A stretch of DNA of 64,000 bases, taken from Tetradesmus obliquus (lineage: Eukaryota; Chlorophyta; Chlorophyceae; Sphaeropleales; Scenedesmaceae). The stretch covers positions 2,666,001 through 2,730,000 of the forward strand of contig CP126200.1 in NCBI GenBank assembly GCA_030272155.1, given 5' to 3'. Numbering within the stretch: the first letter of the stretch is position 1; each line of letters starts with the position of its first letter. Shown piece by piece: positions 1 to 64,000 of this stretch. The translations under genes and the position numbers were made by a program. The notes under the pieces were generated by a model, which had not been told where the DNA came from, made no database searches, and saw nothing but the letters and a program-made list of their open reading frames with translations.

Positions 1-1236
1 GTGGCTGTCAGGCTCCCGCCAGCAGCAGTGCTGTAGCTGCAGTGGTAGCGTCACCAGGCAAGCTTCATGACGCGGCAGCAGCTGTGCTGGAGAGCCAATC
101 CGTTTTTTGGAGCCACTCTTGTCTCAGCAGCTGAGCGGCGGCTCATGTGGTCAGCGCTGCTCAGGCTGCAGTATGCAGCGCTGCCTAGTGTGCAGCAGCG
201 TTGAAACTCGCAGCACATCTGCAACAGCACGATGCCTGTGCAGCACCGGCTGCTGGTGCAGATGGTGGGCGCTTGCTGTGCTCAAAATAACAGGCAGCAG
301 CACATACTGTCAAAGAGTCAAGGAGCCGTATAGAGTCGGAGTGTTGCTGTGTTTTCAAAAAATTTAAGTTACAAAGCTCGAGGCCAGAAAGCTTGAATGG
401 TTGACACATTGATCGTGGCACCGAACCAGTTCCTGTGCGCACCAACACAATCAGCAATGCCCCAACAATGCTGCCTTGCCGTAGCGGCTGCAGCAGCTGC
501 TTGCGGCAGGCACACCAATGCCAAGCTGTGGTGTTGAGTTCCCATGACTAGCAGAGATGTTGCTGTCAAGGCCGATATGCCCATGCATTCTTCAATGTAT
601 CTGAAGCTACCTACGCCACCCAAGACTCACAACTAGACATGGTGAGATTAGACTGGCGGCAACGGCAGTGGCAGTAGCAAGATACCATGTGTTGGTTCAA
701 CTCATCAGTCAGCCACAACCACTGGTGTCGGACACCACTCAACTAGCAACGTCGTTGGCATTCACTGAATGCGGCGGCTGGCAGCCACTAGCTGCCAACA
801 CAACCAGCCTAGTAGGATGAACTACTAGCCTGCTTGCATGCACCTGTTTGTAATATCGCTGTCAACAACCAGCATGCCTGATCAAACTTTGGTTGCTGAG
901 CCCGGCTGCGTGCCGGCCACCCGGGAATGGATCAAAGTAGCAAGTATAAACACAGCAGCACAGCTCATCCTGCCACTGCCAGCATCGCAGTTCACGCACC
1001 AGGCAGTCTGCAAACCTGCTTAGCGGTACAGGGCCTCAACCCTTGCACAACACAATCAGCCAACTAATAATACAACTCCTGGTTGAGTTTCGCACTGGAT
1101 CAGGCATATAACACACACCGTCAAGAATATCCGTCAAGAATTACCACACATTACTCACTGCAGCAGACATCAGTTGCCACTGGGCAAAGCACATGGGGTG
1201 CTTACTCTCTTAACGATGCACGTGCAGCAGCAACAA
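1..1236. other. 3' flank of the sugar dehydrogenase gene; no gene seen
   Basis: This stretch lies downstream of the stop codon of the minus-strand dehydrogenase gene and probably holds its 3' UTR. Open frames on both strands are short, repetitive in Cys/Ser/Gln, and match no family I recognise. A TTACA (TGTAA on the minus strand), a polyadenylation signal known from chlorophytes, occurs near 367, but it is one of many possible. Confidence 0.5.
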
Positions 1237-4200
1237 TCAGTGATTGCCGTGCATCACGCAAGCAAGCACCATCAGCACGGCCCACCACGCGAAGCCAGCA
1301 GCCCTGACAGCAGCAGCGCCGCTGGGTTGAGCAGGCCCTTGAGAAGCACTGACGCTGCGTGTGGCACTGCTGCTGCTGTTTGCGTTGCTGGCGTTGTAAG
1401 TCACGCGGTACAGCGCTCCGGTGCCGTCGTCACTGATGAGCAGCGAGCCATCTGGCATTTGCTCCACATCCACCGGGCGGCCTGCAAGCGCAATGAAATA
1501 CAAATGCAGGGTCGAAGGGTTCAAGTCAGGCAGCCAGTTTGTAGTGCCGGCAAAATGACGTGTCACTGATGAGCAACGGGCCATCTGGCATCTGCCTCCA
1601 CATCCACCGGGCGGCCTGTAGGGTTATTAAAGCAAAAGCACACTGACACAAGAGTGAGGCAGAGAGCGTGCAATAAGATCAGGCTGGAGCATTGGAGCTT
1701 CTGACAGCTCTGCAGCAACTGGTGCGGTGTCTAGCAGCTGCTCCGCATCAATGGGCGGCCTGTGGTGTTGTTTATTGAGGCATGAGCAGAGGCAACTGAC
1801 AGAACGAGGCAGTGAATGTACACCACAAGCTGGCTGAAGCACTGCGGCTCTTGCAAGCTCTGCGGCAGCTGGTGCGCTGTGAGCAATGCGCTGTGAGCAA
1901 TGCGCTGAGTTGACTGCACTGATAGACAAAACGCCTCAGCAAACAAGATAGTTACATACATGAAATTGACCCCACCAACGAGCATCTGCAACAAGGTGTC
2001 ACAGTACAACCACAGGCCCCTCAACTGCGCTCACCCCATGTGAAGTTGTGCGCGTTGTCATTCTCGTTCTGCAGCCAGCCGCTCGCAAACGGCTCGTACT
2101 CAGACACCGCATTTGTGCCATTAGCAACCCGCAGCATCACGATGCGGTAGCCAATTTTGGGGGCCCTGTTCCAGCTGCCGTGCTCTGCAATGAAAGCCGT
2201 GCCGTCATACTCGCGAGGGAAGGCGCCAGGGGTGCTGTTGCTCCAGCGGTAGAAGCGCATTCCCAGGGGTGCTGTGTGGGGCCCCAGCGCCTGTACTGGC
2301 TGCCGATTAAGGGTCGGGTCTGCGTCAGAAAACGGGCCGCAGTAATGCAACAGCACCAGCAGCAGGGCATCGTCTCAGCAGATCACCATGCACATCACCA
2401 TGCACAACCAAAAAGTCACAGCCATGTGCATGGCAGCTGCAGCATGTCACTGCACGGAGACAAGAAAGCAGGATTCACGCCACGCACGACTCACACCATG
2501 TTAGTCATTACATTCTTCATGCTGAGCAGACAGGAAAATCTGCGTTGCATTTTCCTGTGCGTGCTCACCAGAGCAGTTGACCACAGTGCCGTTGGGGTTG
2601 AACTCCGGATCTAGCAGCGGCTTTCCCGCCCCGAAATCCCTCGCATACGGGTCGCCTGATCCTTCGGTGTGGCAGTACGGGTGCCCAAAGTTCGGAATGC
2701 TCGCCGGTGTCGTCGCGCCGGGCCGGGCGAGGACGGTTGCGGAGTTGGCCGGGATACTGTTGAGCTCGCAGTCGGGCACGTCGTTGCCGATCTTGTCTCT
2801 GCCGTTGTCCTGCGAAAGATAAGCAGTATGTCGGATCCAGGAAGTCAGCGCTATGTCAGGCACGCGATCTGATGGGACCTTGACTGAAGATCTAGTGTGC
2901 TTCTGCCGCGTACCAACAAGCATTGCTGGTTTAAGTAACATGTTGATTGCATTTGCAGCAAAACACTGTCAGTGTGCACTGCGTAGAGGCCTCCAACCAG
3001 CTCCCACGGTTGTCAGTGTGTAATGCAGCAAGCAAGTCACGTCGCTGCTTGCTGCCGTGATGAGGATTACACGCGCACTTACCGTGAAGTAGAGCTCTCC
3101 TGTCTTCGGGTGCCAGTCAAAGCCAACACTGTTGCGCACACCTGCAGGCAGTGCAAGCAGTACAGCCAGCAAGCAAGCAGTAAAGAGCAGCGCATCAAGG
3201 CGACAAAAGCAGCCAATCAGGCAGAACAGACAGCACACGCAAGCAGCATTTAAAGCACATGATGTGAAGTAGTCATGCTGTGTGCTGAACATGTCCTGCT
3301 TTGCACACCAAGACGGTAAGCGCGAGCTATGCATGCTATCTGGGCAACAAAAAAGTCCAGCAGCACAGGGCTGTTGCAGAAGCAGATCCAGATCAATCAC
3401 CTACACACTCACACCTTCTTCTGCAACTGACATCATGTGCAGTGTACATGTGCTAGCTGCTGGTTTAACAGCTGTGCGCCATGCAGGCATGTTCAACTTG
3501 TTGCTGATTAGTTACTGCCAAGTCTGTTGCCCCCCTCTCCTACCTGTAGCCAGCTGCCGCCCCTGAGGTGACATTCAGCGAATACAAGGTGCAAAACTGC
3601 ATGCCCAGCAGGGCACAAACTGCGTGCAGACATTTGCAATCTCTATACCACTGCTCACCTGTAGCAAGTTGCCGCAGCTCTCCCGATGTAACATTCAGCG
3701 AGTACAGGCTGCCAAACTGGATGCCCTGCGCAGTGCGGTTCAGCTTGCACACGTTGCAGGGCACGCCCACTGCCAGCACCAGCAGGCCATCAGGGGCGAA
3801 GCGAAGCACGCGGCGGCCGTGCCAGCGGTCACCCGGCAGCCTGTCTGTTATGACAGACTTGTTGCCTGTGAAGGGCTGCAAAGAGAATGCCACATGGCGG
3901 CAGCAGCAGCAGCAGCAGCAGTGTTGATGGTGAAGATTTGCTTGGACACAACGCGCACGTGCACGTGCACCCTGCAGTGGCCTGCTGCTGCTACCTCCTG
4001 CATACGCTGGCAACTCAACAAATTCCAAGTCATATGCTGACGTTCGGCTGGCACCAGCACACTGCCTTCTCTAAGTGCCCAAGACAATGAAGAACAAACA
4101 AAAACCAAAGACGAACAATGACAAACAAGAAACCATGTGAAGCCTACCTCATTGCGCAGCGCATAGCTGTGCACATTTGGCAGCCGCCACACCATGCCCT

Positions 4201-5078
4201 TGCCGTCCTGAAACCCTGACAGTAACAGGTCTGAACCCTGAACCACGATGCCATTGGGTGTGTCACTCCTCAATAGTGTGCCGCTGAAGTCTGGCACTCC
4301 ATTGCTGTCTTCGTCCACAATGTAGTAAACCTGCAGCAGGGATTACGCACGTGTTGCGACATGTGATCTGTGCAACAGTTGCTCAGGTGAGGCTGGTGAT
4401 CATTATATCAGCATGCAAGGCTGGATGGATCATCGTTAAGTGTCAGACGGGATGAGCTGTACATAGGCAGGTGATTTCGGCAAGCAGCTGCATCATGCGA
4501 CTTCTAGCTGTGTATCTGGGTGACTGCGCAGTCCTGCATGCAGCCCACGCAACGTGCTGCTGCTGCTGTGATGGCCAGAATGCTGCGCTATACTTACGTT
4601 TCCCACGGGGTTTTTGCCGTCATCAGATCCAGCAGACCCCACATACACAATGGTTGACCCATTGACCACAGTAGCTGAGATGGTGCGTGCTTTGGGCAGG
4701 CCATCTTGATACACACTGATGTTGAACCCCGGGGGTACAGTCAGCAGCTGTGGCTGCAGGCCCTTTACTTCTGGCACTGGCTCTGCTGCGTGTACTGCAA
4801 AGGGTTTCAAGGTGAAGGTGGTTGGCGGTGCAGCGTGTCAGTGCAAACGCATGGAGGGTGACATGTGGTGAAGAGGCACCACTGAACACAACTGCAGGCA
4901 GCACGCCCCTGGACGTCGCTATGCGAGCAGTATCACGACAAGTGGAGTTTAATGAAGCCTTACATGCATTGAACAGAGGCATGCCTGCAAGTTTACTGTA
5001 TGAACAGGCGAGTTACTCACCAGCAGATGACCACAGCAGCAACAGTAGCTGTAGCACAGCGAAGCCGATACAGCCCAT
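1237..5078 (-). CDS. PQQ-type sugar (L-sorbosone-like) dehydrogenase, secreted and possibly GPI-anchored
   Basis: The product is predicted to be a beta-propeller sugar dehydrogenase of the glucose/sorbosone dehydrogenase family, which oxidises sugars with pyrroloquinoline quinone. Eight exons read 5021-5078, 4598-4794, 4148-4330, 3659-3875, 3083-3141, 2569-2809, 2035-2295 and 1237-1481. All junctions keep frame and give 486 residues. Family blocks appear in order: VGFDWHPKTGELYFTDNGRD with the following GND.P.CELN, then NFGHPYC, LGPHTAPLGMRFY, FIAEHGSWNR and the closing GRPVDVEQMPDGSLLISDD. The N-terminus (MGCIGFAVLQLLLLLWSSA followed by VHA) is a signal peptide. The C-terminus ends in a hydrophobic stretch after a Ser/Gly/Ala-rich linker, as GPI signals do. 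The acceptor of exon 7 was chosen at 2295 because the nearer AG breaks frame. Family assignment is firm; substrate and anchoring are inferred. Confidence 0.85.
1562..1765 (-). repeat. two acceptor-edge copies of dehydrogenase exon 8
   Basis: Two partial copies of the start of the last exon (GRPVDVEQ region) with a preceding CAG lie at about 1563-1615 and 1718-1760, between exons 7 and 8. The nearer copy has a one-base insertion that shifts frame. The more distant one has diverged further. Intron sequence around 1650-1735 is also echoed at about 1800-1890. Confidence 0.75.
3535..3600 (-). repeat. donor-edge copy of dehydrogenase exon 4
   Basis: The last roughly 55 nt of exon 4 (FGSLYSLNVTSGELRQLAT region) recur here with their own GT donor, downstream of the intact exon at 3659-3875. 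A small deletion alters the copy. Confidence 0.8.
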
Positions 5079-5650
5079 GCTGCCGCTGCGCACTTCAGCC
5101 AATATGTCACTCAAGTCAGTAGTCTAAGCCGATAGCTGCTGTTCGATCACTACCAGAGATGCTGCTGCTTCGTGAAACAAACGATTTCGCAGTTCCGGTG
5201 GCTGCCAATCAGACGATGCTAAGCGGCCAGATCTGCACGTGCCTGCTACTATGCATACCCGCACACTTTTACGGGTTCGACACACCAACGGTGCTAGCAG
5301 AAGCCATGTGATGTTACGCTAGGGCTCATGTCTTGCTGCGTTATCCCTCGGGGGTACAAAACCACCAGCACGTAGAGAGCTCCGCTGCTTCAACCAATAT
5401 GTACAACTTAAACAGCTGAAATTGCCAAAAAGCGGCTGCAGCAGGCCAAGCAGCATTCGCTGTAACTCACAGGCATTCCTGCAACCTCCCCATTACAACA
5501 GAATTGTTGTTGCGGGTTCCGGCTCTGTGTCAATCCTAAAACAACGCATCTTGGTTCAAACCCTACACAAACTGCCGAAGTACCAACGATGCATCTACCA
5601 GGCACTGCAACACCCTATGACAACGTCGGTCAACTGCCGAAGTGCTTCAA
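5079..5650. other. intergenic: 5' flank of dehydrogenase, distal 3' flank of VWA gene
   Basis: No gene was recognised. It should contain the dehydrogenase promoter. A TTACA (minus-strand TGTAA) at about 5494-5498 is a candidate polyadenylation signal for the VWA gene. Confidence 0.4.
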
Positions 5651-5654
5651 GGAG

Positions 5655-6180
5655 TCATGTTGCTGGCTGCCTCTTGCTCGCTGCCATGCTGCCATGCTGC
5701 CCGATTCAGCTTTAGCCTCGCGCCGCTGCAGCCCAGCCTGCTCCTTGCAGCATGCGCAGCATAAACATGACGCCTTGCTCAAAGCCAACCGCACCACAGC
5801 ACTATTGCTTCTTCTTGCTCGCCGCCATGTACTGAGCCATGCCGCCCTGTGCTGCAGCCATGCTGCCGGGCTTGGCCTTTGACTGCAGCCGCTGCAGCTT
5901 GGCCTGCCGCTTGCATCACATCATGATATGTCAAAGGCATCGTCACCGCCATCAGTGCTGCTTCTTGCTTGCTGCCATGCTGCCGGGCTTGGCCTCGCGC
6001 CACTGCAGCCCAGCCTGCTCCTTGCACCAGCTGCAGCATAAACATGACGCCTTGCTCAAGGCCAACCGCACCAAAGCACTAGTGCTCTTCCGCCATGTAC
6101 TGCGCCATGCCGCCCTGCGCAGCTGCCATGCTGCCGGCCTCGGCCTGATCCTTGCACCAGCTGCAGCATGAACATGACGC
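5655..6180 (-). repeat. tandem copies of the VWA gene's terminal coding segment
   Basis: Three to four imperfect units, roughly 130-190 nt each, repeat the final coding segment and stop-codon region of the VWA gene (residues around KPGSMAAAQGGMAQYMAASK). They lie at about 5655-5770, 5774-5910, 5960-6050 and 6052-6180, all downstream of the stop at 6206-6208. They therefore sit in 3' UTR or intergenic sequence. Confidence 0.8.
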
Positions 6181-6205
6181 CTTGCTCAAAGCCAACCGCA
6201 CAACC

Positions 6206-9200
6206 CTAGTGCTTCTTCTTGCTCGCCGCCATGTACTGAGCCATGCCGCCCTGCGCAGCAGCCATGCTGCCGGGCTTGGCCTTGGACTGCAGCCGCTGCA
6301 GCTTGGCCTGCTCCCTGCGCTGCTTCTCATGCGCCAGGCCAGCCAGGCGCCGCTTGCTGTTGCCGGCAGCGTCGTCCCAGTCAAACGCCAGCCGCGAGTC
6401 GGCCTGCAGATGTGAGGTAACATGCAGAAAGACAGCCAAGGTTGTTCAGGCAGTGTGTACGATATAATGAAGTACGAGTGGAGGTAAGGGGGGCGTTCAG
6501 AAGTGCAGAAGCACAGCTGCATAACGATGGTGCTTGCAGGAAAGCAGCACACGCAGGTGGGCTTGCGCCAGGCCAGTCAGGCGGCGCTTGCTCTTGCCGG
6601 CAGCATCATATCAGTCATACGCCAGCCGCAAATCGGCCAGCACAGGTGCCAGACAACAATACACAGATGTGCAGGGAACAGACACAGTGGTGACACAGCC
6701 ACGAGTCAGTCTGCACAGGTGCAGGCAATAACAACACAGCTATTCTCGTACAAGACACAGTGGTGAGATGTGACGAGTTCACAAGCACTGTGTCGGGCAT
6801 GCGCCAGCCGGCAGTCAGCTTGCACACCCAGCAACACACCAGATCACAAAACCCCAAAATGTACACACCTGCACAGGCCCAACACAAAAAAACCACCTGC
6901 GCAGACCCCACAGCAACCCACCTGCACGCTTGCCCAGCCCTCGAACTCGCTCATGCACTGTTCCACCTTGCCATTTGGCAGGTAGTTGGTGCACAGCGCG
7001 CGCAGCACGGCAGGGTCTGCCCGCTTCTTCTCAGGGCTGCCGATGATGAGGCCGTGCACACCACAACAACACAGGCACAACCAGCTATGGACAGGCCAGC
7101 TTTGCCTCAAAATGCGGCAGTGCTGCAAAAGCAGTGCATCTCAACACCACAATCAAACAAAAACCCACCTGCACAGACGCCCAGCCCTCGAACTCGCTCA
7201 TGCACTGCTCCACTTTCCCGTTTGGCAGGTAGTTGGTGCACAGCGCGCGCAGCACCGCTGGGTCTGCCCGCTTCTTCTCAGGGCTGCCGATGATGAGGCC
7301 GTGCACGCGCAGGCCCATCTTCTCTTTTGCTCCGGATAGCTTCTGCATGATTTCCGGGCCTGGCTGCCGCAGCTCCCCGTCTGCAGGCAGAAAAGGCAGG
7401 CAGTGCAGCGAGTTTGGTGTCTACCAGTGCAGCAGCAGCAGCTTCTCCTTCGCCCGGAGTACTGTTTGCAGTACAGGGGCCCTGGCTGGCTCAGCTCGCC
7501 GTCTGCATTCATAAAAAGGCAGGCAGTGCGGAAGATCAAAGGGGACCAATGCAGGCGCAGGCCCGTCTTCTCCTTCGCGCCAGACAGCTTCTGCATGATT
7601 TCGGGGCCGGGCTGCCGCAGCTCCCCGTCTGCAGGCAGAGAAAAGGCAGGCAGAGGAAAGGCAGGCAGAGCGGAAGATGAGTTGGACACCAATGCACGCG
7701 CAGGCCCATCTCCTTCTTCGCGCCAGATAGCCGTTGCATGACTTTAGAGGCCGGGCTGGCGCAGCTTCTAACACATGCGCACCAAACATGGACATCAACC
7801 TTTCCCCCCCACCTGAGACCAGCAGGATGTCACTGTTGGCCCATTTGGCATCTGTCAGCCTGTTGAGGCAGCGCCGCAGCGGCTCGTTGAAATTACTGCC
7901 GCCACACCATACCAGCACCCAGCACCTGCCACGGCCCCCACCCTCACCCAACATGACCAGCACCATCCAGTGCACTTCAACAGTGCCAAAAGCGACAATG
8001 CGTATTTAAAGCAGTCAGCACAGCAGTTTGCAGGCATACAAACACAAGGCCGGCCCCTACCTGAGACCAGCAGGAAGTCGCTGTTGGCCCACTTTGCATC
8101 TGTCAGCCGGGTCAGGCAGCGCCGCAGCGGCTCATTGAAGTCACTGCCGCCATCCCACGCCGACACCCAGCACCTCGCCATTACCCACCCACCCCCTGAC
8201 AGCACCGGACACCGCCTTACGTTCATATGCATGAACACGGTGCTGAAAAGAGACAGTGCGTAGTGGTAAGTAAGCCAGCAAAGCTGATTGCAAGCATCCA
8301 GAACACTAAACACCACCCCAGCGCCGCACCTGAGACCAGCAGGATGTCGCTGTTGGCCCACTTTGCGTCGGTGAGCCTGTTGAGGCAGCGCCGCAGCGGC
8401 TCGTTGAAGTCGCTGCCGCCGTTGAACAGCGCCTCCAAAAAGTCCAGCAGCCGCAGCAGGGAGGGCATGTCCACGCCCAGCTCCACCTCACGCACCTGAA
8501 AGCGTCAACAGAGAAACTTTTTACTAACCAACTACCACCACCCTGCAACTGTGGACACAGCGCTGCAGCAGGCACACAAACAGCACTGCGCCTCAAAAGG
8601 CATAACAACTCACCTCCGCTGGTCCCGCGAACCCAAACATGAAGCAGTCCCGCTCCTGCTCCTTCGCAGCCCGCATGCACTCAAGCGCGAGCGCCTTGGC
8701 CACAGTCTCGCGCGGCCCCCTCATACTGCCACTCGTATCCACACACAGCAGGATCGGCCCGCGGTCTGCGGTGGGGCGGATTTCGCGGCGTTCGGGGTTT
8801 ATGGTTGTGGGGAACTCGCCCCAGCCGTCGCGCTCGTAGGTCTGCAGGCCTTTCTCGGCCATCTTGGCGTAGAAGAGCAGCTTAGACTGACGCACCAGGC
8901 GGCCACGCGCCAGCATAGCAGCCTCTGCAGCTCGGCGCAAATATGATAAGTGTGAAAGCGATTGATACCGGCAACACACAGGGAAATAAAGGCATGAACG
9001 GTGTATAATAGTGTCCAGCCACATTCAGTGTGAGATGTCAGAGTAGATTGGACTGGCGCACCAGGCGGCCACGCGTCAGCATGGCGGCCTCTGAGAGAAA
9101 TTTAAAGGGAAAAGAGGACGGAGTGTGTTGTGTGTGCTGTATCCTGGTGTGAATGTTTGAAAGCAGCTTAGACAGGAGCAGCAGGCCGCACACACCGCAG

Positions 9201-11022
9201 GGAGCTACCCCAGCCAAAGCCTCAAAGTACCACAGCCAGTCTCCTAAGTAACAGTGTTCATCACTGTTCTCTCACTCGCTGGCAGCAGCCTGCTGATGTC
9301 ATCGCTGCGTGTGAGGCCGCATGCAGTCACACGCGCAGCCTTTCAACTTGAGACTTTCAAGCGCATGTAACATCAGAAGTAACACATCATAAACGGTGTC
9401 ACTGTCCCACCTGCTGGCAGCAGCCTGCTGATGTCGTCGCTGCACTGCACTCACAGTGTGAGGCCGCATGCGGTACACCTGCCGCCGTTCAAGCCGCATA
9501 CAACATCCATATTATCACATTGATAACAGTGTTGACTTCTCACCTGCTGGCAGCAGCCTGCTGATGTCATCGCTGCGGGTGAGGCCGCGCGTCTCCTGCG
9601 CCTCCAGCACCGTGCGCAGCAGCCCAGCCCGCCCGTTCATGTCCAGCAGCTGCACAGGAGCGCGCCTGCAGGGCCGCAGCCGCGCAAAAGAATGTTTAAA
9701 ACCTTCTAACAGTGTATATGACTGTTTTAACACAGTGGCTTGCATGCTACACGCCACATGCAGACACTCCCATCCAGCCCGGCGCGCCTCCTTTGACGGC
9801 ATGCTTGCCAGCATGTTTTGCCTCCGCCGCATCGAACGCCTCCATGTCATGATAACTCAGCTCACGTGCTGGCCACTCACCGCAGTGGCCCCCAGCCGCC
9901 GCCCCTGCCCAGGCTGCGCACCAGGTCACGCAGCTCCTTCAGGTCCTCCAGCTTGCGCCGCAGCTCATCAAGCTGGCTCCAGCCCTGGCAACAAAAATAA
10001 ACATGTCACATGATGTCTTATGTTGTGTTAATTTGTTGAGTGGCGTACAACATGCACACTTGAATCTCCTTGAGGTCCTCCAGCTTGCGCCCAAGCTCGT
10101 CCAGCTGGCTCCAGCCCTGCAGTAATGCATGTGTTATAATGTGTTGTAAAGTTATCAAAACAGACATGCCACATGCCTGCTCATTCCAAAGCAGAAAGTA
10201 GCACATTGCGCAAGCCAACAGGAAGCACAGACACAGGAGCAGCACGTACGTGCTGTCCTACCCTTTACAGCCAACACAGCCGTAGGCAGCACTTGCCAGC
10301 AGCGCAACTCACTTAACCAGCAATTTTGCCCTCACATCCCAACAGCAACTCCTGCACCCAAAGCATTCTACCCCTCAGCCCAAAACCCTCACCTGCCACC
10401 TCCAAATGTCGCCCTGCAGCTCAAACCCTGAACCGCCCAGCAGCGCCTCCAAACCCTGAAATGCCCGCCCAGCCTTGGTCAACGCCTCCATGGGCTCCTG
10501 CCAAGCCCCAAACCCTCAAACCTCAAGCCAAAATTAGTTGCCTAAACCCTCACCTGCGTCCTCCAGATGTTGCCCTGCAGCTCAAATCCTGAACCGCCCA
10601 GCAGCGCCTCCAAACCCTCAAACGCCCGCCCAGCCTTGGTCAACGCCTCCATGGGCTCCCACCACTGGAAATATAACGCTTTGACCAGCTCAACCGCCAG
10701 CAGCTTCTCTGGCGGCAGTGCCTTGGTCAACCTCCATCAGTCCCAGCCAAGCCCCAAGCATTATACCTTACGCCAAAAACCCTAAACTCTAAAACCTAAA
10801 CCCTCACCTGCCGCCTCCAGATGTTGCCCTGCAGCTCAAACCCTGAGCCGCCCAGCAGCGCCTCCAAACCCTCAAACGCCCGCCCAGCCTTGGTCAACGC
10901 CTCCATGGGTTCCCGCCACTGGAAATACAACGCTTTGACCAGCTCAACCGCCAGCAGCTTCTCTGGGGGCAGCGCTGCTAACATGGGGCTGAGCTTGGCG
11001 GGTGCAGCCTTGGGCACAGACT

Positions 11023-11053
<31 letters not shown>

Positions 11054-11624
11054 CAGCAGCAGCAGTGCAGGGTGGAGGCCATGAGATGAGATGTACGTGA
11101 ATGGTGAGGGTTGTGCTGTTGGATAACAGCAGAAAGAACAGCCTCAAACAGTGCAGCTGGCCTGACGTGTTGCATGGGCTACCCTTGCCTGCTGCTGCTC
11201 CTGCTGCTCCTGCTGCTGCTGCTACAGCCAACACATCCCCTCCGCAATGGCTTGAACACATTTCCTCCTCCTCCTGCCCTTGGGGCTCCCCGCACCCCTG
11301 CATGCCGCACTAGCGGCTTGACTCGCTTGTGCTCTTAAATTTAATGCCCAACAAACATCAAAGCATGGCATGCCTCCACTCACTTCCTCCCGTCCACTGA
11401 TCCAGTGTGCTGCATCCTCCTACTGCTGCTGATACATGCAACACAGTCACCCCCAACACAGCACTTCTGCCAGCCACCCACGCACCTCCTCCTCCTGCAC
11501 TTGAGGCTCTCCACCGCCCCTGCGTGCTGCGCGTGCCGCCTTCTCCTGTGCGATGAGCTCCGCGATGCTCTCAAACTTGTTGCCCTGCGCATCCACCTCG
11601 GGCTGCTCCTCCTCCTCCTCGATG

Positions 11625-11661
<37 letters not shown>

Positions 11662-12856
11662 CCAGCAGCGGGGGCGGCGGATGATCAGGTAATGGCACAT
11701 TGATGAGTGACTGTTGTCTAAATGGATGATGGTAGGGTGCGGCTTCCGTGGTCACTTTGTGAAGCACCCACAGGAGGGCGCAAGACACGGCAGGAGAGGC
11801 AGCAGGGTTGTGCTACCACGTGCGGTGCACTGCAAGCATCCTGTCTGACTACAGCACGTGCTATGTGAGCTTGCATGCAGCTGCTGCTGCTGCTGCCGTG
11901 CTGCTGTGCTGTCTGCGCTGTGCTGCGTGGTCACCTGCCAGGCGCTTGTGGAAGGTGCAGGTCAGCTCCAGCACACTGCGCAGCAGCGCCTCCTGCAAGC
12001 AAGCAGGGACAAGCACAGCAAGACAAACAAGATAGTTGAAAAGGCAAAGGATGTCGCATCAGAAGAGCCGGGGCACCAGAATTCATCACAGGTCATAGCA
12101 GCCCAAACCACCCCCAGCGCAGTTCCAAGCATACCAGCAGCACTTTGCTCCTGCTGCATGGCACATATCAGCATGCATCCCACCACTGTTCAGCTGAATA
12201 TATCCTGTGCTGCAGGCAAACTCCAAACCCTAAGCCTGAAGCCCTCAAACCCTCACCTTCACAGCCGGGTACTTCTGTGCAAACCTCGACACACCAAGCT
12301 TTGCCAGCCCCCGCAGCAGCGTGGTGCGCAGCGGCTCTGCAGGCCATGCAAGATCTTCCACGCTATGCCCTACTGTAAAGCCCTCTCCGCTACTCTTGAG
12401 CTGCTGTATTGCCTCGTCATCGGGCAGCAAGCCGCGGTTTAGCGAGGCCTTCCAGGCGCTCAAACCGCGGCTGATGTGGGCCATGGCTTCCTGCGAGTCT
12501 GCGCTGCTGCTGCTGCTGTCGCTGCTGCGCTGTGTGCTGACGTGTGCGATGCGCAGTACCCAAGGCATGTGAGAGGGTGAGATGTCACCCACATCTCCAA
12601 GGCCATGCAGCAGCGCAGTATGCCCTGCAGCAGCCGTGTTGCTGCTGTGGTGCGGTGCTGCTGCTGCTGGCGGCTCAGCTGCTGGTGCTGCAGCTGCCAG
12701 AGGCGTTGGCAGATGTGCGCGTGCACTGCTCTGCTGCAGTGGACGACAGCTGGGGAGGTGAGCAGGCCTGCTGAGTGTTGAGAATGAAGCTGAACGTTGG
12801 TTTTGGTGGCTGCTGATGCGTCGGTTGAGCCCGCATGGGGCTCTGGCGTGCAGCAT
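6206..12856 (-). CDS. ViaA/CoxE-like von Willebrand factor A domain protein, likely organelle-targeted
   Basis: Ten exons: 12257-12856, 11935-11992, 11486-11625, 10808-11020, 9881-9984, 9544-9665, 8614-8924, 8330-8495, 7169-7380, 6206-6403. All junctions keep frame, giving 707 residues. The C-terminal half matches bacterial ViaA in layout: a helical block (LDELRRKLEDLKELRDLVRS then LGRGGGWGPL), then a VWA domain with the MIDAS motif DTSGS inside GPILLCVDTSGSMRGP, a second metal-ligand block GGSDFNEPL, and ILLVSDGEL. In bacteria ViaA works with the MoxR-type AAA+ ATPase RavA; that an analogous partner exists here is inference. The N-terminus (MLHARAPCGLNRRISSHQNQ...) is Arg/Ser-rich and free of acidic residues, like an organellar transit peptide. 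Acidic (GIEEEEEQPEVDAQ) and Lys-rich tail segments are lineage-specific. The start is the most upstream ATG seen and is less certain. Confidence 0.8.
6923..7050 (-). repeat. donor-edge copy of VWA-gene exon 9
   Basis: A close copy of the last ~125 nt of exon 9 (from GLIIGSPEKKRADPA to EFEGWASVQ) with a GT donor lies downstream of the intact exon at 7169-7380. Confidence 0.85.
7440..7770 (-). repeat. three acceptor-edge copies of VWA-gene exon 9
   Basis: Three successive copies of the exon 9 start (DGELRQPGPEIMQKLSGAKE region) lie at about 7440-7515, 7540-7632 and 7690-7770. All are upstream of the intact exon. The middle copy is the best preserved and keeps CAG; the outer ones are decayed. 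Confidence 0.85.
7805..8160 (-). repeat. two donor-edge copies of VWA-gene exon 8
   Basis: About 95 nt of the exon 8 3' end (NGGSDFNEPLRRCLNRLTD to ILLVS) recur at about 7809-7905 and 8060-8155, each followed by a GT donor. The intact exon is 8330-8495. Confidence 0.85.
9040..9095 (-). repeat. acceptor-edge copy of VWA-gene exon 7
   Basis: A copy of the exon 7 start (EAAMLARGRLVRQ region) lies upstream of exon 7. Its CAG acceptor is degraded. Confidence 0.7.
9265..9475 (-). repeat. two donor-edge copies of VWA-gene exon 6
   Basis: Copies of the exon 6 end (GLTRSDDISRLLPA region) lie at about 9268-9320 and 9408-9470. The second keeps a canonical GTGGG donor. Confidence 0.8.
10066..10125 (-). 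repeat. acceptor-edge copy of VWA-gene exon 5
   Basis: A copy of GWSQLDELRRKLEDLKE with a CTGCAG acceptor lies just upstream of the intact exon at 9881-9984. Confidence 0.85.
10393..10735 (-). repeat. two donor-edge copies of VWA-gene exon 4
   Basis: Most of exon 4 (from PPEKLLAVELVKALYFQW to GFELQGNIWR) is repeated at about 10554-10722, and a shorter part again at about 10393-10500. Both carry GTGAGGGTTT donors like the intact exon. The first copy is nearly identical to the original, which suggests a recent event. Confidence 0.9.
11021..11066 (-). repeat. CTG tract at the acceptor of VWA-gene exon 4
   Basis: CAG on the plus strand is CTG on the sense strand. The slightly interrupted tract ends directly in the CTGCAG acceptor of exon 4. 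Confidence 0.9.
11630..11662 (-). repeat. CTG tract at the acceptor of VWA-gene exon 3
   Basis: The sense-strand CTG tract ends in the CTGCCAG acceptor of exon 3. Confidence 0.9.
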
Positions 12857-13822
12857 GCTGTGGTGTGCTGCTACTGCTTGCAGGCACTGCTGATACTGCT
12901 GCCCAAGTTGCAGCTGAGGGGGAGTGGGCTGACGATCTGAGCTTGACAGCGGTTTAACCTAAGCGTACTATGATGCTGTTTGTGTATGGGTTATTCCCAA
13001 ACTGAGATCGTCCGCGTCCCGGCAATGGGGCACAGCTGCTCCGAAAGTCAGCAAGGCAGAACTGTTGTGTGCGCGCACTGAAAGCGCAAAAGTTTTGATG
13101 TATTGCCAATTGCCAAAAACGTTTCTTGAAGTGCTGTAAACGGCGGCCTGTGCCAGTGACTGTCGGAGATGGTGCCGAAAACAGAGATCCGCTGTCAAGC
13201 TGCCGTCCTCTCTTTGCAAACCAACAAAGTACATGACTGGAAGTCATAAGAAAGTAATTATTCTGTCGTGACTGGGGCAACTGAATAACAAGTAACAGAT
13301 TCGGTCACAGGGCACTCAGGATGGGGTGGGGCATGAATCAAAGGCAAGCTGCTTTCTCGCCACGGTGCACCTTGTCGTTTCTAGCTGCTGCACTCACCAG
13401 GATCAGGTGCATGATGGTTTGCAGATACCTCGAGTCAGCTGCATGCTCAGCTTGCTGTTGAGCAGGCCATGAAAACAAAGCAGCTGTCCTGGGCACTCCT
13501 GGTTGACCATGCTGCAACAGCATGGCAGCCCTACTGCGTGGCCTTTGTGGGTGTCAATTGCTTGGGTATCAGCAGTGTTTCTCTGGAGTGTGATTCTCGA
13601 GGTGAGCGACTGAACGTGCTTCGTGTGAGCTGGCAGTGACAGGGCAGTGCCATGCACACGGCCGTCGTGATTGCAATCTGTTTTGAACGCTGTATCTTGC
13701 AGCATCCAACGATGGGTCTGCATCTCTTTGTTACATAGTCTGCATAGCAGCTGCTTGCCTTTTAAACATGTCATCCTTGCCATCATCCCATCTCAGGCCC
13801 TGCGGGCAGCAGCATAAGATGC
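12857..13822. other. divergent intergenic region of VWA and DHHC genes
   Basis: About 970 bases between two divergent starts. I see no convincing gene. It should hold both promoters and 5' UTRs, and possibly an unrecognised first DHHC exon. Confidence 0.45.
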
Positions 13823-15575
13823 ATGGCCCCAGCCGCGCTGTGGGCTGCGTTCCTCATCCGCTGCTGTCTGCAGGTGTATGCAGTAAAGGGCGCCTTGCAT
13901 GCTGCATGCCATCTCGTGTGGGGCATGTGGCTGCTGGTGAACATCTGCTACCACTACTACCAGGCTGTGCACCTTGCCCCAGGCTATACATCTGATGTTG
14001 ACCTGCAGGTGCAGCTGTTGGGTTGGCCGCTGCTTGCAGCTAGGCTAGCAGCTTGCAGGAAAGCTACTGGAGTGTCGCGATGCCCTGCTGTGACTGCTCT
14101 GACATGACAAGCAGCAGAGCACCACGATTGGCGACATCACACCATCTTTACACCAGTTGAATGCAGTTGTTCATGCCCTGGCAGCGTTTTTGAGACTGCC
14201 ACATGATGTCTAGCTTTGTATGTTCAATGCAACAAGCTGCCAGCTGCTAGTAGACAAACAGGCTGTGCTGGAGACGTGCCAGCAACTCGCTCACTCTCCT
14301 GCAGGTGCTGAAAGATGCCATGACATTCGAGTGGCGCTGGCGCGGCACATGCAACGGCCCCAAGCCTCCCATGTGCCACCACTGCAGCATGTGCGGCAGG
14401 TAGATGGCTGGATGTTTACCATAAGCGCATATATCGGCAGAAACTCATGACTATATTGATGCTGGATGCAGCAGTGATGTTGGAACGTTGTACATCCTGC
14501 CGTTGCAGAAGATGGCTGTCCTGCAAGCACATGCAGCAGCTGCTGCTCACAGCCTTCCTGTGAGCAGCTGCTGTAATCCTGCATCATGCTACTTCAAACA
14601 ACACCACACATAAAGGTTATGCAATGCACCATGCCATGCCAAGCACGCATACATTGCAGTGCGTGCCGCAGCTGCAGCTTACTCGGGCACAACGTCTGGC
14701 TGTATGGCTGCATGCGTTGATGCTGTGCTGTGTTGCAGGTGTGTTCTGCGCATGGACCACCACTGCCCCTTCACCGCCAACTGCGTGGGAGCAGCCAACT
14801 ACCATCACTTCTTCCTGTTCACTCTCTGGCTCACCCTCGGCTGCGGTTACACTTCCATCACCAGCTGCCTCTGGCACGGCAAGCGATTCACTGACAGCAG
14901 CAGCGCGAGCTTGCAGGGGCACCATGCAATCCTGCTGGTGTGTGTGGTCACTGGCGCAGTGTGCTGCGGGCTGGTAGTGCTGCTGGCGTGGCACTGCTTG
15001 GTGGCAGTTAGCGGCTATGGGACTTTGGAGCTGATGGACAGGTGCGGATCAGCTGCTGCTGCTGCTGCTGTTTGTGTGGCGTGCTGTGTTGGCGGCAGGT
15101 GAGCTTTGTAGTATGTTAGTGTGCTTATAGTGCTGGAGGCGGACATCCTCTGTTGGACGATTTGCGGGCATATGCGTGCTCTTGCGTGCAGCAGCCATGA
15201 CCAGCAGGTTGGTTTTTGCAACAAACATCGCTGCCAGCATACTACTTTTGGCCGGCTTCCAAAGCACAAGCCTTGGAGGGCAGTAATATCATGATTGCGC
15301 TCCCGTACAAAACACCAAACACATGTGACTTGCTGCTGGGTTGCCGCAGGTGGCTGGGGCCTGACAGCAATGACGCAGACGCAGCAGAAGCCCATGTACA
15401 CCTGCCACACGTCAGCTGCAGCTTCTGGGGTTATTTGTACAGCAGGGGCCCGCGGCGCAACTGGCAGCGGGCACTGCGTGTGTCGGGGCGCTGGTGGTGG
15501 CTGCGCTGGTGGCTGCCGGCTGCTGCTGTGCGGTGGGATGCCGCAGCGACGTCGCAGAGGCCTGGAGCTAGGTAG
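13823..15575 (+). CDS. DHHC-type protein S-acyltransferase (palmitoyltransferase)
   Basis: An integral membrane enzyme that transfers palmitate from acyl-CoA to cysteines of target proteins. Exons 13823-14008, 14305-14399, 14739-15041 and 15350-15575 join in frame to 269 residues. Exons 2 and 3 join to form the full cysteine-rich core, MCHHCSMCGRCVLRMDHHC followed by PFTANCVG, with the catalytic DHHC cysteine. Membrane segments precede the core (VWGMWLLVNICYHYY) and follow it (HFFLFTLWLTLGC; ILLVCVVTGAVCCGLVVLLAW). The C-terminal GPRRNWQRAL resembles the family's short cytosolic tail motif. The first membrane region is short for the family, so an upstream exon may be missing; the start at 13823 is tentative. 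It is divergent from the VWA gene and convergent with the reductase gene. I saw no exon-edge copies in its introns. Confidence 0.88.
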
Positions 15576-16163
15576 CTGGCAGGCTATAGCATTTGCTGCT
15601 GCAGCAGCAGTACATTGCTGTATGTTTGGAGCAGATTGGACGGCCAGACATGTGCATGCTAGCTGCAGCCAACTTGTACATAGCCTGATTGGCATTGATT
15701 ACAGCACTTGCTTTTGATCAAGTCACGCGCAGCGGATGCCTTATCTCGAACGGGATGATCTGTACTGCCACCAGCCGTGTAAACATACTGTCGTGAAGCC
15801 TCCCACTGGCAGTTGGTTGCTGTAGCGGCACTGCCGCTGTTGAACAGTTGAAGTACTGCGAGCGCAACAACTGCGAGTGCCACCAGCACGGGCCTGCCAC
15901 ATTTGCCCTCTGCAGCACAGCCACCGCGCCACCTGGTGCACATGTGCGCTACACTCTGCATGCGGCACACTAATGCTTTGACCTGTGTCAAGTGCTGCAC
16001 GTGCATCAACGGTGGCCACAACGTATTGTAAATCTTCAACAGATGGCTGTTGGCCTGAAGCTTGCCAAGAAAACACCATCAACCAACATTGCTAACTATA
16101 CCTCCCAGAAGCCACAATTCTCGTCCATACACTACCATCAAACTTTGAACAGCGTCGTTGCCA
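15576..16163. other. convergent 3' flanks of DHHC and reductase genes
   Basis: No gene is recognised in this 588-base stretch. TGTAA at about 15778 on the plus strand and TTACA at about 15699 (minus-strand signal) are candidate polyadenylation signals for the two converging genes. Confidence 0.4.
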
Positions 16164-19041
16164 TCACGTGAACGACTGCTGCTTCCTGTCCCTGTAGAAT
16201 CCGCCAGTTTTGAAGTCCTCCTGCGGCAGCAGCGCCAGCCACACGGGCGTGTCTGCGCCCGCTGCCGCAGACTGCGTGCCTCGCCAGCTGGACATGTCGG
16301 TGGAGCAGTACCTGTGCAGCATGGAGCAGCAGCAAGCAGTGGAAAGTGTCAAGAGGAAAGTGACATTACACTACAATGCACTGCATTTGGGATTGCTGCA
16401 TGTGCTGTGTTGTGCCTCGCCAGCTTGACATGTTGATTGAGCAGTACCTGCGCGCAGAGCATCGTGCAGCAGCAGCAACCAGTGGCGAAGTTTTAAAGTA
16501 GTGTAACGTATAGCATGCAGGTTTGGATGTAATTTAACCCACTGCCACCACCACCACCACTGTACTGTGATCATCACACACACACGCACACACCCATGCA
16601 GTGCATGCTGTGTGTATATGCAGTGTGTGCAGTCTGTGTACAGATGCTGCGTGGCAGCTGCCGGCTCACCCGGGGCAGCAGCAGTTGACCATGACCCCAG
16701 CGTCCTTCAGCTGCTCAGCCAGCACACGCGTGTAGCTGCTCTCAAGCGCCTTGCTGATGCCTGGCAGCAGCAGCAGCAGCGGCAGCGGCAGCGGCAGAAG
16801 CGGCAACACCAGTCGCACTGCAGGTTGGAACAGTTTGCAAGCTTTACATGGCGTCTCCTGTGCAGCTGATGATCTCACTCTGCTTCAGAACAGGCATAGC
16901 AGTTGCGAAGCGCAACAGTCGGACAGCTGACATGTACTTCAGCAGAAGCAAGCATCAGGTGCTCTGCAGTGTGGGACACGCCATCAGTGCAGCTGTTCAC
17001 AAGCCACAGCGTACACATTTCACATGCGTGTGTGCCTCTGCAACAGTGCCAGTTTCTAGTACGTGTGTATATGCGTGCCCTGCTCAATGCTGCAAGCCTG
17101 GGCCAGCTGTGTCAACGCAAGCTCCGTCTTGTCAACGCAAGCCCCAGAAATAAGACAGCAATACGCCTCACCGTACATGCTGCTGGGCCAGCCCTCCTGT
17201 GTGTGCCGCCCTGCTCGGATGTCCTCCACAAACTTGTCGCCCAGCTGTACCAGCTCATCAACGCCTGGCAGGTGCATACGTGAGACACACCACAACCGCC
17301 TCAGTAAGAGCAAGCTGCAACGCTGGTTGCATCATAAGACAGCAGCTATGGGTCTCACTTGCTTTCTGCTTCAATGAGTTGCAGTAACAAAACAGCACGG
17401 TGCAGCCACGCCTGCCGTCGAGCCACATGCACAATCAGCGCAAGGGCCGCTGCTGCTGCTGCTGCTGCTGCATCATGACCCTCCCTACCTGATGGTGATT
17501 CAAAGCGCGCCCGAAGCTGCTCAGATGGGATGCCCCGCAGCACGCCAGCCCTGCAGCAACATGTCAGCAGTAAGCCTTGGGGCAATGCATGTCTACGTTA
17601 CCTCACTGCACAGAGACGGAGGGAGGAGCAGACAACAGATGTCATGCGGTGGGTACATCAACCGTGCGGCTGCCTGGCCTTGGTAGTGGCGGGACAAGAA
17701 ATATGTTGAACGCTTTATAAAACTGCTGCTGCCACAACAGTGTGTGTGCAGCAACCCGCGCACGTGCTGGACACGTTGACGATGCGGCCGCCCGGCTTGG
17801 TCAGCAGCGGCAGCAGCGCCTCGCAGGCCGCCTTTGTGCCCAGGAAGTTGGTGGCGATGGTGGTGGACGCCTCGTCAGCACCAAAGGTGTTGCCCTTGTA
17901 CGCAATGCCTTCGAATGCAGCAGCGGCACGGCGTGCAGTACTTGTGTAAGCACGGGGGGTGTGAGCATCAGGCAGTCCAGGCTGGCATGTCAGCGATGTC
18001 GGCAACGGTGCTGTAGCGCCCTGTTGCTGTATGATCGATACTCACGAGCAGTGCATGCATGTTGGAAGGGGGCGATTACGTTCTTGGAAGGTGCATTGTG
18101 GTGAACGATTTGTTACATAGTTCAAGCAGTACTGCAGATACAGGGCCGTGCAAAACGTGTGCAAGGCAATTCAATGTAGGAATGCAGCTGCTCAGCTCGC
18201 CAGCCGCGCACCTGCATTGTTGACCAGTATGTCCAGCTTGCCGTGCTGCTGCTGCAGCCATTTGGCAAAGGCCGCGACTGAGCCAGCGTTGGCAATGTTC
18301 AGCTGCTGGAACTGCACTGTTGAGCCTGAGCTGCCTGAGGTGGGGCGGGATGAACGCATGCACGAGAGAGGCAGGGTGACAGAAACAAGGTGTTCGTATC
18401 AGCGGTATCAGATGTCCAGATGCTGGAAGTGCAGTTTGGAGCCTGAGGTCCCTAGCGGGACGTGAAAGAGAATGAAAATGTGTGTTTGTGGGTAGTGGGG
18501 AGGAGGAGGAATCAGCCAGCTGTTAGGATCGGCAGATTAGGATTGAACATGTTGCACATGACCGGAACTCTGGTGAAACATTGCAGGAGTGGAGGGGCTG
18601 TTGTAAGCTGAAAGACAGTTGCATCAAAGCAGGAGCGCTTGTGTGACATGTTCTGGTGTTGCCCTGCAACAAACAGGCAACAGCAGTTCACATGCCATGC
18701 AACGTTCTGCACTTACTTGGCAGTTGCTGCAGCTTGCTGACAGCGGCTTGACCCAGCTCCTCTGCACAGAAGCAACATACAGGCACAGAACCACTGTCAG
18801 TCTGGATTGGTGTGCATCTTGCTATGCAGCAGCTGCTGTGGATCATGCAGGGATGCTGGAGTGCAGTCTGAGAGGTTAGAGCAGTGAGCCAGTGTATGTT
18901 TGTTGCCCAGGCTGCTCTGCAACAATCAGACATGCAAGCAGATGTGCTCCAGCAGACCCGCAGACGAGCAATGTCTCCATGCATTACCAGCCACACATCT
19001 ACAGCCGGCAAAAGCGCACACCAAAAGCCTGTGCATCGACG

Positions 19042-19089
<48 letters not shown>

Positions 19090-19555
19090 GCACCGTTGCG
19101 TGCAGTCACCACCACCGTCATGCCCTGCTCTGCCAGCAGCCTGGCAATCTCATAGCCAATGCCCTTGTTGGCTGCAGCGGCAGGTGCATGGCAGGCAAAG
19201 GATTAGCAATGAAGGAGAGGAATGCGTAGAACCACAGAGGCATGCAGTGCATTGCTGCTCTGTAGCTACATTTCCTCTTGGATGGCCCAGGTGCAGGAGC
19301 GTCAATGCCAGTAGTGTTGTGAAACTGGTCAGAAAGCAAAGTAGCGGAGCAAACCCAGCAGCTGAAGTGCCCAATCACGCTGGCCTGAGTAGTGCACCAG
19401 CTGGCTTCGTTGTATGCGCGCAATGCATGCAGCAGAGCTTGGAAGTAAATGTCTCAGCTGCTGGCGTGGCCTGCTGCTGCTTGGGCTTGCAGAGCACTGC
19501 TCTCACCTCCTGTGACAACAGCAACCGTGGACTGATCCCACCACTTGTTCTCCAT
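16164..19555 (-). CDS. short-chain dehydrogenase/reductase, carbonyl-reductase type
   Basis: A NAD(P)H-dependent classical SDR. Nine exons: 19507-19555, 19094-19171, 18717-18761, 18212-18334, 17764-17908, 17489-17550, 17172-17264, 16670-16760, 16164-16311. All phases agree and give 277 residues, the usual family length. The cofactor motif TGANKGIG forms across the exon 1/2 junction. TARNEE follows, where an Arg suits NADP(H). NNAG is in exon 4/5, VNVSS carries the catalytic Ser, and the catalytic YGISK (YxxxK) forms across the exon 7/8 junction. PGYCSTDM precedes the C-terminus. The insertion between the Ser motif and the Tyr motif (about 55 residues) is typical of plant carbonyl reductases and the salutaridine/menthone reductase group. 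The substrate cannot be told. No transit peptide is evident, so a cytosolic location is likely. Confidence 0.88.
16418..16452 (-). repeat. acceptor-edge copy of reductase exon 9
   Basis: A decayed copy of the exon 9 start (YCSTDMSSW region) lies upstream of the intact exon at 16164-16311. Confidence 0.65.
18405..18455 (-). repeat. acceptor-edge copy of reductase exon 4
   Basis: About 40 nt resembling the exon 4 start (GSTVQFQQL region), with a CTCAG-like acceptor, sit upstream of exon 4. Confidence 0.6.
19044..19088 (-). repeat. (CAG)15 on sense strand next to the donor of reductase exon 2
   Basis: Fifteen CTG units on the plus strand. On the sense strand the intron starts GTGCG and runs straight into CAG repeats. 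This is the opposite orientation from the acceptor-linked tracts elsewhere in the window. Confidence 0.9.
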
Positions 19556-20550
19556 GGCGTATGTCCTTGTGCCAAAAGCCTTACGCAAGCTGCAAGAGGG
19601 GAACAAGCCAGATCAGCGAAAGTGTGCAAGCCAGTACCAGCAGCAGATGCCTGCTGTTCCAGTGTGTGCTCGCTGTTTTGAAAACGATTTGCGCGTACCC
19701 GTCCAGCCAGGCTCGTGTCTGCAGGGAACGGATCGCGTGTTGAGGCGAGTATAAGGTGGATGTGCGAGGTACGAGCAGTGCCTGATTTGGAAGCCTGTAC
19801 AGCATCGTAAACGAACGCTTGAACATGAAAACACATGCAGCGAGTAAGGCCGCGGTGCTTGCGGCTACACGCCATGACTAGCAGTCGCTGGACAAGCAGG
19901 ACAAGCAGGCCGTTGTGGCCTTTGACATGTCAGAATGGACAGGGTGACGGAAATATGCTGGGTGCAGTCTTGCAACTGGAACCGTTAGTTAATTATTTGT
20001 CTGATCAGCCTGCTGGGGCACAGCTGCTCAGGATCTCGGATTGCAGTGTGCAGTAACTGCAACTGCTACAACGCCACTACAGGTGACGTAAAGCTGCCAT
20101 GCTGGACATCATGCGCAGCTGCCAAGGCCACCATGCATTGTGTTGGTTTATCGTTACACCCCTTGAAAATTCATAACTGCAAACGTCCAGGAGCAGTGCT
20201 GGGCCTCAGGCCTCGTGACAGGCACCAGACTGGTCACTGCACTCTGCAAATGCCAAGAGACCAGCGCCAGTGCCCTGCGCGTTGCAAGCCAGCATGCTGA
20301 AATTTTTTTGGAAACTTAACTGCATCCAAGTCTTCACATGACAAGCGCGTTCATGCAACGAGGTCTGGCCAGAGATAACACCGTTGTCATCATGTCCAAA
20401 TGCCTGAATACAGCACTACAACTGCAAGGATGTTTGTTTATCACTACCATCTGCAAGATCGTCAAGAGTCATTGGTTTAATCCGAGAGACAGCAACTCCT
20501 TTTGCTTGCAGCAAAGTCATCTTGACGCTGGTGAACGGGTCAAGGGCACA
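19556..20550. other. divergent intergenic region of reductase and PsbP-domain genes
   Basis: About 1 kb with no recognised gene; it should hold both promoters. The frame of the PsbP-domain gene stays open upstream to an ATG at 20338. I favour 20551 because it starts a better transit peptide. Confidence 0.45.
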
Positions 20551-23507
20551 ATGCTGTCTAATAAAGTAATCGCAAACGCTTGTGATAAGTTTGTGCACCA
20601 TGGTGGCGACTGCAAGCGCGCTTTCCCATCCAACACTCCACGCAGCGTTCGCGTGGCAGCAGCAGGCTACGATGCAGCTCAATCGGGAACATCCAATGAC
20701 TCGCTTGATGGCTTTGAAGTAGGACGGAGGCAGGCACTGGCGGCATTAGTTACTGTGCCAGCTATCCTGCAAGCAAATGCAGCACTGGCAGTTCAGGGGC
20801 TGACAGCAGGGAGGATCCCAGGTAAGCCTGTCTACTGGCCAGTCGCATTCACATCAGCATTTGAGACTCCAGTAGCTGTTGCGACCTGCAGTCAGCTGGG
20901 ATATAGTGTCACCAGCAGGCACATGGGTGGTTTGTGTGGCTGCAGTGTGTGCTTGTACGCACTGCTGTCCCTGCAGGATGCATCAAATGAAGCCGAGCCT
21001 GCAACTGCATCAGCTGTTGCACAATGCATTGGCATGACTGACACATAAGCCAGCTCATAAAACCCGTTTGAGACAAGCACCATAACTGCTGGAGCTGTTC
21101 TTGACGTCATAGACTCATCAGGTAGCAGTGTTGTGTGTGGCTGGCGCCATGCCTATCAACATGAAGCATGCAGCCGTTCAGGCAGCTTCCAGATGCTAGC
21201 ACGCACGCACACACTAGCAGTGTACTAGCAGTAGCTGAGCATGAGGCGCTGCTTCCTGCTGCTGCGAATGCGCCCCTACATGACAATCCATTGTGTGCAT
21301 GCTTGTTGGCAATGTGCAGGCGTGTCCTCCACAGCAGATGCAGACGGATTCTACAGATACACACGGCCAGAGGTAGGCTGTTGCTGTTATTCAAGAAAGA
21401 TAAACAGCTGACAGTGCTGATGTGTCAAAGTTGGCAGTGCCTGGCACTTGCAGAGACACGCCACCAGCCACAGCAACTGCTGGTGCCAGTTGCAACAGCA
21501 CTCTTCTGTCGCATGCAACCCCGCACGCATCTGTACATACAGCCTGATTGCTGCACCTCTTGTGCACGTGGTGATGACAACAACTCCACCAATGCGCGCA
21601 CCTGCGTCACAAGCATTGCTGTATATCTTTGCTGTTTGGTGCAGGGCAAGTCCAGTGGTCTGGGTGTGTTTGCATAGCAAATGTTGCTGCATGTCTTACC
21701 TGGTGCAGGGCAAGCCTGGGGGTCTGGGTGTGCTTGCAGAAGACCTTTTTTGCGATAGTTTGCTGCATGTCTAAACTGCTGCAGGGCAAGTCGGGGGGGC
21801 ACGGCGTCGGCTGGTCGGAGATGCCTCGCTACACCTTCAAAGTGCGGCCAGGCTGGGAGGAGACGCCAGTCTCAATCGCTGACCTGGGGGGCACTGAGGT
21901 GCGCTGCATGTGTTTTTATTTCAGCCAGGCTTTGAATTTCATTAGCTCAGGCTGAAGAGTTTACAGCTGTGCTTAAATGTTGTGAGGGGCAGCCGTCCAG
22001 CAGCTGTACCCAGCGTGGTGCTGTGTCTGCAGCACCTTGACTGATAGGTCGCTGCAAGCTGCAGGCTGGCAGCAGACGTAACACAAAACATGCTTGAGGT
22101 GGTCAGCTAGCAGAACCCTTTTCTGCAGTGCCCTGACAGTCCGCTGTGTCACGCCTGGCAACTTAAACTATCATCGCAGCGGCCACCGTCATCACAATCA
22201 ACATCGTTGTTGTCATGTTTGCCTGCCTGCAGATCGACCTGCGCTTTGCCTGCCCTGAGGAGGGCAGCCTGCAGGTGGTGGTGGCGCCGGTGCTGCGCTT
22301 TGCTGACGTGGGCTACAACGCAGGTGTGTTATTTTGACACATATAACACGTAAATAACATGTCATGCAGCAGAGCTGCATGTGGGTGTGTCGTGGTGGGC
22401 CGTGGAAGCCAATTTGCGTGCATGCAGTGCTGCTGCCTCGTATGTCCTTGCTTGAACATGACGGCTGTTGCTTCCTGCCTTCAGACGTGCGTATCACCAA
22501 CCTGAACAAGCCTGAGAACATCGCCAGCAGCTTCAACCAATAACGCCTGATGACATGACACAAATGCTGCTGTTGTTCCCTGCCTGCAGATGTGCGCATC
22601 ACGGACTTGAACAAGCCTGAGAACATCATCAGCGGCTTTGCGCCGGAGCTGTTTGGGCGGCCGCTGGACGATGAGGACGTGCTGGAGCAGCGCGTGCTAG
22701 AAAAGGAGGGCGTACCGTACTATGAGTGGTGAGCAGCCACATATCCTTGATAATGTTGCACTTGGTGGTTTAGTCAAGGTTGTGACCAGCAGGGGATGCA
22801 GCAGCAATTGCTTGCCGGAGTAGTTACAGCGTTGTTGCAAGGGGCTGTGGGCTGCTGTGCATGCTGTGGCACGCGCACGATGCTGCGGCCTACTGTGTTG
22901 GATCAGCAAAGGAACAAATGACGAGGACGTGCTGGAGCAGCGCGTGGTGGAGAAGGAGGGCGTGCCCTACTATGAGTGGTGCGTGCTGCTGACTTTGTAG
23001 CATGAAGTGTGACATGTTGAGGACGTAGGTTACATGGGTCACAGCACAAGCAGGCATTCCACACCACGAGTGGCGGATGCGCAAACGCTCGTGCGCCACC
23101 GCGCCACCTTCCGTCTCGTCCTGCAAGCTCATGCTGGTGCTCATGCTCGCCGTCACGTCGTAGATGTGAAAAGGACGTTCAAAGATCCGCATGCACAGCA
23201 GTAGCGCACGCAGCAACCTGCAGCCGCAACACTTCACTTTGCTGCTGCATGCAGGCCACACCTACAGCTGCAAGCTGCTGCAACGTGCATCAAGCCTTAC
23301 CAGTGTCTCGCTGCTTGGCTGCTTTCACGTTGCTGCTGCAGGCAGGTCAAGCCGCACAACCTGGTGTCAGCGACAGCAGTGGGCAACCGCGTGTTCATCC
23401 TGAACATCACTCCACGCAGCAGCCGCACATTCGCCAAGACAGGTGAATCGCTGCGCCGCATGCAGGAGTCGTTCTACGTGCCTGCTGACTACAAGAAGCT
23501 CACGTAA
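20551..23507 (+). CDS. thylakoid-lumen PsbP-domain protein, PPD6-like
   Basis: A lumenal member of the PsbP superfamily, which includes oxygen-evolving-complex and photosystem assembly factors. Exons 20551-20821, 21320-21372, 21785-21898, 22233-22323, 22590-22728 and 23342-23507 join in frame to 277 residues. Residues 1-45 are a Ser/Arg-rich, acid-poor chloroplast transit peptide. GRRQALAALVTVPAILQANA at about 58-77, followed by ALA, is a twin-Arg lumen-targeting signal. The mature part opens with GLTAGRIPG and continues with KSGGHGVGWSEMPRYTF, VSIADLGGTEIDLRFACPEE, VVAPVLRFADVG and SATAVGNRVFILNI. I recall these blocks from Arabidopsis PPD6 (AT3G56650), so the subgroup call is from memory; the superfamily call is firm. 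Nothing in the neighbourhood indicates its partner. Confidence 0.85.
21638..21745 (+). repeat. two acceptor-edge copies of PsbP-gene exon 3
   Basis: Two decayed copies of the exon 3 start (GKSGGHGVG) with CAG, at about 21640-21676 and 21704-21743, precede the intact exon at 21785 in one stepwise series. Confidence 0.8.
22486..22543 (+). repeat. acceptor-edge copy of PsbP-gene exon 5
   Basis: A copy of DVRITDLNKPENIISGF with its CAG acceptor. It runs into a TAA at 22541-22543, so splicing to it would truncate the protein. Confidence 0.85.
22917..22981 (+). repeat. donor-edge copy of PsbP-gene exon 5
   Basis: A near-identical copy of the exon 5 end (DEDVLEQRVLEKEGVPYYEW) with a GTGCGT donor lies downstream of the intact exon. 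Confidence 0.88.
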
Positions 23508-24746
23508 AGTTTTTTGAAGAGATACGTGAGAGTAGACATTGTTTGCATAGCGCAGTTGTTGGCGCATTTGTGTTCGCATGACAGAGGGGAGCAGGCGCGG
23601 GGCCCGTCGGTGCTGCAAGATCGTGCCGTGAACAGCCGTGAACAGTAGCGGAATATATATCGGAGCAATGTTTTTTGCCGTGCATCTGGTGTGCTGGTTG
23701 TGCGTGGAGTGACAGGAGGCGTGTGCTGAAGGCACCGGCCTACAATTGGTTACTACTGCATTGTGGTTGCTGCTGTTGTTCCGGATCATCTGTTGCAGAT
23801 GTTCTGTTGTTGCTGCTGCTGCTGCTGTAACAGCAGCTGCTGCGGACCGAGTGGTGGATGCTGTTGGTTTGATCGAACTTCATGATGAACAGTGCAGCGC
23901 CGTCTGAAGAGCTCAGTGAGCTTGTTTGAAATGGGAGCTGATCGCTGCCGTGTGTTGGTTGCTGCTGAAACAGAAATGGCAGTTCTGAGCTGAGTGATAC
24001 CGAGGCTGCTGCTAGCAGCAGCGCTGATTATGAAACCCCTTGAGCGCAGCTGGAGTGACAGATCCACCGATTGCTGTTCTATGTTGGTCGTATTGTTGTG
24101 ACTATTGCATGCGTGGACGCTTACAATTGTAATGGTCAACTACGCTTGCGATTCTAACCGTTGCATATGCGGAGGAATATGGTGGTGTCCCAGTACAGCA
24201 GCGGCCGGTTTGCTGTTGCCGGATCCAAGGCTGGTGCTTGCAGGCACACCTATGTCTGCCATGGTTTGACAGAATCATGCTGTACAAGGCATTTCCAACG
24301 ACTAATCGGTGAACCTGTAACTTCTATGCACTCAGTACGCGTGAGGCCGTTGTTGTGGCAGAGCTGACGTGTGCAGGCCAGCAGTGCGGGCGCCTGTGCC
24401 GGTGGCGGGCCGGTCCATTTCCGCGATGCCTATCACCCTGCGCAGTGCGATGCTTAATGCAACTGAAATTGTTGCACGAGTGCATTGTTGGGCCCCTTTT
24501 ATCGGTTTAGGTGGGCTTATCATGTCTGACACAAAATGACATGCTGACTCAAGTCTAGTAAGGTAACACATATCAACTTCCACGGCCTCAAAAGCACCCA
24601 CGCAGCGCACTGTTGGGCACATTACCACCTGATTGGAGCGTGACATGGCACAAAGACTCACCGGCTTGCAAATATACTTGGCGAAAGTGAGCGAGTTCTT
24701 TGAAGAACCTTGAGCGAGCCGGATGCAGTGCCAGACAGCTTCAATC
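23508..24746. other. PsbP-gene 3' flank and PEPCK promoter region
   Basis: About 1.2 kb between two genes in the same direction, with no recognised gene. A (CTG)6 followed by TGTAA near 23811-23832 may include the PsbP-gene polyadenylation signal. Confidence 0.4.
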
Positions 24747-26431
24747 ATGGCGACCAAGACATCAAGTAAGTGTCTGAAGTTTTTTGGCAGGGACCGGTGC
24801 AGCAGGCTGCGTGTGATCATGACAAACAGTTTCAGCAGGGTGTCCAGGTGGACTCAGCTCCGGTTTCACCGGAGCTAAGCAGTGTGTCACGTGCCCTGAC
24901 AGATTCTATATGGTTGCAATCGCTTTTGTCTTTGTGCAGGCAGCAAGGCCGTGGAGCCAAGGTCGGACCAGGGTCTCATCGGTGAGGGAGGAAAGACGCG
25001 GTCCAGAAACGCTTGCCCGTAGTGTGCTTGAAACAAACAACTCAACATTTAATCCTTTTGCAGGCATGAAGGCTGCCGCGCAGCAGCAGAGGGATGCACT
25101 GGGTCTCAACGCTGACAAGGCGGTCATCGATGCCTGCAAGGCCTTCAAGGAGGCTGGCTTCAAGCCCAAAATGGTCTTCAGGAACCTGCCACCATCCCAC
25201 CTGTATGAGAAGGTGCGAATACACCAGTGCAGCGATGGCAAGCCGTGGTTATGCGACTCCTACTACGAAACACGCGACTGTGCCAAATCAACCCTTAGGC
25301 ATCCAGCCGCAGCCTCAATAGTCGCACCTGTTTGCTGTTACGATACAACATCAAAGGGACGGATTGATGGCAGTGCTGGCGCGCTGATGGAGCTGAACAA
25401 TTGGGGTGACACCACACAACAACCCTAGCGCGCCAGTTTCACATTGTTCACTCTGTTTTCAATACACTGCAGGCTCTGAGGTATGAGCCGGGAACCCACA
25501 TCGTCAAGAGCGGAGCTCTGGCGACCTCCTCAGGTAAGCAGTGTGCACATGTTGCTGTTCCAGTGCTCAAGACAGTGCGCTCCTGATGCAGCTGGCCGTG
25601 TGAGCTTGTTTTCCTTTCACATCAGCAACTTCAATGCTGGTCATGCTCCATGTTACTGGTCAGCTTCAGCAATGATGGCTTGCTGGTGGGCGGCAGTCTC
25701 TGTGCTGAGCAGCAGCTGCATGCAGTCTGGGTCCTGATGCAGGATGGCGCTGTGGAGCAGCACCAATCCAGACTGCACCCCTCTACCACAACAAGCCCCA
25801 GGGATATTTAGTCAACAGAATCCAGCTATCCTGGGTGAGCTTTAGATATCAGCAGCATCTACAGCCCTCGGAATGTGGCCGGCGTCCAGCAGCAATGGCA
25901 GCACCCTCCGGCTGCACCTCGGCAAACACCAACTCTTGCCCTCTGCTGCCGCCACCGCTGCTCCTGCTATCGCCTTCTGCTGCTGCCGCCTCCTTCTCCC
26001 GCAGGCGCCAAGACCGGGCGCTGCCCCCGCGACAAGCGCGTGGTGCGCGAGCCCTCCACCGAGAAGGACATCTGGTGGGCCAGCAGCAGCAGCGGCAGCC
26101 CCAACTACGAGATGGACGAGCGCTCCTTCCTGCTCAACAGGGAGACGGCAGTGTCCTACCTCAACAGCCTGCACCATGTGTTTGTGTTTGACGGCTACGC
26201 CAACTGGGACTCGGAGGCGCGCATCAAGGTGCGGGGGTGTTTAGGGGTTTTGGGGTATGGGGTTTAGCAAGGTGATGCAGCCGCATTCTTGATCGTGGTT
26301 TGACCACCTTGAAAGTGGCAGCGGGGTAGGCATGTGCAGGGTATGTTGTATCAGCAGGATGCCGGCAGACCCAAGATGTCGTGCAGCAAATGTGTCCCCT
26401 GCATGACACCTGCTGCTCCTACTCGGCCTCA

Positions 26432-26480
<49 letters not shown>

Positions 26481-27293
26481 AGGTGCGTGTTGTGACTGAG
26501 CGCGCCTACCACGCGCTGTTCATGCACAACATGCTCATCAGGCCCAGTCTGGAGGAGCTGGAGGACTTTGGGGAGCCGGACTTCATCATCTACAACGCAG
26601 GTGGGCTGGGTGGCGGGCTGGGTGGCGGGCTGGGCGGTGGGCTGGGCCAGCGTGATGCTTGATCATGTTTTGGTTGGTGTGCCTGGCGATGCAAGGCGGC
26701 CACGGCAGCCTGAACTGTGAATGCGGATTGTTTTGGCTGGATCCTTGCTCAAACTAACCAACGCTTGTGCTGTCAGCCTGGACCCTAACCCTAAACCCAA
26801 ACATTCCTTTGCTGCCGCCGCCGCCGTGCAGGCGCCTTCCCCGCCAACCGCTTCAGCAACTACATGACCTCCACCACATCAGTCGACGTCAACCTCAAGT
26901 CGCGCGAGATGGTCATCCTAGGCACGCAATACGCCGGAGAAATGAAGAAGGGAGTGTTCAGCGTGATGCACTACCTCATGCCAAAGCGCGGCGTGCTGTC
27001 GCTGCACAGCGGCTGCAACATGGGCGCAGCCGGGGACGTGACGCTGTTCTTCGGGCTGAGCGGGACCGGCAAGACCACGCTGTCGACAGACCCGCGGCGG
27101 CCGCTGATTGGCGATGACGAGCACTGCTGGGGCCCTGATGGTGAGCTTCTCATTGGTGTTTCTCACTGGGAAAAAGCTTGTGGCTGGTGTGAAGTTTGGA
27201 TTGAAGTTTGCGATGAAGAGGTTTTGTGCATGAGAGGTGTCAGGGGCAGCGAGTCTTGCTGTGTGCCTGTGAGGTGTGCCCTCGCATTCCTGG

Positions 27294-27324
<31 letters not shown>

Positions 27325-30024
27325 GTTATTGCTGCTGCGCTCTCGCTGTCCCCATGCTGTCACTGTGCCATTAACAGGCACGCTCAACATTGAGGGCGGC
27401 TGCTACACCGAGTGCATCGGGCTCGCACCACCACCTTCAAACACACTTCTGATCCTGCAATATTGTGTTGATATCTTTTTACAGGCGTGTTTGAGGGCGG
27501 CTGCTACGCCAAGTGCATCGGGCTCAAGGCGGCCAGCTACAAACCAACCATAATGCTCACAATCCTGCTGTCTTGTAAACACTGTGCAGGCGTGTTCAAC
27601 ATTGAGGGCGGCTGCTACGCCAAGTGCATTGGGCTCAAGGCGGCCAGTGAGCCGGAGATCTTCAAGGCCATCCGCTTTGGCAGTGTGCTGGAGAATGTGG
27701 TGGTGGACGAGCGCACACGCGACGTGGACTACATGAGCAACAGGATCACAGGTGGGCGCTGATATATATTGTTACATAACATGTAATGTGTCATGTTGTT
27801 ACTTGTGGTTTAGCAGCAGCTAGAGAATGTGGTGGTGGATGAGCGCATGCGCAACAGCTCTGGCAGCCTCTGGTAGTTCTGCTTTGCTCTCGGCTGCTCC
27901 TCGGTCATCGCTCGCACTGCATGGCTCACGCTGCTGGTGCTGCTGCTGCACCTGCACCTGGACCTGCACCTGCACCTGCTGCAGAAAACACGCGCGCCAG
28001 CTACCCCATTGACTACATTGGCAATGCCTGCACCTTACGACCCTCCCGAGTAATCTCTTTCTTGAAACTTTGTGCGTCCCGCTGTTGTGCCTGGGTTTGT
28101 GGTGCAGAAAACACGCGTGCTAGCTACCCCATCGACTACATTGACAATGCCAAGATCCCCTGCGTGGGCCCGCACCCGCGCAACGTGGTGCTGCTGTGCT
28201 GCGACGCCTTTGGCGTGCTGCCGCCAGTCAGCAAGCTCAGCCTGGAGCAGGTCATGTACCACTTCATCTCCGGCTACACCTCCAAGGTGCGTTTGTTTGT
28301 ATGTTATTTTCTATGTTATCTGTGTTATTTTGACTGTAACGTGCTGCCGCCGGTCAGCAAGCTCAGCCTGGAGCAGGTCATGTACCACTTCATCTTCGGC
28401 TACACCTCCAAGGTGCGTGTTAGTTTTCTGTTAGTTTGTTAGACTGGTCATGCATGTTTGGATTGACGTGCGCACTGGAGCAGGTCATGTATCATTTCAT
28501 ACTTGGCTACACCTCTTAAGGTGTGTGGCCACTGCTAATGCGTGTGCTTCATAGTGCTTAGTAAGTACGCTCAATAATGCCTCTGCTTGTATAGCACTCA
28601 GAATAACGTTGCAATGTGTTTTGTGTTTGTAGGTTGCCGGCACAAATACGGCTGTCGCGGAACCAGAGACCACCTTCTCTGCCTGCTGCAGCCGCCACCA
28701 TCCTGCTCCATCTATAACATTCAACATTATTGAGTCTGTCATTGCATGTGTATCCACAGGTTGCCGGCACAGAGATGGGTGTCACCGAGCCCGAGGCCAC
28801 CTTTTCCGCCTGCTACGGCGGCGCCTTCCTGATGTGGCACCCCATGAAGTATGCTGCCATGCTGGCAGAGAAGATGCGGCAGCACGGCACCAAAGGCTGG
28901 CTGGTCAACACAGGTGAGCGCCTGTGCACACAGCCCCGTTGTGGACAACAAGTGTGATGTTTCTGGCCTGTACTTGTGCTGTTTCGTAGTCCACACCTAC
29001 GTTCTTTGCTCAGCTGTAGCATCTCTGGCAGCATTGTCAGAAGGCACTGCACTGCCCACATACTGACTGTGCTGCAACTGCCCTGCCGCTGTGCTGCCTG
29101 CAGGCTGGACTGGTGGCAGCTATGGCGTGGGCAGCCGCATCAGCCTCAAGTACACTGCAACCATACTAAAGAACATGCTCTGTACTGCCTTTGTACTGCC
29201 ACTGTACTGCCGCTGTACTGCAGGCTGGACTGGTGGCAGCTACGGTGTGGGCAGCCGCATCAGCCTCAAGTACACGCGCGCCATCATCGACGCCATCCAC
29301 AGCGGGGCGCTGGACAGCGTGGAGTGCGCTGAGATGTCGCTGTTCAAGCTGCAGGTGGGGTTTTGTAGGTTTCAGGGGTTTTGTGGCTCAGGTTTGAGCT
29401 GCTGCAAGAGGGCTGTGAAGGCTGTGTGGCAAGGCTGCTGCTGCTGCTGGCCTGTATCAAGATGTCAAAGCAGATCTGGCTGCAGGCTCGCACTGTAAGC
29501 CCAGAGCGCATCCGTCCAGTCTTGGCATCAGCGAGGAGCGCCCTGCTCACTGTGCCATGTTTGCTGCTGCTGCTGCCGCCTCCGTGGTTCTCCTTTCATC
29601 CATCTACCTGCAGGTGCCCACCTCGTGCCCGGGCGTGCCTGACGTGCTGCTGCAGCCCGCGCTGCAGTGGGCCGACAAGGCAGACTTTAATGACACACTG
29701 GCACAGCTGGCCACACTCTTTGTGGGCTCGTTCCGCAGCTACCTGGAAGATGCCGCGCTGCATGTGGGCGCTGACATGGCAGACAGAATCTTATCTGGCG
29801 GCCCGAATCTGGATGATATTAAGGCGGCAGAGGCGGCAGCAGCAGCAGTGCCACACGAGCACCATGATGTGCATGCTGCGCCGCTGGGTCCTGATGAAGG
29901 GGATGGAGATAGCGATGTGCCGGCAGCGGAGGAGGAGGCGGTGCAGAAAGGCGGCGAGTGCAAGGTGTGTGCGGCGCGGCAGGTGGCGGACGCTGCTGAC
30001 CGGGCGCCAGCTGGCATGGTGTAG
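24747..30024 (+). CDS. PCK: ATP-dependent phosphoenolpyruvate carboxykinase
   Basis: Interconverts oxaloacetate + ATP with PEP + CO2 + ADP, a gluconeogenic and possibly anaplerotic step, normally cytosolic. Twelve exons: 24747-24765, 24940-24981, 25064-25212, 25473-25533, 26005-26228, 26483-26600, 26832-27140, 27590-27751, 28108-28286, 28760-28913, 29224-29354, 29614-30024. All are in frame, giving 652 residues, the length of plant ATP-PEPCKs. Diagnostic blocks: [12 protein letters not shown] (substrate Arg, ~91), [13 protein letters not shown], the P-loop [11 protein letters not shown] (~279), the metal-binding [43 protein letters not shown], and [20 protein letters not shown]. The N-terminus shows no clear plastid transit peptide. 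The C-terminal 55 residues are an acidic/Ala-rich extension ending with two CxxC-like cysteines (ECKVCAARQ), not typical of the family. Its introns hold about nine exon-edge copies. Confidence 0.95.
26435..26482 (+). repeat. CTG tract forming the 3' end of PEPCK intron 5
   Basis: A run of CTG units ends in CTGCAG, the acceptor of exon 6. Confidence 0.95.
26601..26646 (+). repeat. G-rich tandem repeat at the donor of PEPCK exon 6
   Basis: The donor GTGGGCTGGGTG opens a 12-nt unit repeated about four times. The intron's first 45 nt therefore contain many GGG runs and several alternative GT sites, and could form a G-quadruplex in RNA. Confidence 0.85.
27296..27540 (+). repeat. imperfect CTG tract and two acceptor-edge copies of PEPCK exon 8
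   Basis: Copies of the exon 8 start ([20 protein letters not shown]) lie at about 27378-27426 and 27484-27540, each preceded by a CAG acceptor. The first also has an imperfect CTG tract ahead of it. The intact exon starts at 27590. Confidence 0.9.
27821..27856 (+). repeat. donor-side copy from PEPCK exon 8
   Basis: Thirty-six nt of [12 protein letters not shown] recur downstream of the intact exon, without a clear donor. Confidence 0.75.
27940..28027 (+). repeat. acceptor-edge copy of PEPCK exon 9
   Basis: A CTG/CACCTG tract ending in CTGCAG is followed at 27985 by a copy of [12 protein letters not shown]. The intact exon begins at 28108. Confidence 0.9.
28341..28525 (+). repeat. two donor-edge copies of PEPCK exon 9
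   Basis: [18 protein letters not shown] plus GYTSK and a GTGCGT donor recur at 28341-28418. A shorter, decayed copy lies at about 28474-28525. Confidence 0.9.
28633..28690 (+). repeat. acceptor-edge copy of PEPCK exon 10
   Basis: A decayed copy of [18 protein letters not shown] with its own AG precedes the intact exon at 28760. Confidence 0.85.
29104..29158 (+). repeat. acceptor-edge copy of PEPCK exon 11
   Basis: A near-identical copy of [18 protein letters not shown] with CTGCAG lies upstream of the intact exon at 29224. Confidence 0.92.
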
Positions 30025-31779
30025 GCAGGTATTGCGCCTCGCAGCCGAGTGCAGGAGGAGGTGCAGAAAGGCGGTGGCGAGTGCAAGGTGTGTGCGGCGC
30101 GGCAGGTGGCGGAGCAGGAAGCTTCCTGAGCTGGCACCAGCTGGCGTGGTTTAGAGGATTGTGCTGCTGCTGCTGCGTAGGTATGTGGAGCAGCAGTGGT
30201 GCCTGCTGCTTTTGTGCGAGCTGCGGCTGGCTGGCTGCGCGCAGCAAATGGTCGGCAGCAGCGGGGCTTATCTTTGTGGCTGATCCTCTGTTTTCAGGTG
30301 GTGTGGTGTTAGTGCAAGGGGGAAGGGAAGGATGGCAGCAGCTGCAGCTTATCTTGGTGTGGGTACTTGAGTGAGGTGCATCCCCTTGCTTTGAGTGGCA
30401 GGTTGAGGAGGGCGGTGTGTTTTGAAATTGGTCTTCAGATGCTGGCCGAGTTGTGTGGCTCGCTGTAATGCCGAGTGGCCGGCAGTGCTCCTGTTATGTC
30501 TGTGTTAGTGACAAGTTGTCGAGGTGTTTTTTTGCGTGGTTCTTTCTGCTGGCTACGATGGCGAAGTGGCAGCAGCACATGATCCAGGCACCTCGATATC
30601 TTCAAATGTGTATGCATGCGTATGAATCGCAGCAGATTTAAGTGTTGTATTGCAGCGGGATGGGGCAGAAGAGATGCCTGCAAGTCTGCAGGGAAAATTG
30701 TGTGGGTGCATGGCCGTTCTGCTGGCAGCTGCTAGGCTGCTGGCTACTCGGACATATGCAGGTGGCATCCCCATGCTGTTTGCTGCTGTTGTAAGTTGGA
30801 GTAGAGTCTGTGTTTTTGGAATGGCTGGCCCAGACTCTGGTGTGGGGGTGTACATGACTGTGTATCATATGCATACAAGGGCGTTGTGCTAGGCCTAGCA
30901 GATGTGCTAGCCCTTGTGCCGTCGCGCAGTTTTGGCAAACTTGTATTCACTGTGGCTAGACTTTGAGCGGGGTGCTGAACATGCACTCTGCGCAACATTG
31001 GCTGAGACACGCCGACGGCGCAACCTTTTTGATGCGAGCAACACACGAGGAAGTGGGCCCGCGCTGTTGTATGCATGTACATCACATCACACTTGTGGGT
31101 CTGGGACCATCTATCTCACACTAACAGGAAAGTGTGAGATTCTTCAAACCTTTGTTTCCTTGTGTCCGCTTGTCGAGTGTGCGGCTTGTGTGTTTGCGCG
31201 CCAGGTTGAGCGTAAAGGCAGAGGGTTTAGTTGTTAGGTTTTAGACTTTGTGAGCTGTCGGGCCATCTTTTTGGCAGCGCTGAGTCTGTGTGCAGACCCG
31301 CGGTGTGAAGCGTGCTGCAGTGCACGGTGTGGTGCTGGCATGTGCGGTGTAACACCACAGCGCAGCTACAAGTCGCGAGTTCTACGCCACATCAGAAGCA
31401 GGCAAGCCTGCTCTTTTGTGCATAAGTAAGATTAGGAAAAGGACATGCTTGGAATTACACAGCGCCATACACACACTTCAGCGTAGCTGCCAGCCTGGCC
31501 CCGGCACACTCCAGCAGCCACTGACAGGTCCACCGCTGTAAAACGACGAATTCAATACAAAGCCAGGATACCAAAGTACGCTGGTCATGCACAGCTGCGC
31601 ACCTTCAAGCAATGCTGAGCCAGAAGACTCCCGCCAAAGCCTCCTGGCACTCCAAGTGGGCTGTTCGTGTAGGCGCGGCTGCCCGGCACCATAGCATCAG
31701 CGAAGTTCTCGCTGTACAGCACTGCACCCTTCACCTTTGAAGTTCACCCTGAACTTGATATTCACGCTGCGTCTGTCCG
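30025..31779. other. convergent 3' flanks of PEPCK and BAR-PH genes, with a copy of the PEPCK C-terminal coding end
   Basis: About 30050-30115 repeats the PEPCK coding segment at 29930-30003 ([16 protein letters not shown]), downstream of the real stop. Otherwise I see no gene in this 1.75 kb. TGTAA occurs at about 30790 and 31348 as possible PEPCK polyadenylation signals. Confidence 0.6.
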
Positions 31780-32869
31780 TCATCTGCTCAACCTGCTCGG
31801 CAATGACTTGCCGGCGCTGCCGCTGCTTGCTGCTGCTGCGCCTGTGGAGCTGGCCAGGGCAATTGCCTCCCTGAGGGCTATGGCCCACTCACAGCACTCC
31901 TCTACACTGGAAGCCTGCGGGACACAGCAGCAGCAGCAGCAGCAGCAGAAGCAGCAGCAAGGGTTTCTAAAAGGGCCATGGACATAGCTGCACTAGGAAC
32001 TAGGCTTAGGTCTGTGCCATGCACACAACTGACAGCAGCTGGCATTCCATCTGAGCAGCAGCAGCAACAACCGCCACACGCCGTACCATATCCCAGCGCA
32101 CGCTTGCCACCAGGACTCGACGCCTAAGCACAAGTAATCATATCACTGTTCATGGCAGCTGCTGCTATACTAACGCTCCCGCAGCTTGACCTTCCTGCTG
32201 CTGCAGCTCACCAGCCAGCCGCATGCCATCGATGTTGTGCTGCAAACACACAATCTTCCGAAACAGCCGCCTCACCTGCAGCGTGATCTTCTTCCTGCTG
32301 CCGCGGCCCACCAGCAACATGCTATTGGTTTCTGCAGACCCTGCTTTCAATATAGCAGCGTCACCTGCAGCAATCTTCATGCTGCCGTGGCCCATCAGTC
32401 AGAGTGCTTTTCTGCAAAGGCTGTTTTCAGGACAACTGCCTCACCTGCAGCGTGATCTTCCTGCTGCCGCGCCCTACCAGCCAGCCGCCACTGCCAGCAT
32501 GCTCTTGGTGTCCTTTGCGAATGGCTCTCTCCAAAACCAACCAAAACAGCTGCCGCACCTGCAGCGTGCTTTCCTGCTGCCGCGGCCCACCAGCCAACAT
32601 GCTACTGGTTGTGTCTGCAAGTGCTATGTTCAAATCAGTAGCCAAAAAGTAGCACAGTGTTGGCTCACCTGCAGCGTGATCTTCCTGCTGCCGCGCCCTA
32701 CTAGCCAGCCGCCGCTGCCAGCCTCCACCAGGTGGAACACGGGCGCAGCGCCAGCCTCGAACGAGCACCTGCGGCGGCGGCAGAAGCAGCAGCAGTAGCA
32801 CAAGTTGAGTGTCTATAGCCTCCACGAAGTGGAACACGGGAGCAGCGCCAGCTTCAAAGGAGCACCTGT

Positions 32870-32932
<63 letters not shown>

Positions 32933-33946
32933 CATACTTGGTGTCCATCCTCCACCAGGTAGAACGCAGGAGCAGCATCGGCCTCAACAGAGCAATTGCA
33001 GCAGGCTGTGAGCCATAGCAGTTACGTGCCTATTGGTTAAACTCACAGCAGTCTGACAGCTTAGATGGTGTTACAGAATCACTCTGCGACGCCAACCCCT
33101 GCTGCCCGCAGCATGTATGGTCCCTGAAGCTGCATCCACAACCACGCTCGAAAGGAATGCAAAAACGACACATCCACTGTACGTGCATTGACAGTACTTG
33201 ATGTCTTTTAATACACTCATGCTAATGCCATCGACCACAGTAAAAGAGCCAGCCCTCACCTGCACAGGTTGAGCGGTCGCTCCAGCGGTGTCACAACCTC
33301 CATGCCGGGAAACCAGTGCACATGATAAACAATCAACATACCGGCGATAACAGACAACAAATGAGCAACTTAAATAACACAAATTCCCTCACCTGCACAG
33401 GTTGAGTGGCGGCTCCAGCGGCGTGACATCATCCATGCCGGCAAACCAGATCACATAACAGTGACACCAAACTTCAAGACCCAACGTAACAGCTGTTTAT
33501 CGAGGAAATAGCTCTCACCTGCAGAGGTTAAGTGGCGGCTCCAGCGGTGTGACATCCTCCATGCTGGCAAACCAGTGCAGGAACCCGGCACGCGTCAGCA
33601 CAAAGTGGGCACCCGCCCAGCTGCTGCTCTTGGGCTGCCACAGCTCCATGGCCCCTTGCCGGATGATCTCAGGGCTGCAGAAGAGCTCCTGAGACACAAC
33701 ACACACTGCTTCAGCCTGCCGTGCGGCAAGCTGCTCACTCGTAGCGCGCATGTCTGCGGCGGCGGCGGCAGCAGCAGCAGCAGCAGCAGCAGCGGATTGA
33801 TTGAGCTGAGTATGTATGTATGTGTATGCCACAGCTCCATGGCGCCCTGCCTGATGATCTCGGGGCTACAGAACAGCTCCTGAGATACATTACAAAATGC
33901 CTCTGCTTGGCGCGCTGTGAGCTGCTCATTCGTAGCGTGCATGTCT

Positions 33947-33984
<38 letters not shown>

Positions 33985-36900
33985 GGCAGCAGGAGCGGAT
34001 CAGTTGGGCAGGATATGTTTGTGTGTGCCACAGCTCCATGGCCCCTTGCCGGATGATCTCAGGGCTGCAGAAGAGCTGCTGAGAAACATTGCACACGGCT
34101 TCTGCCTGGCGCACGGCGAGCTGCTCGCTGGTGGCGCGCATGTCTGCAGCAGCAGCAACAGCAGCAGCAGCAGCAGTGGCTGAGTTGGGCTGAATGTGTA
34201 CGTGTGTGCTGCTCTCCGTCCAGCCAACACACACATGTGGCATCTAAATCACCACACTAGTGCTTCATCGCCTGCCTCACACTTGTTCCCGCCTGCTGCC
34301 ACCTGTGCCAGGTGTTGCACGCCCGCCTCCCAAGCGTCACCATCAGCCCATGTCGTACGCATGCACAAGACACCCCACCCGCTGTCTCACAGCTGCTGCC
34401 TTATACTTGCCCTGACCTGCTGCTACCTGCACCAGGTGCTGCTGCGATTCCGCCTCTGTCCCCTCCACAGCACACAACACACCCCCATTCCTGGTGCCTG
34501 ACACTTCCTGCTCTACAACAGCATCCAATTCACATGCTGCCACTTGTGCCAGATGTTGCACGCCGGCCTCGTCAGCACCAGCCAGCCCGCCAAGCATGCC
34601 CTGCAGCAACAACACAACCCACTCGCTGCCCCGCACAACATACACTCACCTGCTGCCACTTGTGCCAGGTGCTGCACACCCGCCCCTTCCTCCACAACCT
34701 GAAGCTAACTGTATATAACGGCAGATAACAGTATCAAACCAGTGATATAACTGTATGTGCCTCACCTGCTGCCACTTGTGCCAGGTGCTGCACGCCGGCC
34801 TCGCCAGCGTCACCCAGCCCGCCAAGCATGCCCTGCAGCATGGCAGCAGCAGCAGGCATGCCAGCCACTGCGCTGCTGTAGCTCTCGGCCAGCGCCTGCC
34901 CGGCCTGCATCAGCGCCGCCACGCGCTCCTGCTCCAGGGCCTGCAGGGAGTCAAAGCCGCGCTGAAGCAGCTCGCGCTCCTGGTCCTGCGGCAGCAGCAG
35001 CAGCAGGCCGTGCCAGCAGTGCAGTCATTCAGCTGCAGTAGCAACCTAGTGCCATCTGTTGGCTGCAAAACCACGCAGCACAAGTGCATGCACTTCTGCA
35101 GAGTGTTTGTGGCGCTCAGCTGTGCTGATGGCCATCCCACACAACACCACGCTGCCGCCTTGCCCACCTGCCACATCTGCAGCACCATGCACAGCAACAG
35201 CAACCAGACCAACAGCAACCCACGCTGCTGACTCACACACCTGCCACTTCTGCAGCGCAGCTTGCTCCGCAGCCAGCTTGCCTTCACTGGCCCAGGGGTC
35301 CCGTGTGGGAGCAGCAGCAAACCTCGGACGCAGCACACCGCCGCCAGACCACAACTGGCATTCACTTTAATGTATAACACCAACAACTATGCACAGCACC
35401 AACGCCAGCCATGAACAACATCAACACCAAGTAAACACATCGCCGCACTGCTGCTGGCCGCACCTGCCACTTCTGCAGCGCAGCTTGCTCCGCAGCAAGC
35501 TTGCCTTCACTGGCCCAGGGGTCCCGTGTAGGAGCAGCAGCAAACCTCGGACGAAGCACGCCGCTGCCGCCGCTGCTGCTGCCAGCCGCCAAATGCAGCG
35601 CTGCAACTGCCATGCCAGCTGCACCCGTCCACGCATCACCTACTGCTTCTACGCTGCTGCTGCTGTTGCCGCGGCGGTGCTGCTGCTGCTGGTGGTGTGC
35701 TGCGTCGCTGCTGCTGCTGCTGCTGCGGGCGTGGCCGGTGGACTGCCAAACTACCACTGCATCGAATGCCTCACAGGCTGCTCTGTGTTCACTGAGGCAA
35801 TGCTGCAGCTGCTTGCAGCTGCTGTCGATTTGCCTCTGAGCCTGCATAGCGGTTGCGGCGACGCAACAGCACAGACCACAGAAAGGTGATCGCAACAGCA
35901 CAGACCACAGAAAGGTGATCGCAACAGCACAGACCACAGAAAGGTGATCGCAACAGCACAGACCACAGAAAGGTGATCGCAACAGCACAGACCACAGAAA
36001 GGTGATCGCAACAGCACAGACCACAGAAAGGTGATCGCAACAGCACAGACCACAGAAAGGTGATCGCAACAGCACAGACCACAGAAAGGTGATCGCAACA
36101 GCACAGACCACAGAAAGGTGATCGGAACACGGAGATCTAAGCGTAAGGACGTGTGGTGAGATCGCTTTCATTGTGATTGCGGGAGGCTAGCGGCAGATCA
36201 CGTCATATGACCACGGCAGAAGGCAAAAGCAAGCCCAGCAAGACAGCAGCCAGCTAGCAGACAGCAAGCGACCATACCAAGTGCATTGAGCTGGATTCCA
36301 ACAAGGTTCAAAAAAATAAGAAGAGGAGAACAGGGCGATCCAGCCACGCACCGTGCTCACGGAGTTTTTGAGCTCCTTTGCTGCTGCGTTGTACTTGCGC
36401 CACAGCGCACGCACCGCCTCAACGAGCGTCTGCGGCAGTACGTGTCAGCATGTAACATTTATAATGAGGCCAGCAGCATAAAGGTTTTCTTGCTGCTTTA
36501 TAAACTGTAAGCTTGTGACAGCTAGCCATGCTTGCTGCAACCGGACTAAGAGCATGATGCAAACGGCTGACTGTAGTGCTGGAACGGCGTGTTGTTGCAT
36601 GCGAGATCTGCTGATATGCCCTTGCCTCCTGTGCCTCTGCGCATGAAGCCACTGAACATCCACAGGTCTCATGCCACAAGCCAACCCATCTCAAACACTC
36701 GCATGTTGGAAGTTTAGCATTTCAGCACAAAAGCCGCCAATGCACAGACAGCATTGTTCACTAATCGTCCTATGCCTAACTGCCTGCAAACAACAGCTCC
36801 CACCTGCAGGTCTAGGTACAACTGCCTGTGGCCAGCAGCAGCCGCTGCAGGCAGCTGCACCAGCCCTTCTACTGCTGCTGCCAGCCCTCCACTGTCTGCT

Positions 36901-38521
36901 GGTGCTGCCAGCGGCCCCGCTGCTGCTGCTTTTGCTGCTGCTGACATGGCGCTGCTGTAAGCTGCCTCTGCCTCCATGAGGCAGGTGACCAGCCGCAGCA
37001 GGCACTCAAGTGCTCTGCAGGTGGCAATTAAGAAAGCAGCAGCAGCAGCGATAGGAAATGATGCATGGTAAGTGCAAGCACAACAAGCTAAGAAGAGGCG
37101 GGAGTTGTGGTGCCTCAGTGCTGCAGAAGCAGCCCTGCTGCCTCTGCTTCCATGAGGCAGGTCACCAGCCACAGCAGGCACTCCAGCGCTCTGCAGGTAG
37201 AGTTAACAAAGCGGCAGCAGCAGCAGCAGCAGCAGCGATTCGTGAAAGGGTGTAAGCTGCCTCCGCCTCCATGAAGCAGGTGACCAGCCGCAGCAGGCAC
37301 TCCAGCGCTCTGCAGGTGGCGACAATGGACAAAGCAGCAGAAGCAGCGGCAGCAATTGCGATAGGCGATGGCGTATGCGAACTGCACGGCAGCACAGTCC
37401 TGACGAGTAGGGATGTAGCGTACCAAAGCAGTGAAGGGCAGCACATGCCCAACAGTAAATGGCCTTGCAGCCGCTCCAGCAGCAGCCCAGCCAGCTCCCA
37501 ATGAACCTCTGGCCTCTACCCCACCAAACAGTAATGTGCAGCCCTGTCCATGCCAGCAGCGTACTCACTTCCTGCTGCTGTGGGCGCTCCGCCAGCAGCC
37601 CAGCCAGCTCCCGGTTGACCTTGCAGGGGCACAAGCAGCTCGCTACAAACCCAACGAACAGTCCTGTGCGATCTCCATTGAAGGTCTCTCTCTGTTTTTA
37701 AAAAAATGTCTAGATTTTTTGCAAAGCAATTGTCTGGGCAGCAACACACTCACTTCCTGCTGCTGTCCAGCCGCTCCGCCAGCAGCCCAGCCAGCTCCCG
37801 GTTGACCTTGCACTCCTCGCCCACACCTTGCAGGAGGGAGGACAGGTGCTCGCCCTGGCGCGCCAGCTCAGCCTCGTGCCCCGAGCCTGAGGCGACAGCA
37901 AGCACAGCAGAAAACAGGTTGTTATGGATGCACACGGATGTATACGTTGGACACAGGCAGGTGCGCCGCCTGGCACACGAGCTCAGCTCAGCCTCATGGC
38001 CCCAGTCTAAACCAGGCAACACACAACCAGGGCAGGAAAAAACAGACAGGTGGGTCACCCTGGCGGGCAAGCTCAGCTTCACGCTCCGAGCCTGAACCAA
38101 ACGACAGACAAAAAAGGCAGGGAAAGAAAAACACATCTAGATGGTTCAACAGGTGCACCCACGCTTGCCGCAGGCACACTCCTAGGCAGCGCTGCTGACG
38201 CGCTTGCAGAAGCAGACCTGGCGGTCACCATCACTGCTGCTGCTGCTGATGCTGTCAGTGACTGGCAGTGCTATTGCAAGGCCACCTGGTCAACCTTCCC
38301 ACACTTAAAACCCCCAAACATCCAATTTTTTTAAATCCAGCAACCTGTAACAACAGCCAGACGCACACCTTCCAGGCAGCTGCCCACGTCATCGTCCATG
38401 TCTGCTGCTGGCGTGCCGCTGCCGCCGCCAAGCTCCCGCCGCGCTGCTGTCGCCAGCGCTGACTTGTTCTTCAGGAACTCCTCCATGCTAAAACGTGTGT
38501 CACTGATGGCGGGGCTGGCCT

Positions 38522-38574
<53 letters not shown>

Positions 38575-38637
38575 GCTTGAGAAACTCCTCCATGCTAAAA
38601 CGTGTGTCACTGATGGCGGGGCTGCCGGGGCTCGCCT

Positions 38638-38706
<69 letters not shown>

Positions 38707-38759
38707 TCTGAGGAATTGCTCAATGCTGAAGCGTGTGTCACTGATGGCGGGGCTGGCCT

Positions 38760-38803
<44 letters not shown>

Positions 38804-39532
38804 TTTCATGTCTTTCCTTTGGGCTGAAGCGTGTGTTACTGATGGCGGGTTTCGCCTGCACCAGCAGCAGCATGTGATGTGCACCAGCAGCAGGTGCAAA
38901 GACAGCAGGTGAGACTATGGGTTGCTACATCAAAAGGGTTCTTCCTTGCTGCGATGTGACTAGGTTGTAAATGCCTCTGCACAGCAGCAGCTCTTCAAAC
39001 TCCAGGTCAGCCACACACATTGTAGCCGTGCAGATGCAGCAGCTGAGCCCACCCTCTGCAGCAGCTGACCCAGCTCCTCAGCATTCAGGTCAGGGTCCGG
39101 CAACGACGGCAGCGGCACCGCTATGGGTCGGCTAGCACTGCCGCTGCCGCTGCTGTTGGCGCTGCTGCTGCCGTTGCCAGAACTCCCGTTGGCAATGGCT
39201 GCTGCCTCTGCAGCTGCTGCGCCAGGTGAGGACAGAGGTGACAATGTGTCGGACTGCTCGTCTGCTGCAACACCATTGTCATTATCGCTGTCATCATCGC
39301 CATCCTGGATTGCAGCGCTCAGCGGGTCGATGCTGAGCGAGGAGGGATTCCTGCTGTGGTTTCCTGCAGCCCCGCTGCCACAGCTACCCGCTGCTGCTGG
39401 TCCGTTGCTACCTGCCACAGCATCAGCTGACTGCTGCTGCTGCTCCAAGGCATGCAGCTGCGTATTTTGACTTTCTGACTGCGGCTTGCTGCTGGTGTCC
39501 AGTCCGGCAAGTGCAGCTGTGAGTGGGTCCAT
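31780..39532 (-). CDS. BAR-like helical domain plus PH domain protein
   Basis: Probably a phosphoinositide-binding membrane-remodelling protein. Exons: 39017-39532, 38369-38519, 37754-37886, 36804-37014, 36361-36429, 35464-35841, 34766-34985, 33519-33753, 32669-32768, 31780-31914, in frame from exon 2 on, about 715 residues. Residues 1-172 are low-complexity, Ser/Ala/Asp-rich. Residues ~175-560 are helical with charged heptad-like stretches (DTRFSMEEFLKNK, KVNRELAGLLAERL, VEAVRALWRKYNAAAKELKN, ALQKWQ), in the position of a BAR domain. Residues ~575-700 form a PH domain with the classic ending ASSVEECCEWAIALREAIA (invariant Trp). In plants and animals BAR-PH is often followed by ArfGAP; here the frame stops soon after PH, so no ArfGAP domain exists. 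The exon 1 donor (39017) is uncertain; a frame reading LEFEELLLCRGIYN at about 38960-39005 might be an extra exon. Confidence 0.7.
32190..32610 (-). repeat. five donor-edge copies of BAR-PH exon 9
   Basis: The exon 9 end (LVGRGSRKITLQ) with its donor recurs at about 32556-32610, 32442-32500, 32361-32398, 32270-32330 and, most decayed, 32190-32225. All lie downstream of the intact exon (32669-32768). Three or four keep CTGCAG/GTGAG. Confidence 0.88.
32818..33000 (-). repeat. two acceptor-edge copies of BAR-PH exon 9 with a long CTG tract
   Basis: Copies of the exon 9 start (CSFEAGAAPVFHLVEA) lie at 32818-32872 and 32944-33000. The tract at about 32872-32931 is CTG on the sense strand and ends in the acceptor of the nearer copy. 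Confidence 0.88.
33258..33445 (-). repeat. two donor-edge copies of BAR-PH exon 8
   Basis: Copies of the exon 8 end (FASMEDVTPLEPPLNLC) with GTGAGG donors lie at about 33258-33320 and 33390-33445. Confidence 0.88.
33755..34180 (-). repeat. two acceptor-edge copies of BAR-PH exon 8, with CTG tracts
   Basis: About 110-120 nt of the exon 8 start (MRATSEQLAARQAEAVCVVS to GAMELW) recur at 33833-33942 and 34025-34144. The intact exon and both copies are each preceded on the sense strand by a CTG tract ending in CAG (about 33756-33795, 33945-33983, 34145-34180). The duplicated unit is therefore tract + acceptor + exon start. Confidence 0.9.
34285..34705 (-). repeat. about four donor-edge copies of BAR-PH exon 7
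   Basis: The exon 7 end (GEAGVQHLAQVAAG) recurs at about 34650-34700, 34540-34610, 34420-34445 and 34285-34335, downstream of the intact exon. Confidence 0.85.
35232..35350 (-). repeat. donor-edge copy of BAR-PH exon 6
   Basis: A close copy of VLRPRFAAAPTRDPWASEGK through ALQKWQ, with a GTGTGT donor. Confidence 0.92.
35862..36122. repeat. 29-bp minisatellite, nine nearly identical copies
   Basis: Nine units start at 35862 and repeat every 29 bp. Only the first unit's edge and the sequence after the ninth deviate. The unit contains GCAACAGCACAGACCACAG. The array starts about 20 bp upstream of the exon 6 acceptor of the BAR-PH gene, so it is the 3' part of intron 5. On the sense strand it is pyrimidine-rich (CCTTTCTGTGGTCTGTGCTG). 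Because 29 is not a multiple of three, long open frames across it are artefacts. Confidence 0.97.
37141..37320 (-). repeat. two acceptor-edge copies of BAR-PH exon 4
   Basis: Copies of ALECLLRLVTCLMEAEAA with CTGCAG lie at 37141-37200 and 37257-37316, upstream of the intact exon start at 37014. Sense-strand CTG tracts lie nearby. Confidence 0.9.
37461..37628 (-). repeat. two donor-edge copies of BAR-PH exon 3
   Basis: Copies of the exon 3 end (VNRELAGLLAER) lie at about 37561-37628 and 37465-37505. The first keeps a GTGAGT donor. Confidence 0.85.
37965..38095 (-). repeat. two acceptor-edge copies of BAR-PH exon 3
   Basis: Decayed copies of GSGHEAELARQG lie at about 37968-38010 and 38048-38095. 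Confidence 0.75.
38523..38870 (-). repeat. stepwise array: CTG tract + acceptor + exon 2 start of the BAR-PH gene, four copies in all
   Basis: The intact exon 2 (38369-38519) and three partial copies (about 38574-38638, 38705-38760, 38818-38866) all begin with the PAISDTRFSMEEFL-type block. Sense-strand (CTG)17 (38523-38573), (CTG)22 (38639-38704) and (CTG)14 (38761-38802) separate them. The copy farthest from the intact exon is the most diverged and has no long tract. Confidence 0.95.
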
Positions 39533-41244
39533 CTTGACAGCCCCTCAACTGCTACAACAGCTGCTGGCAGTACCGTCTGCACACAAGAGCGACACAGGTG
39601 CCAGGCAAGCTATGGTGAGCAGGTGCAGCAAGATGGCCATAAGATTGAGCGAGATTGTTTAAGCAGTAGAGTAACCAAGCGCATGGCAGCTGCTGTGGAC
39701 CTGCTACGAGCCTTGGAGGGCAGCACAAGCGTCTGCACCCAAGGTGCCCTGCAACCAACTCAGCTGCCACGCTACAGCCAATCCCAGCCTAGCGTCACAG
39801 CAGGCACAGCAGGCAATCATTACTGACAAACACAGTATTTGGCTGGCTTGCAGCTGGCCCACACTAGGCGAAAATCTTGTGTGAATTGCATTGCAACAGC
39901 AGCTGCTGCTGACTTGCACCTGTTGCGTGTGCATGCAAATGAAGTCAGCCCGTTTGCGTGGTGAAAATGAATCAATTAGTCAACCTTACCTCTTCTAGGA
40001 GTGCTGAGATCCTCCGAGGCAGCTGTCGATTCAATCGATGGCGTTGTTGCGACAATTCCGCCAATGCCTGCTTACTGCCTCGCCGCACACTATTAACTAC
40101 GATCTATTATAAGCATCTTGAGGAGCTCTCAGTCGGTACAAGCACCAGAACGAAACTGGGGAGTAGTAGAAGAGTGTGACAGCTCAGCAGCAGAGTTGCA
40201 GGACGCTTGGAACTAGTCTCAAAGCGATCGCAACAGAATCGACCTCCAGTAGTTTGCGGGTTTTCATTTGTGCAACGTCACGTACTCCACCCCTCAGTAG
40301 TAGTACATCTGACAGCTCTGAACCACAGCTCTAACCCACACAGCCATTTGACACCAAGGGGCCCCTCACCACATCTAAACATTCACAACTCGCATGCTGG
40401 CCCGGCACGAAGCCTGCAGTCCCAGACAAATCAGCTATATAGAGGCTCTTGCATGAAAATTGCAATATATAGAGCATGGAGCAAACATCACTGTCCTGGA
40501 CACAATGCACTTTCGGCGCCAATGTTTTCGCATCGTTACACACCCTAATGGATAGCACAGCCATGGTCTGCACACGAAGGGATGCCATGGCAAGGCTTGC
40601 TGCCAGGTAGACAAACCAGGTTTTGCTAGGAGCTGCTACACGGCTCCTGGACAAGTTGTGCAAACATGCACTGGTGCGGTAAGTGCTCAGCAGGCGTCCG
40701 CCGTTGTGGCCGCATGACAAGCCCATGGCTGCTTGACACCTTGCAGGCACCATGACAACGCACTCCGTGACCCAAACTACATGCCAGCACTGTGCAGCTT
40801 AGGCCGTCCTCAAAGTCTACGGCAGTCGTCACTACGACAGCATGGCAGCACGGCAGCATCCACCTGCTTGAAACTGCGCAGGCGCCTCAACGGCTGTGCA
40901 CCAGCTTTAAAAACATGATCATGAACAGCCCTGAACCCGGTGCATGCCATCCGCCTAATCACTGTGGTTGATGTGGCCTTGATCCCCATTGCACAATTAG
41001 ACACAATCAAAGAAGCTGCTGCTGCTTCTGCCAGCACTGCTGTCACTATACACCTGCCACCCTCCCACCAAACTGCCCCGTCCCACCCGCCCAGCACGCC
41101 GTGCCCTGCCATCAACTCCAGCCCCCAACTTCCACACCCACAAACTGCTAACACCACCAAGACGACAGCTGCCGCTGCAGCTGATACAGCGAGTGCTATG
41201 GCCGCGCTGCTGCCTTCGCCGCTGCCACTGCTGCTGCTGCTGCT
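39533..41244. other. intergenic: BAR-PH promoter region and AKR2 3' flank
   Basis: About 1.7 kb with no recognised gene. A minus-strand frame at 40331-40753 has no family resemblance and lacks supporting exons. TTACA at 40536-40540 (minus-strand TGTAA) is a candidate AKR2 polyadenylation signal. Confidence 0.45.
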
Positions 41245-44200
41245 TTACTCCAGCAGCTTCGCCACGTCCTCCTGCTCATTCAGGGTGGCCACCTCCAGCG
41301 CTGTCTTGTCGTCTGCGTTCTTGGCTGACTTGTCCGCGCCGCTGCAGCAGCAGGGAACCACAACGAGTAATCACAAAACAGCGTCAGCAACGGCACATGA
41401 AGCGCTCTCAAACTAAATACAACACAAGGTGGCCACAGGCACTGAAACACCTGCCATCTAGATCATACAGCCAAGCTCGTCAGCAAGCTGGACAGCAGCT
41501 ATCGGTGTAACACAAACAACTGTGGGCTCAACATGAGCTCTTTCAAGACAAACTTAACTCATGCATCACCAACACCCAGCGCCCCGACAGCACCCACCTC
41601 TCCAGCAGCAGCTTCACGCTCTCCGCCTGCCCGTAGCCGGCCGCGTAGTGCAGCGCGGTGTTCTTGTTGTTGTCCACAAGGTCCAGCTTGGCACCAGCCT
41701 CGATCAGCAACTTGGCGCAGGGGATCTCGCCATACCCAACAGCAAAGTGCAGCGCGGTGCGCCCCTCCTCGTCGACCTCGTCGACTGCAGCGCCCTCCGC
41801 CAGCAGCTGCTTCAGCACCTCAGCATTGCCTGCAAAGAGAAACATAAAGTGCAATCATGTTGACGATAAGGTCGCTATGCGAGCAGGTAGACAGATGTAG
41901 TGGCCAGCGCATGCTGTGTGAACACGCGGCCAAGGGCTGCAGCAGGACCACCAGCAAGCGCAGCACAACGCAGAAGCTGGCCCAATACTTGAAATATTTG
42001 GATCTGCCATTGGAATTCAAAGAGATGCATACTCATTCAGTTCCATGCACATGCAACACCGGCAGCAGCCGCACTGCTGCACAAGCACCACACGGCTGTC
42101 ACATACACAGGCTGCATGCTGCAGCCACATGCGCTCACCGTCGCTGGCTGCGGTGTGCAGGTTTGCCTCCTCCTCTTCCTCCTCCTCTCCCTCGGCTGCC
42201 TCCTCTCCCTCGCCTGCCTCGCCTGCGCCTGCCAGCATGCTGTTCATGTCAAAGATGTCGCCCATGGACTCGCCCAGCTTCTTGAGCACAGCTGGGTCGT
42301 TCCAGTACCTGCAGGCAGGAGTGAGGAACGGCTTTTGATTAGCAGGTGCAAAGCATGCTTGAGAAACGCAGCTTATCCAGCTCCTTGAGCACAACAGGGT
42401 CGTTGTAATACCTGCGCACAGATGGAAAACACGCAGATGTGGGCACATAAGCTGCCAAGGACGCGAGATAAGAAGATGAAAGGATAGTGGCAACAGCTGG
42501 CGGAATGTGGTGTAGCATAATCAGGTAAGCACCTGCGTCCACCTGCCTCCCAGGGCTGTAACAGCCCCGCCACGGCCAGCTAAGGCACACACAGGTGTGT
42601 GCTGATGACTGATGACATAAGCCTGCTGCAATCACCCAGGCTGGCCAAGCAACATCAGCGCGCCTCACTTCATCACGCTGCTGTCCTGGCTAGCAGAGTC
42701 AGCAGCACATGCCTGCTGTAGACGCTAACATGTCACGGCATAACAAAAGTAAACAAGCGGCAGCCGCGCGGCTCACTTCATCATGGCTGCGGGGCCGCCG
42801 GACTCCAGCTCCTCAAAGATGCCGCTCATCTCGGGGTCGTCCTTGAGCCCCTTCATGGCTGCCTCCACCTGCACCGGCAGCAGCAGCAGCAACATGCAGG
42901 GGTTATGTTTGTTGCTTGTTGATCAATTGCAGTGTGCAAGTATCAGGGTCGTCCTTGAGCCCCTTCATGGCAGCCTCCACCTGCAGGTGCAGTCACCGTA
43001 GGCAGGCAATATATTTGATTTACTGGTATCAATTGCTTACACTTTGCAGACGTCTAGGTCGTCCTCGAGGGCCTTCATGGCAGCCTCCACCTGACAAGCG
43101 CAGCAGCAGCGACATGCAACAATACATGGGCAACCCGCAGTGAGCCGAGGGTGCAGTGTGCAGAGCTCCGCATGCCAAATAGGCAACCTTGTCTTGCCTC
43201 TGATCTCTGACCGTTGGTGAGCGAGCAACTGCTGTGTGTAGAAACACGTGGGCACGCAAGCGCTGCCGTGGCTGCTGCCGCTGAAACCTTTCAGTCGCTC
43301 CCTCCATACCGTCACAAGCTGACAAACATCATTGGATGTGCAATGGTTGGCAGCTGCAGCTGCGAGGCAAGTGACAGGGCTGCCGCTGCCGCTGCTGCTG
43401 CTGCTGCTGTTGCCGCACCTTGGCCTTGTACTCTGGGTCCTGCATGGTGGTCATCATCTTCTGCATGTTGGGGTCGCTCTGCAGGCATGAAATCAAGGCG
43501 CAGCAGATGGCAAAGGCAGATGCCGAGGCTTGAATCATCAGCAAGTGTTGGAGCAACACACAGGACCGACATTGCACAAGGTCCAAGCTTCAGGAAAATG
43601 TGAAAATGGGTGTTGCACAGCAGCAGGACACTTGTGTGGCCGCCACCGCGTCCCTGCTGCCACATACTGCCACATACTGCCACAAGAACCTGTTGCACGC
43701 ACGTGGATGATGGCCTGTCCCAGCTTCTCAGCCATCTGCATGAACTGCTTCCTTGCACATCACCATGTAACCAGCCAAGCCATAGCAAACAGAACCTATC
43801 CTCAGCGGCTCACCTGGATGATGGCCTGGCCCAGCTTCTCCGCCATCTGCATGAACTGCTTCCTTGCACATCACCATGCACTCAACCAAGCCATAGCAAA
43901 CTAATCCTAGCCGCTGCTGCGCACCTGGATGATGGCCTGTCCCAGCTTCTCCGCCATCTGCATGAACCGCTTCCTTGCACATCACCAAAAAAACCCAAGC
44001 CAAAACAAACTAATCCTAGCTGCTACTGCGCGCCTGGATGATGGCCTGTCCCAGCTTCTCAGCCATCTGCATGAACTGCTTCCTTGCACATCACCATGCA
44101 CCCAACCAAGCCAAAACAAACTAATCCTAGCCACATCGTCCCACCTGGATGATGGCCTGTCCCAGCTTCTCCGCCATCTGCATGAACTGCGGGTTCTGGA

Positions 44201-45578
44201 ACATGCCGCTCATGGCCTGCATGTACTTGGAGGGGTCGAAGTTGGCGGGGTCCATGCCGGGGGGCATGCCGGGCATGCCGCCGGGCATGCCGCCGGGCAT
44301 GCCGCCGGGCATACCTGGCATACCTGGAAAGCCTGCAGGAGAGACAAAACCACAAAATGATCAGAGGGCAGGCGGCTTGCTGGTGTGCTGTTGGGCTTCA
44401 TGTTGGGACGCCTGCAGGCCTGCAGCGCAGAAACACACAGTCAGAATGCTAGCAGATGGCAGACAGGCTGCAGATATGCTGTTGGCATAGTCCATGCCGG
44501 GAGGCATACCTGGCATGCCTGGAGGCATGCCTGGCATGCCTGGGAAAGCCTGCAGGACACACAGATGCGGCAGTTTGCATGTGAGATGTTTGTTAGCTGA
44601 CCGACAGGCTGCTGGCATGCATGCTATGTGAGGGGGCAACTGCCGGCACACCGGGCATGCCTGCAAAGCCTGCAAAACAGGTATGACTCAAATCAAAGAC
44701 TTGAAAGTGAAGGCACTCATGTGAATGATATGCTGTTGGCGGTATCCTTTCTACGGGCACGCCGGGTACGCCTCACAGATGACCAGCTGTTGCGGCCTGC
44801 TGTGTACAAGTGTAGTGCCACGCTATCTGCTGGCTGGTGTTCGGCCTGCAGTCCTACCTGGCATGCCACCAGCACCAGCAGCAGCAGCGCCGCCCTCAGC
44901 GCCAGCAGCACCGCCCATTGCCCCCATCATGCCAGACATGCTCTCCTGCAGCTGCGCAGTGAGCCCCTGGAACGAGGGGTCGTTGGCAATCTGCTCTGCC
45001 ATCTGCTTGATGGAGGGGTCCTGCAAGAGCGGCAAGGAGTGCATGGAAAGTTTGCAGGAAGGTGATTGGGCAGTCATGAGACGTGCAAGCAAGCAAAGGG
45101 TTGAAGAGGCTGGTAGTGCAAGCAGAAACAGGTTTCAAGATGCTGTGAAGTCCAAGGTGCACTGGGCATGCATGGCAGGATCCTGCAAGCATTGATGCTG
45201 CTGAACGGGTGGTGAGAAGCTACAGCTGCTAACATCAGCAGTGTATGCCGATTGTGGTGCTGAAAGGCCTGCTGCAGGACTGCTGCAATGCATGCTTGCA
45301 ACGGCAGATGGCGGCCAGCAGCTTGTGTGCAGATGCAGGTGCAGGCTGGGGCCTAGAGCTGTCCAAGGCCAGGACTACGCGCATGTTCAAGCATTCTAGC
45401 ATCAAGCACACGCAATTGCAGCATGTGCATGCACTGCACGTTGAGATAAAGCTGCCTAGCTCCTCTACGTCAGAGGCCACTGCAACGCCTCCGTATGCAC
45501 GTGCATGTGCACTAAGCTCACATTTAGGGCGGACTGCAGAGCAGAAAAGTCAAAGGGAGCACCACCACCGGGCATCAT
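41245..45578 (-). CDS. AKR2: AKR2-like ankyrin-repeat chaperone for chloroplast outer-envelope proteins
   Basis: In plants AKR2 is a cytosolic factor that binds nascent outer-envelope proteins and delivers them to chloroplasts. Eight exons: 45522-45578, 44858-45020, 44145-44332, 43419-43478, 42777-42868, 42139-42308, 41598-41829, 41245-41341. All phases agree, giving 352 residues (plant AKR2 is about 340). Order of parts: [12 protein letters not shown] joined across the first intron to [17 protein letters not shown], an STI1-like helix pair; a Gly-Met-Pro repeat ([19 protein letters not shown]) that plant AKR2 lacks; [34 protein letters not shown] and [12 protein letters not shown]; an acidic linker; then ankyrin repeats from ~243 to the end ([33 protein letters not shown]). 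The start at 45578 lacks the ~30 leading residues of plant AKR2, so a further 5' exon is possible. Confidence 0.93.
42365..42420 (-). repeat. acceptor-edge copy of AKR2 exon 6
   Basis: A decayed copy ([13 protein letters not shown] instead of [13 protein letters not shown]) lies upstream of the intact exon. Confidence 0.85.
42661..42685 (-). repeat. short donor-edge copy of AKR2 exon 5
   Basis: About 25 nt resembling the end of exon 5 and its GTGAGG donor lie downstream of the intact exon. Confidence 0.55.
42944..43095 (-). repeat. two acceptor-edge copies of AKR2 exon 5
   Basis: Copies of [13 protein letters not shown] lie at about 42944-42983 and 43048-43093, upstream of the intact exon at 42777-42868. 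Confidence 0.88.
43385..43418 (-). repeat. CAG-rich tract at the donor of AKR2 exon 4
   Basis: On the sense strand the intron opens GTGCGGCAACAG and continues in CAG/CGG units. With the tract at 19044-19088 this is the second donor-linked CAG run. Confidence 0.85.
43705..44095 (-). repeat. four donor-edge copies of AKR2 exon 3 in a ~110-bp array
   Basis: Segments at about 43705-43765, 43811-43870, 43923-43985 and 44034-44095 repeat the exon 3 end ([14 protein letters not shown]) plus about 50 nt of following intron. At 43814-43855 the copy keeps both a preceding AG and a GT donor and is exactly 42 nt. The other copies have lost the AG (43923 copy) or the canonical donor (44034 copy has GC; 43705 copy ends CAC before GT). 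Confidence 0.95.
44487..44675 (-). repeat. acceptor-edge copies of AKR2 exon 3
   Basis: The exon 3 start (GFPGMPGMP, Gly-Met-Pro repeat) recurs at about 44487-44560 and, shorter, at 44641-44672, each with CTGCAG or TTGCAG. Confidence 0.85.
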
Positions 45579-47368
45579 CTTGGCTGTCTGTCTGTCTGAA
45601 GTGTGTCGAGTAAAAAGTCGGCCAGCAGAGATCTGCTGTATACGCAGAACAGATCAACAGCTGGATCGATGCGACAATCTTTCTTATTGGCAAATTCACA
45701 GCGGTCCTGTGGTGATATTCCCTGTGCCAGGCTACAACACATGTCACCTCAGCAAAGCCCTGCAGCACGCTTACGAGGAGCGAGCTCAGCAACTACAAAA
45801 AGGTTTGCTCGCAGCTTTAACGCCTGGCCTGCGCCGGCAAATGGCCACCACCATCAGTGCTTACCAGGCTTCCAGAAGTTCGAAGTTCTACTGTTCGGTG
45901 CTACGACTGCAGTGTAATGGTAGCAATTTGCCTGGGTGTACGCATCCCGTATGATTACAGGACCTGAAACAAAAACATAGTCCAGGGAACTGCACCTCAG
46001 GTGCTGGTGTCAGCCGGCGATTGTGCTGCTCCTCCTGCTGATGATGCAGCACCCCAAACGTGAGATCATGTGAGACAGACTGCACAACAAAGCCCAGGCA
46101 TCCGTTTGAAGCATCACTCATGCACATCTTTCCAGACATACAGCATCATCCGCCATTCATGGCACACATGCTTTACCCTTGGACACGCATGCAGCATGCA
46201 AAGAGTGCTTGTGCTCTTGGCGGCAACAGCCTGCACCCTGGCATGCCTGGACTGACACACACGATGAGGACAATAGCTGGAAAGCACTGCTCTTAGTGTG
46301 CTGTGTCAGCTTCCCTGGCAGCAGCAACATGTGTACAAAACAGAAAATGCCGTCTCCGCTTGTGGTATTAGGAAGCAGATGTCGCTGAACCACCCTGCCA
46401 TACCGCCTATCTCATGCAGCGCTGCGTGCCAGTCACCGCCAGTCACCGCATTCATCACCCTGCAGCCCACTGCTATTCATGTGACCATCAGGCACAGAGC
46501 ACCCAGCAACCATCATGCGACAGTGCAACACGTGCATGCCCATACCAGCAATTGCCGCAGGATTTAAGGAAGTCCCTGCACAATGCTTGACCGAAACAGC
46601 TAGCATGGTGCACAGCCACCATAGGTCTTGCAGCAAGCACATGGGCGAGATTCCGCCACGCATTCCACAACAGCTACTTGTTCTCTGCTGACATACGGAG
46701 GCCATCCCAACATCAGCAACGCTTGCTGTGCACGTGCCTGAACACGCAACACTGAGTGCATCACGGCACAAGCTGCAGCAGACTAGCTGCACCTCACCTC
46801 GAATGTGCATGGCCAGCAGCAAATGCACAACGCCGCATCATCATGCTGGGGGTGCCAGCTGCCGCCAACAGCATGCCTTGTGCTGGACATACTACAGATA
46901 GCTGCTCAAACAAAACCCCAGTGCTGAAAGGTGCTTAATTTCATACATTTGTGAAAGCACAAAAGTGCCGTGTGTGTGGCAACGCCCTGCCATTCACAGG
47001 GGCAGCTGCTGTGCGCTCCCGCGGGCAACCAGCCCAAAGGTGATCTGCCACTCAAAAAATGTAAACGTTGTTACAAACATGTACAATTCATCAACCAAAT
47101 AGCACTCAGGTGCACTCCAGAGTGCGGCAAACCTTGGATATGATGCACTCAGCACTCAGCCACAATCGCAAGACGCCTGGTCAAGCAGCAGGCGCGCTGC
47201 CACCACAGAGCGTGCCTGCCTGCCCACTACTGTGCCTTAATTTGGCCCCTGCCAGCATGCATGGACGTACGCAACACACACGCGCCAGCACCTGACATGT
47301 CAACACGCATGCGCCTCATGTCACATGCACGCGCCGCAACACGCAGCAACAACAGCAGCAACAGAGCA
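45579..47368. other. intergenic: AKR2 promoter region and ZIP-gene 3' flank
   Basis: About 1.8 kb with no recognised gene. TTACA at 47071-47075 (minus-strand TGTAA) is about 300 nt past the ZIP stop, a plausible polyadenylation signal. Confidence 0.45.
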
Positions 47369-47626
47369 TCAATGCAGGTCGCCCAGCACGTACGTGTTGA
47401 GCAGGTGCAGATTCAGCGACATGATGCCCATGCCAGCTAGCAGGCAGCCAACTGCCAGGCTCTTGCCTGCATGCTGGAAGGCCAGCGGCAGCAGCTCATG
47501 GAATGAAAGGAAGGCCATGATGCCGCCCACCCCAGCCAGCATGCAGTCCACAATGCGCTCGTCGATCTGGCCTGGGAAGAAGAGGGCCAGCAGGATGACT
47601 GCCAGGGGCTCCGCCAAGCCTGCAGG

Positions 47627-47669
<43 letters not shown>

Positions 47670-49545
47670 AGGCAGCAGCAGCAGGGCAGTGTTGAGCACT
47701 GGGTGTCGACATGGGTATGGAGCACTGGCAACGCATGGCGTTTTGTACGCAGGTGAAGATGTGTCGCTGTAGTGCGCACATAAACCCATCCACCCACATC
47801 ACTGCGTTTGGCATGCATGAGATGGCATCGGTCGCTCACCAGTCAGCATGCTGGCACTAGCGTTGCACAGCAGCTGCGCTGCACCCTAAGAGCTCACCTG
47901 ACAGTGCTGCTGCCTGCAGCCCTTTCCACCTGCTGCCAGTGGCAAAGTAGATTGGCAGCGCAACACCAACGCCCTCCGGCACGTTGTGCAGCGCAATGGC
48001 AATTGCCAGGCTCAGCCCTGCGAGGCGCAATGCAGGATTCGCGTGTGAGCAGGCAGCTTGTGCATGTTCTGCAGCAGCATGGGCAATGGTTAACGCCAGC
48101 TGTCTTCAAGCAGCAGAACAGAAGGCAGCGTCTTGGTGCTTGGTTCAGCAGCGGTTCAAACAGATGCAAGGATACACGTCTCCAACAGAAAGATGGCGTT
48201 GGTTGGCTCCTCTGACATTGAAATACTGTGCACAGTGCCTGGCAGCAGCCAGCTTGGCAATAGCCTCACCTACTGCCGGCGACTTCTGCGCTGCAAGGAA
48301 TACCGCCACGCCCTCAGGGAAGTTGTGCAGGGCGATGCCGAGTGCTGTGATGACGCCAGACATCAGCAGCTGCCGCTTCAGCTTCGCATCGCTGCTGCTG
48401 CTGTCACTCTCATCCAGCAGCACCACGTCCAAGTCAGCAGAGGTGCCAGACTCGCTGCTGCAGCCTGCTGCCTCCGCGGCCGGCTGCCACTGCTGCTGCT
48501 GCTGCTGCTGCTGTGCTGCAGCGTGCGTGCTGCGCCTGGTCAGGCCTGACCCAGCGTCTGGCAGCTGCTGCACGTCCTGCGTCAGGCTGTCCTGACTGCA
48601 GGAGGAAGCATACGCAGACAGGGATCCAGTGCATGAGTTCAATGCTGATCATTAACAATGCATGGCAGTGCTGAATGCATCAGCCATGCACGATCAACTA
48701 CATTGCATTGGCAGCGCTGCAAAGGCAAGAGTGCAGCCAACTGCTGCAGTACTGTGATTTGTAGTATGCTGCGCCCTTGCTTGTGGCATCTAGCACGGCA
48801 GTATGCATCATAGCGCACTGAACAACCAAACATTGTGCAGGCTCCTGTGCCAGCTACCTACCTGCTGCTGGATGCCCTCTGCAGCACTGAGGCCTTGCCT
48901 GCAACACCTTTGCTGCCTGCTGCCGTTCCTGCAAGCGCGGTGCTTGCTGCAGCAGCCTCTACCAGCAGCTGAGCACGTGCTTCGCTTTCCTTCACTGCAG
49001 AAGCTGGCTTGCTACTGTTTTTTACTGTGGCTGCTTGGGTGTTTGGGCTTGGCGCAAAGAAGAGCGTGTCTGGCTCTGGTATGAGTGCAACAATTGCTGC
49101 AAAAAACAGCACGCCAGCATAGAAGCACACGTTGGCTGCCACAAAGCCGATCTCTTCAGCAGCCTCTGGCAGCAAGTCCATCACAGATATGCTGAGCATC
49201 AGTCCTGCTGCCAAGCCCTGCAGGCACAAGAGCAGCGCACCAGCATCAGGTCAGGTCAGGCCAGCTGCGGGGCATGCTGACGATAGCATGACTGCATAAC
49301 CTGACAAACTTTATGATCCACATCAAACCGCACAGCTTGAAAATGTATAGCTTCAGCCTGTTCATCGGCATTTCTTGCACAGTCTGCCTTCAGGCGGGTT
49401 GCTGTTCTCCAGGCACAATTCCCACCTGCAGGGCTCCGAGGCGCTTGAAGCTTAAGTTTGGCTGAAGCACAACTAGTAGCCCTCCCAATGCTGTGCCCAA
49501 AGCGCCCAGGCCCGTAAGGACCAGAGCCACTACAACGGAGCCCAT
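47369..49545 (-). CDS. ZIP-family metal (zinc/iron) transporter
   Basis: A membrane importer of divalent metals into the cytosol. Exons 49426-49545, 48862-49217, 48270-48595, 47898-48017 and 47369-47619 join in frame to 390 residues. Membrane segments in order: [60 protein letters not shown], a Ser/Ala/Gln-rich cytosolic loop of ~130 residues, then [72 protein letters not shown] and a last segment before the end. HNFPEG and HNVPEG are the metal-site motifs of the ZIP core, and the HELLP site follows. The paired HNxPEG resembles the ZupT/ZIP8-like branch more than plant IRT. The loop is long and low in complexity. An upstream exon is possible because the frame stays open before the chosen ATG. 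I saw no exon-edge copies in its introns. Confidence 0.9.
47631..47668 (-). repeat. CTG tract before the acceptor of the last ZIP exon
   Basis: The sense-strand CTG run ends in GTCCTGCAG, the acceptor at 47619. Confidence 0.92.
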
Positions 49546-49858
49546 TTGCGCAGGCTCGGCGTCAGTCGCCGCTAGCAAGCACAGATACGACTGTCTGTAA
49601 GGATCCTGGTCACTAACAGCAGTTTGTTCATGAACTTATATCCATCGACAGCCCTGCAAGCATGAAGTGCACACTCGGCTGTGAGCTCTGAGGAGCGAAT
49701 AGCATTGACACGTTCCTTCAACCGTGCTGAGACTGCACATCTCTAGTAAAATCAGATTCAAGTGCCGAAGTGAAGCTGGACCACACGGAGGCTGATTGTT
49801 ACACGTCCGAAAACCCTGGCAGAACCACCACCCTTCAGGCATGCTTGCTGCCATCAGC

Positions 49859-52307
49859 TTATGCCTTGGGCGGTGTCCAGGGTCCTTCAAGTGCCGTCGC
49901 CCCCTCTTTCAGCTGTTGAATCATGGCGTCTGCACGGCACAGGCGGCCAAGGCAGACACGGTTAGTGAGTCAGCGTCACAAGGTGTTCAACATGGGACGC
50001 ACTGCTGTCAGTGCTCGAACTGATGCATGCTGTCAGATGTGCTTGCTGGATACAATTATGCTTCCCGGGCGTGTAACCCCTCTATTCTATCTGCTTCCCG
50101 GGTGAGGAAACCAACATGTGTCACCATGTGCAATCGCTTCAGCTGCAACGAGCATCTGAGCACTGCACTTTGCAACACTGGACCATCTCCTGAAACACAC
50201 AGGCCATACACTGCAGCAGCTGCATCCTATTTCAAGTGGACCTGCAGGCACATGAACCGCTTGCTGTGCCAATGATACCATAATTGATGGCCACAAGGTC
50301 ATGCAGGAAAACACACATGCAGCCAAATATATACACATACACACCTGCTTGCTGCACTTCTGGCCGCTCCAGCAGCTTCTGGAAGGCCTCCCGGATGATC
50401 TGCTTGTGGTCAAACGCTAGGCTGGGCAGGGCGTTGACCGGGTACCAGCTGGCAGCAGCAGCGTCATCCTGCGGCAGCGTAATAGGTGCCGGCGTGCAGG
50501 GGAAAGGCAGCACATGGGTCAGAAGGCAGCAACGGGAACTGATAACTTCAAGGTAATGGCCAAAGACTGTGCCGACTGCATATTTTTTCCATGTCCTGCT
50601 CCTATGAATCTGATGTTGCTACCTGGCAGCAGACACGTGTGTGTGTTGGGGGGGGGGGGGGGGGGGGGGTGCAATGATCCAGCTGTTTCGAGACTTGCAG
50701 CGCGGCATCTGTGCAGCACGAAGGCACTTGCAGTGCAGTGCAGCATGCTGCAGGAGAGCATACCACATGCGATTGTGCTCTTACAGACAAGCATGGTGCG
50801 TGCTGCAACGTGTGCTAAGCATCAAGAGTTGGTAACAGCCGCCATGCCAGGGCCTACATGCAAGCTATTGCATTCACACATTGTGTCATGCAACCGCTCA
50901 TACTTCCGCTGCCGCCCGAACTTACAGCAGCTCTAACTCCCAGCTCTGTGCTAGGCACCACTGCTGCATACGCCACAGTGACAGTCCAGCCTCGGGGGTC
51001 CCTCCCTGGGTCTCCATAAGTGCCAACCTGCACAGTCACAGATGTGCTGTCACATAACACACATGATGCCATGACACTGTGCTGCCAGGCCGAGCCATCT
51101 ATCTGGTAGCAGGCTGCATCCTAATGTGCGAAGCACTGCCGGCAAACTGAATCTAGCGCTGAACATGTGCTGAAGCAGTCAACCACAATACATATCTGGA
51201 AACCCGCCTTGCTCCGAGCAGCCAGGCTGACCATAGATAACAGCATTTGACCAGCTGGTGATAAACACAACAACGCTCCCCTTGTCAGCGATAAACTACC
51301 CTCTCCTGCAGCCCGCTGGCACAGGAACCTTGCCACCGGATGGAACTGACCAAACTGCGCAAGTTACAATCATCTGCAGCGTCGAGCACAACAGCACGTA
51401 TGCGAGACAGGCAGATACCCTGCTGCCCCACACCTGGAACATGTCCACATCAGCAGGGTTGACCGAGGTCTCCTCCTGCAGCTCCCTGGCAGCAGCAGCA
51501 GCCAGCGGCTCGCCCTGGTCAACAAAGCCGCCAGGCAGCGCCCACTGGCCCTGCAGCAGCAGCAGCAGCAGCAGCATGCACGGCTGGTGATGCAGTGCTT
51601 GCTGCAGTACTACTTTGCATGCAGCATGCAGTAGGTAATTGCATAGATCGCCAACAGTAGCAGCATGAGATGGAGGTGACATCTGACCAACAAGCTCGCT
51701 GTGCAGCGGGCGTTGGTCCAGCCCAAGGCAAGCACACACAACAGACACAGCAAAGTCATGTCCCGCTTTGTGACCGACAAAGTCTCTTGCTTGCCAAACA
51801 GCAGCAGCAGCAGCAGCAGCAGAATGCAGCAGAGGCTGGTCAAGTCGGCGCATTGTTGGCGGACTGCGGCCTCATGTTGTGGCAGCGGCGGCCATCCGAT
51901 GAGGTACCTGGCAGCTTTAAGCTCCAAGGTAAGTTACCTTGCATGGGGGGTGCTTGCGCTGTATGAGCAGCAGCTGTGATGGCGTGCTGGTTGCAGGCTT
52001 TGCCACAATCACTGCATCAACTGTTAGGGCTGGCCTCGGCCACCTGCTCAACAGCAGAAGAGTGCAGCAGATGATGTGTTTCAATGCACGTTGAGCAGTA
52101 GCAGGAGCAGCATGCGCAGCAGCACGAGTTGGAGCTTATACAGTGCAACGTCATGCAAGTGCTGCAAGCCTGGGGCAAAACAAAACTTCGATGGAGTGTA
52201 TGTTTATACGCACACGCAGTGGATACCGATCTGGCTGGCGCTAGGGCAGATTCAGCAGCGGAGAGCTGTACTGCTGCTTGCACTTACTCGTAGCTGTACT
52301 TCGCCAT
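49859..52307 (-). CDS. Nudix hydrolase (ADP-ribose pyrophosphatase-like)
   Basis: Hydrolyses a nucleoside diphosphate linked to another moiety; the exact substrate is unknown. Exons 52288-52307, 51938-52043, 51434-51550, 50926-51027, 50345-50468 and 49859-49929 join in frame to 179 residues. The first exon, only 20 nt, was found by joining MAKYSYE to WPRPALTVDAVIV. The core then reads LLLIQRKHPPCKGQWALPGG, and the Nudix box GFVDQGEPLAAAAAREL-QEE-TSV follows. Against the consensus GX5EX7REUXEEXGU, the last Gly is Ser. GRDPRGWTVTVAYAAVV and WYPVNALPSLAFDHKQII match the rest of the fold. The N-terminal motif and KHPPCKGQWALPGG are typical of plant and bacterial ADP-ribose-type enzymes. No targeting peptide is seen. 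This gene's introns lack exon-edge copies, but one has a G22 run. Confidence 0.92.
50648..50669. repeat. homopolymer of 22 G (22 C on the sense strand of the Nudix gene)
   Basis: An uninterrupted run of 22 G lies in the intron between Nudix exons 4 and 5. It is not near either splice site. Confidence 0.98.
51552..51580 (-). repeat. CTG tract at the acceptor of Nudix exon 3
   Basis: The sense-strand CTG run ends in CTGCAG at the start of GQWALPGG. Confidence 0.92.
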
Positions 52308-55300
52308 GGCTCGCACTTGGCTTCGTTGACGGGCTGCTGGGACTTGATGTAGCAAGCGGCGGATAGCGACAAACATAGCAGCAGCACAGCACAGGACTGC
52401 AACACGGACAAGGGTTTGAGTCCAGCGATTGCCCGATCGTGTCATAAAACAGCATGGTTCGGCATAAATACAACCACGTTCTTTCGTCCTGCAACCCGTT
52501 CAATCAGTATACAAGACGCAGCACAAAACCGCATGCGTTATGATACATGTGCTTGTAACTGACATGGCTGACTGTGTTGCACATGAACAATACCAAAGAT
52601 CGCAGCCTGCGGCCGGTTGCAGCAACTGCTGCAAAAAAAAACAAGGTATGGCTCCCTGCCACTCGCCAGTGCTTATGTGCATTAAGATAATAATAACTCA
52701 GCAACGCCGTCTGCTGCACGCGGTGCCACACAATACTGCAGGGACACCACATGTGGGAGTCGCCAAACCATGCAAGTTGTGCCAACAAATTGCTGTGTAC
52801 GTTGACTGACCGGAGACCGCAGCAACCACACAACTGGGATAGTGGGAGCCTAGCTGACATATTTTATACCTGCTTCAACCTGCAAACTTAACAGGCCATT
52901 TTGAAACTGGCCCCAGGAAGACAATGCTGTGTGCATACAAGCAGTCACACATATGCATGCACTGGAATTTGGGACCTCAGCTGCGCACCCAGAACAGCCT
53001 GTTGTGGCGCCTGCAGCAAACCTGCACGTGCGCTGATGATGTACAGTTTATCCCGCTGCAAAGGACCCTAACACACCTCAAGTGTGTCACCTAGCTGCAT
53101 GCATGCAGCACAAAACCCTCCAGCAATATAACCCGCAGCACTAAAACACAGTGAATGATAGTCGCCATGCCACAACGCTCGCATCCTGCAAGCTGGCTGA
53201 GTAAAGCTGCAAGGCAACTGCCAAGGCTCTTGCTGATTCAGCGGCATCAGTTGCAGCACAGCAGCTAAGAGCTGCAACCCACCGGATCACCAGCCACAGC
53301 TTCCCAAACAGCAGCAATGCAGCAATGCAGCAGCAGTGCAGCCATATCCAGCGCCGTGCTGCTTGCGTGCATGCTGCCCTGGCACACGCAAGCTGCTCCT
53401 CCCTCTAAACATCAACTCCCGGGTACGTAGGCATTTGAATGATCCTCATCGTCACTGATACTCAGATTCTCAAATTGCACCAAAAACAACTCCTGTCGTA
53501 CAAAGCACAGACTAGCGTGTGCTCAGCTGAACTTCACGCAGCCAAAACAGCACCCTGCTGGATGCCATATTCTCTGGAACAATGTGTATGCCACAACAGA
53601 CAATAATTGGTGGGCACGCTGACATTACAGCATCTGCAGCGCTATCATGCATGGGACAGTCGAGAATCAGCATACATGGCCCAAGCAGCAGCGAGCTGCA
53701 TCCATCAGGAGCCAAGAAGCATAACCTCCCCCACCGTCGCAACTGCCGCTCCTTGTGTGACGGCTTGCATCCATTTCTGCCATGCAACTCCAGCGCGTTC
53801 AAGCACACCATGTGCGGCACATCCACTGCATCCGTGTCCACAACGCCCCCAGAAGTAACGCTGCGTGTATCTGTCAGCATACAACAGCACCAGCACTGAC
53901 GCACCACTGCCCACAGAAATACTGCCCACACCTGCTTTGCTTCAAACTTTGCAGCAGCAGAGAGCCAGAGTGGTAGTGGACACCGCTGCCAGCAGTGTAT
54001 AAATGTGCTAGGCACCACCAACCAACAGTGTTGCAGACCAACCCAGCCTCAGCAACAAGCGCAAATGAAAACTCATGCAGGATATCGAGTGACAGCACGG
54101 CAACCGCCATTTTCTAGTACGTGTAGGGAGACGCTGCCGCTGGCAAATGCAATAACACCTTATAAGCTTCAAATGCTGCTTATTCCAGCTGAACAACATC
54201 AAGCTCAGAGTAGCTGGCACAAGTTCCACATGCGAATTTAAAGAGCTTGAAGCAGCCTGGCTTAGCAGCCTGGCAGCAGCTGCTGCTGCTCATGCTGCCG
54301 GGCTAGGAGTTCGACCCCACCTGCCAAACCCATGGCACTGAATACACACAAACACTCCACGTACATGCATGCCGCTGCACGTATACTGAAGTAGCTGTGC
54401 ATCAAGCACAGTTGCCAAGCACTGCCGCCTAAAGCCTTTCTATTGACTGTTAAAAAACAGAAATCTTTTCGCTTGGGAGTTTGTCTGGGGCGGAGCACTG
54501 ACAAGGCACACAGCAGTGCGCCACACGTAAATAGAGAAAGTGTTATTGCTACACAGAAAACAGCACCGCACAACCAGGAGCACGCGCAGTGCGTCATGCC
54601 ACTGCTATGCAACCCCGCAGATTAGCACAAGTGAACACAACCCCCATTGCGCAGCGCTAGCAACACTCGTGTTGAGTCTGAGTTGGTGTCAGCATCACCA
54701 GCGGGAGCTGGCAGGCGCAACCGAGAGATGCTTATGACCACAATCCCAGAGATACAACAACAACAGCAACAACAGCAGCCCACCACAGCATGTACCACCA
54801 GAACAGCTGCGCAAAGCGGCTGCACCTGCGCAGGCCCAGCGGGCCTGATGAACAAGTATACCTGCAGCTGGCAGTGGTAGAAGGCAAGCCTGTGTTGCCG
54901 GCATTACCGGCCCATGGCGACAACTGCACCTGGGCCAGTCGTAGCCTGTGTTTTTATACTGACAAAGCGCCAAGATAACAAAGCCTGTGACCAGACTGAC
55001 GTGCGCGCACATGGACACATTGCATGTGCGCGCGTTCATGCAGCAGGCGTGCTGCCAGAGGCCAAAGGGTTGCACACATTGCGTGTTATCTTTGTTATGT
55101 AACTGTTATGTAACGGCCAGGCTGGTACCATGGCATGGAGCCTCCAAATGCTACCACAGCACACAGCACACAGCAAGCCTCCACCTTCTCTTCAAATCCC
55201 TTTGAACACAGCCTGAGAGAGGTGCAAAGGCGAAAGATGACAGCTGTGCCAGCTGCCTCGAATGCGGTGTCATTCCGCCTGCTGAACCGCCATACAAATA

Positions 55301-56589
55301 CGCGGGCACGGTTTTACGCACAAGCAACCAGATCACAAGCATGCACTGGCGCGGTGGTTATTCTACTTCAGCTTGCAAGCAAAACAACAGCAGGGGAGGA
55401 GCAAATGCGCTGCAATATGTTTTTTTCCCGGGTACCAGCAGGGTGAACGGTGCACCGCCTGCTGTAACCAGTGGTTTGTGTGCTGCCCCATGGCAGGCAT
55501 GCAAGCATGGAGAGCCAATACGTGTAAACAAGGCGAAAAGTATGCTGCACAGTGCACCAGGCAAGCACACCAACAGGCACCACAGCGGAGCTTCAGGCGC
55601 AAACACACACGCAGTTCAGCAAACGACCACATGTAGCTGCAACAGGCAGACACATCTGCAAGGATCGACCAAGCAGCCAAGCAATCTGCCTTACTTAATG
55701 CATAGACACCAAAAGAACAAAAGAAAGCCACACAGCAGGTGCGCCCGTCATTTCATAATAAGGCTCATTGTCGACAGAAAGCGGACGAAGCGGCGCCACC
55801 AAGCCTGCTGCATTCTCTGCATGCCATGCAAGCGGCTCACAAACACGCACCACGCCCTGCTAAAGTAGTCAGCTGAAGCCAAGCGCCCTGCTAAAGTAGT
55901 CAGCTGAAGCCAATCGCAGAACAGTAAGCTGTATCCGCAAAGCACGTGCACATCAGGCACAAAGCGCAGAGGTTGATGCTCAACAGCGCTGTCAACGCGC
56001 AAGCTGGCAGCACAATGCTGGTAGCTCACGCGCTCTCAGATCACCAAGCCTAACCAGAGAGTGACGGATGACGTTATAACATGCCTGGAGAGAGGAATGT
56101 GACAGATCTGCCGCATGAGGTGATCAACACACACACACCCAACAGCAGACAGCTGCCATCTGATAATGGACTCTGCGTGCCCGACAACATCAGGTAGCTG
56201 CAATTAATCAGCATACAGAATAGCAGGCGGCACAGCTGCCTTCAAAGCAGCCGACGGCAGATGCCGAGCCCTGTGCAGTTCCAACACAGCCCACCATCAC
56301 GTGTGCCCAGCCCACCATCCTGTACAGTCCCTGTCCCAACACAGCCCACCATCACGTGTGCCCAGCCCACCGTCACATCTGCCCAGCCCACCATCCTGTA
56401 CAGTCCCTCTCCCAACACAGCCCACCATCACATCTGCACCGAGCTGCTGCTGATGCAGCATCAGAGATCAGTCACGTCTGGACCAACTGCTGCTGACCCA
56501 GCGCTGCTGCTGCTGCTAACGCAGCGACTCCAGCGCTCGCTCTGAATCCATGATCATACCGAATAGCCTCCAACATCAAACACCGCATC
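52308..56589. other. 4.3-kb stretch without a recognised gene
   Basis: This is the largest gene-poor interval in the window. It should contain the Nudix promoter and the 3' flank of the polyAla gene. The longest frames (minus 53512-54021; plus 55341-55868) resemble no family I know and lack a convincing exon chain. CTG tracts are scarce here. A ~30-bp direct repeat (CCCTGCTAAAGTAGTCAGCT core) occurs twice in tandem at 55854-55914. Imperfect CCCAACACAGCCCACCATCA units fill about 56279-56440. Confidence 0.5.
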
Positions 56590-56686
56590 TACTCTTCACA
56601 ATTGCGCCCAGTATGTCACTGCACACCTCCACCAGCCGCTGCCTGTCACCCGGCCGCACCGCCTCATCCTTAGCACGCCCCACCGC

Positions 56687-56719
<33 letters not shown>

Positions 56720-56830
56720 GGCAGCAGTGACGCCGCTGGTGCTTGGTGTTGCGGTGCGCAGGCACTTGGCCAGGAACTGCAGCAGCAGGCCGAGCGCGAC
56801 TGCCTCCTTAATGCATGCGGCATCTGGGAT
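56590..56830 (-). repeat. internally deleted copy of the last exon of the polyAla gene
   Basis: On the sense strand, a copy of the exon start (EAVALGLLLQFLAKCLRT region, about 56740-56820) is joined via a short polyAla tract to a copy of the exon end (RLVEVCSDILGAIVKS, about 56590-56670). Roughly the middle 800 nt are missing. It lies downstream of the intact exon and stop. Confidence 0.85.
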
Positions 56831-56855
56831 TATACCGCCTCAAACACCACAACAA

Positions 56856-57442
56856 TCAACTCTTCACGATTGCGCCCAGTATGTCACTGCACACCTCCAC
56901 CAGCCGCTGCCTGTCACCCGGCCGCACCGCCTCATCCCTAGCCAGCTCCATCAGCTTACCAACCGCCTGCCCCACAACATCAAGCTGCTGGTTGTGCGCA
57001 GCAGCAGCAGCCTCTCGCTCCTGCTGCATGCGCAGCAGCGCCTGCTGCTTCACACCCAATGAGGCTTTTGCCAGCACCACCTGCTGCCGCAGCTGCTGCA
57101 TAGCGCCTTGTAATGCCTGCAGCTCAATCGCCGGCGTGTGCTGCTGCTGCTGCAGCTGCGCTGCAACTTTGCGTGCTGCTGCTGCCTCATTTGCTGCTGG
57201 GATGACCATGTAAGCCAGCTGCTTGCAGAGTCTCTGAGAGCGGGAAACTGCCATGACAGTGCGAAGGAACAGGTCCCGGCCCTGAGGGGACATGACAGAG
57301 CCGCCCTGCTGCTGCTGCTGCTGCTGCAGGCCAAACAACCCTAGCTCGGGCGCCTCTGCCGGTGCATCTGCTGGGGTCGCTGCTGCTGCTGCTGCTGCTG
57401 CTGCGGGTTCCTCGCCTTCACCAGGGGTATCAGCTTGAGCTG

Positions 57443-57474
<32 letters not shown>

Positions 57475-58512
57475 GGCAGCGGCTGCTCCAAAGCTGGTGC
57501 AGCAGTATCGCTGCTTCCATGGCTGAGGTTGCGGTCCAGATGCCTGCTGCTGCGCGCCTCTGATGCCGCTGGCGCTGCTGCTGCTGCTGCTGCCTCGCTT
57601 GCTGTGGCTGCTTCTGCAGCGCTGCTGCTGGCAAGGCGGTGCAGCTTTGCTGGCCTGCCCCCTGCCTCATCTGCTGCCTGATGAGCAGTACTGTCCCTGG
57701 GCCGTTTTGCAGGTGAGGCCGCTTGCTCCTGTGCATTGCCGCCACTGCTGCTGGGTCCGGCTGCTGCTGCCGCTGCTGCTGCCGCTACGGCAGCAGTGAC
57801 GCCGCTAGTGCTAGGTGTTGCGGTGCGCAGGCACTTGAGCAGAAACTGTGGCAGCAGGCCGAGTGCGACTGCCTCCTTGATACATGCAGCAGCCTGCGGA
57901 GGTGGGTGACAGCAGCATGCACAGCAAAGCAACGCATCACATTGCGGTTAGCGGCATGTTGGCGTATGGGCGAGAGCAACACGGCACACAACGACAGCTG
58001 CAGCTGGCTTGTGTTACACGCGCAACAACTGACACCAAGCCACGCAGCCTAAGCCCAGGAACTGTGGCAGCAGGCCGAGTGTGACTGGCTCCTTGATACA
58101 TGCGGCAGCCTGGGGCCAAAACAACAGCACATCACACCAGCACAGCATATGAACGTCAGCGCCTCGTCTGGATGTTGCTGTTATGCTGCCCAGCACACCT
58201 GCAACGGGCATGCCTGTCTGCATCTTCAGCTGCCACGGCCGTGACAGTTCACCATGCACTTTGCAGGATGCATCCAACTTGCCCGTGAGCAACACAGCCG
58301 CAGTGCTGAGTACCCGTGCATCCATTCTATCAGCAGTCGTGCCACTGGGTGCCGCAAATACAAGGATAGGAGCAGAGTTTGGTGTGCGGGGCGGGAGAAC
58401 TTGAGTGCTAACTCGTATGGAAACACTCCGCACCTGCTTCTTTGTGCTGACCACATCATCCAGCACCTTCTGCAGCTGTGCTGCATCAAAGAACGCGCCA
58501 GCTGGCAGCCCT

Positions 58513-58572
<60 letters not shown>

Positions 58573-60083
58573 CTGCCACCACCTGCAGCCTCTGCAGGCA
58601 TGCCACTGGTGCATGTTGTGGCTGTTGCTGCTGCTGCTGCTGCTGCAGGTTGTGATCCAGGTGCTGCGCGCAGCAGTAGGCCTTCCAAGTCACCTACACT
58701 GATGCCAGAGGGAGCCTGCTCATTTGACAGCGCAGGCACAGCTGTTGCAGCTGGTGACCGTGCCGGCACTGCAGCTGCTGCTGCTGCTGCTGGGTCCTCT
58801 GGGGCCAGCGCAGGCTGCTGCTGCTGCTGCTGCTGGCTCAGCAGCATCTGCTGCGCCCTGCTGACCATCTGTGCCCTGCTCAGGCGCTGGCTAGCACACG
58901 AGGTGTTAGAGCCGACACGACCCGCCAGCAGCTCAGGATCATCCTCATCGTCCATGTCTGCTGCTGCTGCTGCTGCTGCTGCTTGTGGAGGGCTTGGTGC
59001 TGCTGCTGCTGCTGCTGCTGGAGGGCTGGGCGCAGCTGGTGCTACTGCTGCCGCAGCAGCTGCCGCCGCAACAGCAGCGGCCCAGTTGTTGCTCTGCTGG
59101 TGCTCTGGCGCATGGCCTGCATGGCCTGCACTGCTGCCAAGCTGAGCTGCCATGGCCTCGCTAGGCAGCTGCTGCAGCGGCGGCGGCGGCGATGCTGCTG
59201 CTGCTGCTGCTTTGATGGCTTCTAGCCTGCCGAGCAGGTCTGCTGCTGTTGCTGACTCTGCAACTGTCAGCGTGCGCTGCAGCAATCCAGGTGCTGCAGG
59301 TGCTGGCATGCCAAACATGTTAGGCAGTCCAGGGATGCCTGATAAGGCGTGCTGCAAGTTTGTTACGTTGCTGGACGCAGACAGGTTGGACAGGTTGGAT
59401 ACGGCGCGCTGCAGGTTGCCGGTGCTGATGCCGATGCCTGCTGGTGACAGTGGGGAGCTGCCTGCTGCTGCTGCTACTGCTGCTGCTGCTGCTGCTGCTG
59501 CGTCGCAGTCATTGCCTGCCGCTCTTGCTTTAAGCAGGCTCTCCAACAGCTGCAGTTGGCTGGGAGTGCTTGCTGTCTGCAGCAGCTGCTGCTGCGCCAG
59601 CCGCTGCTGCTGCAGCTGCTCGCGCCTGTCCTGCACCTGCTTTGAGGCACTGCTTATGGCTTGCAGGAGACTGCTCATGTCTGTTGCTGCGCCCAGGCCT
59701 GCGCCTAACAGCTGCTGCTGCAGCAGAGCTCCTGCAGCACTGCTGGCCCCCAGCGCGCGCTGCAGGTTGCTGAGGCTGCTTGCCATGCTGAGACTGCTGG
59801 GATTATTGGTGTTATGCATGGTGGTTGCAGAGAGGCAGATTGCGTCCATGTTCTGCTCACTGCGGAGCGGGCTACTGCCTTGCACGCCCAGGGCAGGCGA
59901 GCTGGAAGTCATGCGAGCACGTTGCTCGTCCGCTCTTGCCTCAACCTGTTGATGGAAGGTTGAAAGTGGCAAAACACGCGTACAAGGTGACTGTACTTGC
60001 GTGTTGAAAGAGTGGGACGGGTGCTGACCAGGGTAAGGCCTTACCAGAGCCAATGCAGGCAGCCTCGTCGAACCAAACGACAT
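56856..60083 (-). CDS. unrecognised polyalanine/polyglutamine-rich protein
   Basis: I do not recognise this gene. Two large exons, 58434-60083 and 56856-57893, join in frame (STKKQ to AAACIKEAV) to about 896 residues. The first exon encodes a region rich in Ala, Gln and Ser, with helices such as SLLQAISSASKQVQDRREQL, repeated LSNLQ/NLQRAL motifs, and an Asp/Glu patch (DMDDEDDPELLAG). The second has a short folded-looking start (ACIKEAVALGLLPQFLLKCL), a polyAla/polyGln middle with a basic PAKRPRD (possible nuclear signal), and a helical C-terminus of ~150 residues (ALQGAMQQLRQQVVLAKASL; VGQAVGKLMELARDEAV). The composition suits a nuclear scaffold or transcription/RNA regulator, but that is only a guess. 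The true start may lie in an upstream exon; VEARADEQRAR at ~59940 could follow an acceptor CAACAG. Confidence 0.6.
58024..58118 (-). repeat. acceptor-edge copy of the polyAla gene's last exon
   Basis: A copy of AAACIKEAVALGLLPQFL with its AG lies upstream of the intact exon start at 57893. Confidence 0.9.
58511..58571 (-). repeat. coding GCT repeat (polyalanine)
   Basis: About twenty GCT codons on the sense strand of the unrecognised gene encode polyalanine. Unlike the intronic tracts this one is translated. Confidence 0.85.
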
Positions 60084-61086
60084 GTATGGCTGTAACTATG
60101 AGAACACGACATCAAGGAGCGGACCAGGTTGCGTACCACGGAGGACGAACCTAGCAGCCCGCCCAGAGCTTGGCAGGCAGGAGAAGCTCACCTTCACGGT
60201 AAAGGCCACTAGTACTGTTTGCGTCCTTGATCAGTGTCTTTTTGACCATGAGATCACCACCTCAGCACACGCGCTTAGACCGCTGCGCGTGCTGCTGCAC
60301 TGCGCAAGCACATTTATCTGTTATAAAGTCTTTGTAGTGTTTTGGTGTTGCCTGAAGGAGGTCAAAGCAATGATATCAACACAATGGCTGCGTTTGCCTG
60401 ATGCGATTAGTCGACGTGCCCTTGCTTATTAGTGGCTGAAACTACTTGACTAGCATACTGCACCTTTTGTGATGCTGTGGTGCTCAGGATGCACGAGTTG
60501 ACAAGCCCTGTGACTTGTCACCTTGCCGGGGGTCATACGACCTTGGTGAGCAACTCATATAGACGGTTTCAGCATGCCTCGTGCAGAAATTATTGACTTA
60601 GTGCATATCTCAAAATGCATCGGAGTCTCAATTGAAGTTTTAGGGCGACGCATGCGCATGTCATTACGCTTTGCGTCCGTCCTTGAAGGAACGAGCTTCG
60701 CCGGGCACCCTGGGTCGCTTTGATAAGCAACATGCGGCGTGAATAGGCATCTTCAATACGCAAACTTATTTAGAACATTTAAACACGGGCTTAAACCGTA
60801 GTCACTCCGTCTCTGGGGCTGCGAGCAGCTACGTCCTATATATATCATCACAGCGAAAAGGCAAGCTTGCGCATTACATCGCACCAGTAAGTGCTAAAAC
60901 GGCTGTTTATGTTTTTGTACAGGCCAAACTACATGCGTGCCACATTGATGACTTCCATTCAACCTTCCAGTCAACTGACAAGCACTTAAGTGCAGGCCGT
61001 GCTCAGCTCACTGCAACAAGCAGCACGCCCGGCTCGTGACATGTGCACATGTATCGGATCATATTCCCTACGGTAAATCGCGGCAG
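60084..61086. other. intergenic: polyAla-gene 5' flank and CRAL-TRIO-gene 3' flank
   Basis: About 1 kb, AT-richer than the surroundings, with no recognised gene and no CTG tracts. Confidence 0.45.
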
Positions 61087-61668
61087 CTACTGCACTCCTG
61101 CAGCTGTGCTGCTGCGCGTCAGCTCCTCTTCCTCTGTTGGCACAACGGCCTGCAGCTGCTCCCGCACAATATTTAGCCGCAGCAGCACCGCCCGCGCAAG
61201 CTGCCCAAGCAGCTGCCTGCTGCTGCGAGGAGCCAGCCACTGCAGCAGCAGCAGATACAGCACCACCGCCGCCCCACCAACCACCAGCAAGCCGCCAACC
61301 ACCAGCCGCGCCGACAGCCGCCCCCGCCGCCGCCCCACGCTGCTGCTGCCCCACCCGCCAAACCCATTCCCATGCACAGCTGCATTCTCTGCTCCACCCG
61401 CTCTCCCTCTCCTCCACCTCAGTAAACCCCGCCTGTTATTTTGCGGCCCCATGCGGGGGGTCATAGGTGCCCTCACTGAGTGCGGAGTAAACGGCTCCTC
61501 TGCCCCACTCTCCACAACACTGTCTGCTACAGTGCCTGCAGCGCTGAGCCCTAAACCATCGCCATAGCTCGCTGTCTCCAGGAAGGCCCAGCTGTCCAGG
61601 CCTGCTGCTGCTGACAGCTTGTGGCTGCGCAGCTGGCTGGGCAGGCGGCGCGGCACGTCTGTCACCCT

Positions 61669-61710
<42 letters not shown>

Positions 61711-61795
61711 CAGTGCTCAGATGTATGGCATCACCACTAAATCAGCGCAAATACCATCGTAGCGCTTGGCGACAGCAACAGACGCCGCCGCAGCA

Positions 61796-61834
<39 letters not shown>

Positions 61835-63716
61835 CATGGCGGCTTGTGCTGCCCCTCTGCAGCCACTCCATGTGTCTACGAGTTTTGCAGACACCAGCTC
61901 AGCAGCAGGCGCTGCAAAGCCGCGGACTCCCGCCTCCCCACGCCGCAACCACGCACCCACACCCACACGCACTGCTCATGCACTGCTGATGCGCTGCACA
62001 CGCACATGCACCCACATGCACACACAGTCACATGCTCACACGCACCTGCACATGCGGACCTTCCTGTGCGTGTGCACATGCACGTGCATTGCACTGCACT
62101 GCACACGCACCCACATGCTCACACTGACACGCACCTGCACATGCGTATCTTCTTGCGCGTGTGCACGTGCAGCAGCTGCAGGCAGGCCTTGAAGGTCCAG
62201 CGCAGCGGGAAGGGCAGCCCGACCATGTACAGCACCTGCAGCCAGCACCCGCAGAGGCAGCAGGGTGTTGGCACTGCTGCCAAAAATGCGTGACTGGGCA
62301 GCCTGACCATGTACAGCATTTGCTGGCAGCGCCCACCAGAGGCGTTGCATGCTACCACGACATGACCCAGGAGCTGGAACACGGGCATATGTGCGGTGTG
62401 GTGCAAGTGTGCAGCCCAAGACAACAAGCAAAAAGTGACAAATAACTTGTAACAAGTGACAAGACGATGTGACAGGTAACGCATTCTCACCTGCAGCCTG
62501 CAGGGGTACATGCGGTCCATGACGTGCCCCACGCGCTGAAACACGCCGCGGTTGCGCAGCGTGGTGCCGATGTGCACCCCTGAGGTGTCCACCACCACGC
62601 GCAGCGTGCTGGCGCAGTGGCACTCGCCGATGAGCTGCCGCACACCATACTCCATCTGCGAGCAGAGTTGCGGAAGCAGTGGGCAGCAGCTTGTGGGGTT
62701 GTGAGGCAGGATTTCAGGCTGTTGTTTGCCAAATGCCATGAAGACAGTCACAGCCTTGGTGCGCTGGCGCCGCACAGCGCGCCGCAATGCAATATGGTTC
62801 ACTGCACGTTTATCACACGTCGCAAGCGATCACTACTGCATGGTACAGAACACAACAATGCAGGGCATGAAGTGCGCTTCATGCATCGCCGCACCACAAC
62901 ATGCGCAGTGCATATGCATAAACGCATGTAACAGCATCTCCCCTCCCCTACACACTCACGTTGGACACCAGCACGCGTGCCACCAGCTCCGGCCCATGTG
63001 TCCTGCTGGCGCTGACTGCTGCCCTGAAGTCGATCATGAGCCACAGGTGCCCTTCTGCATCAGGCCCCTCCCACCACGCAATGCGCTGCCACGCCGCCAG
63101 GTCACCTGCAGGCCCATATGCAATCAAGCAGGAGCACAGAATGCGCAGCTCTCAGTGATTACACAGATAGATTGGTATAACTCTTGGGACGTGTGCGCCT
63201 TTAGTATTAGCTCAAGGTGGTGGCACCTGCGCGTTGGTCGCCTTGGAACAACAAGCTTGAAGTCAATCATGAGCCACAGGTGCCCTTCTGCATCGGGCCC
63301 CTCCCACCACGCAATGCGCTGCCACGCCGCCAGGTCACCTGCAAGGACGTGTAGCAGCACCCAGCACATACAGTAAGTGAGCTGCGTGCGTGGCTGCAAA
63401 CAACGGTGGGATGTGACATGTTCCGGCTGCAGCAGTGACGGGCACAGCAGACCCTGTGCTGTTACATTGCGCACAATACAGAGGCACCCTGGGTACCCAA
63501 AACAGGTACAAGCGCAGCCTTTGGTTTGTGTGATACAATACAATACTCTCAGGACCAAAACCTGCCTCAGGCTCACGCCCAGCTAGGACTTGGTGCTTCC
63601 CCAACTTAGTTTACCTGGTGGTATGAAGCTGTACTTGGCGTGCCATGCTGCAAACTCCTTGATGTTGGACATGGTGCGGTCCATGGCCACCAGCGCATCC
63701 TTGAGGCTGCGAGCCT

Positions 63717-63762
<46 letters not shown>

Positions 63763-64000
63763 GGTGAGTCACAGTAGAACATGGTGAGGGTTGCTACATT
63801 GCAGTTGCACGGTTGTAACAGAATTGGCTACATTACCGCACTTGCAGGATGTTGTAGCAGAGCGCAAAGCGCATCAGCTCCTCGTCCCCTTCCGGCCCCT
63901 CAGCAAACAGCGCCTCAGGCAAATCCACGCCCGCCTGCGCCCCCGCAGCAGAGCTGTCTGTTGCGGGCACATGCACTGCTGCCCCGCAGTTTGCTGTCAT
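61087..64000 (-). CDS. CRAL-TRIO (Sec14-like) lipid-binding protein with C-terminal membrane segment, possibly 5'-partial
   Basis: Predicted lipid-transfer protein anchored in a membrane. Exons 63842-64000 (edge), 63615-63714, 62960-63105, 62491-62655, 62135-62235 and 61087-61666 join in frame to about 416 residues. An ATG falls exactly at 64000-63998 (MTANCGAAV), so it may be the start or an internal Met. CRAL-TRIO features: EELMRFALCYN and SLKDALVAMDRTM in the N-terminal lobe; GDLAAWQRIAWWEGPDAEG then LWLMIDFRAAV; LRVVVDTSGVHIGTTLRNRG; VGHVMDRMYPCRLQVLYMVG, then PFPLRWTFKACLQLLH and TRKKIR, the usual order of the Sec14 core. Residues after the domain are disordered, then RLVVGGLLVVGGAAVVLYLL forms one membrane helix near the C-terminus. 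Ligand and membrane are unknown. Confidence 0.82.
61669..61707 (-). repeat. CTG tract at the acceptor of the last CRAL-TRIO exon
   Basis: The sense-strand CTG run ends in CTGCAG at 61667. Confidence 0.93.
61796..61836 (-). repeat. second CTG tract in the same CRAL-TRIO intron
   Basis: A further sense-strand CTG run with no exon copy recognised after it. It may be a relic of a duplicated acceptor. Confidence 0.85.
62041..62080 (-). repeat. donor-edge copy of CRAL-TRIO exon 5
   Basis: A copy of the exon 5 end (HTRKKIRMC region) with a GTGCGT donor lies downstream of the intact exon. Confidence 0.8.
62296..62336 (-). repeat. acceptor-edge copy of CRAL-TRIO exon 5
   Basis: A short copy of VLYMVGLP lies upstream of the intact exon. 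Confidence 0.7.
63236..63345 (-). repeat. acceptor-edge copy of CRAL-TRIO exon 3
   Basis: About 90 nearly identical nt (GDLAAWQRIAWWEGPDAEG to MIDF) with the same acceptor lie upstream of the intact exon at 62960-63105. Confidence 0.95.
63716..63762 (-). repeat. CTG tract at the acceptor of CRAL-TRIO exon 2
   Basis: The sense-strand CTG run ends in CTGCTCAG, the acceptor at 63714. Confidence 0.93.

Follow-up and report, generated by a model that had tools for sequence, protein, structure and literature searches.

Genes of the window and copies of their exon ends

The window, a stretch of 64,000 nucleotides from contig CP126200.1 of Tetradesmus obliquus, holds about twelve genes, nine of which have partial copies of their own exons close by. 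These partial copies carry an exon end, its splice site and the adjoining intron sequence. Genes were modelled with our own gene finder, which disallows introns shorter than 45 nt, and two window genes additionally by spliced alignment to homologues; greedy masking then removed copies that the models had taken in, so that fewer whole-exon and both-coding repeats are counted.

The reference exons are those of the PEPCK (ATP) gene (24747..30018, plus strand; PF01293), which has 12 coding exons according to spliced alignment of P0001 and two relatives, and which differs from P0001 (T. obliquus, tag OEZ85) at 5 of 651 residues. On this strand, two acceptor-edge copies (27384-27424 and 27491-27536) lie upstream of exon 27590-27751, and exon 28108-28286 has an acceptor-edge copy upstream (27985..28028) and two donor-edge copies downstream, at 28340..28412, where the donor GTGCGT is retained, and at 28475..28515. 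Further acceptor-edge copies precede exon 28760-28913 (28633..28705, with 4 synonymous and 10 nonsynonymous differences and a decayed look) and exon 29224-29354 (29104..29155), and the terminal coding segment is copied after the stop codon (30041..30148).

The VWA/CoxE-like gene (6206..12568, minus strand; PF13519/PF05762) was resolved into ten exons by spliced alignment of P0121 and P0122 (12257-12568, 11935-11992, 11486-11625, 10808-11020, 9881-9984, 9544-9665, 8614-8924, 8330-8495, 7169-7380 and 6206-6403). Donor-edge copies, all on the minus strand, lie downstream of exons 10808-11020 (two at 10380..10721, unlisted by the later copy search), 9544-9665 (two at 9278..9443), 8330-8495 (two sharing one junction, 8061-8151 and 7813-7903) and 7169-7380 (6915..7059, where the 8 codon differences over 138 exon bp are all synonymous). 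Acceptor-edge copies lie upstream of exons 9881-9984 (10066..10116), 8614-8924 (9040..9090), 7169-7380 (several, 7478..7766) and the terminal exon 6206-6403 (6564..6637, with the AG lost and one stop), and copies of the terminal coding segment follow the stop codon (5739..6170).

An AKR2-like gene on the minus strand, so named from its homologues (STI1/HOP-DP plus ankyrin), provides an example of an array of direct, adjacent, same-strand copies (43704-44190), in which exon 44145-44332 is followed downstream by four donor-edge copies at intervals of about 111 bp (43704..44079); two acceptor-edge copies precede its exon 42777-42868 (42943..43090). In the CRAL-TRIO gene (PF00650, minus strand), the acceptor-edge copy upstream of exon 62960-63105 (63258..63338) has 2 synonymous differences over 81 bp, and the similarity of the intron flank ends within 5 nt. 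A donor-edge copy also lies downstream of exon 62135-62235 (62046..62082, minus strand).

Concerning the remaining genes, minus-strand acceptor-edge copies were found upstream of exon 1286-1481 (1562..1615), of exon 16164-16311 of a short-chain dehydrogenase gene (16412..16447), of exon 33515-33688 (two, 33827..34077), of exon 37115-37190 (37256..37309) and of exon 56895-57893 (58056..58109; gene 56468-59786, of uncertain model). Minus-strand donor-edge copies lie downstream of exon 3659-3875 (3544..3609; gene 1151-5078), of exon 34766-34985 (three, 34293..34684), of exon 35464-35742 (35241..35345, identical at 100 of 105 positions) and of exon 37754-37886 (37569..37625), and four donor-edge copies and one acceptor-edge copy surround exon 32669-32768 of a PH-like gene whose model is split (32181..32865, minus strand). 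On the plus strand, exon 22590-22728 of gene 21691-23507 has an acceptor-edge copy upstream (22487..22533) and a donor-edge copy downstream (22920..22978). This gene resembles PsbP by eye only and has no Pfam match; gene 1151-5078 has an SGL match below the cut-off of that family.

Side, spacing and distribution of the copies

Comparison of the window with itself gave 82 same-strand similarity pairs and no inverted ones, 80 of the pairs being less than 1,100 bp apart, and a search of exons against their flanks after gene modelling gave 62 exon copies. Both confirm that copies of exon edges are present in introns, and the totals agree with the original count of more than 50 copies in 9 of 12 genes. 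No copies were found by this search in the DHHC, ZIP and NUDIX genes or in the small model 38925-39532. It had also been claimed that every copy of an acceptor edge lies upstream of its exon, every copy of a donor edge downstream, and every copy of a terminal coding segment after the stop. This holds for 52 of the 62 (24 donor-edge downstream, 21 acceptor-edge upstream, 7 after the stop codon), while one row is contrary, in the low-complexity and weakly modelled gene 56468-59786, and nine could not be classed: three interior only, and six scored as whole exons, all from a single gene (31478-38486) that the finder split into several models.

A curated set of 12 genes, compiled without the PH-like gene and gene 56468-59786, follows the rule at all 63 edge-reaching copies (62 at splice edges, one at a stop end). 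It includes PEPCK2, which was picked after copies had turned up in it during a protein search and which supplies 32 of the 62 splice-edge copies, and PEPCK3, which has none and whose model contains two stops, was retained in the denominators; 12 copies of the VWA paralogue on C11, with an unresolved frame and eight stops, were left out before counting. Edge statistics were computed without whole-exon and interior copies, and P values are guides since neighbours in an array are not independent. The edge is reached exactly to the base by 50 of 70 copies, and in the curated set the intron flank can be aligned beyond 8 nt in 38 copies and cannot in 17.

The copies are not peculiar to the window. 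Four further, arbitrarily chosen 50-kb blocks (B1 to B4; 38 genes, 256 introns) contain 130 copies (17, 9, 36 and 68 per block), which affect 57 of 512 exon edges and 21 of 38 genes. Among them, 109 include one edge, 11 both edges and 10 none, and the one-edge copies lie on the predicted side in 101 cases against 8. With the curated set added, which includes the copy-rich gene chosen after a hit, 93 of 696 edges have copies. Local pairs in the window and four blocks are same-strand in 247 cases and inverted in none after filtering for length and complexity; block B1 without that filter has 5 inverted pairs less than 1,500 bp apart. A wider check by protein family (PF00171) gave 14 matches and added little.

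The side rule had been read as a sign of neutrality. However, a tandem duplication crossing a splice site forces this arrangement by its geometry, so the rule alone proves neither selection nor neutrality. More informative is the distance separating an edge from the next copy, which is below 40 nt in 2 of 151 splice-edge copies vs 5 of 15 after-stop copies (Fisher P 6e-5). As such short gaps are almost absent at splice edges, unlike after stops, selection acts through splicing, and the floor near 48 nt shows that survival of the copies depends on it.

The expected unit length of 60-200 bp fits the data well: 93 of 151 copies have a nearest spacing of 100-159 bp, and the short, direct, local duplications over splice sites mostly measure 100-150 bp. 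First copies are spaced by 110-139 bp at 41 of 93 edges, and in 57 first copies the exon part is limited to about 33-75 nt (KS P 5e-6 vs uniform placement). A typical unit joins about 56 bp of exon end to about 70 bp of intron, often several times in tandem, with a spacing divisible by 3 in just 16 of 62 curated copies. That the outermost sites restore the mRNA is also upheld, since both the transcript-like P0121, whose source contig measures 2,780 nt for a gene spanning more than 6 kb, and the database protein P0001 are without copies. Introns with copies have a median length of 486 bp vs 255 bp for those without, in line with the proposed growth of introns from exon sequence.

Repeats away from exons are nearly missing. 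Across the window and the four blocks, 110 repeat clusters involve exons, two are isolated within introns and none is isolated in intergenic DNA, while random placement would give 0.29 : 0.23 : 0.21 and simulated detection is near-equal up to dS 0.22. The occurrence in proportion to sequence class that neutral relics should show is thus absent from these cluster counts, and the postulated high and uniform rate of tandem duplication is contradicted, as edge-free repeats should match or exceed the others. Removal of duplications inside exons, also postulated, finds support in 5 both-coding pairs vs about 33 expected, although this count is lowered by masking; likewise, there are 11 whole-exon copies vs about 37 expected, beside 151 one-edge copies, the former also reduced by masking of the models.

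Substitution pattern of the copies

The copies do not behave as freely decaying sequence. Between copies and their exons, the curated set shows 181 synonymous and 101 nonsynonymous changes, that is a dN/dS of 0.17 where a neutral copy would give 0.5 (P ~1e-16 against a context-corrected neutral synonymous share of 0.40, with copies not fully independent). Copies originating from one junction, compared among themselves, gave 25:20 and 53:53, pooled 78:73, against a neutral share of 0.25-0.28, corresponding to a dN/dS of 0.25-0.32. Differences by codon position number 65, 37 and 207 in the curated set and 92, 101 and 250 in B1-B4, and a single premature stop was found where 6-7 were expected. 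Neutral decay of the copies is not supported by these counts. Splice dinucleotides are also retained in the curated set (GT in 25 of 28 and AG in 26 of 27 copies), and among copies with an unalignable flank in 16 of 17. Copies after the stop, intended as an untranslated control, show 26:26 synonymous to nonsynonymous in B1-B4 (12 copies) and 6:18 in the curated set (3 copies), and given the misfit of B1-B4 they were not used for the substitution argument.

The constraint fades towards the internal end of the copies, with a dN/dS of 0.35 within 10 nt of the internal junction and 0.20 beyond 40 nt. Synonymous divergence remains at 0.143-0.162 across flank divergences of 0.01-0.23, and reaches 0.197 where the flank is unalignable (copies under 8 codons dropped); a dS near 0.15 irrespective of the flank is what is expected if allelic diversity outweighs the age of the copy as its source. 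In several arrays the flank is near-identical and the exon part divergent, and for 12 of the 82 copies, vs 4.1 expected, the identical run anchored at the edge exceeds chance length.

Several simpler causes of the synonymous excess were rejected. With CpG context included, base-composition bias brings the neutral synonymous share only to 0.25-0.28, and gene conversion alone cannot, by argument, raise it at all. Unequal exchange between sister chromatids yields in simulation a synonymous fraction of 0.33-0.35, so exchange without allelic diversity fails. Derivation from a paralogue is contradicted by the best C11 matches, with only 63-64% amino acid identity.

Origin and maintenance of the copies

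We consider tandem duplication over a splice site, followed by skipping of the extra copy through splicing, a likely core of the process. The intact exon body remains attached to one copy, and the partial copies lie within the intron on the far side, where splicing between the outermost intact sites omits them; survivors nearly always keep at least 40-50 nt of intron between the edge and the next copy. By inference, the best fit to the substitution pattern is import of diverged exon alleles in a heterozygous diploid. The copies would then not be passive relics: homologous recombination between copy and exon may keep replacing the edge-proximal part of the copy, with partners that probably include exons of the other, diverged haplotype. 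Such exchange would let copies hold exon-filtered, synonymous-rich sequence even within a decayed intron. It predicts a synonymous diversity of about 0.13 between alleles and needs repeated import, as copies of one junction that had entered once would be neutral among themselves. In a passage citing Biondi et al. 2024, PMC12636532 reports the species as diploid and extensively heterozygous, with diverged haplotypes. Counting against this account are the after-stop copies of B1-B4, which are as synonymous-rich as the edge copies, and the scarcity of exon-free repeats, which it leaves unexplained. We give duplication and allele exchange, taken as a whole, a probability of roughly 0.45. Two features misfit a simple ratchet, the coding-like evolution of the copies in introns and the scarcity of repeats lacking an edge, and both lend themselves to direct testing in a phased diploid genome.

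The synonymous excess would also follow if the copies were used, as parts of first, last or internal exons in alternative splicing, so that selection acted on their amino acids and splice site. The coding constraint described above, the retained GT and AG, the scarcity of stops and individual cases such as the VWA copy 6915-7059 and copy 280891-281011 on C17 (9 synonymous and no nonsynonymous differences and one frame-shifting gap; the protein OEZ86_007107 is identical to the C17 gene over 593 aligned residues) all point in this direction. However, partner sites in an open frame are found at 18 of 79 acceptor copies vs 20 and 16 in control frames and at 22 of 72 donor copies vs 15 and 21, and neither the spacing, seldom a multiple of three, nor the internal fading of constraint, the independence of synonymous and flank divergence or the copy-free P0121 and P0001 agree with use, which we regard as unlikely. 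Ordinary cassette or mutually exclusive exons were rejected, as both sites with an open frame do not exceed control frames. We think it equally unlikely that the copies are genome-wide spare exon ends, translated, splice-competent and under protein-level selection, drawn on by splicing or recombination; if so, the introns of this alga would hold redundant exon ends. A duplication process directed to splice sites or exon edges, such as a break or template switch that is coupled to transcription or splicing and favours a certain size, would account for the near absence of edge-free repeats and the narrow spacing and exon part of first copies. Still, this size window can, by argument, result from the gap floor together with a scarcity of long units and the need for about 24-30 exon bp for detection, 4-mer excesses at junctions are just modest, and the synonymous excess is left without cause. 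We regard such targeting as rather improbable. Random duplication everywhere, neutral across splice sites, purged in exons and followed by decay, appears slightly less probable again: the side rule, few exon repeats, longer introns and the gap floor suit it, as do decayed-looking copies (PEPCK 28633-28705, VWA 6564-6637) and an early, neutral count of 32:40 for copies with homology reaching 9-25 nt into the intron, but it conflicts with both the cluster counts and the synonymous excess.

Intron gain by tandem duplication, through the AGGT model or a variant known from a potato RdRp gene, would turn the gap into a new intron in some arrays. The geometry is like that of potato RdRp, and the gap floor is close to the shortest modelled introns, the finder forbidding those below 45 nt. 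AG/GT pairs at matching positions with a summed score of at least 3 occur in 19 of 151 copies vs 58 of 906 position-shifted controls (P 0.01), and with at least 6 in 10 of 151 vs 25 of 906 (P 0.02). Nevertheless, any AG/GT pair is present in 24 of 151 vs 117 of 906 shifted positions and 77 of 593 copy-free edges, the better scores give P 0.12 and 0.20 against copy-free edges and an overall rank test P 0.16, and in-frame potato-like sites (7 of 79 and 6 of 72) do not exceed shifted frames. This mode could apply to no more than a minority of copies, and we hold this origin to be quite improbable. An assembly artefact is barely credible, as the differences are in keeping with codon structure and splice sites, all four blocks as well as the window contain copies, and the reference list of PMC12636532 gives the reference of the species a title that calls it telomere-to-telomere, gapless and phased.

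Single tandem duplications across splice sites were already known, but here they are present at 57 of 512 edges and in 21 of 38 genes of four blocks. Introner elements are sequences that fill or lengthen algal introns. The copies described here likewise lengthen introns, and yet a dispersed introner-like family is absent from the five sequences, each compared with itself, distant pairs making up 10 + 10 = 20 of 267 filtered pairs in all. They share with mutually exclusive or tandemly duplicated exons their exon-like neighbours and coding-like evolution, but are mostly partial, with one splice edge and an abrupt end inside the exon. They provide a natural experiment on intron growth from exon sequence, on how short a spacing can still work (about 48 nt) and on possible sequence exchange between copy and exon. 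Rogers-type AGGT gain, as presented for novel Drosophila introns in the relevant part of PMC2891723, similarly starts from a short coding tandem duplication beside or making splice sites; for this, the copied exon must contain a proto-splice site, whereas matching AG/GT is found here at about control level. Closest is the potato RdRp gene PGSC0003DMG402000361, where the relevant part of PMC4974935 describes, as here, a duplication over an intron-exon boundary with diverged copies and parental splice signals kept. There, a single gene is concerned and RNA reads show the duplicate to be a new spliced intron, whereas the alga has about 150 splice-edge copies in about 290 kb, most of which lack an additional donor or acceptor that would suit.

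Exon-edge copies and the geometry of their side

We found 62 exon copies in the introns or after the stop codons of the window, which confirms the observation itself. Among these, 45 reach a splice site on the predicted side (acceptor-edge copies upstream of the exon, donor-edge copies downstream), 7 follow the stop codon, 6 are whole-exon copies that all stem from one split gene model, 3 are interior, and 1 is contrary. The latter comes from gene 56468-59786, near which lie further tandem and spaced repeats (56287-56437 and 56691-58107, with a 76-bp unit and segments recurring 1.07-1.29 kb away). In a curated set of 12 genes (10 from the window plus two PEPCK paralogues), 8 genes bear copies, 36 of 184 exon edges are concerned, and 49 of 62 edge copies sit in three homologue-checked genes. 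The original statement that every copy obeys the side rule holds throughout this set (63 of 63 edge-reaching copies), but not for the contrary copy of the window, nor in four other 50-kb blocks of the same genome (B1-B4), where 101 one-edge copies lie on the predicted side versus 8 on the other, plus 11 whole-exon and 10 interior copies, with 57 of 512 edges concerned. Copy density is uneven: of the 28 exon edges of PEPCK2 (G000:C17:278283-291100), 15 bear copies, versus 0 of 22 in its paralogue PEPCK3 (G000:C9:5782335-5787737). A diverged VWA/CoxE paralogue (G000:C11:2654043-2658580; best matches 63-64% at the amino acid level) contains 12 copies, has an ambiguous reading frame, and was excluded from the counts.

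The models of PEPCK, VWA/CoxE and the C17 PEPCK paralogue were settled by spliced alignment to homologues. The remaining ones come from a small gene finder trained on the window and the four 50-kb blocks, whose signals are plausible (CAG/GTGAG, TGCAG/G) and which called some copies as exons; they were cleaned by masking the weaker member of two similar exons, and are accompanied by above-cut-off Pfam matches for five and by homologues for the AKR2-like gene. The protein aligned to the VWA/CoxE gene (P0121, from a 2,780-nt contig, while the gene spans >6 kb) and a T. obliquus PEPCK (P0001, tag OEZ85) are both encoded without any copy.

A tandem duplicate of an intron tail and exon head would leave the first head running into intron, with the second alone continuing into the exon. 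Since the intact exon joins the second head only, a partial acceptor copy must lie upstream; donors and stop codons would follow the mirror-image geometry, with the same forced side. The side rule is therefore geometry, and supports tandem duplication rather than selection. Single cases of splice-boundary tandem duplication or intron gain by duplication are described in the consulted parts of PMC4974935 and PMC2891723; the matches listed, mostly open-access literature, did not include a study of systematic exon-edge copying in the introns of algae.

Substrate and survival of the duplications

The proposed mechanism, random tandem duplication followed by splicing-dependent survival and neutral decay, is partly supported, in its tandem geometry and its splicing-dependent survival. 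The local direct repeats of the 264 kb analysed include 110 clusters that match exon to noncoding DNA. Intron-only repeats amount to 29 pairs in 16 clusters, 27 of the pairs adjoining an exon-edge event and 2 being isolated, and none of the 6 intergenic pairs is isolated, whereas random units would fall at one edge, in introns and between genes in proportions of 0.29, 0.23 and 0.21. As simulated detection is at least 0.95 for every class up to dS 0.22, edge-free duplications are either not formed or not retained, and the duplication substrate is not random. One of the two isolated intron-only clusters in the five sequences is a 29-bp minisatellite (35862-36129, 9.2 units, 99% matches), which according to the model lies within one of the introns of the PH-like gene. 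The window is also rich in CAG/GCA/CTG trinucleotide runs, and GCAG occurs at ~20/kb in its introns and coding DNA and ~15/kb between genes.

Copy survival depends on splicing. The nearest copy is spaced by 100-159 bp in 93 of 151 cases, with a lesser group at 180-259 bp, and the gaps that separate an edge from the following copy fall off sharply at ~48 nt, a floor shared by acceptor and donor sides. Only 2 of 151 gaps are below 40 nt, versus 5 of 15 for after-stop copies, which have no such floor (P 6e-5). On the acceptor side, this floor suggests that the duplicated unit must contain the branch site and pyrimidine tract. Beside 151 one-edge copies, random units would give ~37 whole-exon copies and ~33 both-coding pairs versus the 11 and 5 found, a deficit subject to the masking of similar exons during model cleaning. 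Median intron length is 486 bp with copies versus 255 bp without.

Exon-like evolution of the copies

For copies that evolve neutrally after duplication from a constrained exon, a dN/dS of 0.5 is expected. Against their exons, copies show 0.17 in the curated set (181 synonymous, 101 nonsynonymous differences) and 0.27 in B1-B4 (206 and 178), with 1 and 3 premature stops versus 6.4 and 8.2 expected, which contradicts neutral decay. Differences per codon position in the curated set are 65:37:207, for expected shares of 0.34:0.34:0.32 with CpG context. Splice dinucleotides are kept in 25/28 donor and 26/27 acceptor copies of the curated set, and in 30/37 and 41/44 in B1-B4. Copies sharing one internal junction, which probably stem from one origin, show synonymous to nonsynonymous ratios of 25:20 and 53:53 and zero stops, a synonymous excess over the neutral share of 0.25-0.28; in 20 same-junction pairs dS (0.152) is close to flank divergence (0.155), with dN at 0.046. 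The copies thus evolve like exon sequence, a testable surprise for intronic DNA.

Use as ordinary cassette exons finds no support, open-frame partner sites beyond the copies being no commoner than in control frames. Intron gain would leave AG/GT pairs, which show no overall enrichment among copies; a minority has good-scoring pairs above shifted controls, and this raises the odds of intron gain slightly. Recombination is indicated by four observations: in several arrays the exon part diverges although the intron flank is nearly identical, identical runs anchored at the edge are longer than chance in 12 of 82 copies versus 4.1 expected, dS stays near 0.15 across flank divergences of 0.01 to 0.23, and constraint fades towards the internal junction (dN/dS from 0.20 to 0.35). 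Exchange between sister copies alone yields no synonymous excess in simulation. Exon import from a diverged haplotype would produce one, and would require an allelic synonymous divergence of ~0.13 (calculated from dS 0.207 and dN 0.036), a plausible value provided that strong constraint accompanies the 0.8% of residues at which P0001 differs.

The genome around the window (G000:C10:2666001-2730000) comprises 104.66 Mb in 17 contigs. Its PEPCK protein is 98% identical over the query to T. obliquus OEZ85_003713 (5 differences in 651 aligned residues), and T. obliquus OEZ86_007107 matches the C17 gene product without difference across 593 aligned residues. The assembly is that of OEZ86, and OEZ85 and OEZ86 probably correspond to both haplotypes of one strain, UTEX 3031. 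PMC12636532 cites, for this strain, a phased diploid genome assembled telomere to telomere, with haplotypes that diverge and methylated gene bodies. In the window and B1-B4, CpG observed/expected is 0.47-0.61 and CpG transitions in noncoding repeats have ~2x the rate of those at other G/C positions, in agreement with the methylation cited there.
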